A stretch of DNA of 64,000 bases, taken from NCBI GenBank assembly GCA_037349105.1, contig JAYJMM010000120.1, positions 186,001 to 250,000 on the forward strand, in the 5' to 3' direction. The position numbers were made by a program, and so were the translations under genes. The DNA is from Limnomonas spitsbergensis. Taxonomy: Eukaryota; Chlorophyta; Chlorophyceae; Chlamydomonadales. The notes beneath the pieces were generated by a model, which was not told the DNA's origin, made no database searches, and saw only the letters and a list, made by a program, of their open reading frames with translations. Of this stretch, positions 1 to 64,000 are shown one piece after another (within the stretch, counting starts at the first letter, position 1; each line of letters opens with the position of its first letter).

Positions 1-160
1 CAGGGCAGGGCAGGCATGTGGTGGTGCACCAGCAGCTCATGGGTGAGCACAGGGCAGGGCAGGGCCAGACAGGGCCAGGGCAGGGCAGGCATGTGGTGGT
101 GCACCAGCAGCTCATGGGCGAGCAGGGCATGGCAAGCAGGACCTTAAACGGGTCAGGTCA
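1..160. repeat. 75-bp tandem repeat, two copies
   Basis: The segment beginning ggcatgtggtggtgcacc at about 13 recurs at about 88, giving a 75-bp period, and GGGCA/GGGCC runs lie between the copies. The left end is cut by the window. It is probably part of the intron that precedes the exon at 1360. The stretch 160-410 shows imprecise copies of a GGCTGGATCC-rich motif (about 280-380) and no exon that I can support. Confidence 0.7.
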
Positions 161-450
161 GTCCAGTCAGTGGAGAGCTCTAAGAGGTTTGAAAGATCTG
201 GATGGTTTGATGCTGTCCAGCTATCCTTGCAGAAATAAGGTCTGACGGGTTATACTGTAAACCATATCCCAACCTTGGCTGGATCCTTCCTCCGGATCTC
301 AACTTGGGGCTGGATCCCTCTTACAGATCTTAATGCCGTGCTAGATCCTTCCTACAGATCTTAACCTGGGGCTGGATCCGTTCCATGCTCCCATCCCTAA
401 TGCCAGAGTGCTCCGCATCACTCACCCTCCCCCCCCTCCTCCCATACATA

Positions 451-1350
451 CATCATGGTGGTCCTTCACCATGATTTCCCTCCTCCCCCCTCCTCCCATA
501 CATCATGGTGGTCCTTCACCATTATTTCCCTCCTCCCTCCTCCTCCCATACATCATGGTGGTCCTTCACCATTATTTCCCTCCTCCCCCCTCCTCCCATA
601 CATCATGGTGGTCCTTCACCATTATTTCCCTCCTCCCCCCTCCTCCCATACATCATGGTGGTCCTTCACCATTATTTCCCTCCTCCCTCCTCCTCCCATA
701 CATCATGGTGGTCCTTCACCATTATTTCCCTCCTCCCTCCTCCTACCATACATCATGGTGGTCCTTCACCATTATTTCCCTCCTCCCCCCTCCTCCCATA
801 CATCATGGTGGTCCTTCACCATTATTTCCCCCCTCCCTCCTCCTCCCATACATCATGGTGGTCCTTCACCATTATTTCCCTCCTCCCTCCTCCTCCCATA
901 CATCATGGTGGTCCTTCACCATTATTTCCCTCCTCCCTCCTCCTCCCATACATCATGGTGGTCCTTCACCATTATTTCCCTCCTCCCCCCTCCTCCCATA
1001 CATCATGGTGGTCCTTCACCATTATTTCCCTCCTCCCTCCTCCTCCCATACATCATGGTGGTCCTTCACCATTATTTCCCCCCTCCCTCCTCCTCCCATA
1101 CATCATGGTGGTCCTTCACCATTATTTCCCTCCTCCCTCCTCCTCCCATACATCATGGTGGTCCTTCACCATTATTTCCCTCCTCCCTCCTCCTCCCATA
1201 CATCATGGTGGTCCTTCACCATTATTTCCCTCCTCCCTCCTCCTCCCATACATCATGGTGGTCCTTCACCATTATTTCCCTCCTCCCTCCTCCTCCCATA
1301 CATCATGGTGGTCCTTCACCATTATTTCCCTCCTCCCTCCTCCTCCCATA
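451..1350. repeat. 50-bp intronic minisatellite, 18 copies
   Basis: Eighteen exact-length 50-bp units run without a break from 451 to 1350. Each consists of catcatggtggtccttcacc followed by a pyrimidine-rich tract of tcctcc and ccctcc. Units differ only by a few C/T changes. The last unit ends 9 nt before the 3' splice site catcttcag at 1359, so the array fills the polypyrimidine side of an intron of gene A. Since 50 is not a multiple of 3 and the unit has no stop in this orientation, it stays open in all three forward frames; those long proline/histidine-rich frames are not genes. Confidence 0.95.
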
Positions 1351-1359
1351 CATCTTCAG

Positions 1360-4300
1360 GCCAATGGTGGTTGCAGCCGACACTCCAGGCCACGGCAGCG
1401 CTCCCCGTGACCATGCAGGGCTTCACGGAGACGTACATCTGGGCGCTCCCTGTGTTTCCCGCCACCACCTTCTCCCTTGACATCCCCCTCAGCCAGATAC
1501 CCGCCAGCCGCATCCTGGACGTGTCGGCGCGGCCGGGCGCGTCGCGTTTCACCTCGTTTAAGTATGGGTCATCCAGCGTGGCCGCCGTGTTCTCCTCATA
1601 CCTGGAGCTCAAATACGCAGGGATCCATAGCATCAGGGTGCAGGTGAATGGCTGAAGGAGGGGCAAGACGTGCGCTATTGGTGGTGTCAGGGTGTAGGGT
1701 GCAGGTGAATGGCTGAAGGAGGGGCAAGACGTGCGCTATTGGTGGTGTCAGGGTTTAGGGTGCAGGTGAATGGCTGAAGGAGGGGCAAGACGTGCGCTAT
1801 TGGTGGTGTCAGGGTGTAGGGTGCAGGTGAATGGCTGAAGGAGGGGCAAGACGTGCGCTATTGGTGGTGTCAGGGTTTAGGGTGCAGGTGAATGGCTGAA
1901 GGAGGGGCAAGACGTGCGCTATTGGTGGTGTCAGGGTGTAGGGTGCAGGTGAATGGCTGAAGGAGGGGCAAGACGTGCGCTATTGGTGGTGTCAGGGTTA
2001 AGGGTGCAGGTGAATGGCTGAAGGAGGGGCAAGACGTGCGCTATTGGTGGTGTCAGGGTTTAGGGTGCAGGTGAATGGCTGAAGGAGGGGCAAGACGTGC
2101 GCTATTGGTGGTGTCAGGGTTTAGGGTGCAGGTGAATGGCTGAAGGAGGGGCAAGACGTGCGCTATTGGTGGTGTCAGGGTGTAGGGTGCAGGTGAATGG
2201 CTGAAGGAGGGGCAAGACGTGCGCTATTGGTGGTGTCAGGGTGTAGGGTGCAGGTGAATGGCTGAAGGAGGGGCAAGACGTGCGCTATTGGTGGTGTCAG
2301 GGTTAAGGGTGCAGGTGAATGGCTGAAGGAGGGGCCAGGCGTGCGCTATTGGTGGTGTCAGGGTGTAGGGTGCAGGTGAATGGCTGAAGGAGGGGCAAGG
2401 CGTGCGCTATTGGTGGTGTCAGGGTTTAGGGTGCAGGTGAATGGCTGAAGGAGGGGCAAGACGTGCGCTATTGGTGGTGTCAGGGTTTAGGGTGCAGGTG
2501 AATGGCTGAAGGAGGGGCAAGACGTGTGCTATTGGTGGTGTCAGGGTTTAGGGTGCAGGTGAATGGCTGAAGGAGGGGCAAGACGTGCGCTATTGGTGGT
2601 GTCAGGGTTTAGGGTGCAGGTGAATGGCTGAAGGAGGGGCAAGACGTGCGCTATTGGTGGTGTCAGGGTTTAGGGTGCAGGTGAATGGCTGAAGGAGTGG
2701 CAAGACGTGCGCTATTGGTGGTGTCAGGGTTTAGGGTGCAGGTGAATGGCTGAAGGAGGGGCAAGACGTGCGCTATTGGTGGTGTCAGGGTTTAGGGTGC
2801 AGGTGAATGGCTGAAGGAGGGGCAAGACGTGCGCTATTGGTGGTGTCAGGGTTTAGGGTGCAGGTGAATGGCTGAAGGAGGGGCAAGACGTGTGCTATTG
2901 GTGGTGTCAGGGTGTAGGGTGCAGGTGAATGGCTGAAGGAGGGGCAAGAAGTGCGCTATTGGTGGTGTCAGGGTTTAGGGTGCAGGTGAATGGCTGAAGG
3001 AGGGGCAAGACGTGCGCTATTGGTGGTGTCAGGGTTCAGGGTGCAGGTGAATGGCTGAAGGAGGGGCAAGACGTGCGCTATTGGTGGTGTCAGGGTTTAG
3101 GGTGCAGGTGAATGGCTGAAGGAGGGGCAAGACGTGCGCTATTGGTGGTGTCAGGGTTTAGGGTGCAGGTGAATGGCTGAAGGAGGGGCAAGACGTGCGC
3201 TATTGGTGGTGTCAGGGTTCAGGGTGCAGGTGAATGGCTGAAGGAGGGGCGCGGCCTGCGCTATTGGTGGTGTCAGGGTTTAGGGTGCAGGTGAATGGCT
3301 GAAGGAGGGGCAAGACGTGCGCTATTGGTGGTGTCAGGGTGTAGGGTGCAGGTGAATGGCTGAAGGAGGGGCAAGAAGTGCGCTATTGGTGGTGTCAGGG
3401 TGTAGGTGCAGGTGAATGGCTGAAGGAGGGGCGCGGCCTGCGCTATTGGTGGTGTCAGGGTGTAGGGTGCAGGTGAATGGCTGAAGGAGGGGCAAGACGT
3501 GCGCTATTGGTGGTGTCAGGGTGTAGGGTGCAGGTGAATGGCTGAAGGAGGGGCAAGACGTGCGCTATTGGTGGTGTCAGGGTGTAGGGTGCAGGTGAAT
3601 GGCTGAAGGAGGGGCCAGGCGTGCGCTATTGGTGGTGTCAGGGTGTAGGGTGCAGGTGAATGGCTGAAGGAGGGGCAAGGCCTGCGCTATTGGTGGTGTC
3701 AGGGTTTAGGGTGCAGGTGAATGGCTGGAGGAGGGGCAAGACGTGCGCTATTGGTGGTGTCAGGGTGTAGGGTGCAGGTGAATGGCTGAAGGAGGGGCAA
3801 GACGTGCGCTATTGGTGGTGTCAGGGTTCAGGGTGCAGGTGAATGGCTGAAGGAGGGGCAAGACGTGCGCTATTGGTGGTGTCAGGGTGTAGGGTGCAGG
3901 TGAATGGCTGAAGGAGGGGCAAGACGTGCGCTATTGGTGGTGTCAGGGTTTAGGGTGCAGGTGAATGGCTGAAGGAGGGGCAAGACGTGCGCTATTGGTG
4001 GTGTCAGGGTGTAGGGTGCAGGTGAATGGCTGAAGGAGGGGCAAGGCGTGCGCTATTGGTGGTGTCAGGGTTTAGGGTGCAGGTGAATGGCTGAAGGAGG
4101 GGCAAGACGTGCGCTATTGGTGGTGTCAGGGTTTAGGGTGCAGGTGAATGGCTGAAGGAGGGGCAAGACGTGCGCTATTGGTGGTGTCAGGGTTTAGGGT
4201 GCAGGTGAATGGCTGAAGGAGGGGCAAGACGTGCGCTATTGGTGGTGTCAGGGTTTAGGGTGCAGGTGAATGGCTGAAGGAGGGGCAAGACGTGTGCTAT

Positions 4301-7300
4301 TGGTGGTGTCAGGGTGTAGGGTGCAGGTGAATGGCTGAAGGAGGGGCAAGAAGTGCGCTATTGGTGGTGTCAGGGTTTAGGGTGCAGGTGAATGGCTGAA
4401 GGAGGGGCAAGACGTGCGCTATTGGTGGTGTCAGGGTTCAGGGTGCAGGTGAATGGCTGAAGGAGGGGCAAGACGTGCGCTATTGGTGGTGTCAGGGTTT
4501 AGGGTGCAGGTGAATGGCTGAAGGAGGGGCAAGACGTGCGCTATTGGTGGTGTCAGGGTGTAGGGTGCAGGTGAATGGCTGAAGGAGGGGCAAGAAGTGC
4601 GCTATTGGTGGTGTCAGGGTGTAGGTGCAGGTGAATGGCTGAAGGAGGGGCAAGACGTGCGCTATTGGTGGTGTCAGGGTTTAGGGTGCAGGTGAATGGC
4701 TGAAGGAGGGGCAAGACGTGCGCTATTGGTGGTGTCAGGGTTTAGGGTGCAGGTGAATGGCTGAAGGGGGGGCAAGACGTGCGCTATTGGTGGTGTCAGG
4801 GTTTAGGGTGCAGGTGAATGGCTGAAGGAGGGGCAAGACGTGCGCTATTGGTGGTGTCAGGGTTTAGGGTGCAGGTGAATGGCTGAAGGAGGGGCAAGAC
4901 GTGCGCTATTGGTGGTGTCAGGGTGTAGGGTGCAGGTGAATGGCTGAAGGAGGGGCAAAACGTGTGCTATTGGTGGTGTCAGGGTGTAGGGTGCAGGTGA
5001 ATGGCTGAAGGAGGGGCAAGAAGTCCGCTATTGGTGGTGTCAGGGTTTAGGGTGCAGGTGAATGGCTGAAGGAGGGGCAAGACGTGCGCTATTGGTGGTG
5101 TCAGGGTTCAGGGTGCAGGTGAATGGCTGAAGGAGGGGCGCGGCCTGCGCTATTGGTGGTGTCAGGGTTTAGGGTGCAGGTGAATGGCTGAAGGAGGGGC
5201 AAGACGTGCGCTATTGGTGGTGTCAGGGTGTAGGGTGCAGGTGAATGGCTGAAGGAGGGGCAAGAAGTGCGCTATTGGTGGTGTCAGGGTGTAGGTGCAG
5301 GTGAATGGCTGAAGGAGGGGCGCGGCCTGCGCTATTGGTGGTGTCAGGGTGTAGGGTGCAGGTGAATGGCTGAAGGAGGGGCAAGACGTGCGCTATTGGT
5401 GGTGTCAGGGTGTAGGGTGCAGGTGAATGGCTGAAGGAGGGGCAAGACGTGCGCTATTGGTGGTGTCAGGGTGTAGGGTGCAGGTGAATGGCTGAAGGAG
5501 GGGCCAGGCGTGCGCTATTGGTGGTGTCAGGGTTTAGGGTGCAGGTGAATGGCTGAAGGAGGGGCAAGGCCTGCGCTATTGGTGGTGTCAGGGTTTAGGG
5601 TGCAGGTGAATGGCTGAAGGAGGGGCAAGACGTGCGCTATTGGTGGTGTCAGGGTGTAGGGTGCAGGTGAATGGCTGAAGGAGGGGCAAGACGTGCGCTA
5701 TTGGTGGTGTCAGGGTTTAGGGTGCAGGTGAATGGCTGAAGGAGGGGCAAGACGTGCGCTATTGGTGGTGTCAGGGTTTAGGGTGCAGGTGAATGGCTGA
5801 AGGAGGGGCAAGACGTGCGCTATTGGTGGTGTCAGGGTTTAGGGTGCAGGTGAATGGCTGAAGGAGGGGCAAGACGTGCGCTATTGGTGGTGTCAGGGTG
5901 TAGGGTGCAGGTGAATGGCTGAAGGAGGGGCGCGGCGTGCGCTATTGGTGGTGTCAGGGTTTAGGGTGCAGGTGAATGGCTGAAGGAGGGGCAAGACGTG
6001 CGCTATTGGTGGTGTCAGGGTTTAGGGTGCAGGTGAATGGCTGAAGGAGGGGCAAGACGTGTGCTATTGGTGGTGTCAGGGTGTAGGGTGCAGGTGAATG
6101 GCTGAAGGAGGGGCAAGACGTGCGCTATTGGTGGTGTCAGGGTTTAGGGTGCAGGTGAATGGCTGAAGGAGGGGCAAGACGTGCGCTATTGGTGGTGTCA
6201 GGGTGTAGGGTGCAGGTGAATGGCTGAAGGAGGGGCAAGACGTGTGCTATTGGTGGTGTCAGGGTGTAGGGTGCAGGTGAATGGCTGAAGGAGGGGCAAG
6301 AAGTGCGCTATTGGTGGTGTCAGGGTTTAGGGTGCAGGTGAATGGCTGAAGGAGGGGCAAGACGTGCGCTATTGGTGGTGTCAGGGTTCAGGGTGCAGGT
6401 GAATGGCTGAAGGAGGGGCAAGACGTGCGCTATTGGTGGTGTCAGGGTTTAGGGTGCAGGTGAATGGCTGAAGGAGGGGCAAGACGTGCGCTATTGGTGG
6501 TGTCAGGGTGTAGGGTGCAGGTGAATGGCTGAAGGAGGGGCAAGAAGTGCGCTATTGGTGGTGTCAGGGTGTAGGTGCAGGTGAATGGCTGAAGGAGGGG
6601 CGCGGCCTGCGCTATTGGTGGTGTCAGGGTGTAGGGTGCAGGTGAATGGCTGAAGGAGGGGCAAGACGTGCGCTATTGGTGGTGTCAGGGTGTAGGGTGC
6701 AGGTGAATGGCTGAAGGAGGGGCGCGGCGTGCGCTATTGGTGGTGTCAGGGTGTAGGGTGCAGGTGAATGGCTGAAGGAGGGGCAAGACGTGCGCTATTG
6801 GTGGTGTCAGGGTGTAGGGTGCAGGTGAATGGCTGAAGGAGGGGCAAGACGTGCGCTATTGGTGGTGTCAGGGTTTAGGGTGCAGGTGAATGGCTGAAGG
6901 AGGGGCAAGACGTGCGCTATTGGTGGTGTCAGGGTGTAGGGTGCAGGTGAATGGCTGAAGGAGGGGCAAGACGTGCGCTATTGGTGGTGTCAGGGTTTAG
7001 GGTGCAGGTGAATGGCTGAAGGAGGGGCAAGACGTGCGCTATTGGTGGTGTCAGGGTGTAGGGTGCAGGTGAATGGCTGAAGGAGGGGCAAGACGTGCGC
7101 TATTGGTGGTGTCAGGGTTTAGGGTGCAGGTGAATGGCTGAAGGAGGGGCAAGACGTGCGCTATTGGTGGTGTCAGGGTTTAGGGTGCAGGTGAATGGCT
7201 GAAGGAGGGGCAAGACGTGCGCTATTGGTGGTGTCAGGGTTTAGGGTGCAGGTGAATGGCTGAAGGAGGGGCAAGACGTGTGCTATTGGTGGTGTCAGGG

Positions 7301-10300
7301 TGTAGGGTGCAGGTGAATGGCTGAAGGAGGGGCAAGACGTGCGCTATTGGTGGTGTCAGGGTTTAGGGTGCAGGTGAATGGCTGAAGGAGGGGCAAGACG
7401 TGCGCTATTGGTGGTGTCAGGGTGTAGAGTGCAGGTGAATGGCTGAAGGAGGGGCGCGGCGTGCGCTATTGGTGGTGTCAGGGTTTAGGGTGCAGGTGAA
7501 TGGCTGAAGGAGGGGCAAGACGTGCGCTATTGGTGGTGTCAGGGTTTAGGGTGCAGGTGAATGGCTGAAGGAGGGGCAAGACGTGCGCTATTGGTGGTGT
7601 CAGGGTTTAGGGTGCAGGTGAATGGCTGAAGGAGGGGCAAGACGTGTGCTATTGGTGGTGTCAGGGTTTAGGGTGCAGGTGAATGGCTGAAGGAGGGGCA
7701 AGAAGTGCGCTATTGGTGGTGTCAGGGTTTAGGGTGCAGGTGAATGGCTGAAGGAGGGGCAAGACGTGCGCTATTGGTGGTGTCAGGGTTTAGGGTGCAG
7801 GTGAATGGCTGAAGGAGGGGCAAGACGTGCGCTATTGGTGGTGTCAGGGTTTAGGGTGCAGGTGAATGGCTGAAGGAGGGGCAAGACGTGCGCTATTGGT
7901 GGTGTCAGGGTGTAGGGTGCAGGTGAATGGCTGAAGGAGGGGCAAGACGTGCGCTATTGGTGGTGTCAGGGTTTAGGGTGCAGGTGAATGGCTGAAGGAG
8001 GGGCAAGACGTGTGCTATTGGTGGTGTCAGGGTGTATGGTGCAGGTGAATGGCTGAAGGAGGGGCAAGAAGTGCGCTATTGGTGGTGTCAGGGTTTAGGG
8101 TGCAGGTGAATGGCTGAAGGAGGGGCAAGACGTGCGCTATTGGTGGTGTCAGGGTGTAGGGTGCAGGTGAATGGCTGAAGGAGGGGCAAGACGTGCGCTA
8201 TTGGTGGTGTCAGGGTGTAGGGTGCAGGTGAATGGCTGAAGGAGGGGCAAGAAGTGCGCTATTGGTGGTGTCAGGGTGTAGGTGCAGGTGAATGGCTGAA
8301 GGAGGGGCAAGACGTGCGCTATTGGTGGTGTCAGGGTTTAGGGTGCAGGTGAATGGCTGAAGGAGGGGCAAGACGTGCGCTATTGGTGGTGTCAGGGTTT
8401 AGGGTGCAGGTGAATGGCTGAAGGAGGGGCAAGACGTGTGCTATTGGTGGTGTCAGGGTTTAGGGTGCAGGTGAATGGCTGAAGGAGGGGCAAGACGTGT
8501 GCTATTGGTGGTGTCAGGGTGTAGGGTGCAGGTGAATGGCTGAAGGAGGGGCAAGACGTGCGCTATTGGTGGTGTCAGGGTTTAGGGTGCAGGTGAATGG
8601 CTGAAGGAGGGGCAAGACGTGCGCTATTGGTGGTGTCAGGGTGTAGGGTGCAGGTGAATGGCTGAAGGAGGGGCAAGACGTGTGCTATTGGTGGTGTCAG
8701 GGTGTAGGGTGCAGGTGAATGGCTGAAGGAGGGGCAAGAAGTGCGCTATTGGTGGTGTCAGGGTTTAGGGTGCAGGTGAATGGCTGAAGGAGGGGCAAGA
8801 CGTGCGCTATTGGTGGTGTCAGGGTTCAGGGTGCAGGTGAATGGCTGAAGGAGGGGCAAGACGTGCGCTATTGGTGGTGTCAGGGTTTAGGGTGCAGGTG
8901 AATGGCTGAAGGAGGGGCAAGACGTGCGCTATTGGTGGTGTCAGGGTGTAGGGTGCAGGTGAATGGCTGAAGGAGGGGCAAGAAGTGCGCTATTGGTGGT
9001 GTCAGGGTGTAGGTGCAGGTGAATGGCTGAAGGAGGGGCGCGGCCTGCGCTATTGGTGGTGTCAGGGTGTAGGGTGCAGGTGAATGGCTGAAGGAGGGGC
9101 AAGACGTGCGCTATTGGTGGTGTCAGGGTGTAGGGTGCAGGTGAATGGCTGAAGGAGGGGCGCGGCGTGCGCTATTGGTGGTGTCAGGGTGTAGGGTGCA
9201 GGTGAATGGCTGAAGGAGGGGCAAGACGTGCGCTATTGGTGGTGTCAGGGTGTAGGGTGCAGGTGAATGGCTGAAGGAGGGGCAAGACGTGCGCTATTGG
9301 TGGTGTCAGGGTTTAGGGTGCAGGTGAATGGCTGAAGGAGGGGCAAGACGTGCGCTATTGGTGGTGTCAGGGTGTAGGGTGCAGGTGAATGGCTGAAGGA
9401 GGGGCAAGACGTGCGCTATTGGTGGTGTCAGGGTTTAGGGTGCAGGTGAATGGCTGAAGGAGGGGCAAGACGTGCGCTATTGGTGGTGTCAGGGTGTAGG
9501 GTGCAGGTGAATGGCTGAAGGAGGGGCAAGACGTGCGCTATTGGTGGTGTCAGGGTTTAGGGTGCAGGTGAATGGCTGAAGGAGGGGCAAGACGTGCGCT
9601 ATTGGTGGTGTCAGGGTTTAGGGTGCAGGTGAATGGCTGAAGGAGGGGCAAGACGTGCGCTATTGGTGGTGTCAGGGTTTAGGGTGCAGGTGAATGGCTG
9701 AAGGAGGGGCAAGACGTGTGCTATTGGTGGTGTCAGGGTGTAGGGTGCAGGTGAATGGCTGAAGGAGGGGCAAGACGTGCGCTATTGGTGGTGTCAGGGT
9801 TTAGGGTGCAGGTGAATGGCTGAAGGAGGGGCAAGACGTGCGCTATTGGTGGTGTCAGGGTGTAGAGTGCAGGTGAATGGCTGAAGGAGGGGCGCGGCGT
9901 GCGCTATTGGTGGTGTCAGGGTTTAGGGTGCAGGTGAATGGCTGAAGGAGGGGCAAGACGTGCGCTATTGGTGGTGTCAGGGTTTAGGGTGCAGGTGAAT
10001 GGCTGAAGGAGGGGCAAGACGTGCGCTATTGGTGGTGTCAGGGTTTAGGGTGCAGGTGAATGGCTGAAGGAGGGGCAAGACGTGTGCTATTGGTGGTGTC
10101 AGGGTTTAGGGTGCAGGTGAATGGCTGAAGGAGGGGCAAGAAGTGCGCTATTGGTGGTGTCAGGGTGTAGGGTGCAGGTGAATGGCTGAAGGAGGGGCAA
10201 GACGTGCGCTATTGGTGGTGTCAGGGTTTAGGGTGCAGGTGAATGGCTGAAGGAGGGGCAAGACGTGCGCTATTGGTGGTGTCAGGGTTTAGGGTGCAGG

Positions 10301-13300
10301 TGAATGGCTGAAGGAGGGGCAAGACGTGCGCTATTGGTGGTGTCAGGGTGTAGGGTGCAGGTGAATGGCTGAAGGAGGGGCAAGACGTGCGCTATTGGTG
10401 GTGTCAGGGTTTAGGGTGCAGGTGAATGGCTGAAGGAGGGGCAAGACGTGTGCTATTGGTGGTGTCAGGGTGTATGGTGCAGGTGAATGGCTGAAGGAGG
10501 GGCAAGAAGTGCGCTATTGGTGGTGTCAGGGTTTAGGGTGCAGGTGAATGGCTGAAGGAGGGGCAAGACGTGCGCTATTGGTGGTGTCAGGGTGTAGGGT
10601 GCAGGTGAATGGCTGAAGGAGGGGCAAGACGTGCGCTATTGGTGGTGTCAGGGTGTAGGGTGCAGGTGAATGGCTGAAGGAGGGGCAAGAAGTGCGCTAT
10701 TGGTGGTGTCAGGGTGTAGGTGCAGGTGAATGGCTGAAGGAGGGGCAAGACGTGCGCTATTGGTGGTGTCAGGGTTTAGGGTGCAGGTGAATGGCTGAAG
10801 GAGGGGCAAGACGTGCGCTATTGGTGGTGTCAGGGTTTAGGGTGCAGGTGAATGGCTGAAGGAGGGGCAAGACGTGTGCTATTGGTGGTGTCAGGGTTTA
10901 GGGTGCAGGTGAATGGCTGAAGGAGGGGCAAGACGTGCGCTATTGGTGGTGTCAGGGTTTAGGGTGCAGGTGAATGGCTGAAGGAGGGGCAAGACGTGCG
11001 CTATTGGTGGTGTCAGGGTTTAGGGTGCAGGTGAATGGCTGAAGGAGGGGCAAGACGTGCGCTATTGGTGGTGTCAGGGTTTAGGGTGCAGGTGAATGGC
11101 TGAAGGAGGGGCAAGACGTGCGCTATTGGTGGTGTCAGGGTTTAGGGTGCAGGTGAATGGCTGAAGGAGGGGCAAGACGTGTGCTATTGGTGGTGTCAGG
11201 GTGTAGGGTGCAGGTGAATGGCTGAAGGAGGGGCAAGAAGTGCGCTATTGGTGGTGTCAGGGTTTAGGGTGCAGGTGAATGGCTGAAGGAGGGGCAAGAC
11301 GTGCGCTATTGGTGGTGTCAGGGTGTAGGGTGCAGGTGAATGGCTGAAGGAGGGGCAAGAAGTGCGCTATTGGTGGTGTCAGGGTGTAGGTGCAGGTGAA
11401 TGGCTGAAGGAGGGGTGCGGCCTGCGCTATTGGTGGTGTCAGGGTGTAGGGTGCAGGTGAATGGCTGAAGGAGGGGCAAGACGTGCGCTATTGGTGGTGT
11501 CAGGGTGTAGGGTGCAGGTGAATGGCTGAAGGAGGGGCAAGGCGTGCGCTATTGGTGGTGTCAGGGTGTAGGGTGCAGGTGAATGGCTGAAGGAGGGGCC
11601 AGGCGTGCGCTATTGGTGGTGTCAGGGTGTAGGGTGCAGGTGAATGGCTGAAGGAGGGGCAAGGCGTGCGCTATTGGTGGTGTCAGGGTTTAGGGTGCAG
11701 GTGAATGGCTGAAGGAGGGGCAAGACGTGCGCTATTGGTGGTGTCAGGGTTTAGGGTGCAGGTGAATGGCTGAAGGAGGGGCAAGACGTGTGCTATTGGT
11801 GGTGTCAGGGTGTAGGGTGCAGGTGAATGGCTGAAGGAGGGGCAAGACGTGCGCTATTGGTGGTGTCAGGGTTTAGGGTGCAGGTGAATGGCTGAAGGAG
11901 GGGCAAGACGTGCGCTATTGGTGGTGTCAGGGTTCAGGGTGCAGGTGAATGGCTGAAGGAGGGGCAAGACGTGCGCTATTGGTGGTGTCAGGGTTTAGGG
12001 TGCAGGTGAATGGCTGAAGGAGGGGCAAGACGTGCGCTATTGGTGGTGTCAGGGTGTAGGGTGCAGGTGAATGGCTGAAGGAGGGGCAAGAAGTGCGCTA
12101 TTGGTGGTGTCAGGGTGTAGGTGCAGGTGAATGGCTGAAGGAGGGGTGCGGCCTGCGCTATTGGTGGTGTCAGGGTGTAGGGTGCAGGTGAATGGCTGAA
12201 GGAGGGGCAAGACGTGCGCTATTGGTGGTGTCAGGGTGTAGGGTGCAGGTGAATGGCTGAAGGAGGGGCAAGACGTGCGCTATTGGTGGTGTCAGGGTGT
12301 AGGGTGCAGGTGAATGGCTGAAGGAGGGGCCAGGCGTGCGCTATTGGTGGTGTCAGGGTGTAGGGTGCAGGTGAATGGCTGAAGGAGGGGCAAGGCGTGC
12401 GCTATTGGTGGTGTCAGGGTTTAGGGTGCAGGTGAATGGCTGAAGGAGGGGCAAGACGTGCGCTATTGGTGGTGTCAGGGTGTAGGGTGCAGGTGAATGG
12501 CTGAAGGAGGGGCAAGACGTGCGCTATTGGTGGTGTCAGGGTTTAGGGTGCAGGTGAATGGCTGAAGGAGGGGCAAGACGTGCGCTATTGGTGGTGTCAG
12601 GGTGTAGGGTGCAGGTGAATGGCTGAAGGAGGGGCAAGACGTGCGCTATTGGTGGTGTCAGGGTTTAGGGTGCAGGTGAATGGCTGAAGGAGGGGCAAGA
12701 CGTGCGCTATTGGTGGTGTCAGGGTGTAGGGTGCAGGTGAATGGCTGAAGGAGGGGCGCGGCGTGCGCTATTGGTGGTGTCAGGGTTTAGGGTGCAGGTG
12801 AATGGCTGAAGGAGGGGCAAGACGTGCGCTATTGGTGGTGTCAGGGTTTAGGGTGCAGGTGAATGGCTGAAGGAGGGGCAAGACGTGCGCTATTGGTGGT
12901 GTCAGGGTTTAGGGTGCAGGTGAATGGCTGAAGGAGGGGCAAGACGTGCGCTATTGGTGGTGTCAGGGTTTAGGGTGCAGGTGAATGGCTGAAGGAGGGG
13001 CAAGACGTGCGCTATTGGTGGTGTCAGGGTGTAGGGTGCAGGTGAATGGCTGAAGGAGGGGCAAGACGTGCGCTATTGGTGGTGTCAGGGTGTAGGGTGC
13101 AGGTGAATGGCTGAAGGAGGGGCAAGAAGTGCGCTATTGGTGGTGTCAGGGTTTAGGGTGCAGGTGAATGGCTGAAGGAGGGGCAAGACGTGCGCTATTG
13201 GTGGTGTCAGGGTTCAGGGTGCAGGTGAATGGCTGAAGGAGGGGCAAGACGTGCGCTATTGGTGGTGTCAGGGTTTAGGGTGCAGGTGAATGGCTGAAGG

Positions 13301-16300
13301 AGGGGCAAGACGTGCGCTATTGGTGGTGTCAGGGTGTAGGGTGCAGGTGAATGGCTGAAGGAGGGGCAAGAAGTGCGCTATTGGTGGTGTCAGGGTGTAG
13401 GTGCAGGTGAATGGCTGAAGGAGGGGCGTGGCCTGCGCTATTGGTGGTGTCAGGGTGTAGGGTGCAGGTGAATGGCTGAAGGAGGGGCAAGACGTGCGCT
13501 ATTGGTGGTGTCAGGGTGTAGGGTGCAGGTGAATGGCTGAAGGAGGGGCAAGACGTGCGCTATTGGTGGTGTCAGGGTGTAGGGTGCAGGTGAATGGCTG
13601 AAGGAGGGGCCAGGCGTGCGCTATTGGTGGTGTCAGGGTGTAGGGTGCAGGTGAATGGCTGAAGGAGGGGCAAGAAGTGCGCTATTGGTGGTGTCAGGGT
13701 GTAGGGTGCAGGTGAATGGCTGAAGGAGGGGCAAGACGTGCGCTATTGGTGGTGTCAGGGTGTAGGGTGCAGGTGAATGGCTGAAGGAGGGGCAAGACGT
13801 GCGCTATTGGTGGTGTCAGGGTTTAGGGTGCAGGTGAATGGCTGAAGGAGGGGCAAGACGTGCGCTATTGGTGGTGTCAGGGTGTAGGGTGCAGGTGAAT
13901 GGCTGAAGGAGGGGCGCGGCGTGCGCTATTGGTGGTGTCAGGGTTTAGGGTGCAGGTGAATGGCTGAAGGAGGGGCAAGAAGTGCGCTATTGGTGGTGTC
14001 AGGGTTTAGGGTGCAGGTGAATGGCTGAAGGAGGGGCAAGACGTGCGCTATTGGTGGTGTCAGGGTGTAGGGTGCAGGTGAATGGCTGAAGGAGGGGCAA
14101 GACGTGTGCTATTGGTGGTGTCAGGGTGTAGGGTGCAGGTGAATGGCTGAAGGAGGGGCAAGACGTGCGCTATTGGTGGTGTCAGGGTGTAGGGTGCAGG
14201 TGAATGGCTGAAGGAGGGGCAAGACGTGCGCTATTGGTGGTGTCAGGGTTTAGGGTGCAGGTGAATGGCTGAAGGAGGGGCAAGGCGTGCGCTATTGGTG
14301 GTGTCAGGGTTCAGGGTGCAGGTGAATGGCTGAAGGAGGGGCAAGACGTGCGCTATTGGTGGTGTCAGGGTTTAGGGTGCAGGTGAATGGCTGAAGGAGG
14401 GGCAAGACGTGCGCTATTGGTGGTGTCAGGGTTTAGGGTGCAGGTGAATGGCTGAAGGAGGGGCAAGGCGTGCGCTATTGGTGGTGTCAGGGTGTAGGTG
14501 CAGGTGAATGGCTGAAGGAGGGGCAAGACGTGCGCTATTGGTGGTGTCAGGGTGTAGGGTGCAGGTGAATGGCTGAAGGAGGGGCAAGACGTGCGCTATT
14601 GGTGGTGTCAGGGTGTAGGGTGCAGGTGAATGGCTGAAGGAGGGGCGCGGCCTGCGCTATTGGTGGTGTCAGGGTTTAGGGTGCAGGTGAATGGCTGAAG
14701 GAGGGGCAAGACGTGCGCTATTGGTGGTGTCAGGGTTCAGGGTGCAGGTGAATGGCTGAAGGAGGGGCAAGACGTGCGCTATTGGTGGTGTCAGGGTGTA
14801 GGGTGCAGGTGAATGGCTGAAGGAGGGGCAAGACGTGCGCTATTGGTGGTGTCAGGGTGTAGGGTGCAGGTGAATGGCTGAAGGAGGGGCAAGACGTGCG
14901 CTATTGGTGGTGTCAGGGTGTAGGGTGCAGGTGAATGGCTGAAGGAGGGGCGCGGCCTGCGCTATTGGTGGTGTCAGGGTGTAGGGTGCAGGTGAATGGC
15001 TGAAGGAGGGGCAAGGCGTGCGCTATTGGTGGTGTCAGGGTGTAGGGTGCAGGTGAATGGCTGAAGGAGGGGCAAGACGTGCGCTATTGGTGGTGTCAGG
15101 GTGTAGAGTGCAGGCGAATGGCTGAAGGAGGGGCAAGACGTGTGCTATTGGTGGTGTCAGGGTGTAGGGTGCAGGTGAATGGCTGAAGGAGGGGCAAGGC
15201 GTGCGCTATTGGTGGTGTCAGGGTGTAGGGTGCAGGTGAATGGCTGAAGGAGGGGCAAGGCGTGCGCTATTGGTGGTGTCAGGGTGTAGGGTGCAGGTGA
15301 ATGGCTGAAGGAGGGGCAAGGCGTGCGCTATTGGTGGTGTCAGGGTGTAGGGTGCAGGTGAATGGCTGAAGGAGGGGCAAGACGTGCGCTATTGGTGGTG
15401 TCAGGGTGTAGGGTGCAAGTGAATGGCTGAAGGAGGGGCAAGGCGTGCGCTATTGGTGGTGTCAGGGTGTAGGGTGCAGGTGAATGGCTGAAGGAGGGGC
15501 AAGACGTGCGCTATTGGTGGTGTCAGGGTGTAGGGTGCAGGTGAATGGCTGAAGGAGGGGCGCGGCCTGCGCTATTGGTGGTGTCAGGGTGTAGGGTGCA
15601 GGTGAATGGCTGAAGGAGGGGCAAGACGTGCGCTATTGGTGGTGTCAGGGTTTAGGGTGCAGGTGAATGGCTGAAGGAGGGGCCAGGCGTGCGCTATTGG
15701 TGGTGTCAGGGTGTAGGGTGCAGGTGAATGGCTGAAGGAGGGGCGCGGCCTGCGCTATTGGTGGTGTCAGGGTGTAGGGTGCAGGTGAATGGCTGAAGGA
15801 GGGGCAAGACGTGCGCTATTGGTGGTGTCAGGGTGTAGGGTGCAGGTGAATGGCTGAAGGAGGGGCAAGGCGTGCGCTATTGGTGGTGTCAGGGTGTAGG
15901 GTGCAGGTGAATGGCTGAAGGAGGGGCGCGGCCTGCGCTATTGGTGGTGTCAGGGTGTAGGGTGCAGGTGAATGACTGAAGGAGCGGCAAGACGTGCGCT
16001 ATTGGTGGTGTCAGGGTGTATGGTGCAGGTGAATGGCTGAAGGAGGGGCCAGGCGTGCGCTATTGGTAATGTCAGGGTGTAGGGTGCAGGTGAATGGCTG
16101 AAGGAGGGGCGCGGCCTGCGCTATTGGTGGTGTCAGGGTGTAGGGTGCAGGTGAATGGCTGAAGGAGGGGCAAAGCGTGCGCTATTGGTGGTGTCAGGGT
16201 GTAGGGTGCAGGTGAATGGCTGAAGGAGGGGCAAGACGTGCGCTATTGGTGGTGTCAGGGTGTAGGGTGCAAGTGAATGGCTGAAGGAGGGGCAAGGCGT

Positions 16301-19300
16301 GCGCTATTGGTGGTGTCAGGGTGTAGGGTGCAGGTGAATGGCTGAAGGAGGGGCAAGACGTGCGCTATTGGTGGTGTCAGGGTGTAGGGTGCAGGTGAAT
16401 GGCTGAAGGAGGGGCGCGGCCTGCGCTATTGGTGGTGTCAGGGTGTAGGGTGCAGGTGAATGGCTGAAGGAGGGGCAAGACGTGCGCTATTGGTGGTGTC
16501 AGGGTTTAGGGTGCAGGTGAATGGCTGAAGGAGGGGCCAGGCGTGCGCTATTGGTGGTGTCAGGGTGTAGGGTGCAGGTGAATGGCTGAAGGAGGGGCGC
16601 GGCCTGCGCTATTGGTGGTGTCAGGGTGTAGGGTGCAGGTGAATGGCTGAAGGAGGGGCAAGACGTGCGCTATTGGTGGTGTCAGGGTGTAGGGTGCAGG
16701 TGAATGGCTGAAGGAGGGGCAAGGCGTGCGCTATTGGTGGTGTCAGGGTGTAGGGTGCAGGTGAATGGCTGAAGGAGGGGCGCGGCCTGCGCTATTGGTG
16801 GTGTCAGGGTGTAGGGTGCAGGTGAATGACTGAAGGAGCGGCAAGACGTGCGCTATTGGTGGTGTCAGGGTGTATGGTGCAGGTGAATGGCTGAAGGAGG
16901 GGCCAGGCGTGCGCTATTGGTAATGTCAGGGTGTAGGGTGCAGGTGAATGGCTGAAGGAGGGGCGCGGCCTGCGCTATTGGTGGTGTCAGGGTGTAGGGT
17001 GCAGGTGAATGGCTGAAGGAGGGGCAAGACGTGCGCTATTGGTGGTGTCAGGGTGTAGGGTGCAGGTGAATGGCTGAAGGAGGGGCGCGGCCTGCGCTAT
17101 TGGTGGTGTCAGGGTGTAGGGTGCAGGTGAATGGCTGAAGGAGGGGCGCGGCCTGCGCTATTGGTGGTGTCAGGGTGTAGGGTGCAGGTGAATGGCTGAA
17201 GGAGCGGCAAGGCGTGCGCTATTGGTGGTGTCAGGGTTTAGGGTGCAGGTGAATGGCTGAAGGAGGGGCAAGGCGTGCGCTATTGGTAATGTCAGGGTGT
17301 AGGGTGCAGGTGAATGGCTGAAGGAGGGGCGCGGCCTGCGCTATTGGTGGTGTCAGGGTGTAGGGTGCAGGTGAATGGCTGAAGGAGCGGCAAGGCGTGC
17401 GCTATTGGTGGTGTCAGGGTGTAGGGTGCAGGTGAATGGCTGAAGGAGGGGTGCGGCGTGCACTATTAGAGTCAGTGCACCCTGACACCAATAGTGCACG
17501 CCTTGGCGCCTTCCCCTCATGGGCAGCAGCCCCCCCAAACGTGGTAAATGCGTAGCGTACCACGTAGACAATGACAGGAGGGAGGGGAGACCAGCTGTTT
17601 GGTCGCTGGGCCAGTGAAGAGACCTTGAGGCATGAAGGAGGGGACGACCTGCTGGCAAGTTGCAAGCAAATATACCCTCCCGCTAATGGCCGGTCATGCT
17701 CTGCTCCTGCTCCATGCGCGTCACCCCCCCCCCCCAATCCCCCTCACGCTTGCTGCCTTGCACTGCAGCTAAGCCTGGAAACTTATCAAAGACCAGTACT
17801 TAGACAGAACCTGTTTCTTTTGTACATTAATACCGGTATATCAAAATACTTCACATTATCTTGCCACACAAATGTGTATTTGGCGTCCCCCTGCTCTCAG
17901 GCGGCGCAGTATGTGGTGACCAGCAACCGGTCCATGCTGGGCGGGGCGGTGCTGTACGTGGCGGGCAAGCGCATCTCCCTGAGCCAGGCAGGGTCAGGCG
18001 CCTTCCAGGCCGCAGCACCAGGTAGGCGCCTGGCAGCCAGAGCACACGCGTCCCTCCCTCAGTGCTGGCGAGGCATCATGGGATTCATGGCATCATGGCC
18101 GATAGGAATCCACGCAAAATATATTGTATGTTATATGCTCCTCGAGGCTCGAGTGCAGCACCCATAAAACCCTTCACCCTAGATCCGCACCAACGTTGCC
18201 AGATCCATAAAATGGCACGTCAGTCCCATTTGCTTCACAAGATGCCGGGGGCGAAGATGACCTGGGATCCCCCCTAAGCCCGGGATCCTGACCTACCTGC
18301 CCAGTGTGAATCCCATATGGAGACTTGTGAAACTTGTGCCCCCTGATGTGGTGCATGAGCTCCCCGTCCAAACGTCATCCCTGGAGGCGACGGCTGATTT
18401 CTGGCCGCTCTGAATGCACTAACCGCAAGGCTGCCTCCCCTGGTGTGCTGCAGGCTTCTACTCGTTCGAGCTGCAGCTGCCGCTCCCCCTGCAGTCGGCG
18501 CAACTGATGATCAAGCTACCCAGCATGACCGCCTGGGCCACCTCCAGCGCTTTCTTCACCATTCCATTCCAGGTAGAGGCAAGCATTTGCGTTCACACTC
18601 CCCTGTCACACTCTTATTCTCACTCCCCTGACATGCACCACATGCACACTCCAAACCAGACACTTGAAATTGCCCCCCCCCCCGTAAAATTGATCATTTG
18701 CCATCCTGCCAACACGTATGCAGTATTCCTGAGACCTCCAAATAGCTCGGGATGGACAGCTACATATTTTCCCTGAGCAACTGCCCTGAGGTCGAAGCGG
18801 AAAACTTGCCGTGGTGGCCTGGCCTGCCTAACGCAAGCTCTTTAGCCCGCCCTTCTCAGGCCCGTACAGCTGGCAGTACAGCGACAGATAGCAGCAGTGG
18901 GCCTGCCAGCAGCAGCAACAGCTTCCTACCCCAGGGCCTGCAGCTGTACAACGGCTGGCAGGTGTACTACAACACCACGCAGGCGCCGGGGAAATCGTGG
19001 GACGCTCTGACAGTGCTCACGTGAGATGCCGCACGTCACTCCTTTATCCATGACTGAGTTCATCATCTCCCCCCATCATAGCCATGCCCATGGGCCTGCC
19101 GTCCAAAATAAACTGAACACTAAAGCCCTCATATTCATGCCCATGGGCCTGCCTATGGAAATGCCGCCCAAATTTTACTGAACACTAAAGCCCTCATATT
19201 CATGCCGATGGTACTGCTGTTTGCCTTGCCTGCATGTGTACACCCCCTCCTTGCCTTGCCTGCATGTGTACACCCCCTCCTTGCCTTGCCTGCATGTGTA

Positions 19301-22300
19301 CACCCCCTCCTTGTCTTGCCTGCATGTGTACACCCCCTCCTTGCCTTGCCTGCATGTGTACACCCCCTCCGCTCCATCGCCAAAAAAAAATACACATAGT
19401 CTAAAGCAATTCGTGCTCCTTCAGCATGCACAGAGTTCTTTCTTGCTTGTGGTAGCCGCAAGCAGGAAAGAAGGCGACACTCGATAGCCCTCCATCATCC
19501 TAATCCCTATCTAACAATGCACCGCCTCCTGGCCCTCTTCCCTCTCAGCGAGTGCTTCCGCCCCTGAATCCCCGTCCCCCCCCTTCTTGCTGTCTTTGTG
19601 CTCAGTGCCCCGGTGCCAGCAGCCAACCCAGCGGCTCAGTTCCAGTATGTGACGCAGCTCCCGGACCTCATCTACTCCTCCGCCTCAGCCCTGCTCAGTG
19701 CCCTGTTGACCGGGGCGGCTGCCAATAATGCGATCATGGCCTCCTCTCCGCTGGGACTGCTGGGATTTGCCACCACACGGCTGCGCGGGAGCACAGCAAT
19801 GCAGAGATTTGTGCTGCGGGCGTCCTGCACCCGGTGGGTGGAGTTCAGTGGTTCCAGGAATCAGGGCCATCGTGCTCCCTTGTGTACCCTCATGTTACCA
19901 TGTACCCTTGTGTGACCCCAATCTGACATGCAACTGTTAGGTTCCGTCCAATGGGGAGGGGGTGCAGGCTGGATCAAAGGGCTCCTGCACTCCTGGGGGC
20001 TGGAGTCTAGTGGTTCAAGGGGATCAGGTCCTTATGCACCTTTATATGTGTTAATGTTACCATGCACCTTGAAGGAACCACATGCATCCGGTACTTTACG
20101 TCCAGAGGGGAGGGGGGGCAGGCTGGGTCAAAGGGCTCATGCACCTGGGGGGGGTGGAGTCCTGTTCTCGTACCGCCTGCACTCCTGGTCCAGGGCAATG
20201 GGCTAGGTATGAATGCTGGGTCCACGGCTCCTGCTCCCGGTGTGTAGAGTACATTGGGCAATGGACTAGATGTGTGGGCTGGGTTCAGGGCTCTGGGGAC
20301 TTGGGGAGCCAGCCTCCGTCCGACCATGCCTACCTCCATATTGCCTCGATCGGCTCTGTTTCAGGAAGTGTTTCGGTGGGAGCTCAGTCTGCTGGTGGGA
20401 GGGCTCAGCCTGGGCAGCAGCCTGCCTAGCTTTCCTCTCATGCAGACGGTACTGCAGCTTTCTTACAGCCGTTAAGATAGCTCATTCTGATCACTGCCAG
20501 GTCTGCGCTCAGAGCTTATCGGAAATAAACCGATATCTGGGGGGAAATACAGTGTCTGACATTAACAAGATTTACTGAAATCAAGCAGATGATCTGTTTT
20601 ATTCCTGCCCGTCCTTGGCCCTGTGTATACACTATACCTGCAACTACCCAGCGCTGCCGCCTGCCCTCAGGTGCGTGGTCTGGGTGGACGGCCTGATGGT
20701 GGTGGACAGCTGGGACGGCATGGCCACGACCTTCTCCCCTGCTGTCGGAAAGGTCTCCGGGTGCTTGACCATTACGGCAGGAGCCAGCCCCCCCGTGCTG
20801 TCTGTGGCCTTCGCTGCCTCCAGCCTCGCTTTTGCGCAACTGAGCATCAGCTGGGCCAATGCCACGGCATGCGACGGCGGCGCCACTCAGGTGCAGCCTG
20901 TGTACCTGCCACTGGCGGGATCTGTGTCCACCTCGAGCGCCTGGCTGCCAGACGCTAACACAGCAGGTGTGAAGGGGTCAGGAATCTATCATCTTGGGGG
21001 GGTGAAGGGTGTGAATTATTTGATCCTTGAAGGCAAGGCTGAGACCCTCTTAAGTTATAGTATCGGGCTCAGATCTGAAGGCTGACAGGGTGACGCAAAG
21101 CATGCTGTGTGCTTGCTGCTCCAGAACCTAAGGCGCACGGTATTTGCTGCAGTGCTGGCATTACCTGAGGAAGAAAAAGAAGAAGAACCCCTGGTACCTT
21201 TATACCTGCAATTTACCGATGTAATAAATATTACAACGGTACAGTATTACAAAAAACGATCATTGATACGGGTATTCATTCCCTAAGCACCCTTCCCTGT
21301 CTCTCGGGTCCTCCCTTTGCTTCAGGTCAAGTGGACGGTGTGCAGTGTGATGCATGGCGCTCAGGCACGCTGCCCTCGGCACCTCTGTACCAGGCCCTAC
21401 CCCTCGGAGCGGCAGGCCCAGGGGCGCCCACGTACAAAACTCGCTTGTCCAGCGGCAGCTTTTCCTACACTCTCAATGTGAGCAGAACCTAGGTTCCGAG
21501 GAAACTACCTCTTGGGTCAGGTCGGGCTCTTGCTCTTCTCACAGCTTGCAGGCGTCGTGTTAGTATTGGTTGTATCTTCCATGTCCATCGAATTGGCTGG
21601 ACAGGTTAGTCTGACATGCTGCAATGGTCGACTGATGGATAAGCTTAAGTCTGATACCCTGATGTGTCCCTTATGCAGTCTCTGTTCCCTGGCGTGTCCA
21701 CTCGCTTCCCTCCGACTGCCAGCCCGTCCCCTCAGCCCTTCTCTGTGCGCTGTTGGACGTACGTTCCGGTAGCCACTGCGGCGAGCGGGCTACTTATCTC
21801 CGCGTCCCAGTCAGGCGCGTTGACACCCTCAACCCGCCTGCTGGTAGGCGGGCGCCAGGTCTGGCCGCTCGCGGGGGCGTCGTCTGTACCGCCCCAGGTG
21901 GCAAGCTACACGGGCGCATCGGATGGCGGTTCCGGGCTGTACGTTCTCCTGGTGGCGGAGTGGCAGAACCTAAACAGCGGCGCTGTGATGGCGGTGTCAG
22001 CGCTGGACGGCCAAGCCCTGCAGGTGGCACCGCAGGCCACCAAGCTGCCCATCCTCGGTGAGATTTCCTTTGCGCAGCGTGAAGGGCCGGTGGGACTAGG
22101 TCCTCGAAGCGCGGAGTGATTATTTGAGCTCTAGGTCACTCCCATACCGGTCATGCACGGACGACTCAAAGTCTTTGTTGTCAATGTGGTGTACCGTATA
22201 TTGCCTTAAAAGTCTACCTTGTTAAAGCTGTCTAAATTGCCTAATAAGTCTATACCGTAGCTTCAATATGACTACGGTACACATTTTTTGTCGATTGTTG

Positions 22301-24259
22301 AATGTTGTCTGTGCCGTCTATACCGTTAAGTCTATAGAGTCCATGTTGTGCCCTGAGTGCACCGATGGGGCCTGTTGGGTCTGGCTCCATAAGTGGAGGC
22401 TCGCCACTCGCCAATGCTCATGCGCTGCAGAGTTGTGTTAAGCAAACTTCAGCTCCATTTCAGCCGTGCCGTGGGCTACTGGTGCCCCATGCCCTGCTGC
22501 TTGAGCTGCTGGCTGGAGGCCAGCAATGGATTTGTCCCAATCAAACCACTGGTCGCTGCCTGGCAGCTCCCCAAATGTGGTCTGGCACTGGAAATGAAAC
22601 TTACATGCTGCATTGCGCGCCTACCGTGCAGATCATGCCCACACCTGCCAGTCTGAGGACTGCATCACCGCACCTAGCTGCCCCTGCTCAATCCCTCCCC
22701 TGGCCCCTCGCTCGCAGTCACTGGAATCGTGCCGAGCCTGGACTTGAGCATACGCGTCCCGGGCGTGGGGCCCGCGGGGCACCTGTCGAGGGTCCGGCTG
22801 GCATCGACGACGCTTGACGTACTGCAGCTTGAGCAGTACGATCAAGCCAGTCTGCCCCTGGTGGGGTTGTTTGCCTCCGCTGCGTTCGGGCTGTCCGGAG
22901 AGTTCAACTACAACCTCACTCTAGGGAACATGGTGAGTGACATTTGAATAGTCAGCTGGGCTGGGCTGGGCCCTCATGTATACAGATCCCTACCGTCTCT
23001 GCCCTCTTCAACATAACAGATCAATGGCTTTGATAGGATGATAACACATTTTGTTTTTTTCTCTTTATATAAGCACCCGAGACTTAAGATTTTGGTTTTT
23101 GGGCTTTTCAAGAGGTTTTGAAGTTAAGATTCAGACATGACACATTCCATGTTCTGGACCTTCACAGCTCTCCACTGCCCTCACCTGATTTGCGTGGTAG
23201 CACAATCCGGCTAGATTCATGGCTTAACCTGTGCCGTAGTGTGTGGTATCCTGCTCTTCTGTTAGCACAATTCGTCTTAGCCTGCACCGTATCGTGCTAC
23301 CAAGCTGATTCAAGCCCTCCCCTGTCTCCCGCCTCAACCCAGGTGCGATACACACAGGCAGACGGCTACATGGCAGCAATAGCTGCAGGACCAACGAGCT
23401 ATACCTTCAGAGTGGTGGACGACTCGGTAAGGGATGGTCCAATGGCTGTGACATTGTGCCTGAGGATGAAAATGTCATGCAGGCCTGCATTCTTTGAAGT
23501 TGAATGAACCGCGCAGGACAGCCAACCCTATCGACGCTCCGCTGATCCATATTACATTTCTGCTTTTCAAACGCAAAATAGGCGCTTAGGAGGTACACAT
23601 GGAACTGCTTCCACCTGCGACACGCTTTTGACGTATCTAACCACCCTCACATTTCCCCCCTCCTCTCCTGAAAATGCTGGAGGTGTCTTACCCCCTTCAT
23701 GCCCCCCCCCTTTCCCCTTGCAGGCTTCATCCACTGCTCTCATCATGGCGCCGGGCGTCAACATCATGAACCCGCGGCCCTTCTCACAGACTGCAGGCCC
23801 ACTTGCCCAGGTCTCCACTCCGGTGAGTTTCTGCCTGGAGATCCTGTAGTGGATGAAGTCCATGAAATGCAGAGAGGTGCCTCAGGCCTGTGCTGGGAAT
23901 ACAACCGCCTAGTGCTGCTGAGATGCCTGCCCTGCCAGCACAGCTTGTTGTTTGTGCCTTGGAATCTCTTTTTTTGCTGTCATGCAGGTGATCTGCACAG
24001 GCATCATGTCACTAGTCTCTGGTACAGCAACCTCTGGAATCATGTACAAGTCAAAACCTGGCACTTACTGTATTTCTTACGTGCACACCCCATTGCTCAG
24101 GTGATCCTTCCCTCCGGTTACATATACACGGAGGCCATTGTCAAGACAACTAGATTAGACAGCAAGACGCCAATCAACGTGGCTATGGCCTCTCCCGTTG
24201 AAGCTGCGGGCCCAGTGGATGTCACAGTGTGGTTTCGACCTACCGCTGTGAAAGGATGA
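1360..24259 (+). CDS. Gene A: C-terminal part of PA14-like/subtilase-family protein (5' end outside window)
   Basis: Twelve exons: 1360-1643, 17901-18021, 18454-18572, 18860-19020, 19606-19833, 20671-20966, 21326-21477, 21679-22057, 22718-22932, 23343-23426, 23724-23822, 24101-24259 (TGA). All junctions are GT-AG and the phases close to 764 codons plus stop. The product matches the C-terminal two thirds of gene B exon by exon: MQGFTETY/FQGLVESY, LTSFKY-type start, FSVRCW/FGVRCW, VRYTQADGY/VHYTQAEGY, with an equal 84-nt exon in both. CVVWVDGLMVVDSWDG at 20672-20719 is the core pattern of a PA14 carbohydrate-binding domain. From gene B I infer an upstream S8 protease domain, not visible here. 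The first visible exon starts in phase 1, so the gene continues left. The product is probably extracellular. The second intron boundary carries the 61-bp array. An extra open segment at 23988-24080 was left out because it would need a 20-nt intron and gene B lacks it. Confidence 0.85.
1644..17460. repeat. 15.8-kb, 61-bp tandem array (about 259 copies) filling one intron
   Basis: The period is 61 bp (gtgaatgg at 1644, 1705 and so on); some units are 60 bp (gtgtaggtgcag). Each unit reads gtgaatggctgaaggagggg, then a variable hexamer (caagac, caagaa, ccaggc, gcggcc, caaggc), then tgcgctattggtggtgtcag and a ggt(g/t/c/a)tagg variable position, ending gtgcag. The first unit begins exactly at the 5' splice site of the exon ending at 1643 (agggtgcag|gtgaat), so every unit repeats that exon end and donor. 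The array ends shortly before the next exon at 17901. Stops occur in all frames, so it is non-coding. Confidence 0.97.
17449..17516. repeat. Inverted partial 61-bp unit, hairpin at array end
   Basis: After the last direct unit, the sequence 17475-17516 is the reverse complement of a unit (tgcaccctgacaccaatagt, then a gcacgcc-containing part). The arms gcgtgcactatt and aatagtgcacgc are perfect complements across a loop of about 20 nt. The array therefore ends in a fold-back. Confidence 0.85.
19083..19203. repeat. Two-copy direct repeat in intron of gene A
   Basis: The block catgcccatgggcctgcc through aacactaaagccctcatatt occurs at about 19083-19140 and again at about 19138-19203, in the intron 19021-19605. 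Confidence 0.75.
19221..19370. repeat. 30-bp tandem repeat, five copies
   Basis: Five 30-bp units (ttgccttgcctgcatgtgta plus caccccctcc) lie in the intron between the exons ending 19020 and starting 19606. The unit length is a multiple of three, so both strands show short open frames; these are intronic shadows. Confidence 0.95.
19822..20330. repeat. Degenerate repeats of an exon end plus donor
   Basis: The end of the exon 19606-19833 with its donor (tcctgcacccg|gtgggtggag) is followed in the intron by diverged copies near 19985-20015 (ctcctgcactcctggggg), 20130-20165 (ctcatgcacctgggggg, ggtggagtc) and 20225-20250 (ctcctgctcccggtgtgtag). Between copies lie related gggcaggctggatcaaaggg blocks. 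Confidence 0.65.
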
Positions 24260-25363
24260 GTGGCGACCATAGAGCTGCAGACGAGCTGGTTGTGCCCAAC
24301 CGACTTTTGACACAATTTGGCATACCCGTTTGAATGCCGTGTCCTAATTTAAGTTTGAGAGATGATAAACCAGGGGGGTCGGCCAGGTCATGTGATGTAG
24401 GCCTGGTAAGGTGTAGAATTGCAGGACTTACAAAAAGAGCCATCAACCATAGCGATCATAAATTGTGGTAGATACCGGCACAAAGAACGTACAGAGGACT
24501 CCAGGCACTATAAGCTTCAGGGGGGTCACTCTTCCCCCAAAACAGTAGTTCACTATCACACAGAGAGGATGCCATCATGAACACGCAGGAGCTGCGCATG
24601 ACAAACTTAGTGAAATTTTGCGGTAAAAAAATATCTAAAATGAAGCTTGCTCAAAAATCTGACGATTATCCTAATCATACTGACCTCTCTCGATTCACCA
24701 ACCTACACACGTATTATATTGAAGATGATGGTTCCGAGGATGGAACTGTGATGGAATCCAGCAGGAACTACAAACTCTTGCCTCCCAAATAGAAGGCGGA
24801 CAATATGTTGTAAATAATAAAGCGAGGTTAAACTCCATGTGAAACACACATCCTGAAACACCATGTCCGCTCCAGTGTTTCATCACGTTTCATCAGTTAT
24901 CACGATATCGCTTTGACCGGCCAAAAGGCGGAAATGTTGAGCATAGACAAGTAACCAAAGAGGCCCAACAGAGATCATGACAGCCTTGTTAGGTATCCTG
25001 GCCCCAACTTCACCAAAGCACAGCTTAAACCCTTCCGGAGTTTCAACTGTGCTTCGATTCGGCTCAAAAGAGTAGATGGCTAGCAAAAGAGCTAGACCCC
25101 TAGCCTATATTATCACACATGACTCGCTGCGGATCATTTGGCGGATGTTATGCTCCACCTACTGACGCATGCGTTCATACATCACCTCGATTGTAGGGCA
25201 CATAAAACGCCTCATCCCTAAACCTTCCAACAAAAACGGGCCAGAAGCCGATCATTTCCATTACCACTAGATACCCTCACCAAAACGATGCACCACACTT
25301 GGCGAGACGAAGAAGAGCTACAACTGCCACAGAGTCTTCATGGCTGCTTCTTGCGCCATGTGT
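24260..25363. other. Intergenic, no gene recognised
   Basis: The space between the convergent ends of gene A and the hnRNP-like gene. It has a 71-codon plus-strand open frame (24577-24792) and a 67-codon minus-strand one (24883-25086, ending near a GT). Neither has a recognisable motif or a supported splice partner. It probably holds the two 3' untranslated regions. Confidence 0.5.
24809..24813 (+). promoter_or_regulatory. Possible TGTAA polyadenylation signal of gene A
   Basis: TGTAA occurs in ttgtaaataataaagc about 550 nt after the gene A stop. TGTAA is the common chlorophyte signal. It is only a candidate, since no transcript end is visible. Confidence 0.3.
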
Positions 25364-27156
25364 CTAGCAAATGCTCAGTTCCAGGTAGCGGCTGCAACAC
25401 ACAGGACAGAAAGCACAGGACGTTAGATATTCCCATCATTCCATACCATGGGGCATTGCAGTCCCACCACACAACTGCACTTAAACCAACTACACCTGAC
25501 CTTGCGCCAAACTCATCATCAATTCCTAGCATCCACCATTCCAGCCATGAGGACCTCATCCCCTCCATGCAAGCCACCTCTTCAACTTACCTCCCAAGAA
25601 ATTGTCGGTTGAGATCACGAACCGCGCGTAAAGCCTCCTCGCTGTGCAGAAAGGACAGCCACGCCTCCCCACTCGGTCGTCCCAGGCTGTCCAGTCCAAT
25701 CTGGAGGGAATCCGGTAGATACTGGTAGCCACGGAAGAAGCCGAGGATCTCCGCCGGAGAGGAACGGTATGGCAGGCCTCGCACCTTGGCGGTAGTGCTG
25801 TTAATCCCTGCTTGGGGAACCATCTGAGCCTGCTGCATGGGCATCCCTGAAGCTGCAACAGCCGCAGAGTTGTACATGTGGCCTGTGGGGGCTGCCTGCT
25901 GCTGCTGCTGTTGTTGAGGGGGCATCATCATGGCGGTAGGCTGCTGCTGCTGTTGCAACAGCTGATGATGGTGCTGCTGGTGCATGTCTGGCCCTCGGTG
26001 GGGCAGGACACCGGGATAGCTGTGTGAGGCTCCCATTGAAAGGTTCTGGAACTGGAGTGCCAAGGGCATCATGGATGTCTGGGGATGCTGGGGCATCGGG
26101 AAGCTTTGCCTGCACATGGTGTTAAAAAGTCAGGCAGATCAGTTAGCCATGCGGCAATATGACTTGTCAATACATTGTCATGATCGACAGAAATACAAAT
26201 TATAAAAATCCAAATCTTGAAACAGCATTGTGACTTACCAAGGCAGATTCATGAATTGCGGGGGATGGAACACAACAGGTCCCACAGGTCGCCCATGAGG
26301 CATGCCATGAGCCCCATGCGGAGCCATGGCTGTGGGAATCGTGGATGAGACCATTGGGCTGCCCATGTACACAAGCCTCTGCTGCTGCTGCTGGCGCATG
26401 AGCCGGGCTCTCATCTTAGCGGCATTGCCCGGGACAGCCAAGGTGCCCATCCGAACCTGCTCTTCCATCTCCGTGACAGGGACATGCAGGAGCCGGACGT
26501 AGCGTTCGCCCAAGAACTCGCCATTCTTTAAGGACAGGGCCTGCAGTCAAATCAAGTCGTCGTGAGAACTGTACCTATATCGGTTTTTCATCGGTATTGA
26601 AAGCAAAACTAGAGGGCCAACTCACCTTCATCGCATCGTCTTTGCTCTCAAATTCCGCGAAGGCCTGCAAAAGAAATCCACCGCGGATACAGAATAGCGT
26701 CAGCTTTTGCCTGACGTTTGCAATTGCACAGCCCAAGAGTGAACAGTGGTGAGACTAGGCGCAACTCACCAAACCAGAAGGGCGACCATCTGGCTCAAAG
26801 ACAAAGTGGACTCCTTTCACGACGATATTCTGGAAGAATTCTCGCACTTGCTCCTCAGTGGCTGAGTAAGGGAGCCCTGTCAGCAGTCAAGTGAGGTGGG
26901 TGTGACCATCTGGAAGACGACGTCCTCTGCGCTAGCTCAAGCCCACTCATCAATGAGTAATCCTCATGCAGCAATTACCTTTCAGTTTCAAAATGCTGCT
27001 GGTCTCGGCAAGAATCCGATTGGGAGCAACGGTGACTACCACAGGGGGGTCCTGAATCAGCGGCAGCAGTGCGTCGGCGTTCATAGCGAGGTCGGGCTGG
27101 ACAGGCGGGCTTCCACAGTGATCAGTGATATCCGCAACTTCATAAAGAGGTGACAT
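25364..27156 (-). CDS. hnRNP F/H-like quasi-RRM RNA-binding protein, 390 aa
   Basis: Six exons on the minus strand: 27156-26979, 26876-26770, 26664-26626 (39-nt microexon), 26540-26239, 26109-25591 and 25391-25364. All are GT-AG, the phases close exactly and the stop is TAG. Two quasi-RRMs are visible. The first (about residues 57-125) contains LKLKGLPYSATEEQVREFF, VHFVFEPDGRPSGLAFAEF and FLGERYVRLL. The second (about 299-390) contains KVRGLPYRSSPAEILGFF, LGRPSGEAWLSFL and FLGSRYLELS. Such degenerate RNP motifs are typical of hnRNP H/F, GRSF1, ESRP and their plant homologues, which bind G-rich RNA and affect splicing. The linker is rich in Q, M, H and P, with polyQ runs near 25895-25960. The start ATG at 27156 gives an N-terminus without a domain. 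Binding G tracts is family knowledge; the target RNAs here are unknown. Confidence 0.88.
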
Positions 27157-27367
27157 GGCACCACCACGGGGCCTCGGATGAGACAGCGTTCTTTCTAACG
27201 TCGATGCATGGACGTGAGAGGGAAATAAGAGAGCTTGGTTATGAAGATGCGAGAAAGAGGCCTCAACAAGAAGCCAGTGCGCAACCTTAACGACACGAGG
27301 ATATAAAAGGCCCCGCCGACTTGATCCTCTCGGGATCTATGGGATCGCCTAATTTGCCCTCGGTTAC

Positions 27368-27532
27368 CAGGGGCGCGTTCACATTGGGGGTAATCCGAGC
27401 CAAAAGTGGGAGATGTACAGAATCCTGAGATGATCCTAACTCGATCCACACTAGAGGCGCGAGTTGGGCGACAGGTAGTCGTTGTACTTTCGTGTACATC
27501 TAGGATCATTTCAGAACCGACCTCCCGAGGTA
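27368..27532. mobile_element. Left piece of a broken inverted-repeat element
   Basis: It starts with terminal repeat caggggcgcgttcacattgg and matches the first part of the intact element at 33437-34036, including gagatgatcctaact and gacctcccgaggta. It stops at gta, where a second element was inserted; the next part resumes at 30120. It lies about 210 bp upstream of the start codon of the hnRNP-like gene. Confidence 0.8.
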
Positions 27533-27668
27533 GGGCCCAATTCCACTTATCACCGGAACGTGGAAATGGCATGCCAGCTCACCCTCCCCAATTCCACTTG
27601 TCACCGGAATGGCACCGGAACGCCAGCGTGGCGCCAGCGTGGCGCTGCCGTACCCGTTAAGTGCCATA

Positions 27669-27701
27669 TTTTGCATCGCTCCTATTTTGAGCGATGCAAA
27701 A
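27669..27701. repeat. 13-bp perfect hairpin
   Basis: ttttgcatcgctc and gagcgatgcaaaa form perfect arms around a 7-nt loop. It lies inside the GGGCCC-ended element. Its function is unknown; one possibility is a transcript-end or subterminal structure. Confidence 0.7.
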
Positions 27702-28460
27702 ATACTTCGCATCAACGCTCCGACAGCGTGGATAACTTCGTCCTCATCTTCAAATTTTCATCGCCGTCATCTTTCGTTCGTTCCGAATACTCCTTTTCGC
27801 CCGTTCCCGCTGCCATGGCCGACGCATATCCTTAACAGAAGCATCATTTGAATCTTTCCCGCGTAGAAGTTGGCACCGATCTGGCCAACCCAATGGCAAA
27901 TTTCGACGCGTGCCCCCTAGCAGTCCCTCCGATCGCCTGGGCTATCTTTTAGCAGCGGCCTGCCATTTCCTACACCCAACTTCGACAGTGCCAGGGCATC
28001 CCTTGCTGCACGTACCTTGCAACTCGACATTGTCAAGCATGACTATCATGCTAAGCGAGACAAGTAGACAGAACCGACACTCTAGATACACGAAGCGACA
28101 AGGCAAATGCCTGACAGGCTGTTCACTAGGAAGATTCGGTCTCAGCCGTACCCGAACACATTTCGGAGACAAGTGGAATTGCGTTTCAAGTTTTTCAGCC
28201 AGCGTGGCTGAAGCCTCGCCCAACCAGATAAACCGCCACCGGAACGTGTTCCGTCGAGCGCACTAGTGCTGATAAGTCTGTCGGAAACCTTTGTATGCAT
28301 GCCGCTGTTGTCATGCCAGTGAGGTGCATGCATGCAAGCAGGGTGCTGTCGTGCTGGCAGGGCCATATGCAGGCAGGGTGTTGTCGTGCCCGTGGGGCGC
28401 AACAACATGCACACGGGGTGCTATCCGTATGTCATGCTGATATAGCGCACCGCGCGTATT

Positions 28461-29265
28461 ACTGAATTATCAGTTCCTTGTTTAAGGATTCCTGCAGTTG
28501 GACTCTGTTTACGGAACTGCTGTTGCAGTAACACTTTTGTGTTTTCTCTGGATGTCAGAGAAGTGTGTATCTTCACACTTTTTGCTCCTTCTTAGTGGTT
28601 GCTGAAGTGTATTCAGCCACTAGTTCTTTCTTAATTGAAGCCCTGATTTCGTAATCACACTTCAATCTGAAGTTACATAGTCACTCCTCATCGAGCAAGC
28701 ACAAACACTGCTCACTTTATTCCAGGAAGCACAAACACTGCTCGAGTATCGATCCACCACACAGAACAAGCACCAAAACTGTTCGACCCTTTCAGTCTAA
28801 GCAAGCACAAACACTGCTTAGCCTATAAGGTCTTCTCTTGATATTTCGGCCTTTATCAGGCATTTGCCAGCCGTCCAGCTGGTTTACCACCACCAACTTC
28901 ATCAACTCTTGCTTCATCAACAGCCAGTCCAGAGGCTCCAAGTCGACTCCTTGATAGATCATCAAACGAGTCCCCCCATCTGAGGATCGCCTACAAGCGA
29001 CTTCCCACAGAAGATCATCGTACCCTGTCACCAGTGTACTACATCTTCGACTGCTGCTACAGTCACCTTCGGAAGGGTCGACCCATCAGGCAATCTTGTC
29101 AACAGTAGAGAATAGGCAGGTAAGTAGTCCAGGGGATCCTTATCTTAAATTCATCGACTGATTCCCAGGTTTACAGCTGGGAATTCGAGTCTCAATAGCA
29201 GTGATCAGGAATCTGTCATATTCCTGAAGTCACAGCACTTTTCACCAGTGAAAGGGTGTCTTTAA
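28461..29265. repeat. Chain of consecutive small hairpins
   Basis: At least a dozen short perfect or near-perfect inverted repeats lie one after another. Examples are actga-atta-tcagt, cctt-gttt-aagg, actgc-tgtt-gcagt, aacac-tttt-gtgtt, tctctg-gatgt-cagaga and aagtgtg-tatctt-cacactt. Four related motifs follow (28690-28825) around a shared AGCACAAACAC-type core, three of them with different but complementary arms: gagca/tgctc, gaaca/tgttc and taagca/tgctta. Further on come attcccag/ctgggaat (near 29160) and tcaggaat/attcctga (near 29205). Confidence 0.8.
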
Positions 29266-29649
29266 TACTTGCTTTATTCGGTTCTTGTACTTGCGCAGTC
29301 ATTTACTAGGCTAGGCGCAGCGCTTAGCCCCGACACGTATGACCGTGCGCAACTTATGATGCCGGCTGGGTGCTTTGCATGCTGGCAGGGCGTTGTCCTG
29401 CCGGCGGGACGCTTCTACATGCAGGCGGAGTGTTGTCGTGCCAGTGGGATGCTCTGCGTGCATGCAAGGTGTTGTCATTCGAGTGGGGAGCCGGCTTGCC
29501 GGCGGGAAGGAACTGCATGCGGGCGGTGTATTGGCATGCATGCGGGTAGCTGCTGCATCGTTCTCATGGCATCTGATATCTGCAGTCCTGCCCGCATTGT
29601 GCCGGTAATTTACTGCCAGCTTGAGACTGCTGCGTGTAAGGCCATTTCG

Positions 29650-29870
29650 GCATCAGCAGCCAGGAGGATCCAAATAATCCAATATCCTCGTCCTCCTTCC
29701 TCTGGTTGAGCCACTCCTGGGCATCTATGGCGTCTTCAAAGAGTTCCTCCGCATCGATGACTTTGTTTCTCGCTACTCAATTCGCCCTGTGGCGCAGTAC
29801 GTTGAGCAACTCTTGTCGAAGGTGTCTATTGATGGCCAAACTAACTCCCAACCCTAAACTCCTTCGGCGT
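29650..29870 (-). pseudogene. Transposon-type coding relic
   Basis: Read on the minus strand, this part gives peptide pieces such as VIDAEELFEDAIDAQEWL, and it is conserved with 59324-59500 on the plus strand of the larger relative (IKFIDAEELFEGTIDAQ). Two diverged copies sharing an acidic helical segment suggest a former N-terminal exon of the element's own protein. It is too short to assign to a transposase family. Confidence 0.4.
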
Positions 29871-30119
29871 TTATGTAGGCTCAGGAATGGTTTGAGGTGC
29901 TTGTATTAAATAAATATGAAAGGATGGCGTATAAATGGCATCGATCCTAAAGCTAGCTGCGCGAAGCGCATCAATTCTTGGGCTGGCTGTCCTACACCCT
30001 AAGCGTACCATAAGCGTATTATGACGTTGGGCGATCTCTAATGTGGTTGAAAGAAATCTGGTATATGTACGGTATTAGAGTTTGAGTGACAGACTTATCT
30101 GCCTAGTGGAATTGGGCCC

Positions 30120-30336
30120 GTAGTGTTGAGAAATGAGCCAAATGATCCTGTCACGCTGGCTGCCACGCAACGCTGCCACGCTGGCTCAATAAGGGTTTAC
30201 GCAAACTCAAACTAGGTCGATTACGTGCATTTTGGTCTCATTCGTTTACATGGTTGTTATCTTTTAACGAGTGTGATGTAGCAAAATGTATGATCAAGGC
30301 GGAACCATGCTGGACATTGAAAAATGGAAAGTCTCG
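30120..30336. mobile_element. Middle piece of the broken inverted-repeat element
   Basis: It matches the intact element at about 33599-33796: gccaaatgatcctgtcacgc, cgcaaactcaaacta, aagtctcg. It ends at CTCG, where a second foreign segment begins. Confidence 0.75.
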
Positions 30337-30431
30337 AGACATCTGTCAGTTACGGCATCAATCTGAGTGATTGTGCAACATTGCCCCAAGTTGCTCCAAG
30401 TTGTTGGTGACGGGGAACTCCTGCATTACAG

Positions 30432-30707
30432 AAGGCCGTCTTTTGCTTCTGCGATGGATTCACGGAGGTTGACCGCGTGCACATCTTTGGCATAGTGGGG
30501 GATGATGCGATGGTGCATGTGTTCATTTGCAGCCCTGGCAAGTCCTCAGGGGATGTCTTCATGATGGCGGGACCCATATGCAGTGCTTTGAATAATGCCT
30601 CATCCAGCACTATGTTTGTGCATGAGGAGGCATTCACTGTCAGCATGTTTGGTAGCCATGCTCAAAAGACGCTGCTTGTTTTTGCCCGCAAGGTGGCCAC
30701 TATTTGA
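30432..30707 (+). CDS. Orphan exon-like frame, unknown function
   Basis: Preceded by a good 3' splice site (gcattacag), this frame reads about 91 codons to a TGA/TAG-type stop. It has a compact protein-like composition (VHIFGIVGDDAMVHVFICS, then a glycine/serine turn and MMAGPI). No domain is recognised. It lies inside the 1.22-kb insertion, so it may be a captured exon or part of the element's own gene. No matching upstream exon was found. Confidence 0.35.
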   Translation, partial: KAVFCFCDGFTEVDRVHIFGIVGDDAMVHVFICSPGKSSGDVFMMAGPICSALNNASSSTMFVHEEAFTVSMFGSHAQKTLLVFARKVATI

Positions 30708-31381
30708 GGAGCTAGCTACAGAGCATGCGTATGCTAAATACTGGCAGCACTGACCTTGGCATGAGGCTTTGTTTCATCCTGGCTGTGGCTGCGGCTCATT
30801 CTTGCTTGAGTCATGAGGCCTTGCTTGTACATGATGCCCAGTCGAGCGTGTTTCTCTTTTGATCCCATGGCTATGGCTAATTGTCCTTTAGGAAAGCAGA
30901 GGGCTTTGTGCCATTTGCACTTGGCTTATTATGCTCATGTAGTATAGGGTTTTGTCTCACTTGCACGAGGCCATTATGACACGGAACAATTCTTATGGCA
31001 TCAGCTTTCCGAAATGTTGAAGCACCTATGCTTTTCAGTCCACTAGGTGGACATGTGGTACTGGTAAGACCTGCATGTTATGATGCCTACCGGTAAAATC
31101 TTGACTTAATTCCGTGAAGCACTTTAATCAATGATTTAGGGATGGCCCTGCTCAATGGAAGGCTCGACTGCGCGGGCGCCCAACTGTATGTGTGGCAAGG
31201 AGCAACGTTTGGCAAGAGGGGAAACAAATAGCCTATATGCCTCGCCATAGATAAATACATGATGCAGATGAGCCTGCACATTGCCCTCTAGTAAACCCGC
31301 AGACTGCCCACCAGTAACCCATGCATATTGCCTACCGGCAAGTACGAACACTTGTGCACAATTATTTGTGTGCAACGGTTT

Positions 31382-31540
31382 GTAGGATACCTACAAAGGG
31401 AAACTCCTACAAGCTGTAGGACTCCTACAGCCCATAGCAGTGCTTCACTGCTCTCATCTTTGTAGCAATGCAATACTAAAATATGCTACAGTGTAGGAGT
31501 GCTACTAGCACTTCTACAAATCAGGACTAGTGCTACAAGG
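31382..31540. repeat. Cluster of small hairpins built on TGTAG/CTACA
   Basis: Adjacent fold-backs include tgtagg-ata-cctaca, ctaca-agc-tgtag, ctgtagg-act-cctacag, gcagtg-ctt-cactgc and gtagca with tgctac, all near the right end of the 1.22-kb insertion. Confidence 0.75.
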
Positions 31541-31559
31541 GGGGGTAGAATTCACAGTG

Positions 31560-31817
31560 CTCGGTCAGTACGACCTCTGGTACAAGCTCGAGATCCCTGA
31601 GCGATTTCTCTCGCGTTCACAGCAGCATTGATAAGCGCGCCACGACGATCGTGTTGTGCGCATAACAGAAGTTGGCTGTGAACTCGTCTGTGACTGACGG
31701 ATTCCTGCAAGTAACTGAAACTAGCAAGAAAGTGGGCAAAATGATCCTACCTAGTTCCACACTTGGGCCGCAAATGATCCCAACGACTGGATTGGAGCCA
31801 ATGTGAACGCGCCCCTG
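31560..31817. mobile_element. Right piece of the broken inverted-repeat element
   Basis: It matches the end of the intact copy (ggtacaagc, cgatttctctcg, cccaacgactgga) and finishes with ccaatgtgaacgcgcccctg, the reverse complement of the left terminus at 27368. Together with the pieces at 27368 and 30120 it rebuilds one element of about 630 bp. Confidence 0.8.
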
Positions 31818-33436
31818 ATTTGTCCTTTGTCCCCACATAATGAACTTCGACCCGTCGACCCCACTCTTTTGAACGCGCTCGTACACACAACAGCTTTTCC
31901 TCAACGCATCGCCAGCCTTTTCTCATTTTGACATAAAAACCATCAACTTTAGTTGCAGGCCCAGCAGTGCAAGGAGGTTAGGTCATGAATTGATATCAGT
32001 TACACATTGACTGTGCTCCAACCTGATTGCTAGCAGTGCACTAATTCTGGTAGGCACCAACTGTCCCTTGAGATAATGAAACGCAAACACGATGGGCTTT
32101 GGGAGTCCACTTGACAGAATCACCAACTCCAATAAATTTATGTTTTGAGATAACTTGGCCATGCTGAAGGGTCTGCCTCTAATTTTTGAGTATGTCATAT
32201 TCCCATGCTGGCCTCCATAGCTGAAGTATTACCTGATGTAAAGCCTAGGGTTGAGGCTCTGAAACCACCAGTGCTGTTTTTTCCATCCTCTCGCAAAACC
32301 AGTCCTCGGCAGATCTGGCTGGCTCAGCTCAGATAATAAGGGGGGCCTGGAATAAAGGACATGAAAATCAAGATGTGTGAATAAAGAGTGGATACCTGAC
32401 TTAAGGCATTCTGGAACTCAGCGGCAGTGATATGGGAGCTTGCATGGCTGAGGGGCTGCATGGGGCAAGGGGCATGGCTTCCTGACAAGCCACCTTTGCC
32501 CCAAATTTGCAGCCTTTGGAGTGGGGAATGGTGCAAAAACTGGGAGGGCAGTATTAATGAGCTACTCTCAGGCTCTCTGAATTACCAGACATCATAGCAA
32601 TCAGACAGGTATGGAGTGAATTCCAATCCATCAAAGACAGCCCTGATGTGGGCCACATGGAAGGCCATATCTGCATGTTGGATGACCCAGGGAAGGTGGC
32701 AATGCCTCCGTCTATGACCCACCTACACCCACTTAAGGTTCTACCCACTTAACCGGGGATTGGCAACTTTTCAGGCTCAGCCGCCGCAAGTTTGGTACCC
32801 AACGGGGCAGTTTTTGGCATCCAACTGCCATTCGGATTCAAATGATACCCCATCAGGCCTCAATAAACCGTGTATGGCAAGCTGATTACAGCACTTGACG
32901 ATGTAGCAACACACCGGGTCGATCGAGGCAGTTCCTAGAGCGACTACTTCAAATTGCAGTTGGTACTGCTAGTGTGAACCAGGTTGGGACGGCGGGTCAG
33001 ACCTCGGTACCCCTAAAACGTGTCGATACATCTGACCCGCCCTGCACGTGAATGGTGGATGGTAGCAGACAACATGCATCAACATCTTGCAACATCATGC
33101 ATCAACATCATGATCGTTGTTGACACTCAACTTTGATGGGTGTAGGATAGGGACGCCGCTTGATGCGTGGTTTAATAAGGATGGTATATTGTGCTCACAG
33201 AGACACAGACGCACTGAAACGCTCGCATCGAAAGAGGGCCTATGCACCCGCAACCTTGGTTATGGGGTCCCTTATATTCATCAACCGATTTGCACACCAT
33301 GTGGTGCACTCGGCAACCTGGCGTTACTTGTCAGACACTTTTTTGCTGAGCACACAGAAGGGCCTTTCACAACAAGTTTCTGGTTGGGACCCCGGAAAAA
33401 ACGTGTACGACGGTCTTGTGGTCTTCAGGAAGTTAC
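31818..33436. other. No gene recognised
   Basis: Open frames here are short and lack motifs. A small inverted pair, gcgggtcaga with tctgacccgc, lies at about 32994-33044. The rest looks like unconstrained intergenic or old repeat sequence. Confidence 0.5.
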
Positions 33437-34036
33437 CAGGGGCGCGTTCACATTGGGGGTGATCCGAGCCAAAAGTGGGCGCCGTACAGAATTCTGAGAT
33501 GATCCTAACTACATCCACACTAGAGGCGCCAGTTGGGCGACAGTTAGTCGTTGTACTTTTGTGTACATCTAGGATCATTTCAGAAACGACCTCCCGAGGT
33601 AGTGTCCAAGAATGATCCAAATGATCCTGCCACGCTGGCTAGGTCAGGGTTCACGCAAACTCAAAACTATGTCGATTGAATGCATACTTGTCTCATTCGT
33701 TTACGTGCTTGTTATTTTGGAACGGGTGTGATAAAGCAAAATGTTTCATCGAGGCGGAAAGGTGTTGTGCAATGGCAAAATGGAGAGTCTCGGTCGGTAC
33801 ATGCTCTGGTACAAGCTTGAGATCCCTGCGCGATTTCTCTCGTGTTCACAGCAACAGTGATAAGCGCGCCACGACGATTGTGGTGTGTTGATATCAGAAC
33901 TTGACTGTGAAATCGTCTGTGGCTGACGGGTTCCTGCAAGTAGCTGAAACTGGCGAGAGAGTGGGCAAACAAGATCCATACTAATGCAACGAAGAATCCC
34001 AACGACTGGATAGGAGCCAATGTGAACGCGCCCCAG
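33437..34036. mobile_element. Intact 0.6-kb inverted-repeat element (MITE-like)
   Basis: Its termini are caggggcgcgttcacattgg and ccaatgtgaacgcgccccag. It has no coding capacity. It serves as the reference for the broken copy at 27368-31817. CAGGGGCG-type ends recall hAT elements, but no convincing 8-bp target duplication is visible; a 3-bp CAG duplication is possible if the repeat starts at GGGCGCG. Confidence 0.85.
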
Positions 34037-34152
34037 GTGTGGTGTTTCTGCAAACAACCCGGAGCCAGACACCGGAACGTGAGGGCGCATAATCTTGCGT
34101 GGTTCAGGGTTTACTGCGATATTGCCGAATGTGTGCCTAAAAGTTATCTGCG

Positions 34153-34201
34153 CTGTTGCTGCTGCTTCTGCTGCTGCTGATGATGATAATGATGATGATA
34201 G
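34153..34201. repeat. CTG/GAT trinucleotide tract
   Basis: A run of (gctgct) passes into (gatgat) units. It could be translated as polyleucine or polyaspartate, but no gene is supported around it. Confidence 0.7.
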
Positions 34202-34699
34202 GGATGACTCGCTCGCGGAGTGGCCAAGGCCGAGGCGGGCCGCGGCCTTTCTGCAGGGCGGCCCCCAGACTACCGTCCGATAAGATCATGGGAAGAAATG
34301 TTTCCGGTCAAGTCCCTCCGGAGAGTGAAGGCCGAAAAACGTATTCGAGCCCTCGACCAGGTGATGTGGTTGCCAGCAGTGGAATACCACTGGACCAATT
34401 GCTTTTTAAATACGATGATATTACGTAAGCCATGATGCAATTCATATCTGCATCGCATTGATGGACACATGAACGGCGTATACGTTGTGTGTACGACACT
34501 GTACCGTACGGCCTCGGCCATCCCAAGTTACTTTTGAACTTGCCAACCGACAGTTCATACTGCACAGCATGCGACGGGCCATCGCGTGACATTGCTTTTA
34601 GCGCAAACTGGTGTGCCGTATATACTGCCCTTCTGTTGGTACCATACCGTCATCAGTGCATAGCAGTCAAGCAAGACCCTTGACACGGATACAACCCTC

Positions 34700-35480
34700 C
34701 ACGCCCTCCCTATGTCCCCCCTTTACACCCTCCCTCAGGCCCTTCATTATACCGCCATCCCGCCATCCCGCCGTACCGTCAGGTCCCCCCTCCACGCCCT
34801 CCCTTGAGCCTTCATGCCGCCATACCGCCGTACCGCCAAGTCCCCCCTCCACGCCCTCCCTTGAGCCTTATACTGCCATACCGCCATACCGCCGTACTGC
34901 CATGTCCCACCTCCACGCCCTCCCTGGAGCCCTTATATCGCCATATCGCCATACCGCCGTACCGCGAGGTCCCCCTCTACACCCGCCCTCAGGCCCATAC
35001 ACCGCCATACCGCCACACCGCCGTACCGCCAACAGCAACTAAGTCCCCCCCCCCACACCCTTCTTGATGCCCTTATACCGTAACACCGCCATAATGCTGT
35101 ACCGCCAGGTCCCCCCTCAACACCCTCCTTGGAGCCCTTATACCGCCATACCGCCATACTGCCAGGTCCCCCCTCTACACCCTCATTGAGTCCCGTACAC
35201 CGCCATACCGCCAGGTTCCCCCTCCTAGCGGTATGGCGGTATAAGGGCTCCACGGAGGGCGTGGAGGATGGACCTGGCGGTATGGCGGTATGGCGGTACA
35301 TGGGCCTGATGGAGGGTGTAGAGGGGGGACCTGGCGGTACGGCGGTATGGTGGTATGGCGGTATAAGGGCATGAGGGAGGGTATAGAGAGGGGACATGGC
35401 CGTACAGCGGGATTGCGGTATTTGCTCCACGCCTTCCCTTGGGTCCTGGCTTATACCGCCATACCGCGGCCTCCCCTCTA
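34700..35480. repeat. CCGCCATA-type repeats with an internal orientation switch
   Basis: Units of about 60-70 bp join ccgccataccgccgtaccgc with aggtcccccctccacgccct. They run in one orientation to about 35225, switch to the reverse complement (gcggtatggcggtataaggg) to about 35420, and then switch back. The same ggtatggcggtat motifs resume at 38650-38870, beyond the telomere-like array. Confidence 0.85.
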
Positions 35481-35483
35481 CAC

Positions 35484-35678
35484 CCGTAACCCGTAACCCC
35501 TAACCCCTAACCCCGTAAATGTAACGATATGCCACTACGCGGGGCATTGATCGTGATGTAAAAAGATCTAGATGTATTGGGGCGACTCTTAGTCTATATA
35601 CCCCAGATCGCAACACCCCTAACCCCTAACCCCCGGCCTAACCCCTTACCCTTAATCCCTAATAACCCCTAGTAACCC
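35484..35678. repeat. CCCTAAC-like tracts
   Basis: Short imperfect runs of acccctaacccctaaccc at 35484-35515 and 35612-35678 resemble interstitial telomeric sequence. Non-repetitive sequence separates them. Confidence 0.7.
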
Positions 35679-35681
35679 CTA

Positions 35682-36082
35682 CGAGGCGATTCACACCAGA
35701 GCTGTGGCAACCAACCCCGGGGTTCGTCGCGAAAGTGGCCGGGGTTCAGTTCGCCCAACCCCGGGGGTTGGGAGAGGATTCGCACGCGAACTGAATGTGG
35801 GGTCCGGACCCCACATTCAGTTCGCGTGCGAATCCAACCCTGGGGTTGACAACATTCGTCGACCATATATTTGCGCACCCGTGTTTGATATCCCTTGCAC
35901 ATATTCTCAAAGCCTAGAAAACAGCAATGACAGAAGGAAACCAAGGACAAGGGCCATCACAGATTCAAATTCCGCTAATCGCAGCATTGTGTGGTGTCGA
36001 CGAGCTGTCGGGGTTGGGATCACGAAGTGTCTGGGGTTGGAAAAACCCAACCCTGGGTTTCAGTTGGTCAGGTGTGAATCGC
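35682..36082. mobile_element. 0.4-kb element with 13-bp inverted ends, holding a 60-bp palindrome
   Basis: The left end ggcgattcacacc is perfectly matched by ggtgtgaatcgcc at the right end. Telomere-like tracts lie on both sides. The interior is rich in aaccccggggttcg motifs. No target duplication is clear. It has no convincing coding content. Confidence 0.65.
35776..35835. repeat. 60-bp perfect palindrome
   Basis: The sequence ggattcgcacgcgaactgaa and onwards is its own exact reverse complement over 60 bases, with the centre at 35805/35806 (ggtcc|ggacc) and no spacer. Confidence 0.95.
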
Positions 36083-36083
36083 C

Positions 36084-38594
36084 CCTAAACCCCCAACCCC
36101 CAACCCCCAACCCCCAACCCCCAACCCCCAACCCCCAACCCCCAACCCCAACCCCCAACCCCCAACCCCCAACCCCCAACCCCCAACCCCCAACCCCCAA
36201 CCCCCGACCCCCGACCCCCGACCCCCGACCCCCAACCCCCAACCCCCAACCCCCAACCCCCAACCCCCAACCCCCAACCCCCAACCCCCAACCCCCAACC
36301 CCCAACCCCCAACCCCCAACCCCCAACCCCCAACCCCCAACCCCCAACCCCCAACCCCCAACCCCCAACCCCCAACCCCCAACCCCCAACCCCCAACCCC
36401 CAACCCCCAACCCCCAACCCCCAACCCCCAACCCCCAACCCCCAACCCCCAACCCCCAACCCCCAACCCCCAACCCCCAACCCCCAACCCCCAACCCCCA
36501 ACCCCCAACCCCCAACCCCCAACCCCCAACCCCCAACCCCCAACCCCCAACCCCCAACCCCCAACCCCCAACCCCCAACCCCCAACTCCCAACCCCCAAC
36601 CCCCAACCCCAAACCCACAACCCCCAACCCACAACCCACAACCCACAACCCCCAACCCCCAACCCTCAACCCCCAACCCCCAACCCCCGACCCCCAACCC
36701 CCAACCCCCAACCCCCAACCCCCAACCCCCAACCCCCAACCCCCAACCCCCAACCCCCAACCCCCAACCCCCAACCCCCAACCCCCAACCCCCAACCCCC
36801 AACCCCCAACCCCCAACCCCCAACCCCCAACCCCCAACCCCCAACCCCCAACCCCCAACCCCCAACCCCCAATCCCCAACCCCCAACCCCCAACCCCCAA
36901 CCCCCAACCCACAACCCCCAACCCACAACCCACAACCCACAACCCCCAACCCCCAACCCTCAACCCCCAACCCCCAACCCCCGACCCCCGACCCCCAACC
37001 CCCAACCCCCAACCCCCAACCCCCAACCCCCAACCCCCAACCCCCAACCCCCAACCCCCAACCCCCAACCCCCAACCCCCAACCCCCAACCCCCAACCCC
37101 CAACCCCCAACCCCCAACCCCCAACCCCCAACCCACAACCCCCAACCCCCAACCCCCAACCCCCAACCCCCAACCCCCAACCCCCAACCCCCAACCCCCA
37201 ACCCCCAACCCCCAACCCCCAACCCCCAACCCCCAACCCCCAACCCCCAACCCCCAACCCCCAACCCCCAACCCCCAACCCCCAACCCCCAACCCCCAAC
37301 CCCCAACCCCCAACCCCCAACCCCCAACCCCCAACCCCCAACCCCCAATCCCCAACCCCCAACCCCCAACCCCCAACCCCCAACCCCCAACCCCCAACCC
37401 CCAACCCCCAACCCCCAACCCCCAACCCCCAACCCCCAACCCCCAACCCCCAACCCCCAACCCCCAACCCCCAACCCCCAACCCCCAACCCCCAACCCCC
37501 AACCCCCAACCCCCAACCCCCAACCCCCAACCCCCAACCCCCAACCCCCAACCCCCAACCCCCAACCCCCAACCCCCAACCCCCAACCCCCAACCCCCAA
37601 CCCCCAACCCCCAACCCCCAACCCCCAACTCCCAACCCCCAACCCCCAACCCCAAACCCACAACCCCCAACCCACAACCCACAACCCACAACCCCCAACC
37701 CCCAACCCTCAACCCCCAACCCCCAACCCCCGACCCCCAACCCCCAACCCCCAACCCCCAACCCCCAACCCCCAACCCCCAACCCCCAACCCCCAACCCC
37801 CAACCCCCAACCCCCAACCCCCAACCCCCAACCCCCAACCCCCAACCCCCAACCCCCAACCCCCAACCCCCAACCCCCAACCCCCAATCCCCAACCCCCA
37901 ACCCCCAACCCCCAACCCCCAACCCCCAACCCCCAACCCCCAACCCCCAACCCCCAACCCCCAACCCCCAACCCCCAACCCCCAACCCCCAACCCCCAAC
38001 TCCCAACCCCCAACCCCCAACCCCCAACCCACAACCCCCAACCCACAACCCACAACCCACAACCCCCAACCCCCAACCCTCAACCCCCAACCCCCAACCC
38101 CCGACCCCCAACCCCCAACCCCCAACCCCCAACCCCCAACCCCCAACCCCCAACCCCCAACCCCCAACCCCCAACCCCCAACCCCCAACCCCCAACCCCC
38201 AACCCCCAACCCCCAACCCCCAACCCCCAACCCCCAACCCCCAACCCCCAACCCCCAATCCCCAACCCCCAACCCCCAACCCCCAACCCCCAACCCCCAA
38301 CCCCCAACCCCCAACCCCCAACCCCCAACCCCCAACCCCCAACCCCCAACCCCCAACCCCCAACCCCCAACCCCCAACCCCCAACCCCCACCCCCCAACC
38401 CCCAACCCCCAACCCCCAACCCCCAACCCCCAACCCACAACCCCCAATCCCCAACCCCCAACCCACAACCCACAACCCACAACCCACAACCCACAACCCA
38501 CAACCCACAACCCACAACCCACAACCCACAACCCACAACCCACAACCCACAACCCACAACCCACAACCCCCAACCCCCAACCCCCAATCCCCAA
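36084..38594. repeat. 2.5-kb (CCCCCAA)n telomere-like array
   Basis: Heptamer repeat cccccaa (TTGGGGG on the other strand), with rarer ccccacaa, cccccga, ccctcaa and cccaat variants; CCCTAA-type units lie at both borders. A variant-marked block starting caactccc recurs at 36585, 37628 and 37999, with offsets of 1043 (149 units) and 371 bp (53 units), showing higher-order duplication. The seven-base period makes stop-free frames on both strands, which are not genes. Confidence 0.95.
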
Positions 38595-38640
38595 CCCCTA
38601 ACCCCTAACACCTCACCCCTAACACCTAACCCCTAACCAT
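38595..38640. repeat. CCCTAAC-like border tract
   Basis: acccctaacacctcacccct and related imperfect CCCTAAC units close the heptamer array. Confidence 0.75.
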
Positions 38641-38649
38641 CCAGGTGAG

Positions 38650-38880
38650 CTGCCGGTATGGCAGTATGGCGGTATAATGGTCCAACACGGCGTTATAACG
38701 CCCCTTATACTGGCAGTGTGTGATGGTTTGACGGTATGGCTGTATGGCGGTATAATGTAGTACAAGTACTGCCATACCGTCATACCGTCATACCGCCCTT
38801 TCTTGACGGTATACCGGCATCTGATGACGGTATAAGAGTTGGCGGTATAAAGTGTGATACTGCCATTATATTAGGCTAAC
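38650..38880. repeat. GGTATGGCGGTAT repeats, far side of the telomere-like array
   Basis: Tandem and inverted ggtatggcggtataatgg and ccgtcataccgtcatacc units, of the same family as 34700-35480. Confidence 0.75.
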
Positions 38881-39049
38881 GCGGCATAGCCGCCATACGG
38901 GCGTCATGTTCTCACTACTTTTCGAACTTGCAAGATGACAGTTGACAATGCAGAACATGATGTGAAACACAATTGTAGGAATCATCGTGAAGCTATGCTT
39001 AGGCCGCAAACTCGTTTTCTATGTTAGGTTTGGCAGTGTTGGCTGAGTT

Positions 39050-39155
39050 GCTTTTCTTTTGCTAGGACTTAACAAGATGTGAGACCAGCCGCCCAACCCT
39101 AGAAACCTCAGACGCGAACACAAAAAGACAGCCCGGGTGCGCAAGGGGCCCTCGT
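39050..39155. repeat. Dispersed repeat fragment shared with 45030-45115
   Basis: Both copies run cttttgct(a/g)ggactta through gacagcccgggtgcgca-type sequence in the same order and orientation, with small gaps. The second copy is in an intron of gene B. This looks like a remnant of a dispersed element, possibly the 3' end of the ORF1-like relic's element, since it lies downstream of it on the minus strand. Confidence 0.6.
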
Positions 39156-39585
39156 CGACAGGTGAGTAAAGGCGAGCAGGAACAGGAAAGGCACACGACC
39201 AACAAGTACCCACACGGCCGCAACAACTAATGTGTAAAAAGTTTGTTTAAGGTATAAAAAAACTGTTACCCCGCCTCCACACCCCTCTAGTAGCTAAAGC
39301 ACACTACCACCAGAATCCCACCCAAAAGCTGCTGCAAACGTTTCCACCAAAACCGAAAAAATGATACCCAACCTACAGAAGGAGACGAGAGCTGACAGGG
39401 AGCCAGAAAGGGAGCTGTCTGGACAATAAGAGGGCAAAGGGCTGAGTAAAACCCGTAGGCATAACCCCCCAGCCACAAAGACACAATTCACAACCTAGCA
39501 GCCAGCCAAAAGGCCCAAACTACCCCTAGGCTTTCTCAACACGAAGCAAAAAAACGAACAGGACAAGCACACCCGAAACCAAGGA

Positions 39586-40393
39586 CTAAGTCACATACAG
39601 GGCGAGGAGGGGTACTGCGACCCAAAGGTTCAAGTACAAATTCAAAGCATACATGGATGCCTCCTGGGGAGCACTTGGCGCCTTAAGGCAGACGTTGAAC
39701 CTCCTCTTGGTCACCATGTTGGTGACCACCAGCCTGGCCCTGTGGAACTGGGCTGCAAAGCCCAGCCTACGGGCCTCCAAGAAAGTAGGCTTTTTAGCCC
39801 GGTGGGTGGCTCGCTCCTCAGAACTCAAAGAGTCATGGATGGCCAATTTTACTACCTTCAGCTAGCACCGAGCGTGGACCAGGGCCTCCGCCTGGGCCAG
39901 GGTCTCCACGCAAATGAGGTAGCGGCAGGAGGCGTCGATCGGCATGACTATGCCCATGGGGATCGCATGAACGACACGGATCCCTCTGACGGGCTGAGGC
40001 GCGCCTGGTCGCCTGGATGAGCGCAGTAACTGCATCTGCAGCAGGGGGACCACCGTGTCCAACCAGGCCGGGCATCTCCTCGGGAAATCCTACCAGCATG
40101 AAGGAGCAGCGCTGAGACATGGAGGCAGGAAAGCCCCGAGCTGCAGAGCTGGCCGGAGGCTGCGGCGGCGGACACATGGGCTGCTGACGTTGATGGTGGC
40201 CACTGTTAGTCACGACTGTGGCATAAGAACTGCTCTGGGCAGGTGGGGGCGCATCATGGCAGGCCTGGAGGGCCGCTACCCGGGCCGCAAGGGCGTCCAA
40301 GCTGGCCGCCCCCAAGGGGCATGGAGGCTCGTTCGACAGAGGTGTGACAGGCTGATGGGGAGCCAGTGCGTCGGCAAGCCAGTGCGTCTGCAA
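39586..40393 (-). pseudogene. LINE ORF1-like remnant
   Basis: Minus-strand reading gives an N-terminal linker rich in Q and P, then FMLVGFPEEMPG, a frame change near 40000-40015, then RGIRVVHAIPMG and YLICVETLAQAEALV, an in-frame TAG at about 39860, and finally SLSSEERATHRAKKPTFLEARRLG and RARLVV. The layout of an RRM-like core followed by an EER/HR helical segment and a short strand is typical of ORF1 proteins of algal and plant LINE elements. One frameshift and one stop mark it as dead. No reverse transcriptase follows in the window. Confidence 0.5.
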
Positions 40394-40435
40394 GCTGGGT
40401 GGTCAGGGCTGCTGACCGGGAGGTCATGGAGGTAA

Positions 40436-42023
40436 GCTCCGCATGGAGAAGCGTCGAGGCCGCCTAGAGAAGCGTTGAGGCCGCCTTCAGGTATTGCTTG
40501 CATGCTCCAGTTTCCTAACAAAATGAAGTGCGACGACCTCTCGACAGTGTGTCGTGTGCCATGTCAACCACAGCTGCAGCAGATTACAAATAAACAGACA
40601 TTCAAAACACTGTTGGAGATCGGCACTTTTGTTTGTTCTGATAGAGCGAAAGTGAGGACCGGCTGAGGACTAGCTGCTGTGTTTGGTGTGCAAGCAGGCT
40701 GCTGTGTGCACATTATTAATTATTGCACCCAGCTTGCAGCAACAGGGTGCATGCTATGACAATATTGTCAAAGTGAGAAGTGCCATGCACAGCTGGTGGA
40801 CAAAGCAGGACTGTCAGAATCAGGCGCGGTGCCGCAGCTAGCAATGTACCGTACACTGAGAGAAACATGCAGAAGGCACACTAGAAGAGTTCCATAAACA
40901 CATCATGCTGGAAGTGCTCTGAAGTAAACTCAGAAGGTCAGTACACATGGGCATACATCTGCCATGCACCCTGGGGCACATGGGCACATTCAATCTCCGG
41001 CATGCACGCTTGACATAGTCACACATACGCCAATTTGGTGGACATTAATTTTTACTCAAGCTGCAAACATATGTGGTAGGCACTGCTGACCAAGGGACCC
41101 CTGCTGCAGACGTGCTTTAATCCTGCACGAAACAACATATGTGCACGCAAGGCTTCTAAATGTCTGAACCAGCTGTTTTGCAGGCATGAACCTCGCACAG
41201 TGATGCATGACCGCATGTCCTATGCGCTACTTATTTACTAATTTAAATGTTACAAGGCTCAATCTTGACAGAAATTTTTTAACATGGCACTGGACTCATG
41301 TGGGTCACAAAGAAGTTCTGCAACTGCGCCGTACTAAACAAACTGAACGTCAAGTGTGACCCGCGCCACTTCTCTGCTTTCTGATATTGAGCAATTACGT
41401 CGAACATGCTTTCGTTTTGTTTGTCCAGTAAAACAAGTGCTTGGCAGACATGGTGACACAGCTCACATTCACAGCTGATCAGCAGCAACCAGGCACACGC
41501 GCATAAGCAGTACCCTACACTCCTACACAACATCTACAGTACGCCCCACCACACAAGCAACACACGTAGCACACATCACCAGCATCAACCAACATCCAGC
41601 CAACATAGTAGCACCATCACTCAGCATTTTCAGAGGGCAAACAAAAGCAGGGAGAAACTCGGCAACTACAGCCTTTTCACGCAGATAAGACGTCATGGCT
41701 CATATGCGATGGACGGAGGACACATAACAGGTACCAGCAGGGGTACCCCTAGTACCAGCAAAACCAGAGTAAGAAATTTCGACCCTGCCTTGAAATGTTT
41801 TTGAACATGGCATGGTTCGGGGAAATGCCAGGCCGGCAGATTTGTCCAGGGAGGAGAGCTGCAGTGCTATCCGGCCAAGAACAGGCATTGCATAATTCGC
41901 ATTGAGCACGATTATATTTTAGTGAGCACACATACCGTATTAGACATGGAACCAGGATTTTACAGAATTCACAACTTTCCCAGATTTGCACCCCTCCGAT
42001 TTGGAGAGTCCAAACTACTGTAT
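40436..42023. other. No gene recognised
   Basis: Open frames are short and lack motifs. Short direct repeats of acac and caccacaca occur near 41520-41600. Confidence 0.5.
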
Positions 42024-42635
42024 TCAGAGCGCCGCTAACTGCGCTAAGTAAGCCGCACGAGACATTTGGGTGGGACCTAAGCACAGTACCCACACGCGCA
42101 TATGGCTTTCAACCGGTGGCACCAACTTGTACACAAATATTGAGCTTGTTTTATTTGCTTGGAAAGTGAAAGGTCGAGCATCACAATTGATGCTTCCCGT
42201 CAGACAGGAAAACCAAAGTTCGGGCTCTACAAAATAAAACAGAAAATAGTGCCCCTCACGGACTAGCACACAAGCACTGACCAGAAAGGCGAACATGAAC
42301 CCCATTGTGCAGCAGACAAGCCCCCCTATCACAGGATGACAGACAGCCGCCAGGCAGCCTGACCAGTTCTGAGCAGACAGTATCTGCTGCCCTGCAAATG
42401 CAGACACCTTTGCCAGGATGAACAAAATTGGGATGAAAAGCTCATTCTTAAACGCACTGGCTATCTCGGAACCCAGCTCGGTGCACGCAAAATCCAAAAC
42501 ACACACACACAGTGCGTGGTATGACACCAGGTGGCCGTACATCATAAATCGCAGCGACTTGAAGCCCTGATGGCGGTTAAAAAACGGTCCAGCAAGTTTT
42601 AAAACAAGCAGTAAAGAGACATAATAAACCTTCAT
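42024..42635 (-). CDS. Doubtful 203-codon hydrophobic frame
   Basis: This is a single long open frame starting with ATG about 170 nt beyond the stop of gene B on the same strand. The product would have four or five hydrophobic stretches (YYVSLLLVLKLAG, LFIPILFILAKVSAFAG, VCCTMGFMFAFLVSACVLV) and many cysteines. No family is recognised. It may be the 3' untranslated region of gene B rather than a gene. Confidence 0.25.
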   Translation of the reverse strand: MKVYYVSLLLVLKLAGPFFNRHQGFKSLRFMMYGHLVSYHALCVCVLDFACTELGSEIASAFKNELFIPILFILAKVSAFAGQQILSAQNWSGCLAAVCHPVIGGLVCCTMGFMFAFLVSACVLVREGHYFLFYFVEPELWFSCLTGSINCDARPFTFQANKTSSIFVYKLVPPVESHMRVWVLCLGPTQMSRAAYLAQLAAL

Positions 42636-42807
42636 TTTCTATTTTGTATTGGGCACAAACAGCTGCCTGCCTGACACTGTCCCGATAGGAGTCACACCCT
42701 CTGGTCACACCCTGTCACACCCTCTGGTCACACCCTGAGCATCAATCCACAACCCACTGCTTCCATCATAACACCAGAGATCCAATTCTTAAGATGCCGC
42801 GCTCATA

Positions 42808-45800
42808 TTACTGCACTGGCGCATTGCTGGTACGGGCCCACTGTGCCGGGCCCCATGGTCCTTCAGCAGCCACCGTTATAATGTTGAAGCTAGTAGAGCC
42901 ATCTGGTGTCAAGGCCTTACAGATAACATTTACATACAGGCTGATGTTCCTTGAGCAGTAGACCTAAGACAGGGCACAACAAAGGAGGCAGATATTAGTT
43001 GTTCACCGGCCAACTTTGGAATAAGCAGAATGATTCGCTTCCTAAAAGAACAAGACCAGAATGCAAAAAATGCAGAATGCAAGATTTGTTTTTTGGTGTT
43101 TAAAATTTGAATTCACCTGAAATGACGAGGCTTTGGACGTGCTGGTGTGTGAGAAGGCAGGAGCGTTAAGCAGTGTCACATTACCCATGACCAGGGTCGT
43201 CGCGGAGGCCTCCCCATCAGCCACCTGCACAGCGCGTAACATGCATTGCTCATAAAACTGGGATGAAGTGTGCCGGCAGGCCTAAAACATCGGTCTGGCT
43301 AGCGCCTGTAATGCAGGTACATGAGCACATGAGACGTGCAGGTTATTTGGACCTGAAACCTAGGCAGAAGTTGTCATGAGACGGCCACATTGTATGTGCA
43401 TGTTTATGTGTTTGTACTCTAAGAACTGGGTAAGAAGAGAACATCTGGGTATTTGTACGGAGGCACAGACAGTGTAGAGTGAGGCGCCCTCTTGACACCA
43501 GAAACCGATCACGCTTTCTACCCTGGGTACCTGAATCGTGATGGGACCAGGCGCAGCGACAGGGTCCATGAGGGTTAAGTACCCCTCAGCTTGTGTGTAG
43601 TGGACCTGTTGGGAGAGGAGAAAGATCATGGTAAAAAACAACGGTGTGATGAATTCATGACTCGGTGCTCGGCATTCCTTTTTTCCTGGAAACGATGGAC
43701 ACAAGATGACATGAGACATCCCTCATTGTTGGCAATTACCCTAACCTCTTACCTGAGACCCCAAGACATTTGCGTACTGATACACCGTGTTCATTCCAAA
43801 GGAGCCGCTAGAGGTGGACGGCAATGGCATGCCCATCTGCACATAAGCCTGGGTGAGGTCGTTGAGGACTAGAGCGGACACATCTCCCTGGGGGGTGTAT
43901 GCAGTTGAAGTGTATGCCCCCCTGCTCCCGACGACCCTCGTGCCCTTCATCTGGCAACACGATATTGGTGGAGGAATGCTAAGGTTAGTCATACGCTAAC
44001 GAGCCTCCCTTTGAATCAAGCATGAGCATCAGACAAGAAGAAGAGCAGCAGGCAAGAAGAACAGGATCTGGCTAGAAGAAGAGGAGACGCATCAGGCAGG
44101 AAAAAGAGGATCTGGCTAGAAGAAGAGGATCAAGCTAAAAGAAAAGCATCAGGCTAGAAGAAGAGTATCAAGCTAAATGAAAAGCATCAGGCTAGAAGAA
44201 GAGGATCAAGCTATGTCCATGCCCCCCCCTGCATCCACTGACCCAGCTGAGACCCGATGGTGAAGCCAGCCCTCCAATGGGTAGGCGCATACTGATCAGG
44301 TCAATCTTAACCGGAACACCGTTGTCCACAACGGACAGCGGCGTGGCTGCCGTAATGTTGAACCAGTCCACAGCCAGGAGCTGGTACATGTCGCCCAGGA
44401 GCGTCATGTTGGGGGCGAGAGCCGTTGCTCCAGATCCATACACCTTGAGCCCACCCAAGAAGGCCACGGGCTGTGACGAGGCGGGGCTGACAGACATGGC
44501 TCCGGTTGAGAAGCCGCGGCACCATGTGGTCCAGCAGCGGACGCCAAAGGTGCTGCCACCAGGGGAACCAGCTCCTAGGCCAGGGAGGAGATCCTGAAAG
44601 CAGCGAGGGCCGTGTGGATCCGCAGGGCCAGGGTTCAGCCAGTGGCTTTATCTCTTACAGAAACGGCCATCCTCCCACTTTTCTGCTGAAAACCTGCTGC
44701 CAGTGCTGAACAAAAACATACGTTTGCTCCTTCAGTTACAAAACGTACCTCCAGAGTGAAGTTCCACGTTGTGTTGCAAGTTGCGTAGATGGTCTCCTCC
44801 TTGCACACAGGTAGGCGCACTTTGTACACAGGTCTCATCTGTTGTGCGCTGAAGCCCAGAGTCAGGTTGCCTGTGCTGTTGCGGTACACGTCACACTGCA
44901 GGCCACCAATAAAAGCTGTAAAAAGGGGAAGGGGGGGGAGGACCAAAATCAGTTGGCATTCAGACCCTCTTGACAGGTTGATCCGAGGAGCCAGTTCTCC
45001 GTGTCAGTGGCAACTGCCTCTACATCTTTTGCTGGGACTTAAACAAGGCTGGCCACCCAACGCTTTAAACCTAAGAAGCAAACACAGAAAACAGCCCGGG
45101 TGCGCATGTGGCCCTGTATATGGCAACCACCGAACTGCCTTTAAGAGCCCCATAGGCCTTCCCTGCCGTCCTCAGTGCAAGATGAAACACATCCAAAACG
45201 CCCCAATAACACTGTGCTGGCCTCCACCTGCATTTCCAGCATTGGCACTGCTCTCTGGTTGCCACACCAGCGGATTGTAAACCACACCGGACATCGAAGT
45301 GCTGCCCGAGGCAACGCTGCCCACCCCGCAGCTCGTATACTCCACGGAGAGGGTGGCATCGCTGAGGGATCCAACCGCAAAACGGAGCGTCAGCTCGTGC
45401 GCCTGTGCGCAAAAGGCAACGGTCATAAGTGATGGAGTGCATGCGTTAGGACAGAGAGAGAACAGCCATGCGTTACAGCCCATGTGGGGGAAACGAATCC
45501 AGGCATGACGTGCTCTCACCTCATCACTTCTTCAGTATTTTGTCAGGGCATGTGTTTGTGTTGGCGACCTCTGAGACGATCGGCGCAACTGCATGGAGGA
45601 CTCACCTCGTTACTGGTCAGCGTGATGCAAGGCGATGTCTTGGTGATGGCTGTCCCTGAGACGATGGGCTCAAATACGTCCACCACCACCCGGCCATCCA
45701 CCAGCAGCTGACAGCCTGCGCAATGTACCTACAAAGCAAGATCCCTCAGGTCACAGACACCAAACCTGTTTTTGCCTTGAACAGTGTCACAGCATATGAA

Positions 45801-48800
45801 TGATATAATTAGCGGTAATTAAAACAGAGTCCAAAAATACGCGGAACTTACATTGAAGGCTATTGTGCTGGGCCATGCTCCCGCTGTTGGTATCAGGAAC
45901 GTCTGCATGAATCCCACTGCTGCCGTGGTGGTGCTGATGGCTGCATCTCCTGGGAAGAGCAGTGCACCAAGCTTACCGGCCCCGGGATCAGACACTGCAG
46001 TGGTGTACTGGTACTGGGAGGTGGGGGTGGACGTAGCCACTGTAGAGAAGCGGATTGGTTGGGATGTCGTGTTCACTTTGTTGTAGAAAACCTGGACAGG
46101 CATGCGGTGGATCGATTCATTATTGTGTTGGTGTTAGGCGGGCCTTGAATAAAGAAGCTGTCCCTTGTCCCTAATTGGTGTGGCAAGACTCAGGCAGGTT
46201 TCTTGTCGTGAGCGCACCTGCCACAGGCTGGACAGCTTTGCGTCCTGAGCAAAGTCCGGCATTTTGAAGACGGACGGTCCGTGCGCAACAAACCCATAAT
46301 AGGAGGAGAAGCTCGGGGCGCTCGGAGGCTGGAACAGCAGGCTGTAGCGCACATTAGGCATCGGGTAGGCAATGCGCAGCTCAAAATCATACAAGCCTGC
46401 GTGAAAGTACCGTAGAGCATAAAAGAAAATAAGCAAACAAAAAATGTTTGGATCATTGGATCTCAATGTTTCAGAGCACGAGTGAGTACAGGACAGCACA
46501 GTCGTGCTCATGCAGCCGCTCATGGTCCTCATGTAGTGAGCAGTTTGCGTCCGCTTGCCTTTTGCATTCGCCATGAACAGCCCCCTTTGTGTGGTCGCGT
46601 TGATGGGCACCTGCAGCCCGTTGATGTATACCCAAGTGGATAGGCTGCTGGCAGCTGTCTGCACCTGGACGCCCCAAACGCCCGTCTGGCTGAGCTGCAG
46701 CAGGGCCGCGTAAGTCACAATCACCTGGAAGGAGGAGATAGGAGGGACAGGGAAATGGTCACTCTGTTACTAAGGCTCATCTCATGATGGGGCAAGTGAT
46801 GGCTGCACTTGATGAGACAGACAACTATGCATGCAGATCGCACTTTTATGAGTTTTGCTTTCAAACAGGTGTGTCTACCCTGTACTGCCGGTTTGTACTT
46901 CTTTGCACGTACGCCTGCATTGTATTTGAACGAGGTGAGGTTGGCGGGGTTCGCTGGACTGCTGATCTCGCGCAAGGACACGTCAAAAGGTATGCCCAAG
47001 ACTGCGTTGGAAAACTGGCCGTCAGAGGCAACGTAGTAGCTCTCCACTAGCCCTTGAAATGCCAGGGAGGCTGGCGGTGGCGACGCGCTGCTGTAGACGG
47101 GGCTCAGCTTGACCAAGGCTGCATGGAGAGGAAGCAGTGGGGGTCAACAAGGTGGAGATAACTGCAATGAAACTGCTGTGTATGATGAATGAGAAATGCG
47201 CCGCTTAATTCACCAATATGCTCTTTGTCCTCTTAATTCACAAAAACTGAAATATGCTGCTTGTCCTCGTCTATTTAAGCCCGAATACTCTCTGTGGGTT
47301 CCCTTGAGACACCCTTACCCTTATGTTTTCTGGGCAGTCACTTACTTGACCTTTCTTGCCACACTTCAGATCCATTCAGATCCATTATATCCGTTCAGAT
47401 CCGTTAGATCCCCCATAATTTGATCTCCGCTCTTATCACCATGCCACTGTCACTCAGTTTGGATTTGTTTGAGGCTGGCTGGATGCATGGCCCTTGATCA
47501 CCTGCCCCCAGCTGGCTGGCTGCGAGGAGCATGGACGCCCCTGCACTCAGCCTGGCCTGAGAGGCCCAGGGGAGCGGCCCAGAGGGAGGGCGATGGCCCG
47601 AGCTCATCAGCAAGGAGCGCACCTGCACATGCAACGAGACACAAATAGGAACTCAAAAGGTAGAGAGCAGGTGAAAAGAACACCAAGTCATCCAATACCA
47701 GATACAGGTGTACTGGAGGCTGTCTTCCGGGTCCCTTTATTTCCAAATTATTTGGCACCAGCATCTTGGAGAGTGTGCATCGATGATCAGAATGAGCGCA
47801 AAGCCTAGAAATGCATCTGATCCTGAGATTTGCAGATACTGAAACCAGGCATGGGACAATGCGGCATGGGGCAATGCAAGCAGGGCATGGGCCCATGCAA
47901 GCAGGGCAGATACAGCACAGCCCCACAGTGCTAGCTCATGATACCCCTTCCGATACCGATTTAGAGATCGCCACGCCCACCTTTGCCCCCTCACCTGCTC
48001 CGCCTTATAGTAATTGCCATCCGCTGCCCCTAGAAGGCTGAGTGTGAGAGCAGCGGAGCCACTGACAAGGGGAGCGGCCATGGAGGTGCCGTTGAGGGGA
48101 CCGTAGGTGTGGGAGACAACTGCAGGGACAGGCGCATTCAGGACCAGGGGAACATGACAGCTTCAAGTAGCGCTTGCAATTATCCCATGAATAATGAAGG
48201 TGGCCATGGAGGTGCTGTTGAGGGGACCGTAGGTGTGGGAGACAACTGCAGGGACAGGCGCATTCAGGACCAGGTGAACATGACAGCTTCAAGTAGCGCT
48301 TGCAATTATCCCATGAATAATGAAGGTGGCCATGGAGGTGCCGTTGAGGGGGCTGTAGGTGTGGGAGACAACTGCAGGGACAGGCGCATTCAGGACCAGG
48401 TGAACATGACAGCTTCAAGTAGCGCTTGCAATTATCCCATGAATAATGAAGGTGGCCATGGAGGTGCTGTTGAGGGGACCGTAGGTGTGGGAGATAACTG
48501 CAGGGACAGGCGCATTCAGGACCAGTAGAACATGACAGCTTCAAGTAGCGCTTGCAATTATCCCATGAATAATGAAGGTGGCCATGGAGGTGCTGTTGAG
48601 GGGACCGTAGGTGTGGGAAACAACTGCAGGGACAGGCGCATTCAGGACCAGGTGAACATGACAGCTTCAAGTAGCGCTTGCAATTATCCCATGAATAATG
48701 AAGGTGGCCATGGAGGTGCTGTTGAGGGGGCTGTAGGTGTGGGAGATAACTGCAGGGACCCCGGGCATTCAGGAAAGGGTGGACAAGTCAGTTTTAATTC

Positions 48801-51800
48801 ACATTTATAATCATCTTCGGAACTATGGGGGTGGCCATGGATGCACCGTTGAGGACTTGAGAGGGCCATATGTTTGGCAGATGAATGCAGGGACCGAGAT
48901 GCATTCAGGAAAGGGTGGACGTGACAGTTCTAACGTTGAGAACGCCATATGCGTGGGAGATGACCTCAGGGCTAGGGGTGGATTCTGGAAAGGGTGGACT
49001 AGTCAATTTTCATAAGCCCTAACGATATCAACTGAACAGCAATGCTTCAGTGTACCTGTGCAGTTAACCTGTGCAGCAGATCAACTTGGGTACTCGCCAT
49101 CCAGCCTGGCCATGTTTGTTGCTCACCGGTATCGTTGCGGTACAACGTGCTGTAAATTTGTACTGCCGGTGCCCCTAGGTGGACCGTATTGCTGCCGTAG
49201 TTGGAGAAGCTTGCCTGCGGGGCAGCAGCGGGCCTCTGTTACAGCACCAGGCCTCAAGGCCTCAAGAGGTGCACGTCAAATAAGACAACGACCGGTAAGA
49301 TCCTGGCCAGGCCCTCACGAACAAGTCCGAAAATTGGCCTCTTCAGCCGTCTGCAGGTGCAACGATCCTGATAACCGACATAGGACGTGACCTTCATCTG
49401 GATCATCTTTGGTCTAATTGCTCAGGACGCTTCGGTAATTTCAGAGCTACAGTGCTTTCGTTACAGCTGGGCACATCTATCCTGCCAGACCCAGGGGTGT
49501 GACGGCAGGACTAACCCGGGAGTCGTCGGCATCCGTTCCTCCCACACACAGCACGTTAGGCAGGCTGACAAGGCAGGGGGCGTAGGAGTAGCCCAGGCTG
49601 GACAAGAGATCCATGTCGATGCCCTCGTTGCCTGGAAAACAAGGGGAAGGGACGAACAGGGGACATGAACACAGGGGATACAAAAGCATGTGGCATGTGA
49701 ACAGGTGGCATATTCAGTTATTAACATGTGGCATATTAACAGGGGACCTATGCAAACCCTGCACAGCGGATCCTTGCATGGTCAGAGGGAGACAGTCGAC
49801 ATCTCCAGTACCTTGCAATGTGTGTTCGAACTTCAGTTGCAAGCTGAAAAACAATTCTGGTTCCTCCAATCCGCCGCACGCTGCTCCCCCCCAACACACA
49901 CACAGCCAGTGGTACCTGCAGACACCACTGCCAGCACGCCCTTGGAGGCCAGTGGCTGCAGGGCGGAGACGTACGCCGCCGTCCACTGAGAGTGGTACGA
50001 GGGAGCTCGGACACTGGGGCTGAACCCCACCGCGTAGGGCGCGCCGAAGGAGCACGATACAATGTGCGCGCTCATCCTGAGTGCATAGTCAAAGGCTTGG
50101 AACACCGACGACGCCTGGATGGATCCCGTCATGCAGTCAGATACCTGCGCGATTGCCACGGCTCATTTTAGGGTTTAGGGGTTTAGGTGACTGATTATAT
50201 TAGGGTTTAGGGTTAAGGTCAGTGCTCATTTTAGGGTAAACGGTATAGGTCAGTGCTTCAGTGGCACTTCCGCTTAAACCCTGCCTGATGCAGCAAAGCC
50301 CTGTTGCTGGACTGATGCAGACGTGTTATTTGCTGGGTGCAAGCCTGTTGCAAGGTTTTCTAAATGCAGCCCTGGAGAGTGAGACCAGAGCCCATCAGAT
50401 GTCTCACACTTAAAAAGATCGATGACAGATGGCCCCAGATTTCTGGCCAGCCGCACTACAGCTGGCCCAAAACTGCACGACTAAGAATCCAAGAGATCGG
50501 CACCAGATTTCCCAATGCTTTCTGGGCAGCAACGCCGCGGCAATGGGGAGGGGGATGCGCCCTGTAAGAGGCTGCTGCCAGAAAACGCCCGAACCCCAGC
50601 TGCCATTCGGAAATGTAACCCCTGCTTCACGTGTGTCAGTGTGTGTGCTTGAGAGCTGTGGGGGCGGGGGTCTCACCCTGAGGATGAGGGTTAAGGGTTG
50701 AGAGCTGTGGGGGCGGATTCCTCACTCTGAGTATCATGGTTAAGGTTTGAGAGCTGTGGGGGCGAGGGGCCTCACCCTGAGGATCATCAGCTTGACACCG
50801 GGAGCAATGCCAGTCATGCCCAGGAAGTTGTCCTGGACCGCTCCAATCAGACCCGCAGCATGGGTGCCGTGGTAGTATGCAGAGTTCACGTTGGAGTCTG
50901 CGTACGGCATGGAGGTCCCCGTGCATGCGTTGCACTGCCCCGTGGATGCGTCAACACCGCTGCACTTGCCGGCAAAACTGTACCCGTACACATCATCAAT
51001 GTAGCCTGCATCAGGCAGGGGGCCAATGGGCGGGGGGGGGGGGGGATGTGCTGGAGTATGCATCAGCGCAGCAGAGTAGCAGACAGAGCCAATCATTATG
51101 CCGTAAATCATTGATGAGGGTGGCAGGTGCAACGATCGTAGTCATCCTACTAACCTGTTAAGGGCGGTCACTACATCTGGATTCTTGGGTCTAACTGGTA
51201 AGGACGCTTCGGCAGGACTGCCATCCATGCGAAGTGCATACTCGGCCTCGGTGACACTGCTGTAAGTGGAGCACTCACCACTGCTCCATTTCCAGCCTCG
51301 TTCCTTTCCACACCGTTCTAATCCTCATCCAGTATAGTGCCGGGAAATCTCCGCACCATTGACCCAGGCGGTGGCCACTAGGTCAGGGTTTTAAGGGTTC
51401 AGAGGCTTCCTGTCTTTTGGCTCACCGTTCCCAGTCTCATCCAGATCATTGGTGGGAACCTCCGCATCATTGTCTCAGAGGTTGCCCAGGAGGTCAGGGT
51501 TAAGGGTTCAGGGGCTTCCTGGTTTTTAGCTCACCATTTCCATCATCATCAATGCCGTTGCCGGGAATCTCCCCGCTGTTCACCCAGAGGTTGGCTTTCA
51601 GGTCAGGGTGGTCCAGGTCCACTCCAACGTCGATGACGGCAACCACAATGGGGGATCCTACACAGCGATGGACGATAGGAGCTCTGACAACAGCAGGCGG
51701 CAGGCAATGCCCAACAGGAGGCAAGCCATCTGAGATAGAAGCCAATGGCTATTCACATCACCATCCCTCTTCATATCATTGCCATCCTCCAGCAGTCTTA

Positions 51801-53648
51801 AGGACCTGCTGGGGAGGGCAGCCAGCCTAACACGCCCCACCTGTCATGTACTGCCTAACTCGCCCCACCTGCCATATACTGCCTAACTCTCCCCACGTGC
51901 CATGTACTGCCTAACTCTCCCCACCTGCCATGCACTGCCTAGCTCGCCCCACCTGCCATGTACTGCCTAACTCTCCCCATATGTCATGTACTGCCTAGCT
52001 CGCCCCACCTGTCATGTACTGCCTAACTCTCCCCACCTGTCATGTACTGCTTAACTCTCCCCACCTGCCATGCACTGCCTAGCTCTCCCCACCTGCCATG
52101 TACTGCCTAACTCTCCCCACCTGCCATGTACTGCCTAGCTCGCCCCACCTGTCCTGTACTGCCATGCCCCGGTGGCATTGATGAGGTCCACGTAGTACTG
52201 TGAGCCGTTGAGGTAGAAGGGGTCGTTGATGGGCGGGATGACCTGGAAGCACGGGGGACAACAAGCGGCCTGGCTCAGGGCAATGAGCAGGTAAGTTGCA
52301 ATCTTGCAGCTTCAGAAGGTGAATAATCCGCATCAGGCTTCAGTCCCCCGAATATTCATGCGGTTGGGATGTACTATGAATTCCTGGGATCTACATCTGA
52401 GATCTATAAGGAATGTCTGAGATCTACAATGTCTTCTTGGCATGGGTAGATTCAGACATGACACTGCTTGCTTACCGCAGCCCAGGCATCGCCAGCAGCT
52501 TCTTTCAGGCGGTTGATAATGTCTTGCAGCGTGGCGTCATTGGCCACCAGGCTCAGCAGCCGATCCACCGTGCCATCAGGCAAGGGAGACGACATGCTGA
52601 AGTCCCGTGTTAGGAAGTTCAGGCCTAATGAGCAGTACAAGTGACGGCGCGCATCGTTGAAAAATCAGAGGGGGCTGATGATGCAGTTCCATCGCATCCT
52701 TAGCCAGAACGAAGGAGATCGCCATTTTCTGTCAAAGCATCGTTACCGGTAGCCCCAGTCGTACTGGTGATGAGGTGATCCAATACTGGCCGCAGCCTGT
52801 CATTCCCATCCTCCCCCCCCAGCCTGTCACTCCCAAGAGTTCCAGTCTGTCACTTCCAGCCTGTCACTCTCAGCCTGTCACTCCCAGCCTGTCACTCCCA
52901 GCGACCCAACCTGCACTCCCAAGTCTGCCATTGCCAGCGACCCAACCTGCACTCCCCAGCCTCTCACCCCTAGGATTTCCAGCCTGGCACTCCAACTTTG
53001 CCACTCCTAGTGTTTCAGCCTGCCCCACAAAGCCTGCCATTCCCAGGGACCCAGCCTGCACCCCCCAGCCAGCCACTTCCATCCTCCCACTCCCAGGATT
53101 TACGACCTGTCACTGCCAGCCTGCCGCCCCCATCCTGCCATTCCCAACCACTCAGCCTGCACCCCCCGGCCTGCCACTCCCAGCCTGCCACTTACTTGAA
53201 TCTCCCCGAAGGTACTTGAGCGCCTCCTGAAGTATGCTCTCAGTTTCAAAGTTGAGGATTTGGATGTTGGATGTGTTGAGCATAAGGCTGGTTATATACT
53301 CCCGCAGCAGGGGGGGAATCAGGTCCAAGGCGAAAACACTATGGTTCAAGTAGTTGAGCAGCAGGCGCGGAGACCCAATCGAGAGACCCTCCTGGAATCA
53401 GTGCGGGAGAAAGAGCTGCTGATGTGTTTGTGCAAGTGTTTGGCAGCATTGCGCATTTTTCAGTCCTGAACTAACTACCAGTCGAGTGAGTATGGACGTC
53501 TGAAGAGGACCTTGGTTGCTTGGCTGTGGCAGCGCAGCAATCTCAGTTGACCATGACAGCCTGATACACACACCTGATGCAAGCCAGTTGATCCAGGAGG
53601 GCAGCCGCTGACGATGCATATGGGGATCGCCACTGCCACCGCCACCAT
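42808..53648 (-). CDS. Gene B: subtilase (S8) with C-terminal PA14-like domains, 1232 aa
   Basis: Exons: 53648-53574, 53391-53196, 52624-52476, 52242-52149, 51657-51535, 51005-50776, 50144-49916, 49631-49516, 49214-49127, 48119-47995, 47622-47502, 47118-46913, 46724-46559, 46396-46218, 46091-45852, 45728-45606, 45402-45228, 44915-44749, 44593-44243, 43950-43753, 43605-43522, 43224-43117, 42963-42808 (TAA). The sum is 3699 nt, exactly 1233 codons. The catalytic triad is Asp181 in VAVIDVGVDLDHPDL, His258 in YYHGTHAAGL and Ser446 in LNGTSMAAPLVSG; the oxyanion Asn is 367 in VVSAGN. The N-terminus is hydrophobic (signal peptide or anchor). An alternative acceptor at 53702 would add LSAALISCLAAI upstream, implying an unseen first exon. 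C-terminal PA14-like cores include CQLLVDGRVVVD (residues 785-796). One donor (after 46559) is GC instead of GT. Substrates are unknown; algal subtilases such as sporangin act on cell walls. Confidence 0.9.
44023..44215. repeat. Intronic repeats with acceptor-like CTCTTCTTCTAG
   Basis: About seven imperfect 24-30-bp units read, on the coding (minus) strand, agcttgatcctcttcttcta followed by gcctgatgc. At least four contain ctcttcttctag, a strong 3' splice-site look-alike. The true acceptor of this intron is at 43951. Confidence 0.8.
45030..45115. repeat. Dispersed repeat fragment in an intron of gene B
   Basis: Diverged second copy of the repeat at 39050-39155 (cttttgctgggacttaa through cagcccgggtgcgca). 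Confidence 0.6.
48076..49010. repeat. 126-bp repeats copying a 3' splice site plus the catalytic-serine exon start
   Basis: The motif ggccatgg recurs at 48076 (inside the real exon), 48202, 48328, 48453, 48580, 48706 and 48833, a period of about 126 bp. On the coding strand each unit has cctgtccctgcag followed by the first 43 nt of the exon, including the codons for GTSMA. Copies near the exon are almost identical; those beyond 48760 are clearly diverged. Open plus-strand frames here are shadows of the multiple-of-three period. Confidence 0.93.
50162..50250. repeat. Short TTTAGGG/TTAGGG tract in an intron
   Basis: gggtttaggggtttaggtga and following ttagggtttagggttaagg lie in the intron between the His exon and the next exon of gene B. 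This looks like a small interstitial telomere-type patch. Confidence 0.7.
50660..50790. repeat. Three copies of an exon end plus donor (period about 50 bp)
   Basis: On the coding strand the real exon end atgatcctcagg|gtgagg (donor at 50775) is followed by atgatactcaga|gtgagg (about 50726) and catcctcagg|gtgag (about 50677), each with a cgcccccacagctctcaa block. Confidence 0.85.
51265..51600. repeat. Diverged copies of the Asp-exon end plus donor
   Basis: The tail of the exon 51657-51535 (gttcacccagaggttggc through ctcaccatttcc on the plus strand) is echoed at about 51419-51488 and 51270-51378, each copy keeping a GTGAG-type donor on the coding strand and gggaa(c/t)ctccgc-type exon sequence. 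Confidence 0.75.
51833..52155. repeat. 28-bp array (about 12 copies) starting at a donor site
   Basis: Plus-strand unit catgtactgcctaactctcc plus ccacctgc. On the coding strand the exon ending at 52149 reads agtacaggacag|gtggggcgag, and each unit repeats agtacatggcag|gtggggagag. Thus about 12 donor look-alikes follow the real one. Confidence 0.92.
52780..53195. repeat. TGGCAGGCTGGGAG short tandem repeats abutting a donor
   Basis: Irregular units of 12-30 bp (cagcctgtcactcccagcct and gcgacccaacctgcactccc on the plus strand) fill the intron from directly next to the donor of the exon ending at 53196 (tcaa|gtaagtggcaggctggga). Confidence 0.85.
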
Positions 53649-54127
53649 GATGGCAGCAAGGCAGGAGATGAGAGCGGCAGACAGCCAAGGGTGTGATCGG
53701 ATCTGTCAGGCCAAAGGGTAATAACGTGATAATCAGGATGTCAATCTGTTAATTGGCAGCTTTTTGACCTGCGGCAAAGGTGCATGTGCATGTGCATGTA
53801 GGCCTTGGACTAGTCAAACTGTACCCAGGTAAGGAAGCCGTGACGCTGTCCAGCTGCCACGCGCTCGAAATGTGTATCTACATTGCAAGCTTCTTCATGC
53901 TCTGCGGAAACCTTCATCAAAAGTACCGGTCCTTGGTATGGAAAGAGGTAGGAAAAGTATCCGACTTTCTCTTAAGTTTCAATCGTCAGCTAAGGTCATG
54001 TAATGCAAATGTGCTGCTGTTTCTTAAACTTCAAAGGAGCTGAGTAAGGCTTCGTCAAGTGAAAACATTGCGGTTATTTCATGTACGGCGGTAGGGAGCG
54101 TGGGCCTTTTGATTGTTTGGAGGCCAA
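53649..54127. promoter_or_regulatory. Head-to-head intergenic region, possible shared promoter
   Basis: Gene B (minus) and the two-exon gene (plus) start about 480 bp apart in opposite directions. No TATA box is convincing. A small tgcatgtgcatgtgcatgta repeat lies at about 53780-53800. An 87-codon open frame (53780-54043) may include an upstream exon of the plus-strand gene, but I cannot join it in phase. Confidence 0.4.
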
Positions 54128-55647
54128 ATGCACGCAATAGGTACACATCTAATGTCAGGAAGATATGCCCGCAACATACTGGACTCTCTCTTTTTAGACC
54201 CTGACCAGCTGCGGGCGATCGAACTCGAGGAAGTGTGTTCCCACGGAGCAAATTCAGGCCCTACAGAATACAATTTTATTGCTGATGATTTCATACCTAC
54301 GCGCGTTTATGAAGCAAAAAAAACCGAGTCTGGACGAGCTGTTGCGGCAAACAATATTCTTTCGGCCCATGTCGAACCCAACGTCGAACCCAACGAACAC
54401 TGGCGAGTCCCAGACTCAGAAAACTTCAAACATCTTACTGAATTGAATTTTCAGAAGGATAACACACCGATTTTAGGACATCTGCTTCACGCCAACAGCA
54501 CCATTTTTTCTGTTGGGGGAGGTAAAGAAGACCTGGAGGTCATTCGGGCTGTGTGCTCCCGCATCGTCGACTATGTGTCGTATCAGCACGCAGCACAGGA
54601 TCTCTCGAGCGGCCTCATTGGCGACCTGGAACGAAAGCAGCTCGACATGTTCCACGAGGCCTTCCGGTGTCAGTGCCAAGTGTCGTTTAACATCCGCATG
54701 GCTGGGGCCTCTCCATGCGGGAAGACATCGCAGCCAAGGAAGCCCATGCCCCGCACGGAGCTTGCAACAACAGGTGCCTCGCCCAGATGTGACGGTACAA
54801 AAGCCGCCAAGAGCTGTCCTGGCAACAGCACGCTTCCAAGCGAACGAGTCCCTGCTGTCAGAGCCATGGATCGACCAGTCCCCAAGGCGTTGCTGCCCCC
54901 CCTGCCATCCTCCCATGTACCGCAGCCTGCACAGGGCTCACTGCATTGCGTGCCCAAGACTTCTGTATCTCGCATTGCAAGCTTCCCAGGAGACCGCGCG
55001 ACCCGCTCTGCAGGGCACGATGGCAACAACAGCATGCCAAGCTCAAGCTCCAAGCTGGCCTCGCTGGGCCCTCAGGGGCAGATGGGTCCCCCGAGACGAC
55101 GGCAGGCGACCTCTTGTGACGGCAGATGGGGTGCCAGTGCCCCGCTTACGGTGTACATGCAGCATCAGCACAGGTCCTGGCAGCAGCAGCCCCAGCGCTG
55201 TTCCTCAATGGAGTGGGGAAGCAGCGGCACTGATTTGGCGGGTGGGAGGCCCGTCAGGATGGAGCCGGTGGGTGCTCAGAGAGCGGCAAAGGTGACTTTC
55301 AATCCAGAGCTGCAGGAGAAGCTGTCTGCATTGCTCAGGTAATTGTGCGGGAAGACCGCAGATGTGTGATCAATCTATCTTGGTCCTGACTGGGAGGACG
55401 CCTTCAATTAGCTTTTGTCCTGTCTTGCTTAAATTTGTTGACGCCCATGTCATGCTTTTCTCATGCTGGGCGTATAAATTCACTCTAACCGTGTTTTTAG
55501 ATCTGATAAATGATATTTCAATTGTGAATTTCAGCCCCTGCTGGCTACCCTCCTCTTGCTGCCTTCAGGATGCAGCTGGATACGGTGCGCTTTGAGGCAA
55601 AGAATCCTGAACGCAAGAAGGGTGTTGGTACTGCAGTAAACATTTGA
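54128..55647 (+). CDS. Two-exon gene, unknown function (about 429 aa)
   Basis: Exon 1 is 54128-55338 and exon 2 is 55569-55647 (TGA). The donor ctcag|gtaatt joins the acceptor gccttcag in phase, giving a tail QLDTVRFEAKNPERKKG. The first 190 residues look like a folded acidic/helical domain (LDPDQLRAIELEEV, NFKHLTELNFQKDNTPILG, DLERKQLDMFHEAF). The next 200 are low in order, rich in P, S, Q and R. The last part, FNPELQEKLSALLRMQLD, is predicted helical. No family is recognised. The start could be the ATG at 54128 or the in-frame one at 54152; a 3' splice-like tttttag at 54191-54197 leaves open a further upstream exon. Confidence 0.6.
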
Positions 55648-56636
55648 TCTTGATCGCACTGAACACTGAGACTTTATATAGGCTTGGAAATGCTTTCTTT
55701 GCAGAATAAAACGTATGTTTGCAAAGATGTTGCAACATGCAGCGCATGATATTCTGACAAAGTTTACATTTTGTTATGGACCTTATGGTTTTCACGTTGT
55801 AGGCTGGGCACTGGCATTACTGTGGCAAGGCAGTGAGGGTAAAGTGGCATTGGGGGTGAGGCATTTTATCTTGACATTCGCATTAGATTGGTAGCATCAC
55901 AATTTCCACTGATTTCTTGCCGGCACCCATAGGCAGATGATACGCTTTATTTTCATCAGTTAGGCATGTGATCAATTTTCTCTACGTGTACCAGTAGGTA
56001 TATCAGCTACATTGGTACTACACCATCACGAGTACACTCACAAGATTGTCTTGGATATGACATTTGTTAGGAAAATAGGTTGAAACAGACTGCCGTTTTG
56101 CCTTCTAGGTTCATGAAATGATATGGAATATCAGGTTAGGATGCAGTTATCATGACTAATTGGAAACGGTGTGATGTATTCTTGAAATGTGTCGGTCCAC
56201 GAGCTCGTCTATGGGCACTGGGCAGCATGCATGCGCAATTGCGCATGGGCTGTGAAACCTGTCTGGCTAAAAACAAATTTCTAAAATACCGAAAAGCATA
56301 TTTTCAGGAGTCATTAGTTTTTATATCTGGCATCTATATGTTTAGTTTTTAAATCTGGCATTTATAAGAAAAGCAGAGCATCAGATTTGATGCATGCTGC
56401 ATTAAATACACCAGTTAATGAAAAACTTGAGTCGGTGCTGCCTTCGAAATTAAAATGCGAAACTATCACAGAAAGTGTGATCAAAATGTAAAAGTATCGA
56501 AGGAGACGACAATGCTTGATTAATATTATTGCCACAACAACGTTCGTCCTAAAAAATTCAAGATTTCACTCGTGCCGCAAAGACGCCAGTCTCCGTGGCC
56601 TTGGATCTATGTAAATCCCAAATTCAGCTCACGTTC
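55648..56636. other. Convergent intergenic region, no gene recognised
   Basis: AT-richer sequence between the stop codons of the two-exon gene and the SMP-30-like gene. Open frames are short and lack motifs. It probably holds both 3' untranslated regions. Confidence 0.5.
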
Positions 56637-59015
56637 CTAGATCAGCAGATGCACTGCAGTGATCTTGCCCTCTTGCATCATCACGAGCGACTGGCCTGCA
56701 AGCGCAAAATTAGCCACCCCTCCCACCAAGATGCTACCCAGCAGCTTCCCGGAGTCAGCATACACATGCACCCCGTCCCCACAGCCAACAAACAGATTGC
56801 CCGCTTCATCCACCTTCAGGCCATCCGGAATGCCGGTGCTGCACGTAGCAAACAGCCTGCGGCTGCCAATCACTGTGCCCCGGTGTGTAACATCAGCCAC
56901 ATAAACGGAATGTGGCCTCCCGGGACTAAAGCTCCCGGTGCCCATATAGAAACCAGTGTCGCTGATGTACAGCTTCCGGCCGTTGGGGGAGAAGGCAAGG
57001 CCGTTCGGCTTGACAAAGCCCTCGGCCGCCACGGACGCGATGCTTGTGACTGGGTCGAACCCCCACACATACTCTCCGAGCTGCGGCTGATTTTTGAAGC
57101 GCTGCTCCGCCCCGTACGAGGGGTCCGTGAAGAACATCATCCCGGACTTGGGGTGGACCACAATGTCGTTGGGGCTGTTGAACTGCAAGCCTTGCCAGTT
57201 ATCGAGGATAGGACGAGATCTGTGTCATGAGGTCTAGCTCGACAATCCCGCCCGCACTCGTGGTGTTGCCCTGGGCGAGAACGAGGATCGTCGCACCAGA
57301 GGACCTAGACAGGAAGGCACCATTTGCCATGACGATGGGGGGCGATGGCTGCAGTACATGGATGGAGTTGTCATCCAGGTAGATGAGGGAGGTCTCGACG
57401 TACTGTGCATCGGAGGAGAGGTTGCCAAGCCTGTGGTCACAGGGGTAGGTACCGAGGTAAATAATGGGTCCTACGTAGCCATAATTCAAGCAGGAGCATC
57501 AGGCATGATTACAAGCACATCTTGGCGGATGGATCGGTGACAGAAGAGTACTGACACAACGCTTTGGGTGCGTACACCTGTGAGCTGCTGGGCGCCCACG
57601 CGGCCGAGCTTTGAGCGGGCCCAGAGGTGTAACGTTATTGACCTGTGAGCAGCAACACCACCACCGCTCCACATGCTCACATGACCAGGATGGCGGGTAT
57701 GCACCACCCTTAATCAGTGAGCATGTGGAGCAGTGGTGGTACAACAGCCCTGAGGCAAGAGTGCACGGGTGGTCTGCCAGACAGATTCATCATTGCTTGC
57801 ATTCAGGTCACCAGGTCGGCTGACCTGTTTGAAGTAAAGAAGACGGCATTGAGGCGCTCCACGTATACCTGCGATCATGGAACACATGACGCATTGGTGT
57901 CACACGCCCATGCCCGACAACGCGCCATACAGCACAAGAGGTCCTGTTTAGCCAGCTTTGCAGCTAGCATTCATGTCTTGAGACGGTGAATGATGAGCGT
58001 CATGGGCTGACACAGGGCTTCGGTCAGTGCTCTTGCCATGAAATGGCAGTTTGGGACGTTGGGCTGGCTGCTAGTGACACTGGAGGGTGGCTTGGTGTAG
58101 CAATAAACCTGCGCACCTAGACCACTGTGTATGTGTTATGCCGATTGGGACCTGAGTCGCTGAGTGCATTGTTATGTATTCCATGTTAAGAGCCCTTCAC
58201 TAAACACTGTACACCCCGCCAAGAAGCTGCTGTGTATCATCCATACTGAGTAGCGTAGTCCGCAAAATGGATATCATATGCACATCAGAAAGTCAGAATA
58301 CCAGAACCGGTATACAATCTCAGAAACTCAGACATCAGAAATGAAGAATGCTTCACCTGCTGGACAATGAAAGTACGGTATCGTGGCTACTGGCTACTGC
58401 ACGAGCTTGAGCCCCACCCCTGACCCGTGGGCACTGTATTATTGATGACGAGAATTAGAAGTATGATACGTTGCGCTCAGCCAGGATGCAGATGGTCTTT
58501 GTGACGACCAGCACGTGAAAATTGAAAGCAGAACTTGTACCGTACATCAGAAAAGACAGCAGAAAGTACTTACCGGTCCATCAGAATCACTGATCGAAAT
58601 CTCAGACCAAGATTTCAAACAGGGCGTGAGAGAGGAACGCTACACCTGACTGGGTACTAGAGGTACCAAATAGGTTATGTAGCCACTGCACAAGCTTGAG
58701 ACTTACCCCTGCTTCATGAGCGAAGGAGTAATTGCGCTCAGCTAAGGTGTAGATGGCCGTCGTGTCAACCAGGGAGTGAAAAGCCGGGTCGTATGCGATG
58801 AACGAGCAGCCGGACACATCGAAGTTCTGATTTGGTGGAACTCCACCCACGGTCAGGAAGGAGGAGGTGACATCCCGCTGCACTGAAGGACCCAGCACGG
58901 CCCAGGCTGGGGTCCAAGAGCACGAGGTTGCCACGTCGACTACCACGTTTGCTTCTGATGAGCCCCTCACCACAATGAGAGTAACAGAGACAAGAACAAC
59001 GAAGACAAACATCAT
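56637..59015 (-). CDS. Secreted SMP-30/gluconolactonase-like protein, one frame break
   Basis: Exons: 59015-58707, 57868-57825, 57642-57578 and 57470-56637 (TAG); junction phases agree. Residues 1-22 are a clear signal peptide (MMFVFVVLVSVTLIVVRG). FIAYDPAFHSLV and FAHEAG|VYVERLNAVFFTS are the standard entry to the beta-propeller. NGAFLSRSSGATILVLAQG, FNSPNDIVVHPKSG, MMFFTDPSYG, KPNGLAFSPNGRKLYISDTG and PDGLKVDEAGNLFVG follow in the order of SMP-30/gluconolactonase/lactonohydrolase proteins, which hydrolyse lactones or bind Ca2+. Between 57197 and 57229 the frame shifts by one base: the first frame runs into TAA at 57197, the second, DNWQGLQFNSPND, is closed upstream by TGA. This is either an assembly error or a recent inactivation. 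About 416 residues if the break is an error. The substrate is unknown. Confidence 0.85.
58385..58770. repeat. Exon-end duplication in intron 1 of the SMP-30-like gene
   Basis: The end of exon 1 and its donor (plus strand gcacaagcttgagacttacc through gcgctcagctaaggtgtaga) is echoed in the downstream intron at 58396-58515 (gcacgagcttgagccccacc through gcgctcagccaggatgcaga), with a 30-bp insert. Confidence 0.7.
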
Positions 59016-59323
59016 CACTCGGAGGGGCTAGCCACCTCGTGGACGTATATTTTGAAGTCGAGATATAATGACGTATGTCAAGGTTCCCCGAGCACAGATA
59101 AGTCTGTCACTCAAACTCTAATACCGTACGTATACCAGATTTCTTTCAACCACATTAGAGATCGCCCATCCAGCGTCATACGCTTAGGGTACGCTTAGGG
59201 TGTAGGACAGCCAGCCCAAGAATTGATGCGCCTCGCTCAGCCAGCATTGACATGCTTCGTGAGTCGATCAAGCAATTTTAGGTGGACACCTAAGCCTACA
59301 TAAAACGCCGAAGGAGCTTAGGG

Positions 59324-59575
59324 TTGGGAGTTAGTTTGGCCATCAATAGACACCTTCGAGCAACGTACTGCGCCACAGGGCGAAATCGAGTAGCGAGAAT
59401 CAAATTCATCGATGCAGAGGAACTCTTTGAAGGCACCATAGATGCTCAGCCCAGGAGTGGCTCAACCAGGAGAAGGAGGACGAGGATATTGGATTATTTC
59501 GATTACTCCTTCCTGCTGATGTCAAATGGCCTTACACGCAACAGCAACAGCAACAGGTCTCAGGCAGGCAGCTAA
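59324..59575 (+). pseudogene. Coding relic of the inverted-repeat element family
   Basis: This frame gives FIDAEELFEGTIDAQP followed by an arginine-rich stretch and LDYFDYSFLLMSNG. It is the counterpart of 29650-29870 on the minus strand. It is a remnant of the element's own N-terminal exon by inference; no catalytic motif is present. Confidence 0.4.
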
Positions 59576-59639
59576 GTACCGGCACAATGCGGGCAGGACA
59601 GCAGATATCAGATGCCGTGAGAACGATGTATGCACTCCA

Positions 59640-60280
59640 TGCAGTAGCTCCCCGCATGCATGCCGATACACCGCCCGCATGCAGTTGCTCCCCGCCGGCA
59701 AGCCGGCTCCCCACTCGAATGACAACACCCTGCCTGCACGCAGAGCATCCCACTGGCACGACAGCACTCCGCCTGCATGTAAAAGCGTACCACCGGCAGG
59801 ACAGCGCCCTGCCAGCATGCAAAGCACCCAGCCGGCATAACTTGCGCCCGGCCATACGGATAGCACCCCGCGTGCATGCAGTTGCGCCCCGCGGGCACGA
59901 CAACACCCTGCCTGCGAATGGCCCTGCCAGCACGACAGCACCCTGCTTGCATGCATGCACCCGACTGGCATGACAGCAACGGCATGCATACAAAGGTCCC
60001 CGACATCATCACAACCCCCTGCTTACTTGCATAGCACCCTGCATGCATGCATATGGCTCCGACAGCACGACAGCATCCTGCTTGCATGCATAGTACCCCA
60101 CCGGTATGACAGCACCCCGCCTGCGTACAAGGTGCCCCGACATCATGACAACACCCTGCTTACTTGCACAGCATCCTACAAGCATGCATCTAGCCCTGCC
60201 GGCACGACAACACCCTGCGTGCCTGCAGAAGTGCCCCACCGGCACGACCCCACTTACATGCACTGCATGCATGCTGATGC
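59640..60280. repeat. About 40-45-bp degenerate repeats, GCATGC/CACGACA type
   Basis: Units such as caccctgcctgcatgcaaag and ggcacgacaacaccctgc repeat imperfectly about 14 times. The reverse complement of the same family is in the 1.83-kb element at 28320-28430 and 29360-29560. They stay open in several frames, and those frames are not genes. Confidence 0.85.
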
Positions 60281-60299
60281 ACCTTGGTCCCACCAACCT

Positions 60300-60930
60300 C
60301 TGGCAGAAGGACCTACGGTACACTATATGCATGCTGCCTAACTACCTACCTCACTGGCATGCACTTCCTGTGGGCAGCAACACAACCACACCCACCGGCA
60401 TGAACTACATGCACCCTTTAGCACCCTCACCCCCACTGACATGCTCTGCCTGCACATTGCTGTACTGCCGCACCCACTGGCACGAACTGCCTGTGCGCAG
60501 CAGCACCACTGCACCCACTGGCATGCACTGCCTGTGTGCTACAGTACTGCAGCACACATTGGCATGTACTGCCTGCGTGCTGCAGTACCGCAGCACCCAC
60601 TGGCATGCACTGCCTGTGTGCTACAGTACCGTAGCACCCACTGACAATTTATGCCAGCACTACAGCAGTGCCGCACCCACTGGTATGCTCGATATGCCAA
60701 CACTGCCACAGTGTCTCACCCACTAGTATGCAGTTCATGCCAGCACTGCCGCAGCGCTGCACCCACTAGTATGCAGTTTATGCCAACACTTCTGCGGTAC
60801 CGCACCCACCTGCATGTATGCTGAAGCATGAATGTACTCACTGGCGTGCACCGCCTATATACTGAAGCATTGCCGCACTCATTGGCATGCACTGCCCCTT
60901 CGCTGCAGTACCGCAGCACCCCCAGTACCA
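60300..60930. repeat. About 45-bp repeats, CACTGGCATGCACTGCCTGTG type
   Basis: About twelve diverged units reading cacccactggcatgcactgc, then ctgtgtgctacagtaccgca. Confidence 0.85.
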
Positions 60931-60969
60931 TGAATGACATGTGCAATGGAAGACAATGAGTCACAAGAC

Positions 60970-61510
60970 CAGTTAATATGCCTTGTATTCTGAGGTCCGT
61001 GAATGGATACCGTTAGTGGTTTATGGATGCCTTGGACAGGAGCTTCAGCCCAACAGCTATTGATAACATGACAGTGAAGGCACTGAACATTGGAAGCCAA
61101 TCAGTCCCGCAGCCACTTTATCTGCCTTGTCTTATTAGTTACGTGTATGGATACTGGTAATGGTGCATGGATGCTCAGGATGGGAGCTTTAGCCCAACAG
61201 CCATTGATGACGCAATAGCGATGAAGATGCACACTGGAAGCAAGCCAGTCCCGCATCTACTTAAACTGCCTTGTGTTATGAGTTACGTGAATGGATACTG
61301 GCAGTGGTCCATGGATGCTCAGGACATCGGCTTCAGCCCAACAGCCATTTATAACACAACAGTGATGGAGATGCGCATTGGAGGCCAATCAGTGATGCAA
61401 CCACTTCATCTACCTTCTGTTATGAGAGCCAGGTATGGATACCGGTACTGGTCTAATGATGCACATGTTAGTTTTTTTTGCCAAGCTGACATTCCATTCA
61501 TAACACAAGA
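60970..61510. repeat. About 140-150-bp repeats, four copies
   Basis: Units start at about 61000, 61140, 61280 and 61430 with gtgaatggatactggcagtg, followed by atggatgctcagga, cagcccaacagccattgat and ttggaagccaatcagtc. Confidence 0.85.
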
Positions 61511-61669
61511 ATGATGGTACGGCACACTAACCCATTTAGCCTCGCAGCATCTTAATCTCGCTTGTGTCTTGTAGTTCGGGAACTATGTATACTAGTAGTG
61601 GTCATTGGGAGCAAAACAGCCCCACAACTCCTGCTCAGAAGTCTAGCAAACTGGAACTGCAACTCTAAA

Positions 61670-62600
61670 ATATGTCAACAAAGGCATGGCATTGGTTTCC
61701 TGGAGGAATTCGGACATCTGTAATTGGCCTCAGCCACCGTGGCGCCATCAAAACAGGGCCGAGAGGCGAGAGGGCCATTGAGAGCAAAAGAGCCCCAAAA
61801 CACCTCCGCAAAATTAAACCAAACTGGAACATCAGTCCTAAAATAATTCAACAAAGGCAGAGCATTGCTGTTCTGGAGGAATTTGGACACCTGCAAGTTG
61901 GCCTCAGCCACCGCGGCGCCCTCAAAGCGGGGGCCAAGAGGGCCATTGAGAGCGAAAAAGCCCCAAAACAAATTTTCAAAATTCAACCAAACTGGAACAG
62001 CACTCCTGATATATATCAACAAAGGCATAGTATTGGTGTTCTGGAGGAATTAGGACACCTGCAAGTTGGCCTGAGCCACCGCGGCGCCCTCAAAGCGGGG
62101 CCAAGAGGGCCGTTGAAAACGAAAAAATCCCAAAACGCCTTCTCAGAAATCAACCAACTGGATCAGCAGTCCTAAAATATGTCAACAAAGGCATAGCATT
62201 GGTGTTCTGGAGGAATTTGACACCAGCAAGTAGGCCTCAGCTACTGTGGCAGTGTGGCACTCTTAAAGCGGGGGCCGAGAGAGCCATTGAGAGGAAAACA
62301 GCATCCCCCAAAACACCTCCTCAGAATTTAACCAAACTGGAACAGCAGTCCTAACACCTGTCATCTATGTCTGCCACAGTGATATTCCTTAGGAATTAGG
62401 ACACCAGCAAGTAGGCCGCAGCTACCATTGCAGCCTTTGAAGGAGGGCTGCGGGGGCCATTGAGAGCCAAACGGTCCCTCATTACATCTTCAGAATTGAA
62501 CAAAACTGGGCATGCAATCTTGAACTGTGTCAACGAAGTCACATGTGTCTGAGGGAATAAAGACACCTGAGAGTTGGTCTCAGCTACACATGCAGCCACC
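61670..62600. repeat. About 155-180-bp repeats, about six copies
   Basis: Each unit has tcaacaaaggcatagcattg, tctggaggaatt, gcctcagccaccgcggcgcc, agagggccattgagagc and ccaaactggaacagcagtcc. Divergence rises to the right. Open frames on both strands reflect the repeat. Confidence 0.88.
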
Positions 62601-63240
62601 GGCAAGGTGTTGCAAATAGGGGAGGGCACAAAGCATGAGGACGGGGAGCAACGACTGTCAGGGCGGTCAGTGTCAGTGGGGAGCTGCGACCAATGTCAGG
62701 GCGAAACACATACATGCGGTCGTTGCGCATGAGAGCTGGGAGCTGCCACCCACAGCAGGGAGCTGCAGGGCGATGCAATTAATGACACGGCGCTCGACAT
62801 ACGGGGGGCATTAAGCATCAGGGCAGTGCGCAGCAACGACAAGCATGGTGCACAAACAGGCAAGCGCCACACATACAAGCGGGTTGCAGAGGATGCGGGT
62901 CGGCACTACGATAACCACCGGCAGGGACTTAGATAGCTGTGCATGGGAGCGGATACAGAGCATGCAGGTGGGACACTACAACCACCAGCATGGCGTTGCA
63001 CATGGGGTAGGCGCTTTGCATGCAAGTTGGGCACTACAGCCAATACCAGGGCGTTGCGCCCTTGGGCGCCCGCCGGGCAGGCGCTGTGCATAAGGGTAAG
63101 GCGTTGTGCATGCAGGTGGCGCTCTGAAGCCTGGTGAGGTGCTCCACATACTGGCAAGGCATGTTGCTGTGACTGTTGGGGTGTTGTGCATGCGGCCATG
63201 CACCCACCGGCAGAATAGAGCAAGACAGCATCAACCAGGA
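62600..63240. repeat. About 45-60-bp GGCGTTGTGCATGCAGGTGG repeats
   Basis: Diverged units with gcgttgcgcatgcaagttgg and cactacagccaccagca type sequence, similar to those at 59640-60280. Confidence 0.75.
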
Positions 63241-63612
63241 AGGCGTTGTGTATGCGGCAAGATATCAGTCAACATTGAATCCTACGAATGTTGCACTAAC
63301 TCAGTCTCAGTTGCAGCGTAAATCGAAGTGATAGTTCCCTCTCTGGTTCCCTCAAGGAATCCTCAGGTACGGAATCAGGTACGGAATCGCGTTATATTTG
63401 CGGAATGGTTTGAAGAGCTTATATTGAATAAATGTGAAAGGCTGGCATACATATGGCATCGATCCCGAAGCAAGCTACGCGAAGCGCAGCAATTCTTGGG
63501 CTGACCGTCCTATACCCTAAGCGTATGACGTTGGGCGATCTCTAATGTGGTTGAAAGAAATATGGTATACGTACGGTATTAGAGTTTGAGTGACAGACTT
63601 ATCTGCCTAGCA

Positions 63613-64000
63613 TGATCATGGCATGAGTGCATGACACATCACGAAATCTTACGACGCGATCTACCAAGATTCGCGCAGTACGAAGGGACGACGCAACACG
63701 GCGTGGCCTGTACATGATGGTTACATTATCACTCTTCAGGAGTGCGCCAAACCCGAGTACACTTTCCTTTACAAAGGGCGTTCGAGTGCAACAAAACCAA
63801 GCTTCCAGTCTAGAATATACGAGGGCGAGGGCAGGCCGGAGGGCAGGCGAAGTGGCGTGTTTCTTGCATGGCATGAAGTATTCACGAATAGTCTAATACG
63901 ATAAGAACGGTCACATTGCTCAGTTCTCCATGCACCACCCCGGATATGCATGCGATACATGGCGAGCTTCATGTTAGGATGAGTGGACAACGGGCGTTGA
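63613..64000. other. No feature recognised
   Basis: Short open frames only, without motifs; the window ends here. Confidence 0.5.

Follow-up and report, generated by a model that had tools for sequence, protein, structure and literature searches.

Minisatellite-like tandem duplications of exon–intron boundaries have been described in amphioxus as "mirages", in Adh3, the globins BflGb6 and BflGb9, TnC and PGBD5 (PMC3087553, PMC3902484). The cited sections of these reports place them at both 5′ and 3′ boundaries, with splice signals in many of the units and splicing reportedly undisturbed. The junction-spanning arrays that we report here belong to this class, as far as those sections define it. 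As in amphioxus, tandem units span a predicted boundary, both in seven of the eight cases that an initial annotation had listed for the window (the whole stretch of 64,000 nucleotides that we analysed) and at the sampled loci L002–L006. Likewise, both 5′ and 3′ boundaries are duplicated (9 of 87 donors and 5 of 87 acceptors carry spanning copies), and AG/GT splice signals are kept in most of the extra sites, or decoys, listed below. A copy number that varies between alleles or in soma is a further mark of the class. The differences from amphioxus are that the lineage is likely green-algal, that the longest array has about 259 copies, that several genes in randomly sampled pieces are affected and that the arrays are known from sequence alone. 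Introner elements are mobile introns that are near-identical and dispersed through the genome.

Three other systems are related. In potato RdRp, the cited part of the report describes splice signals supplied by a tandem duplication crossing an intron–exon boundary (PMC4974935), whereas here an existing intron is lengthened, by units that straddle a junction already present and include part of the intron. Human segmental duplicates are described as carrying internal tandem repeats at boundaries, where minisatellite variation alters exon–intron structure; unlike here, half of those repeats lie in coding exons, novel introns are possible and there is RNA evidence (PMC2812944, cited section). Tandem repeats concentrated toward intron ends have also been described, with a U-shaped distribution that is strongest in Chlamydomonas and Volvox (PMC3887541). 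The repeats in our genome share this non-random placement, but those of Chlamydomonas and Volvox have units of 1–50 bp and GT/AC as the abundant intron motif, and the cited part of that study describes no junction-spanning units. Nor do the cited portions of PMC8226300, PMC6823432 and PMC7046594 mention junction-spanning repeats.

Gene B is a subtilase (PF00082) on the minus strand, whose first 12 exons (46913–53648) form a single open frame when joined. It matches PF00082 at 1e-41, and its first 11 exons (515 aa) do so at 3.1e-41. P0001, an MMETSP transcript, aligns with these 11 exons through the junctions at 53195, 52149, 51535 and 50776; P0002, a Chlamydomonas euryale protein from EukProt, aligns through 48119, where it has three extra residues. 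The proteins of both relatives are without the copied segments. The predicted borders of gene B are thus supported by algal relatives, one a transcript and the other a predicted protein.

Four gene B junctions are crossed. At donor 52149, a 28-bp unit with 15 nt of exon is repeated 12.1 times (51825–52163; TRF and junction scan). At donor 51535, a 109-bp array of 2.1 copies (51338–51572; TRF and alignment) contains a diverged copy of the segment coding for GIDDDGNG, and the array or alignment extends 38–59 nt into the exon. The 49-bp array of 2.8 copies at donor 50776 (50649–50786; TRF) includes 11–12 nt of exon per unit and about 10 nt of telomere-like sequence between copies. At acceptor 48119, a 126-bp unit with the first 44 nt of the exon is present 5.5 times (48076–48774; TRF and P0002), and its exon part codes for the GTSMA serine motif. 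GIDDDGNG and GTSMA are both conserved subtilase motifs. The arrays near donor 53195 (52842–53192; TRF) are intronic, the first starting 3 nt inside the intron, and do not cross the junction. In the copy-alignment test, a score of exactly 80 at a gene B donor reflects self-overlap and is uninformative; one gene B exon end entered the statistics as 46560 where the sequence suggests 46559.

Gene A lies on the plus strand. Its open-frame exon at 1360–1643, whose end the gene finder put at 1655, carries the copied donor CAG|GTGAATGG. The 61-bp array across this donor (1635–17451; TRF) has about 259 copies of a unit made of 9 nt of exon, the donor and 52 nt of intron. GCAG|GTGAATGG occurs exactly 255 times, five units being without the string by spacing, and 254 exact donor strings lie among about 259 extra units; these decoys were counted by exact-string lookup, and their equal scores are given by construction. 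Past this 16-kb intron follows an exon at 17901–18021 and, further on, one at 19606–19833, both placed by the gene finder and by paralogy with gene B. The donor of the latter is duplicated: 19818–19910 is copied at 19979–20071 (positions −16 to +77 recur at +145 to +238), with an alignment score of 74, where the best of 300 shuffles reaches 43. The predicted borders of gene A are based on 25% identity to the C-terminal region of gene B, aligned across both joins; a homologue was not found among 7996 proteins scored. The intron at 1643 is missing from gene B in the paralogue alignment, as either gain or loss would produce.

The third gene is SMP-30-like, on the minus strand. Here 58632–58782, around the exon end at 58707, is copied at about 58343–58521 (−76 to +75 recurs at +185 to +364; alignment score 74.5 against a shuffle maximum of 37.5). 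This exon is an ab initio prediction; the last exon of the same gene matches SMP-30 in Pfam. Such copies are far above chance, only 4 of 3480 shuffled-intron tests giving one. The initial annotation had the repeats beginning exactly at exon–intron borders. Seven of its eight cases do cross a junction, the arrays near 53195 being the exception, but they start or end inside the exon rather than at the border. Its statement that each unit includes part of the exon and the splice site holds for these seven, whose units combine adjoining intron with the last 9–76 nt of the exon or, at the acceptor, its first 44 nt.

Array units contain telomere-like motifs more often than non-array DNA does (22 of 156 against 5.2%, P 2e-5), and telomere-like sequence lies between copies at the L002 donor as it does at 50776. 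The idea that such sequence serves as filler at copy junctions was rejected: across 138 arrays the motifs favour the junction segment no more than in permutations (137 against 137.6, P 0.55).

To place the window in its genome we sampled random 10-kb pieces elsewhere, of which tandem repeats make up 0.3–78% each. Seventeen loci were taken and 11 kept; genes scoring <40 were dropped, as was L014 with its repeat-like translation. An exon-score cut left 56 introns outside the window and 87 with the window included, and excluded the clear cases at L003 donor 7198, L004 donor 6820 and L002 acceptor 7541. The sample is small and all borders are predicted. The ab initio gene finder was self-trained on genes A and B, hence its recovery of these two genes is no independent check, and one kept model (L012) contains a stop codon interrupted by an intron. 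Of 14 predicted proteins, 10 (one shortened) were run against Pfam and 8 of these have a family at E ≤ 0.001; the BAR match of L004 is slightly below the curated cut-off, and L001 and L003 are without a family. The 24-mer scan overlooked 51535 and 58707, and TRF overlooked 19833 and 58707. Further predicted genes elsewhere in the genome (L002–L006) have junction-spanning structures too, at donors and acceptors alike.

The extra splice sites in these structures are mostly intact. At L003 donor 7198, all 21 of 21 decoys score equally; GT is kept in 10 of 11 decoys at donor 52149 and AG in 5 of 7 at acceptor 48119. Intact decoys number 12 of 16 at L003 805, 4 of 5 at the L005 acceptor and 1 of 2 at both the L002 donor and the L002 acceptor. 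These decoys are likely ignored by the cell, and their integrity suggests that splicing uses the innermost pair of sites flanking an exon.

Our preferred explanation, which we consider probable, is that these minisatellites arise by untargeted duplication and change in copy number, and are tolerated since the innermost site would still serve. Tandem duplication would arise anywhere, likely by the same untargeted process that probably fills the genome with minisatellites. A duplication reaching from an exon into an intron would not displace the original first donor (or last acceptor) of that exon, and every further copy would come to lie in the intron. Were the spliceosome to pair its sites across exons, the donor and acceptor closest to the coding segment would win and the decoys would stay silent. 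The seeded array could then expand and contract as an ordinary minisatellite, the intron gaining one unit per step. The initial annotation also suggested selection that tolerates a duplication when it brings a second splice site. This fits the picture, since junction-crossing copies are common while copies within exons are rare (6 of 1512 exon-interior points against 14 of 174 junctions, P 2e-10, although a copy also has less space in an exon than in an intron). A study of Volvox infers, in its cited part, intron definition for these algae (PMC4378016). Intron definition would favour the decoy nearest the acceptor, and so counts against an explanation by innermost sites.

One could also argue for a stricter version, in which the spliceosome pairs strictly across the exon and duplicates such as the 254 exact decoy donors are invisible to it. 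Junction duplication would then be selectively neutral and introns free to grow from their ends. We regard this as possible, but tentatively so.

A mechanism acting at splice sites themselves, such as break repair or R-loop slippage at donors, would make duplications start there preferentially. The initial annotation proposed this, and we consider it unlikely. Under a null in which duplications land anywhere touching an intron (expectation u/(L0+u)), we find 3 donor and 2 acceptor crossings outside the window against 2.13 expected per side (P 0.36 and 0.66; 56 introns, 37 arrays). The agreement holds at four exon-score cuts, and two of the five crossings are weak (L006 2750 and 8486). With the cut lifted, 102 introns have 6 donor crossings (P 0.15) and 4 acceptor crossings (P 0.51), where 3.67 are expected on each side. 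Donor crossings are in excess inside the window (4 against 0.83, P 0.005), which was picked for this excess, and with it included all 87 introns give 7 against 2.96 (P 0.019). Donors also exceed arbitrary intron points (9/87 against 3.5%, P 0.003; outside the window 5/56 against 3.4%, P 0.042). However, splice-like motifs in DNA without predicted genes are themselves spanned by copies, donor-like ones in 6.3% and acceptor-like ones in 5.4% of cases. Predicted sites outside the window do not differ clearly from these motifs (donors 5/56, P 0.28; acceptors 4/56, P 0.36), nor do those with the window included (9/87 and 5/87, P 0.10 and 0.51). The 95% interval for donors in the latter set, 4.8–18.7%, is compatible with up to about a threefold excess over the motif control. 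Antisense splice-like motifs in introns, at 3.7% and 2.3%, carry copies less often than those in non-genic DNA, which tells against purely untargeted placement. Donors and acceptors are about equally affected outside the window. The sense strand is G-rich in 7 of 10 donor-crossing arrays, but in only 26 of 70 intronic arrays, which lean C-rich, contrary to what R-loops would lead one to expect; with no donor bias outside the window, we rejected R-loop or donor-specific slippage. A splice-site bias of duplication is not supported there, and junction arrays in this small genome sample are about as frequent as untargeted duplication predicts. The initial annotation reasoned that ordinary minisatellites should start at random places, but this baseline has to be corrected: random duplications of 30–130 bp units in introns of 200–500 bp must often cross a junction, and random placement alone would thus already yield many crossings.

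Introns might instead grow from their ends: new arrays would form close to a junction or across it, older sequence would be displaced to the middle, and the published U-shape would result (PMC3887541, cited part). Outside the window, the middle third of introns does hold fewer arrays than simulated (9 against 18.3, P 0.002), in the same direction in three length classes (4/20, 4/23 and 2/24, window included), and pure random placement gives no account of this. The comparison of array edges with splice sites that had been proposed thus found the middle avoided, but no clear crowding at the sites: with joint placement, edges lie within 20 nt in 3 cases against 2.5 and, at acceptors, in 5 against 2.7 (P 0.12), which does not uphold the acceptor excess under a single-array null (6 against 2.33, P 0.024). 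That near-edge arrays are in general decayed mirages was rejected: none of 21 arrays near donors and 2 of 16 near acceptors show traces of the neighbouring exon at p ≤ 0.05. One of these two, at L003 acceptor 3138, is a clear exon copy. Long introns in which the gene finder overlooked an exon would mimic the shape, and on balance we find growth from the ends improbable.

A misplacement of the exon borders, with the supposed exon copies being ordinary intron repeats or the arrays coding for optional protein repeats, is very improbable: the borders are predictions and gene A is without a scored homologue, but relatives align through the five cited gene B junctions, conserved subtilase motifs lie within copied segments, the gene A–gene B alignment crosses both joins and the frame of the 61-bp array meets a TGA 10–12 nt past the first donor.

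Mirages have been reported gene by gene in amphioxus, in the sections cited above. Their occurrence in a likely green alga, where one scan outside the window gave spanning copies for 9 of 112 predicted junctions, points to mirages as a general consequence of genomes rich in minisatellites and as one route by which introns lengthen. Each mirage is also a natural competition experiment, in which near-identical donors or acceptors lie at known distances from one exon. Hence, exon definition and intron definition in green algae would be directly testable against each other by RNA-seq.

Our results show that the arrays spanning splice junctions are genuine and belong to an already known type of structure, present in several genes and with an extreme copy number. 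Each repeated unit joins the edge of an exon, the splice site and part of the intron. The initial annotation had cited eight junctions at which tandem copies meet an exon border. Seven of these are indeed crossed by the duplicated segment (1643, 19833, 52149, 51535, 50776, 48119, and 58707), whereas the array at 53195 begins 3 nt into the intron and leaves the junction uncrossed. The arrays at 52149, 51535, and 50776 begin within exon sequence, that at 48119 finishes 44 nt into the exon, and at 1643 the exon contributes 9 nt to the 61-bp unit. The duplications at 19833 and 58707 are older; they are gapped, were missed by TRF, and align with scores well above those of shuffled sequence. For exons 1–11 of gene B, the alignment to P0001 passes through 53195, 52149, 51535, and 50776, and the alignment to P0002 passes through 48119, where P0002 has three extra residues.

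The genome containing the window comprises 260 Mb in 124 contigs. Gene B, a subtilase (PF00082), runs on the minus strand from 53648 leftwards, and its exons 1–12 form a single open frame when joined. Its top two matches are P0001, an MMETSP transcript (57% identical across 60% of the query), and P0002, a Chlamydomonas euryale protein from EukProt (64% identical across 46%), which makes a chlorophyte origin likely. Gene A, on the plus strand, has neither a Pfam match nor a homologue among the 7996 proteins scored. Its product aligns with the C-terminal region of gene B (355 aligned columns at 25% identity; E of 5e-20 for the two-sequence comparison); hence the two genes are likely to be paralogous in that region. 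The giant-array intron of gene A (1643–17901) is absent at the aligned position of gene B, about 46660, which would represent an intron gain or loss. The next gene A intron, after the APG/AKG codons, is common to both genes in alignment and sequence. Gene B also has a predicted GC-AG intron at 46397–46558 (AAAAG/GCAAGC), supported by a gene A intron at the same place. The last exon of the third gene is SMP-30-like.

Two further features lie around the giant array. A 50-bp array of 18 copies (447–1354, 98% matches) ends 5 nt upstream of the acceptor of the gene A exon at 1360, so that this exon has arrays on both sides. An inverted partial copy of the 61-bp unit, with 21-nt arms that are 90% complementary, lies at the giant array's 3′ end (17455–17502) and is possibly the trace of a template switch.

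Outside the window we sampled 17 segments, each 10 kb long, on other contigs, with gene models from a small self-trained gene finder. The finder recovers its own training exons of gene B and adds one false exon (51473–51426), which is itself a copied exon segment. It recovers gene A from 17901 onward and gives the 1643 exon an end at 1655. Junction-spanning arrays occur in a formamidase-family gene (L002, donor 4906 and acceptor 7541), in a gene without a Pfam family (L003, donors 805 and 7198), in a BAR-like gene just under the Pfam cut-off (L004, donor 6820), and in a class I/II aminotransferase (L005, acceptor 3966), where the copied segment codes for an NPNNP stretch. Further, weaker cases are also present. 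In a 24-mer scan, a search independent of TRF, spanning copies were found at 9 of 87 predicted donors and 5 of 87 predicted acceptors in window and sample together, and at 5/56 and 4/56 outside the window. The controls gave 4/3480 for shuffled introns and 6/1512 for exon-interior points, the latter confined to the exon itself and hence with less room for a copy. Tandem repeats make up 41–78% of five of the samples (L013, L017, L003, L014, and L006).

One could argue, as the initial annotation did for one of its two suggested causes, that arrays starting at splice sites point to a mechanism acting there, since ordinary minisatellites should start at random. This baseline is too low. Under a neutral null, where a unit of length u is placed at random so as to touch an intron whose length before expansion was L0, the probability that it crosses a given junction is about u/(L0+u). 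For the 37 arrays outside the window this predicts 2.13 crossings per side; there are three at donors and two at acceptors (P = 0.36 and 0.66), and two of these five arrays, both in L006, are weak. The result is the same at other exon-score cuts. The window, which was picked for this feature, has four donor and one acceptor crossings against 0.83 expected (donor P = 0.005), and adding this picked window to the sample gives seven and three against 2.96 (P = 0.019 and 0.59). As a second control we took motifs resembling splice sites in DNA where no gene is predicted, with copies collapsed: 6.3% of donor-like and 5.4% of acceptor-like motifs have a spanning copy. Against these rates, real sites yield P values of 0.28 (donors) and 0.36 (acceptors) outside the window, and of 0.10 and 0.51 with the window included. 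For motifs within introns the rates are 7.1% (donor-like) and 5.9% (acceptor-like) in the sense orientation, and 3.7% and 2.3%, respectively, in the antisense orientation. Donors look raised over arbitrary intron points (3.4–3.5%; P = 0.003 overall, 0.042 outside the window), and acceptors show no significant rise over the same points (two-sided P = 0.22 and 0.11). The apparent donor excess may come from junction conservation, which would keep old copies recognisable. Power is limited, with a 95% interval of 4.8–18.7% for the donor spanning rate. A splice-specific mechanism is unsupported by the present evidence.

Wholly intronic arrays avoid the middle third of their intron (9 of 61 against 18.3 simulated, P = 0.002), and the trend runs the same way whether introns are short or long. 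Part of this avoidance could stem from exons that the gene finder missed. A 31-species survey reports a U-shaped placement of tandem repeats in introns, notably in Chlamydomonas and Volvox (PMC3887541). In a joint simulation, array edges are not clearly enriched in the 20 nt next to a splice site (donors 3 vs. 2.5, acceptors 5 vs. 2.7); a simpler null gives a mild excess near acceptors (6 vs. 2.33, P = 0.024). These wholly intronic arrays are generally not decayed copies of the adjacent exon. Intronic arrays in the window and sampled loci are strongly strand-skewed (median absolute GC skew 0.30 vs. 0.11 in non-array intron, P = 1e-9). A telomere-like satellite of about 365 copies of the 7-bp AACCCCC lies at 36088–38638. 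Of 156 array units from the window and L001–L017, 22 carry telomere-like motifs, compared with 5.2% of non-array segments of equal length, and within these units the motifs are not confined to copy junctions.

The anatomy of the algal arrays is the same as that of amphioxus mirages, minisatellites whose unit spans an exon-intron border, which are reported to leave splicing undisturbed (PMC3087553, PMC3902484). A boundary-crossing duplication with intron gain has been described in potato (PMC4974935), and minisatellites at boundaries in human paralogues (PMC2812944). No report of junction-spanning minisatellites in a green alga was among the matches listed from the open-licence literature (titles and abstract openings), and the alga is likely a new lineage for arrays of this type.

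The decoys, extra splice-site copies inside the intron, are mostly intact. At 1643 there are 254 exact strings in about 259 extra units. Intact decoy donors number 21/21 at L003 7198, 10/11 at 52149, and 12/16 at L003 805; intact decoy acceptors number 5/7 at 48119 and 4/5 in L005. Each of the two L002 junctions has one intact decoy of two. We suggest that the first copy would arise by untargeted tandem duplication. Because the authentic site is innermost, pairing across the exon would leave the mRNA unaltered, and the array might afterwards turn over as a minisatellite. Alternatively, the first-made site could always win, but such a rule would tolerate donor duplications only, and the near-equal donor and acceptor counts outside the window fit innermost pairing better. 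In Volvox, intron definition has been inferred from intron length (PMC4378016). Hence, RNA evidence in the Limnomonas arrays would be informative.
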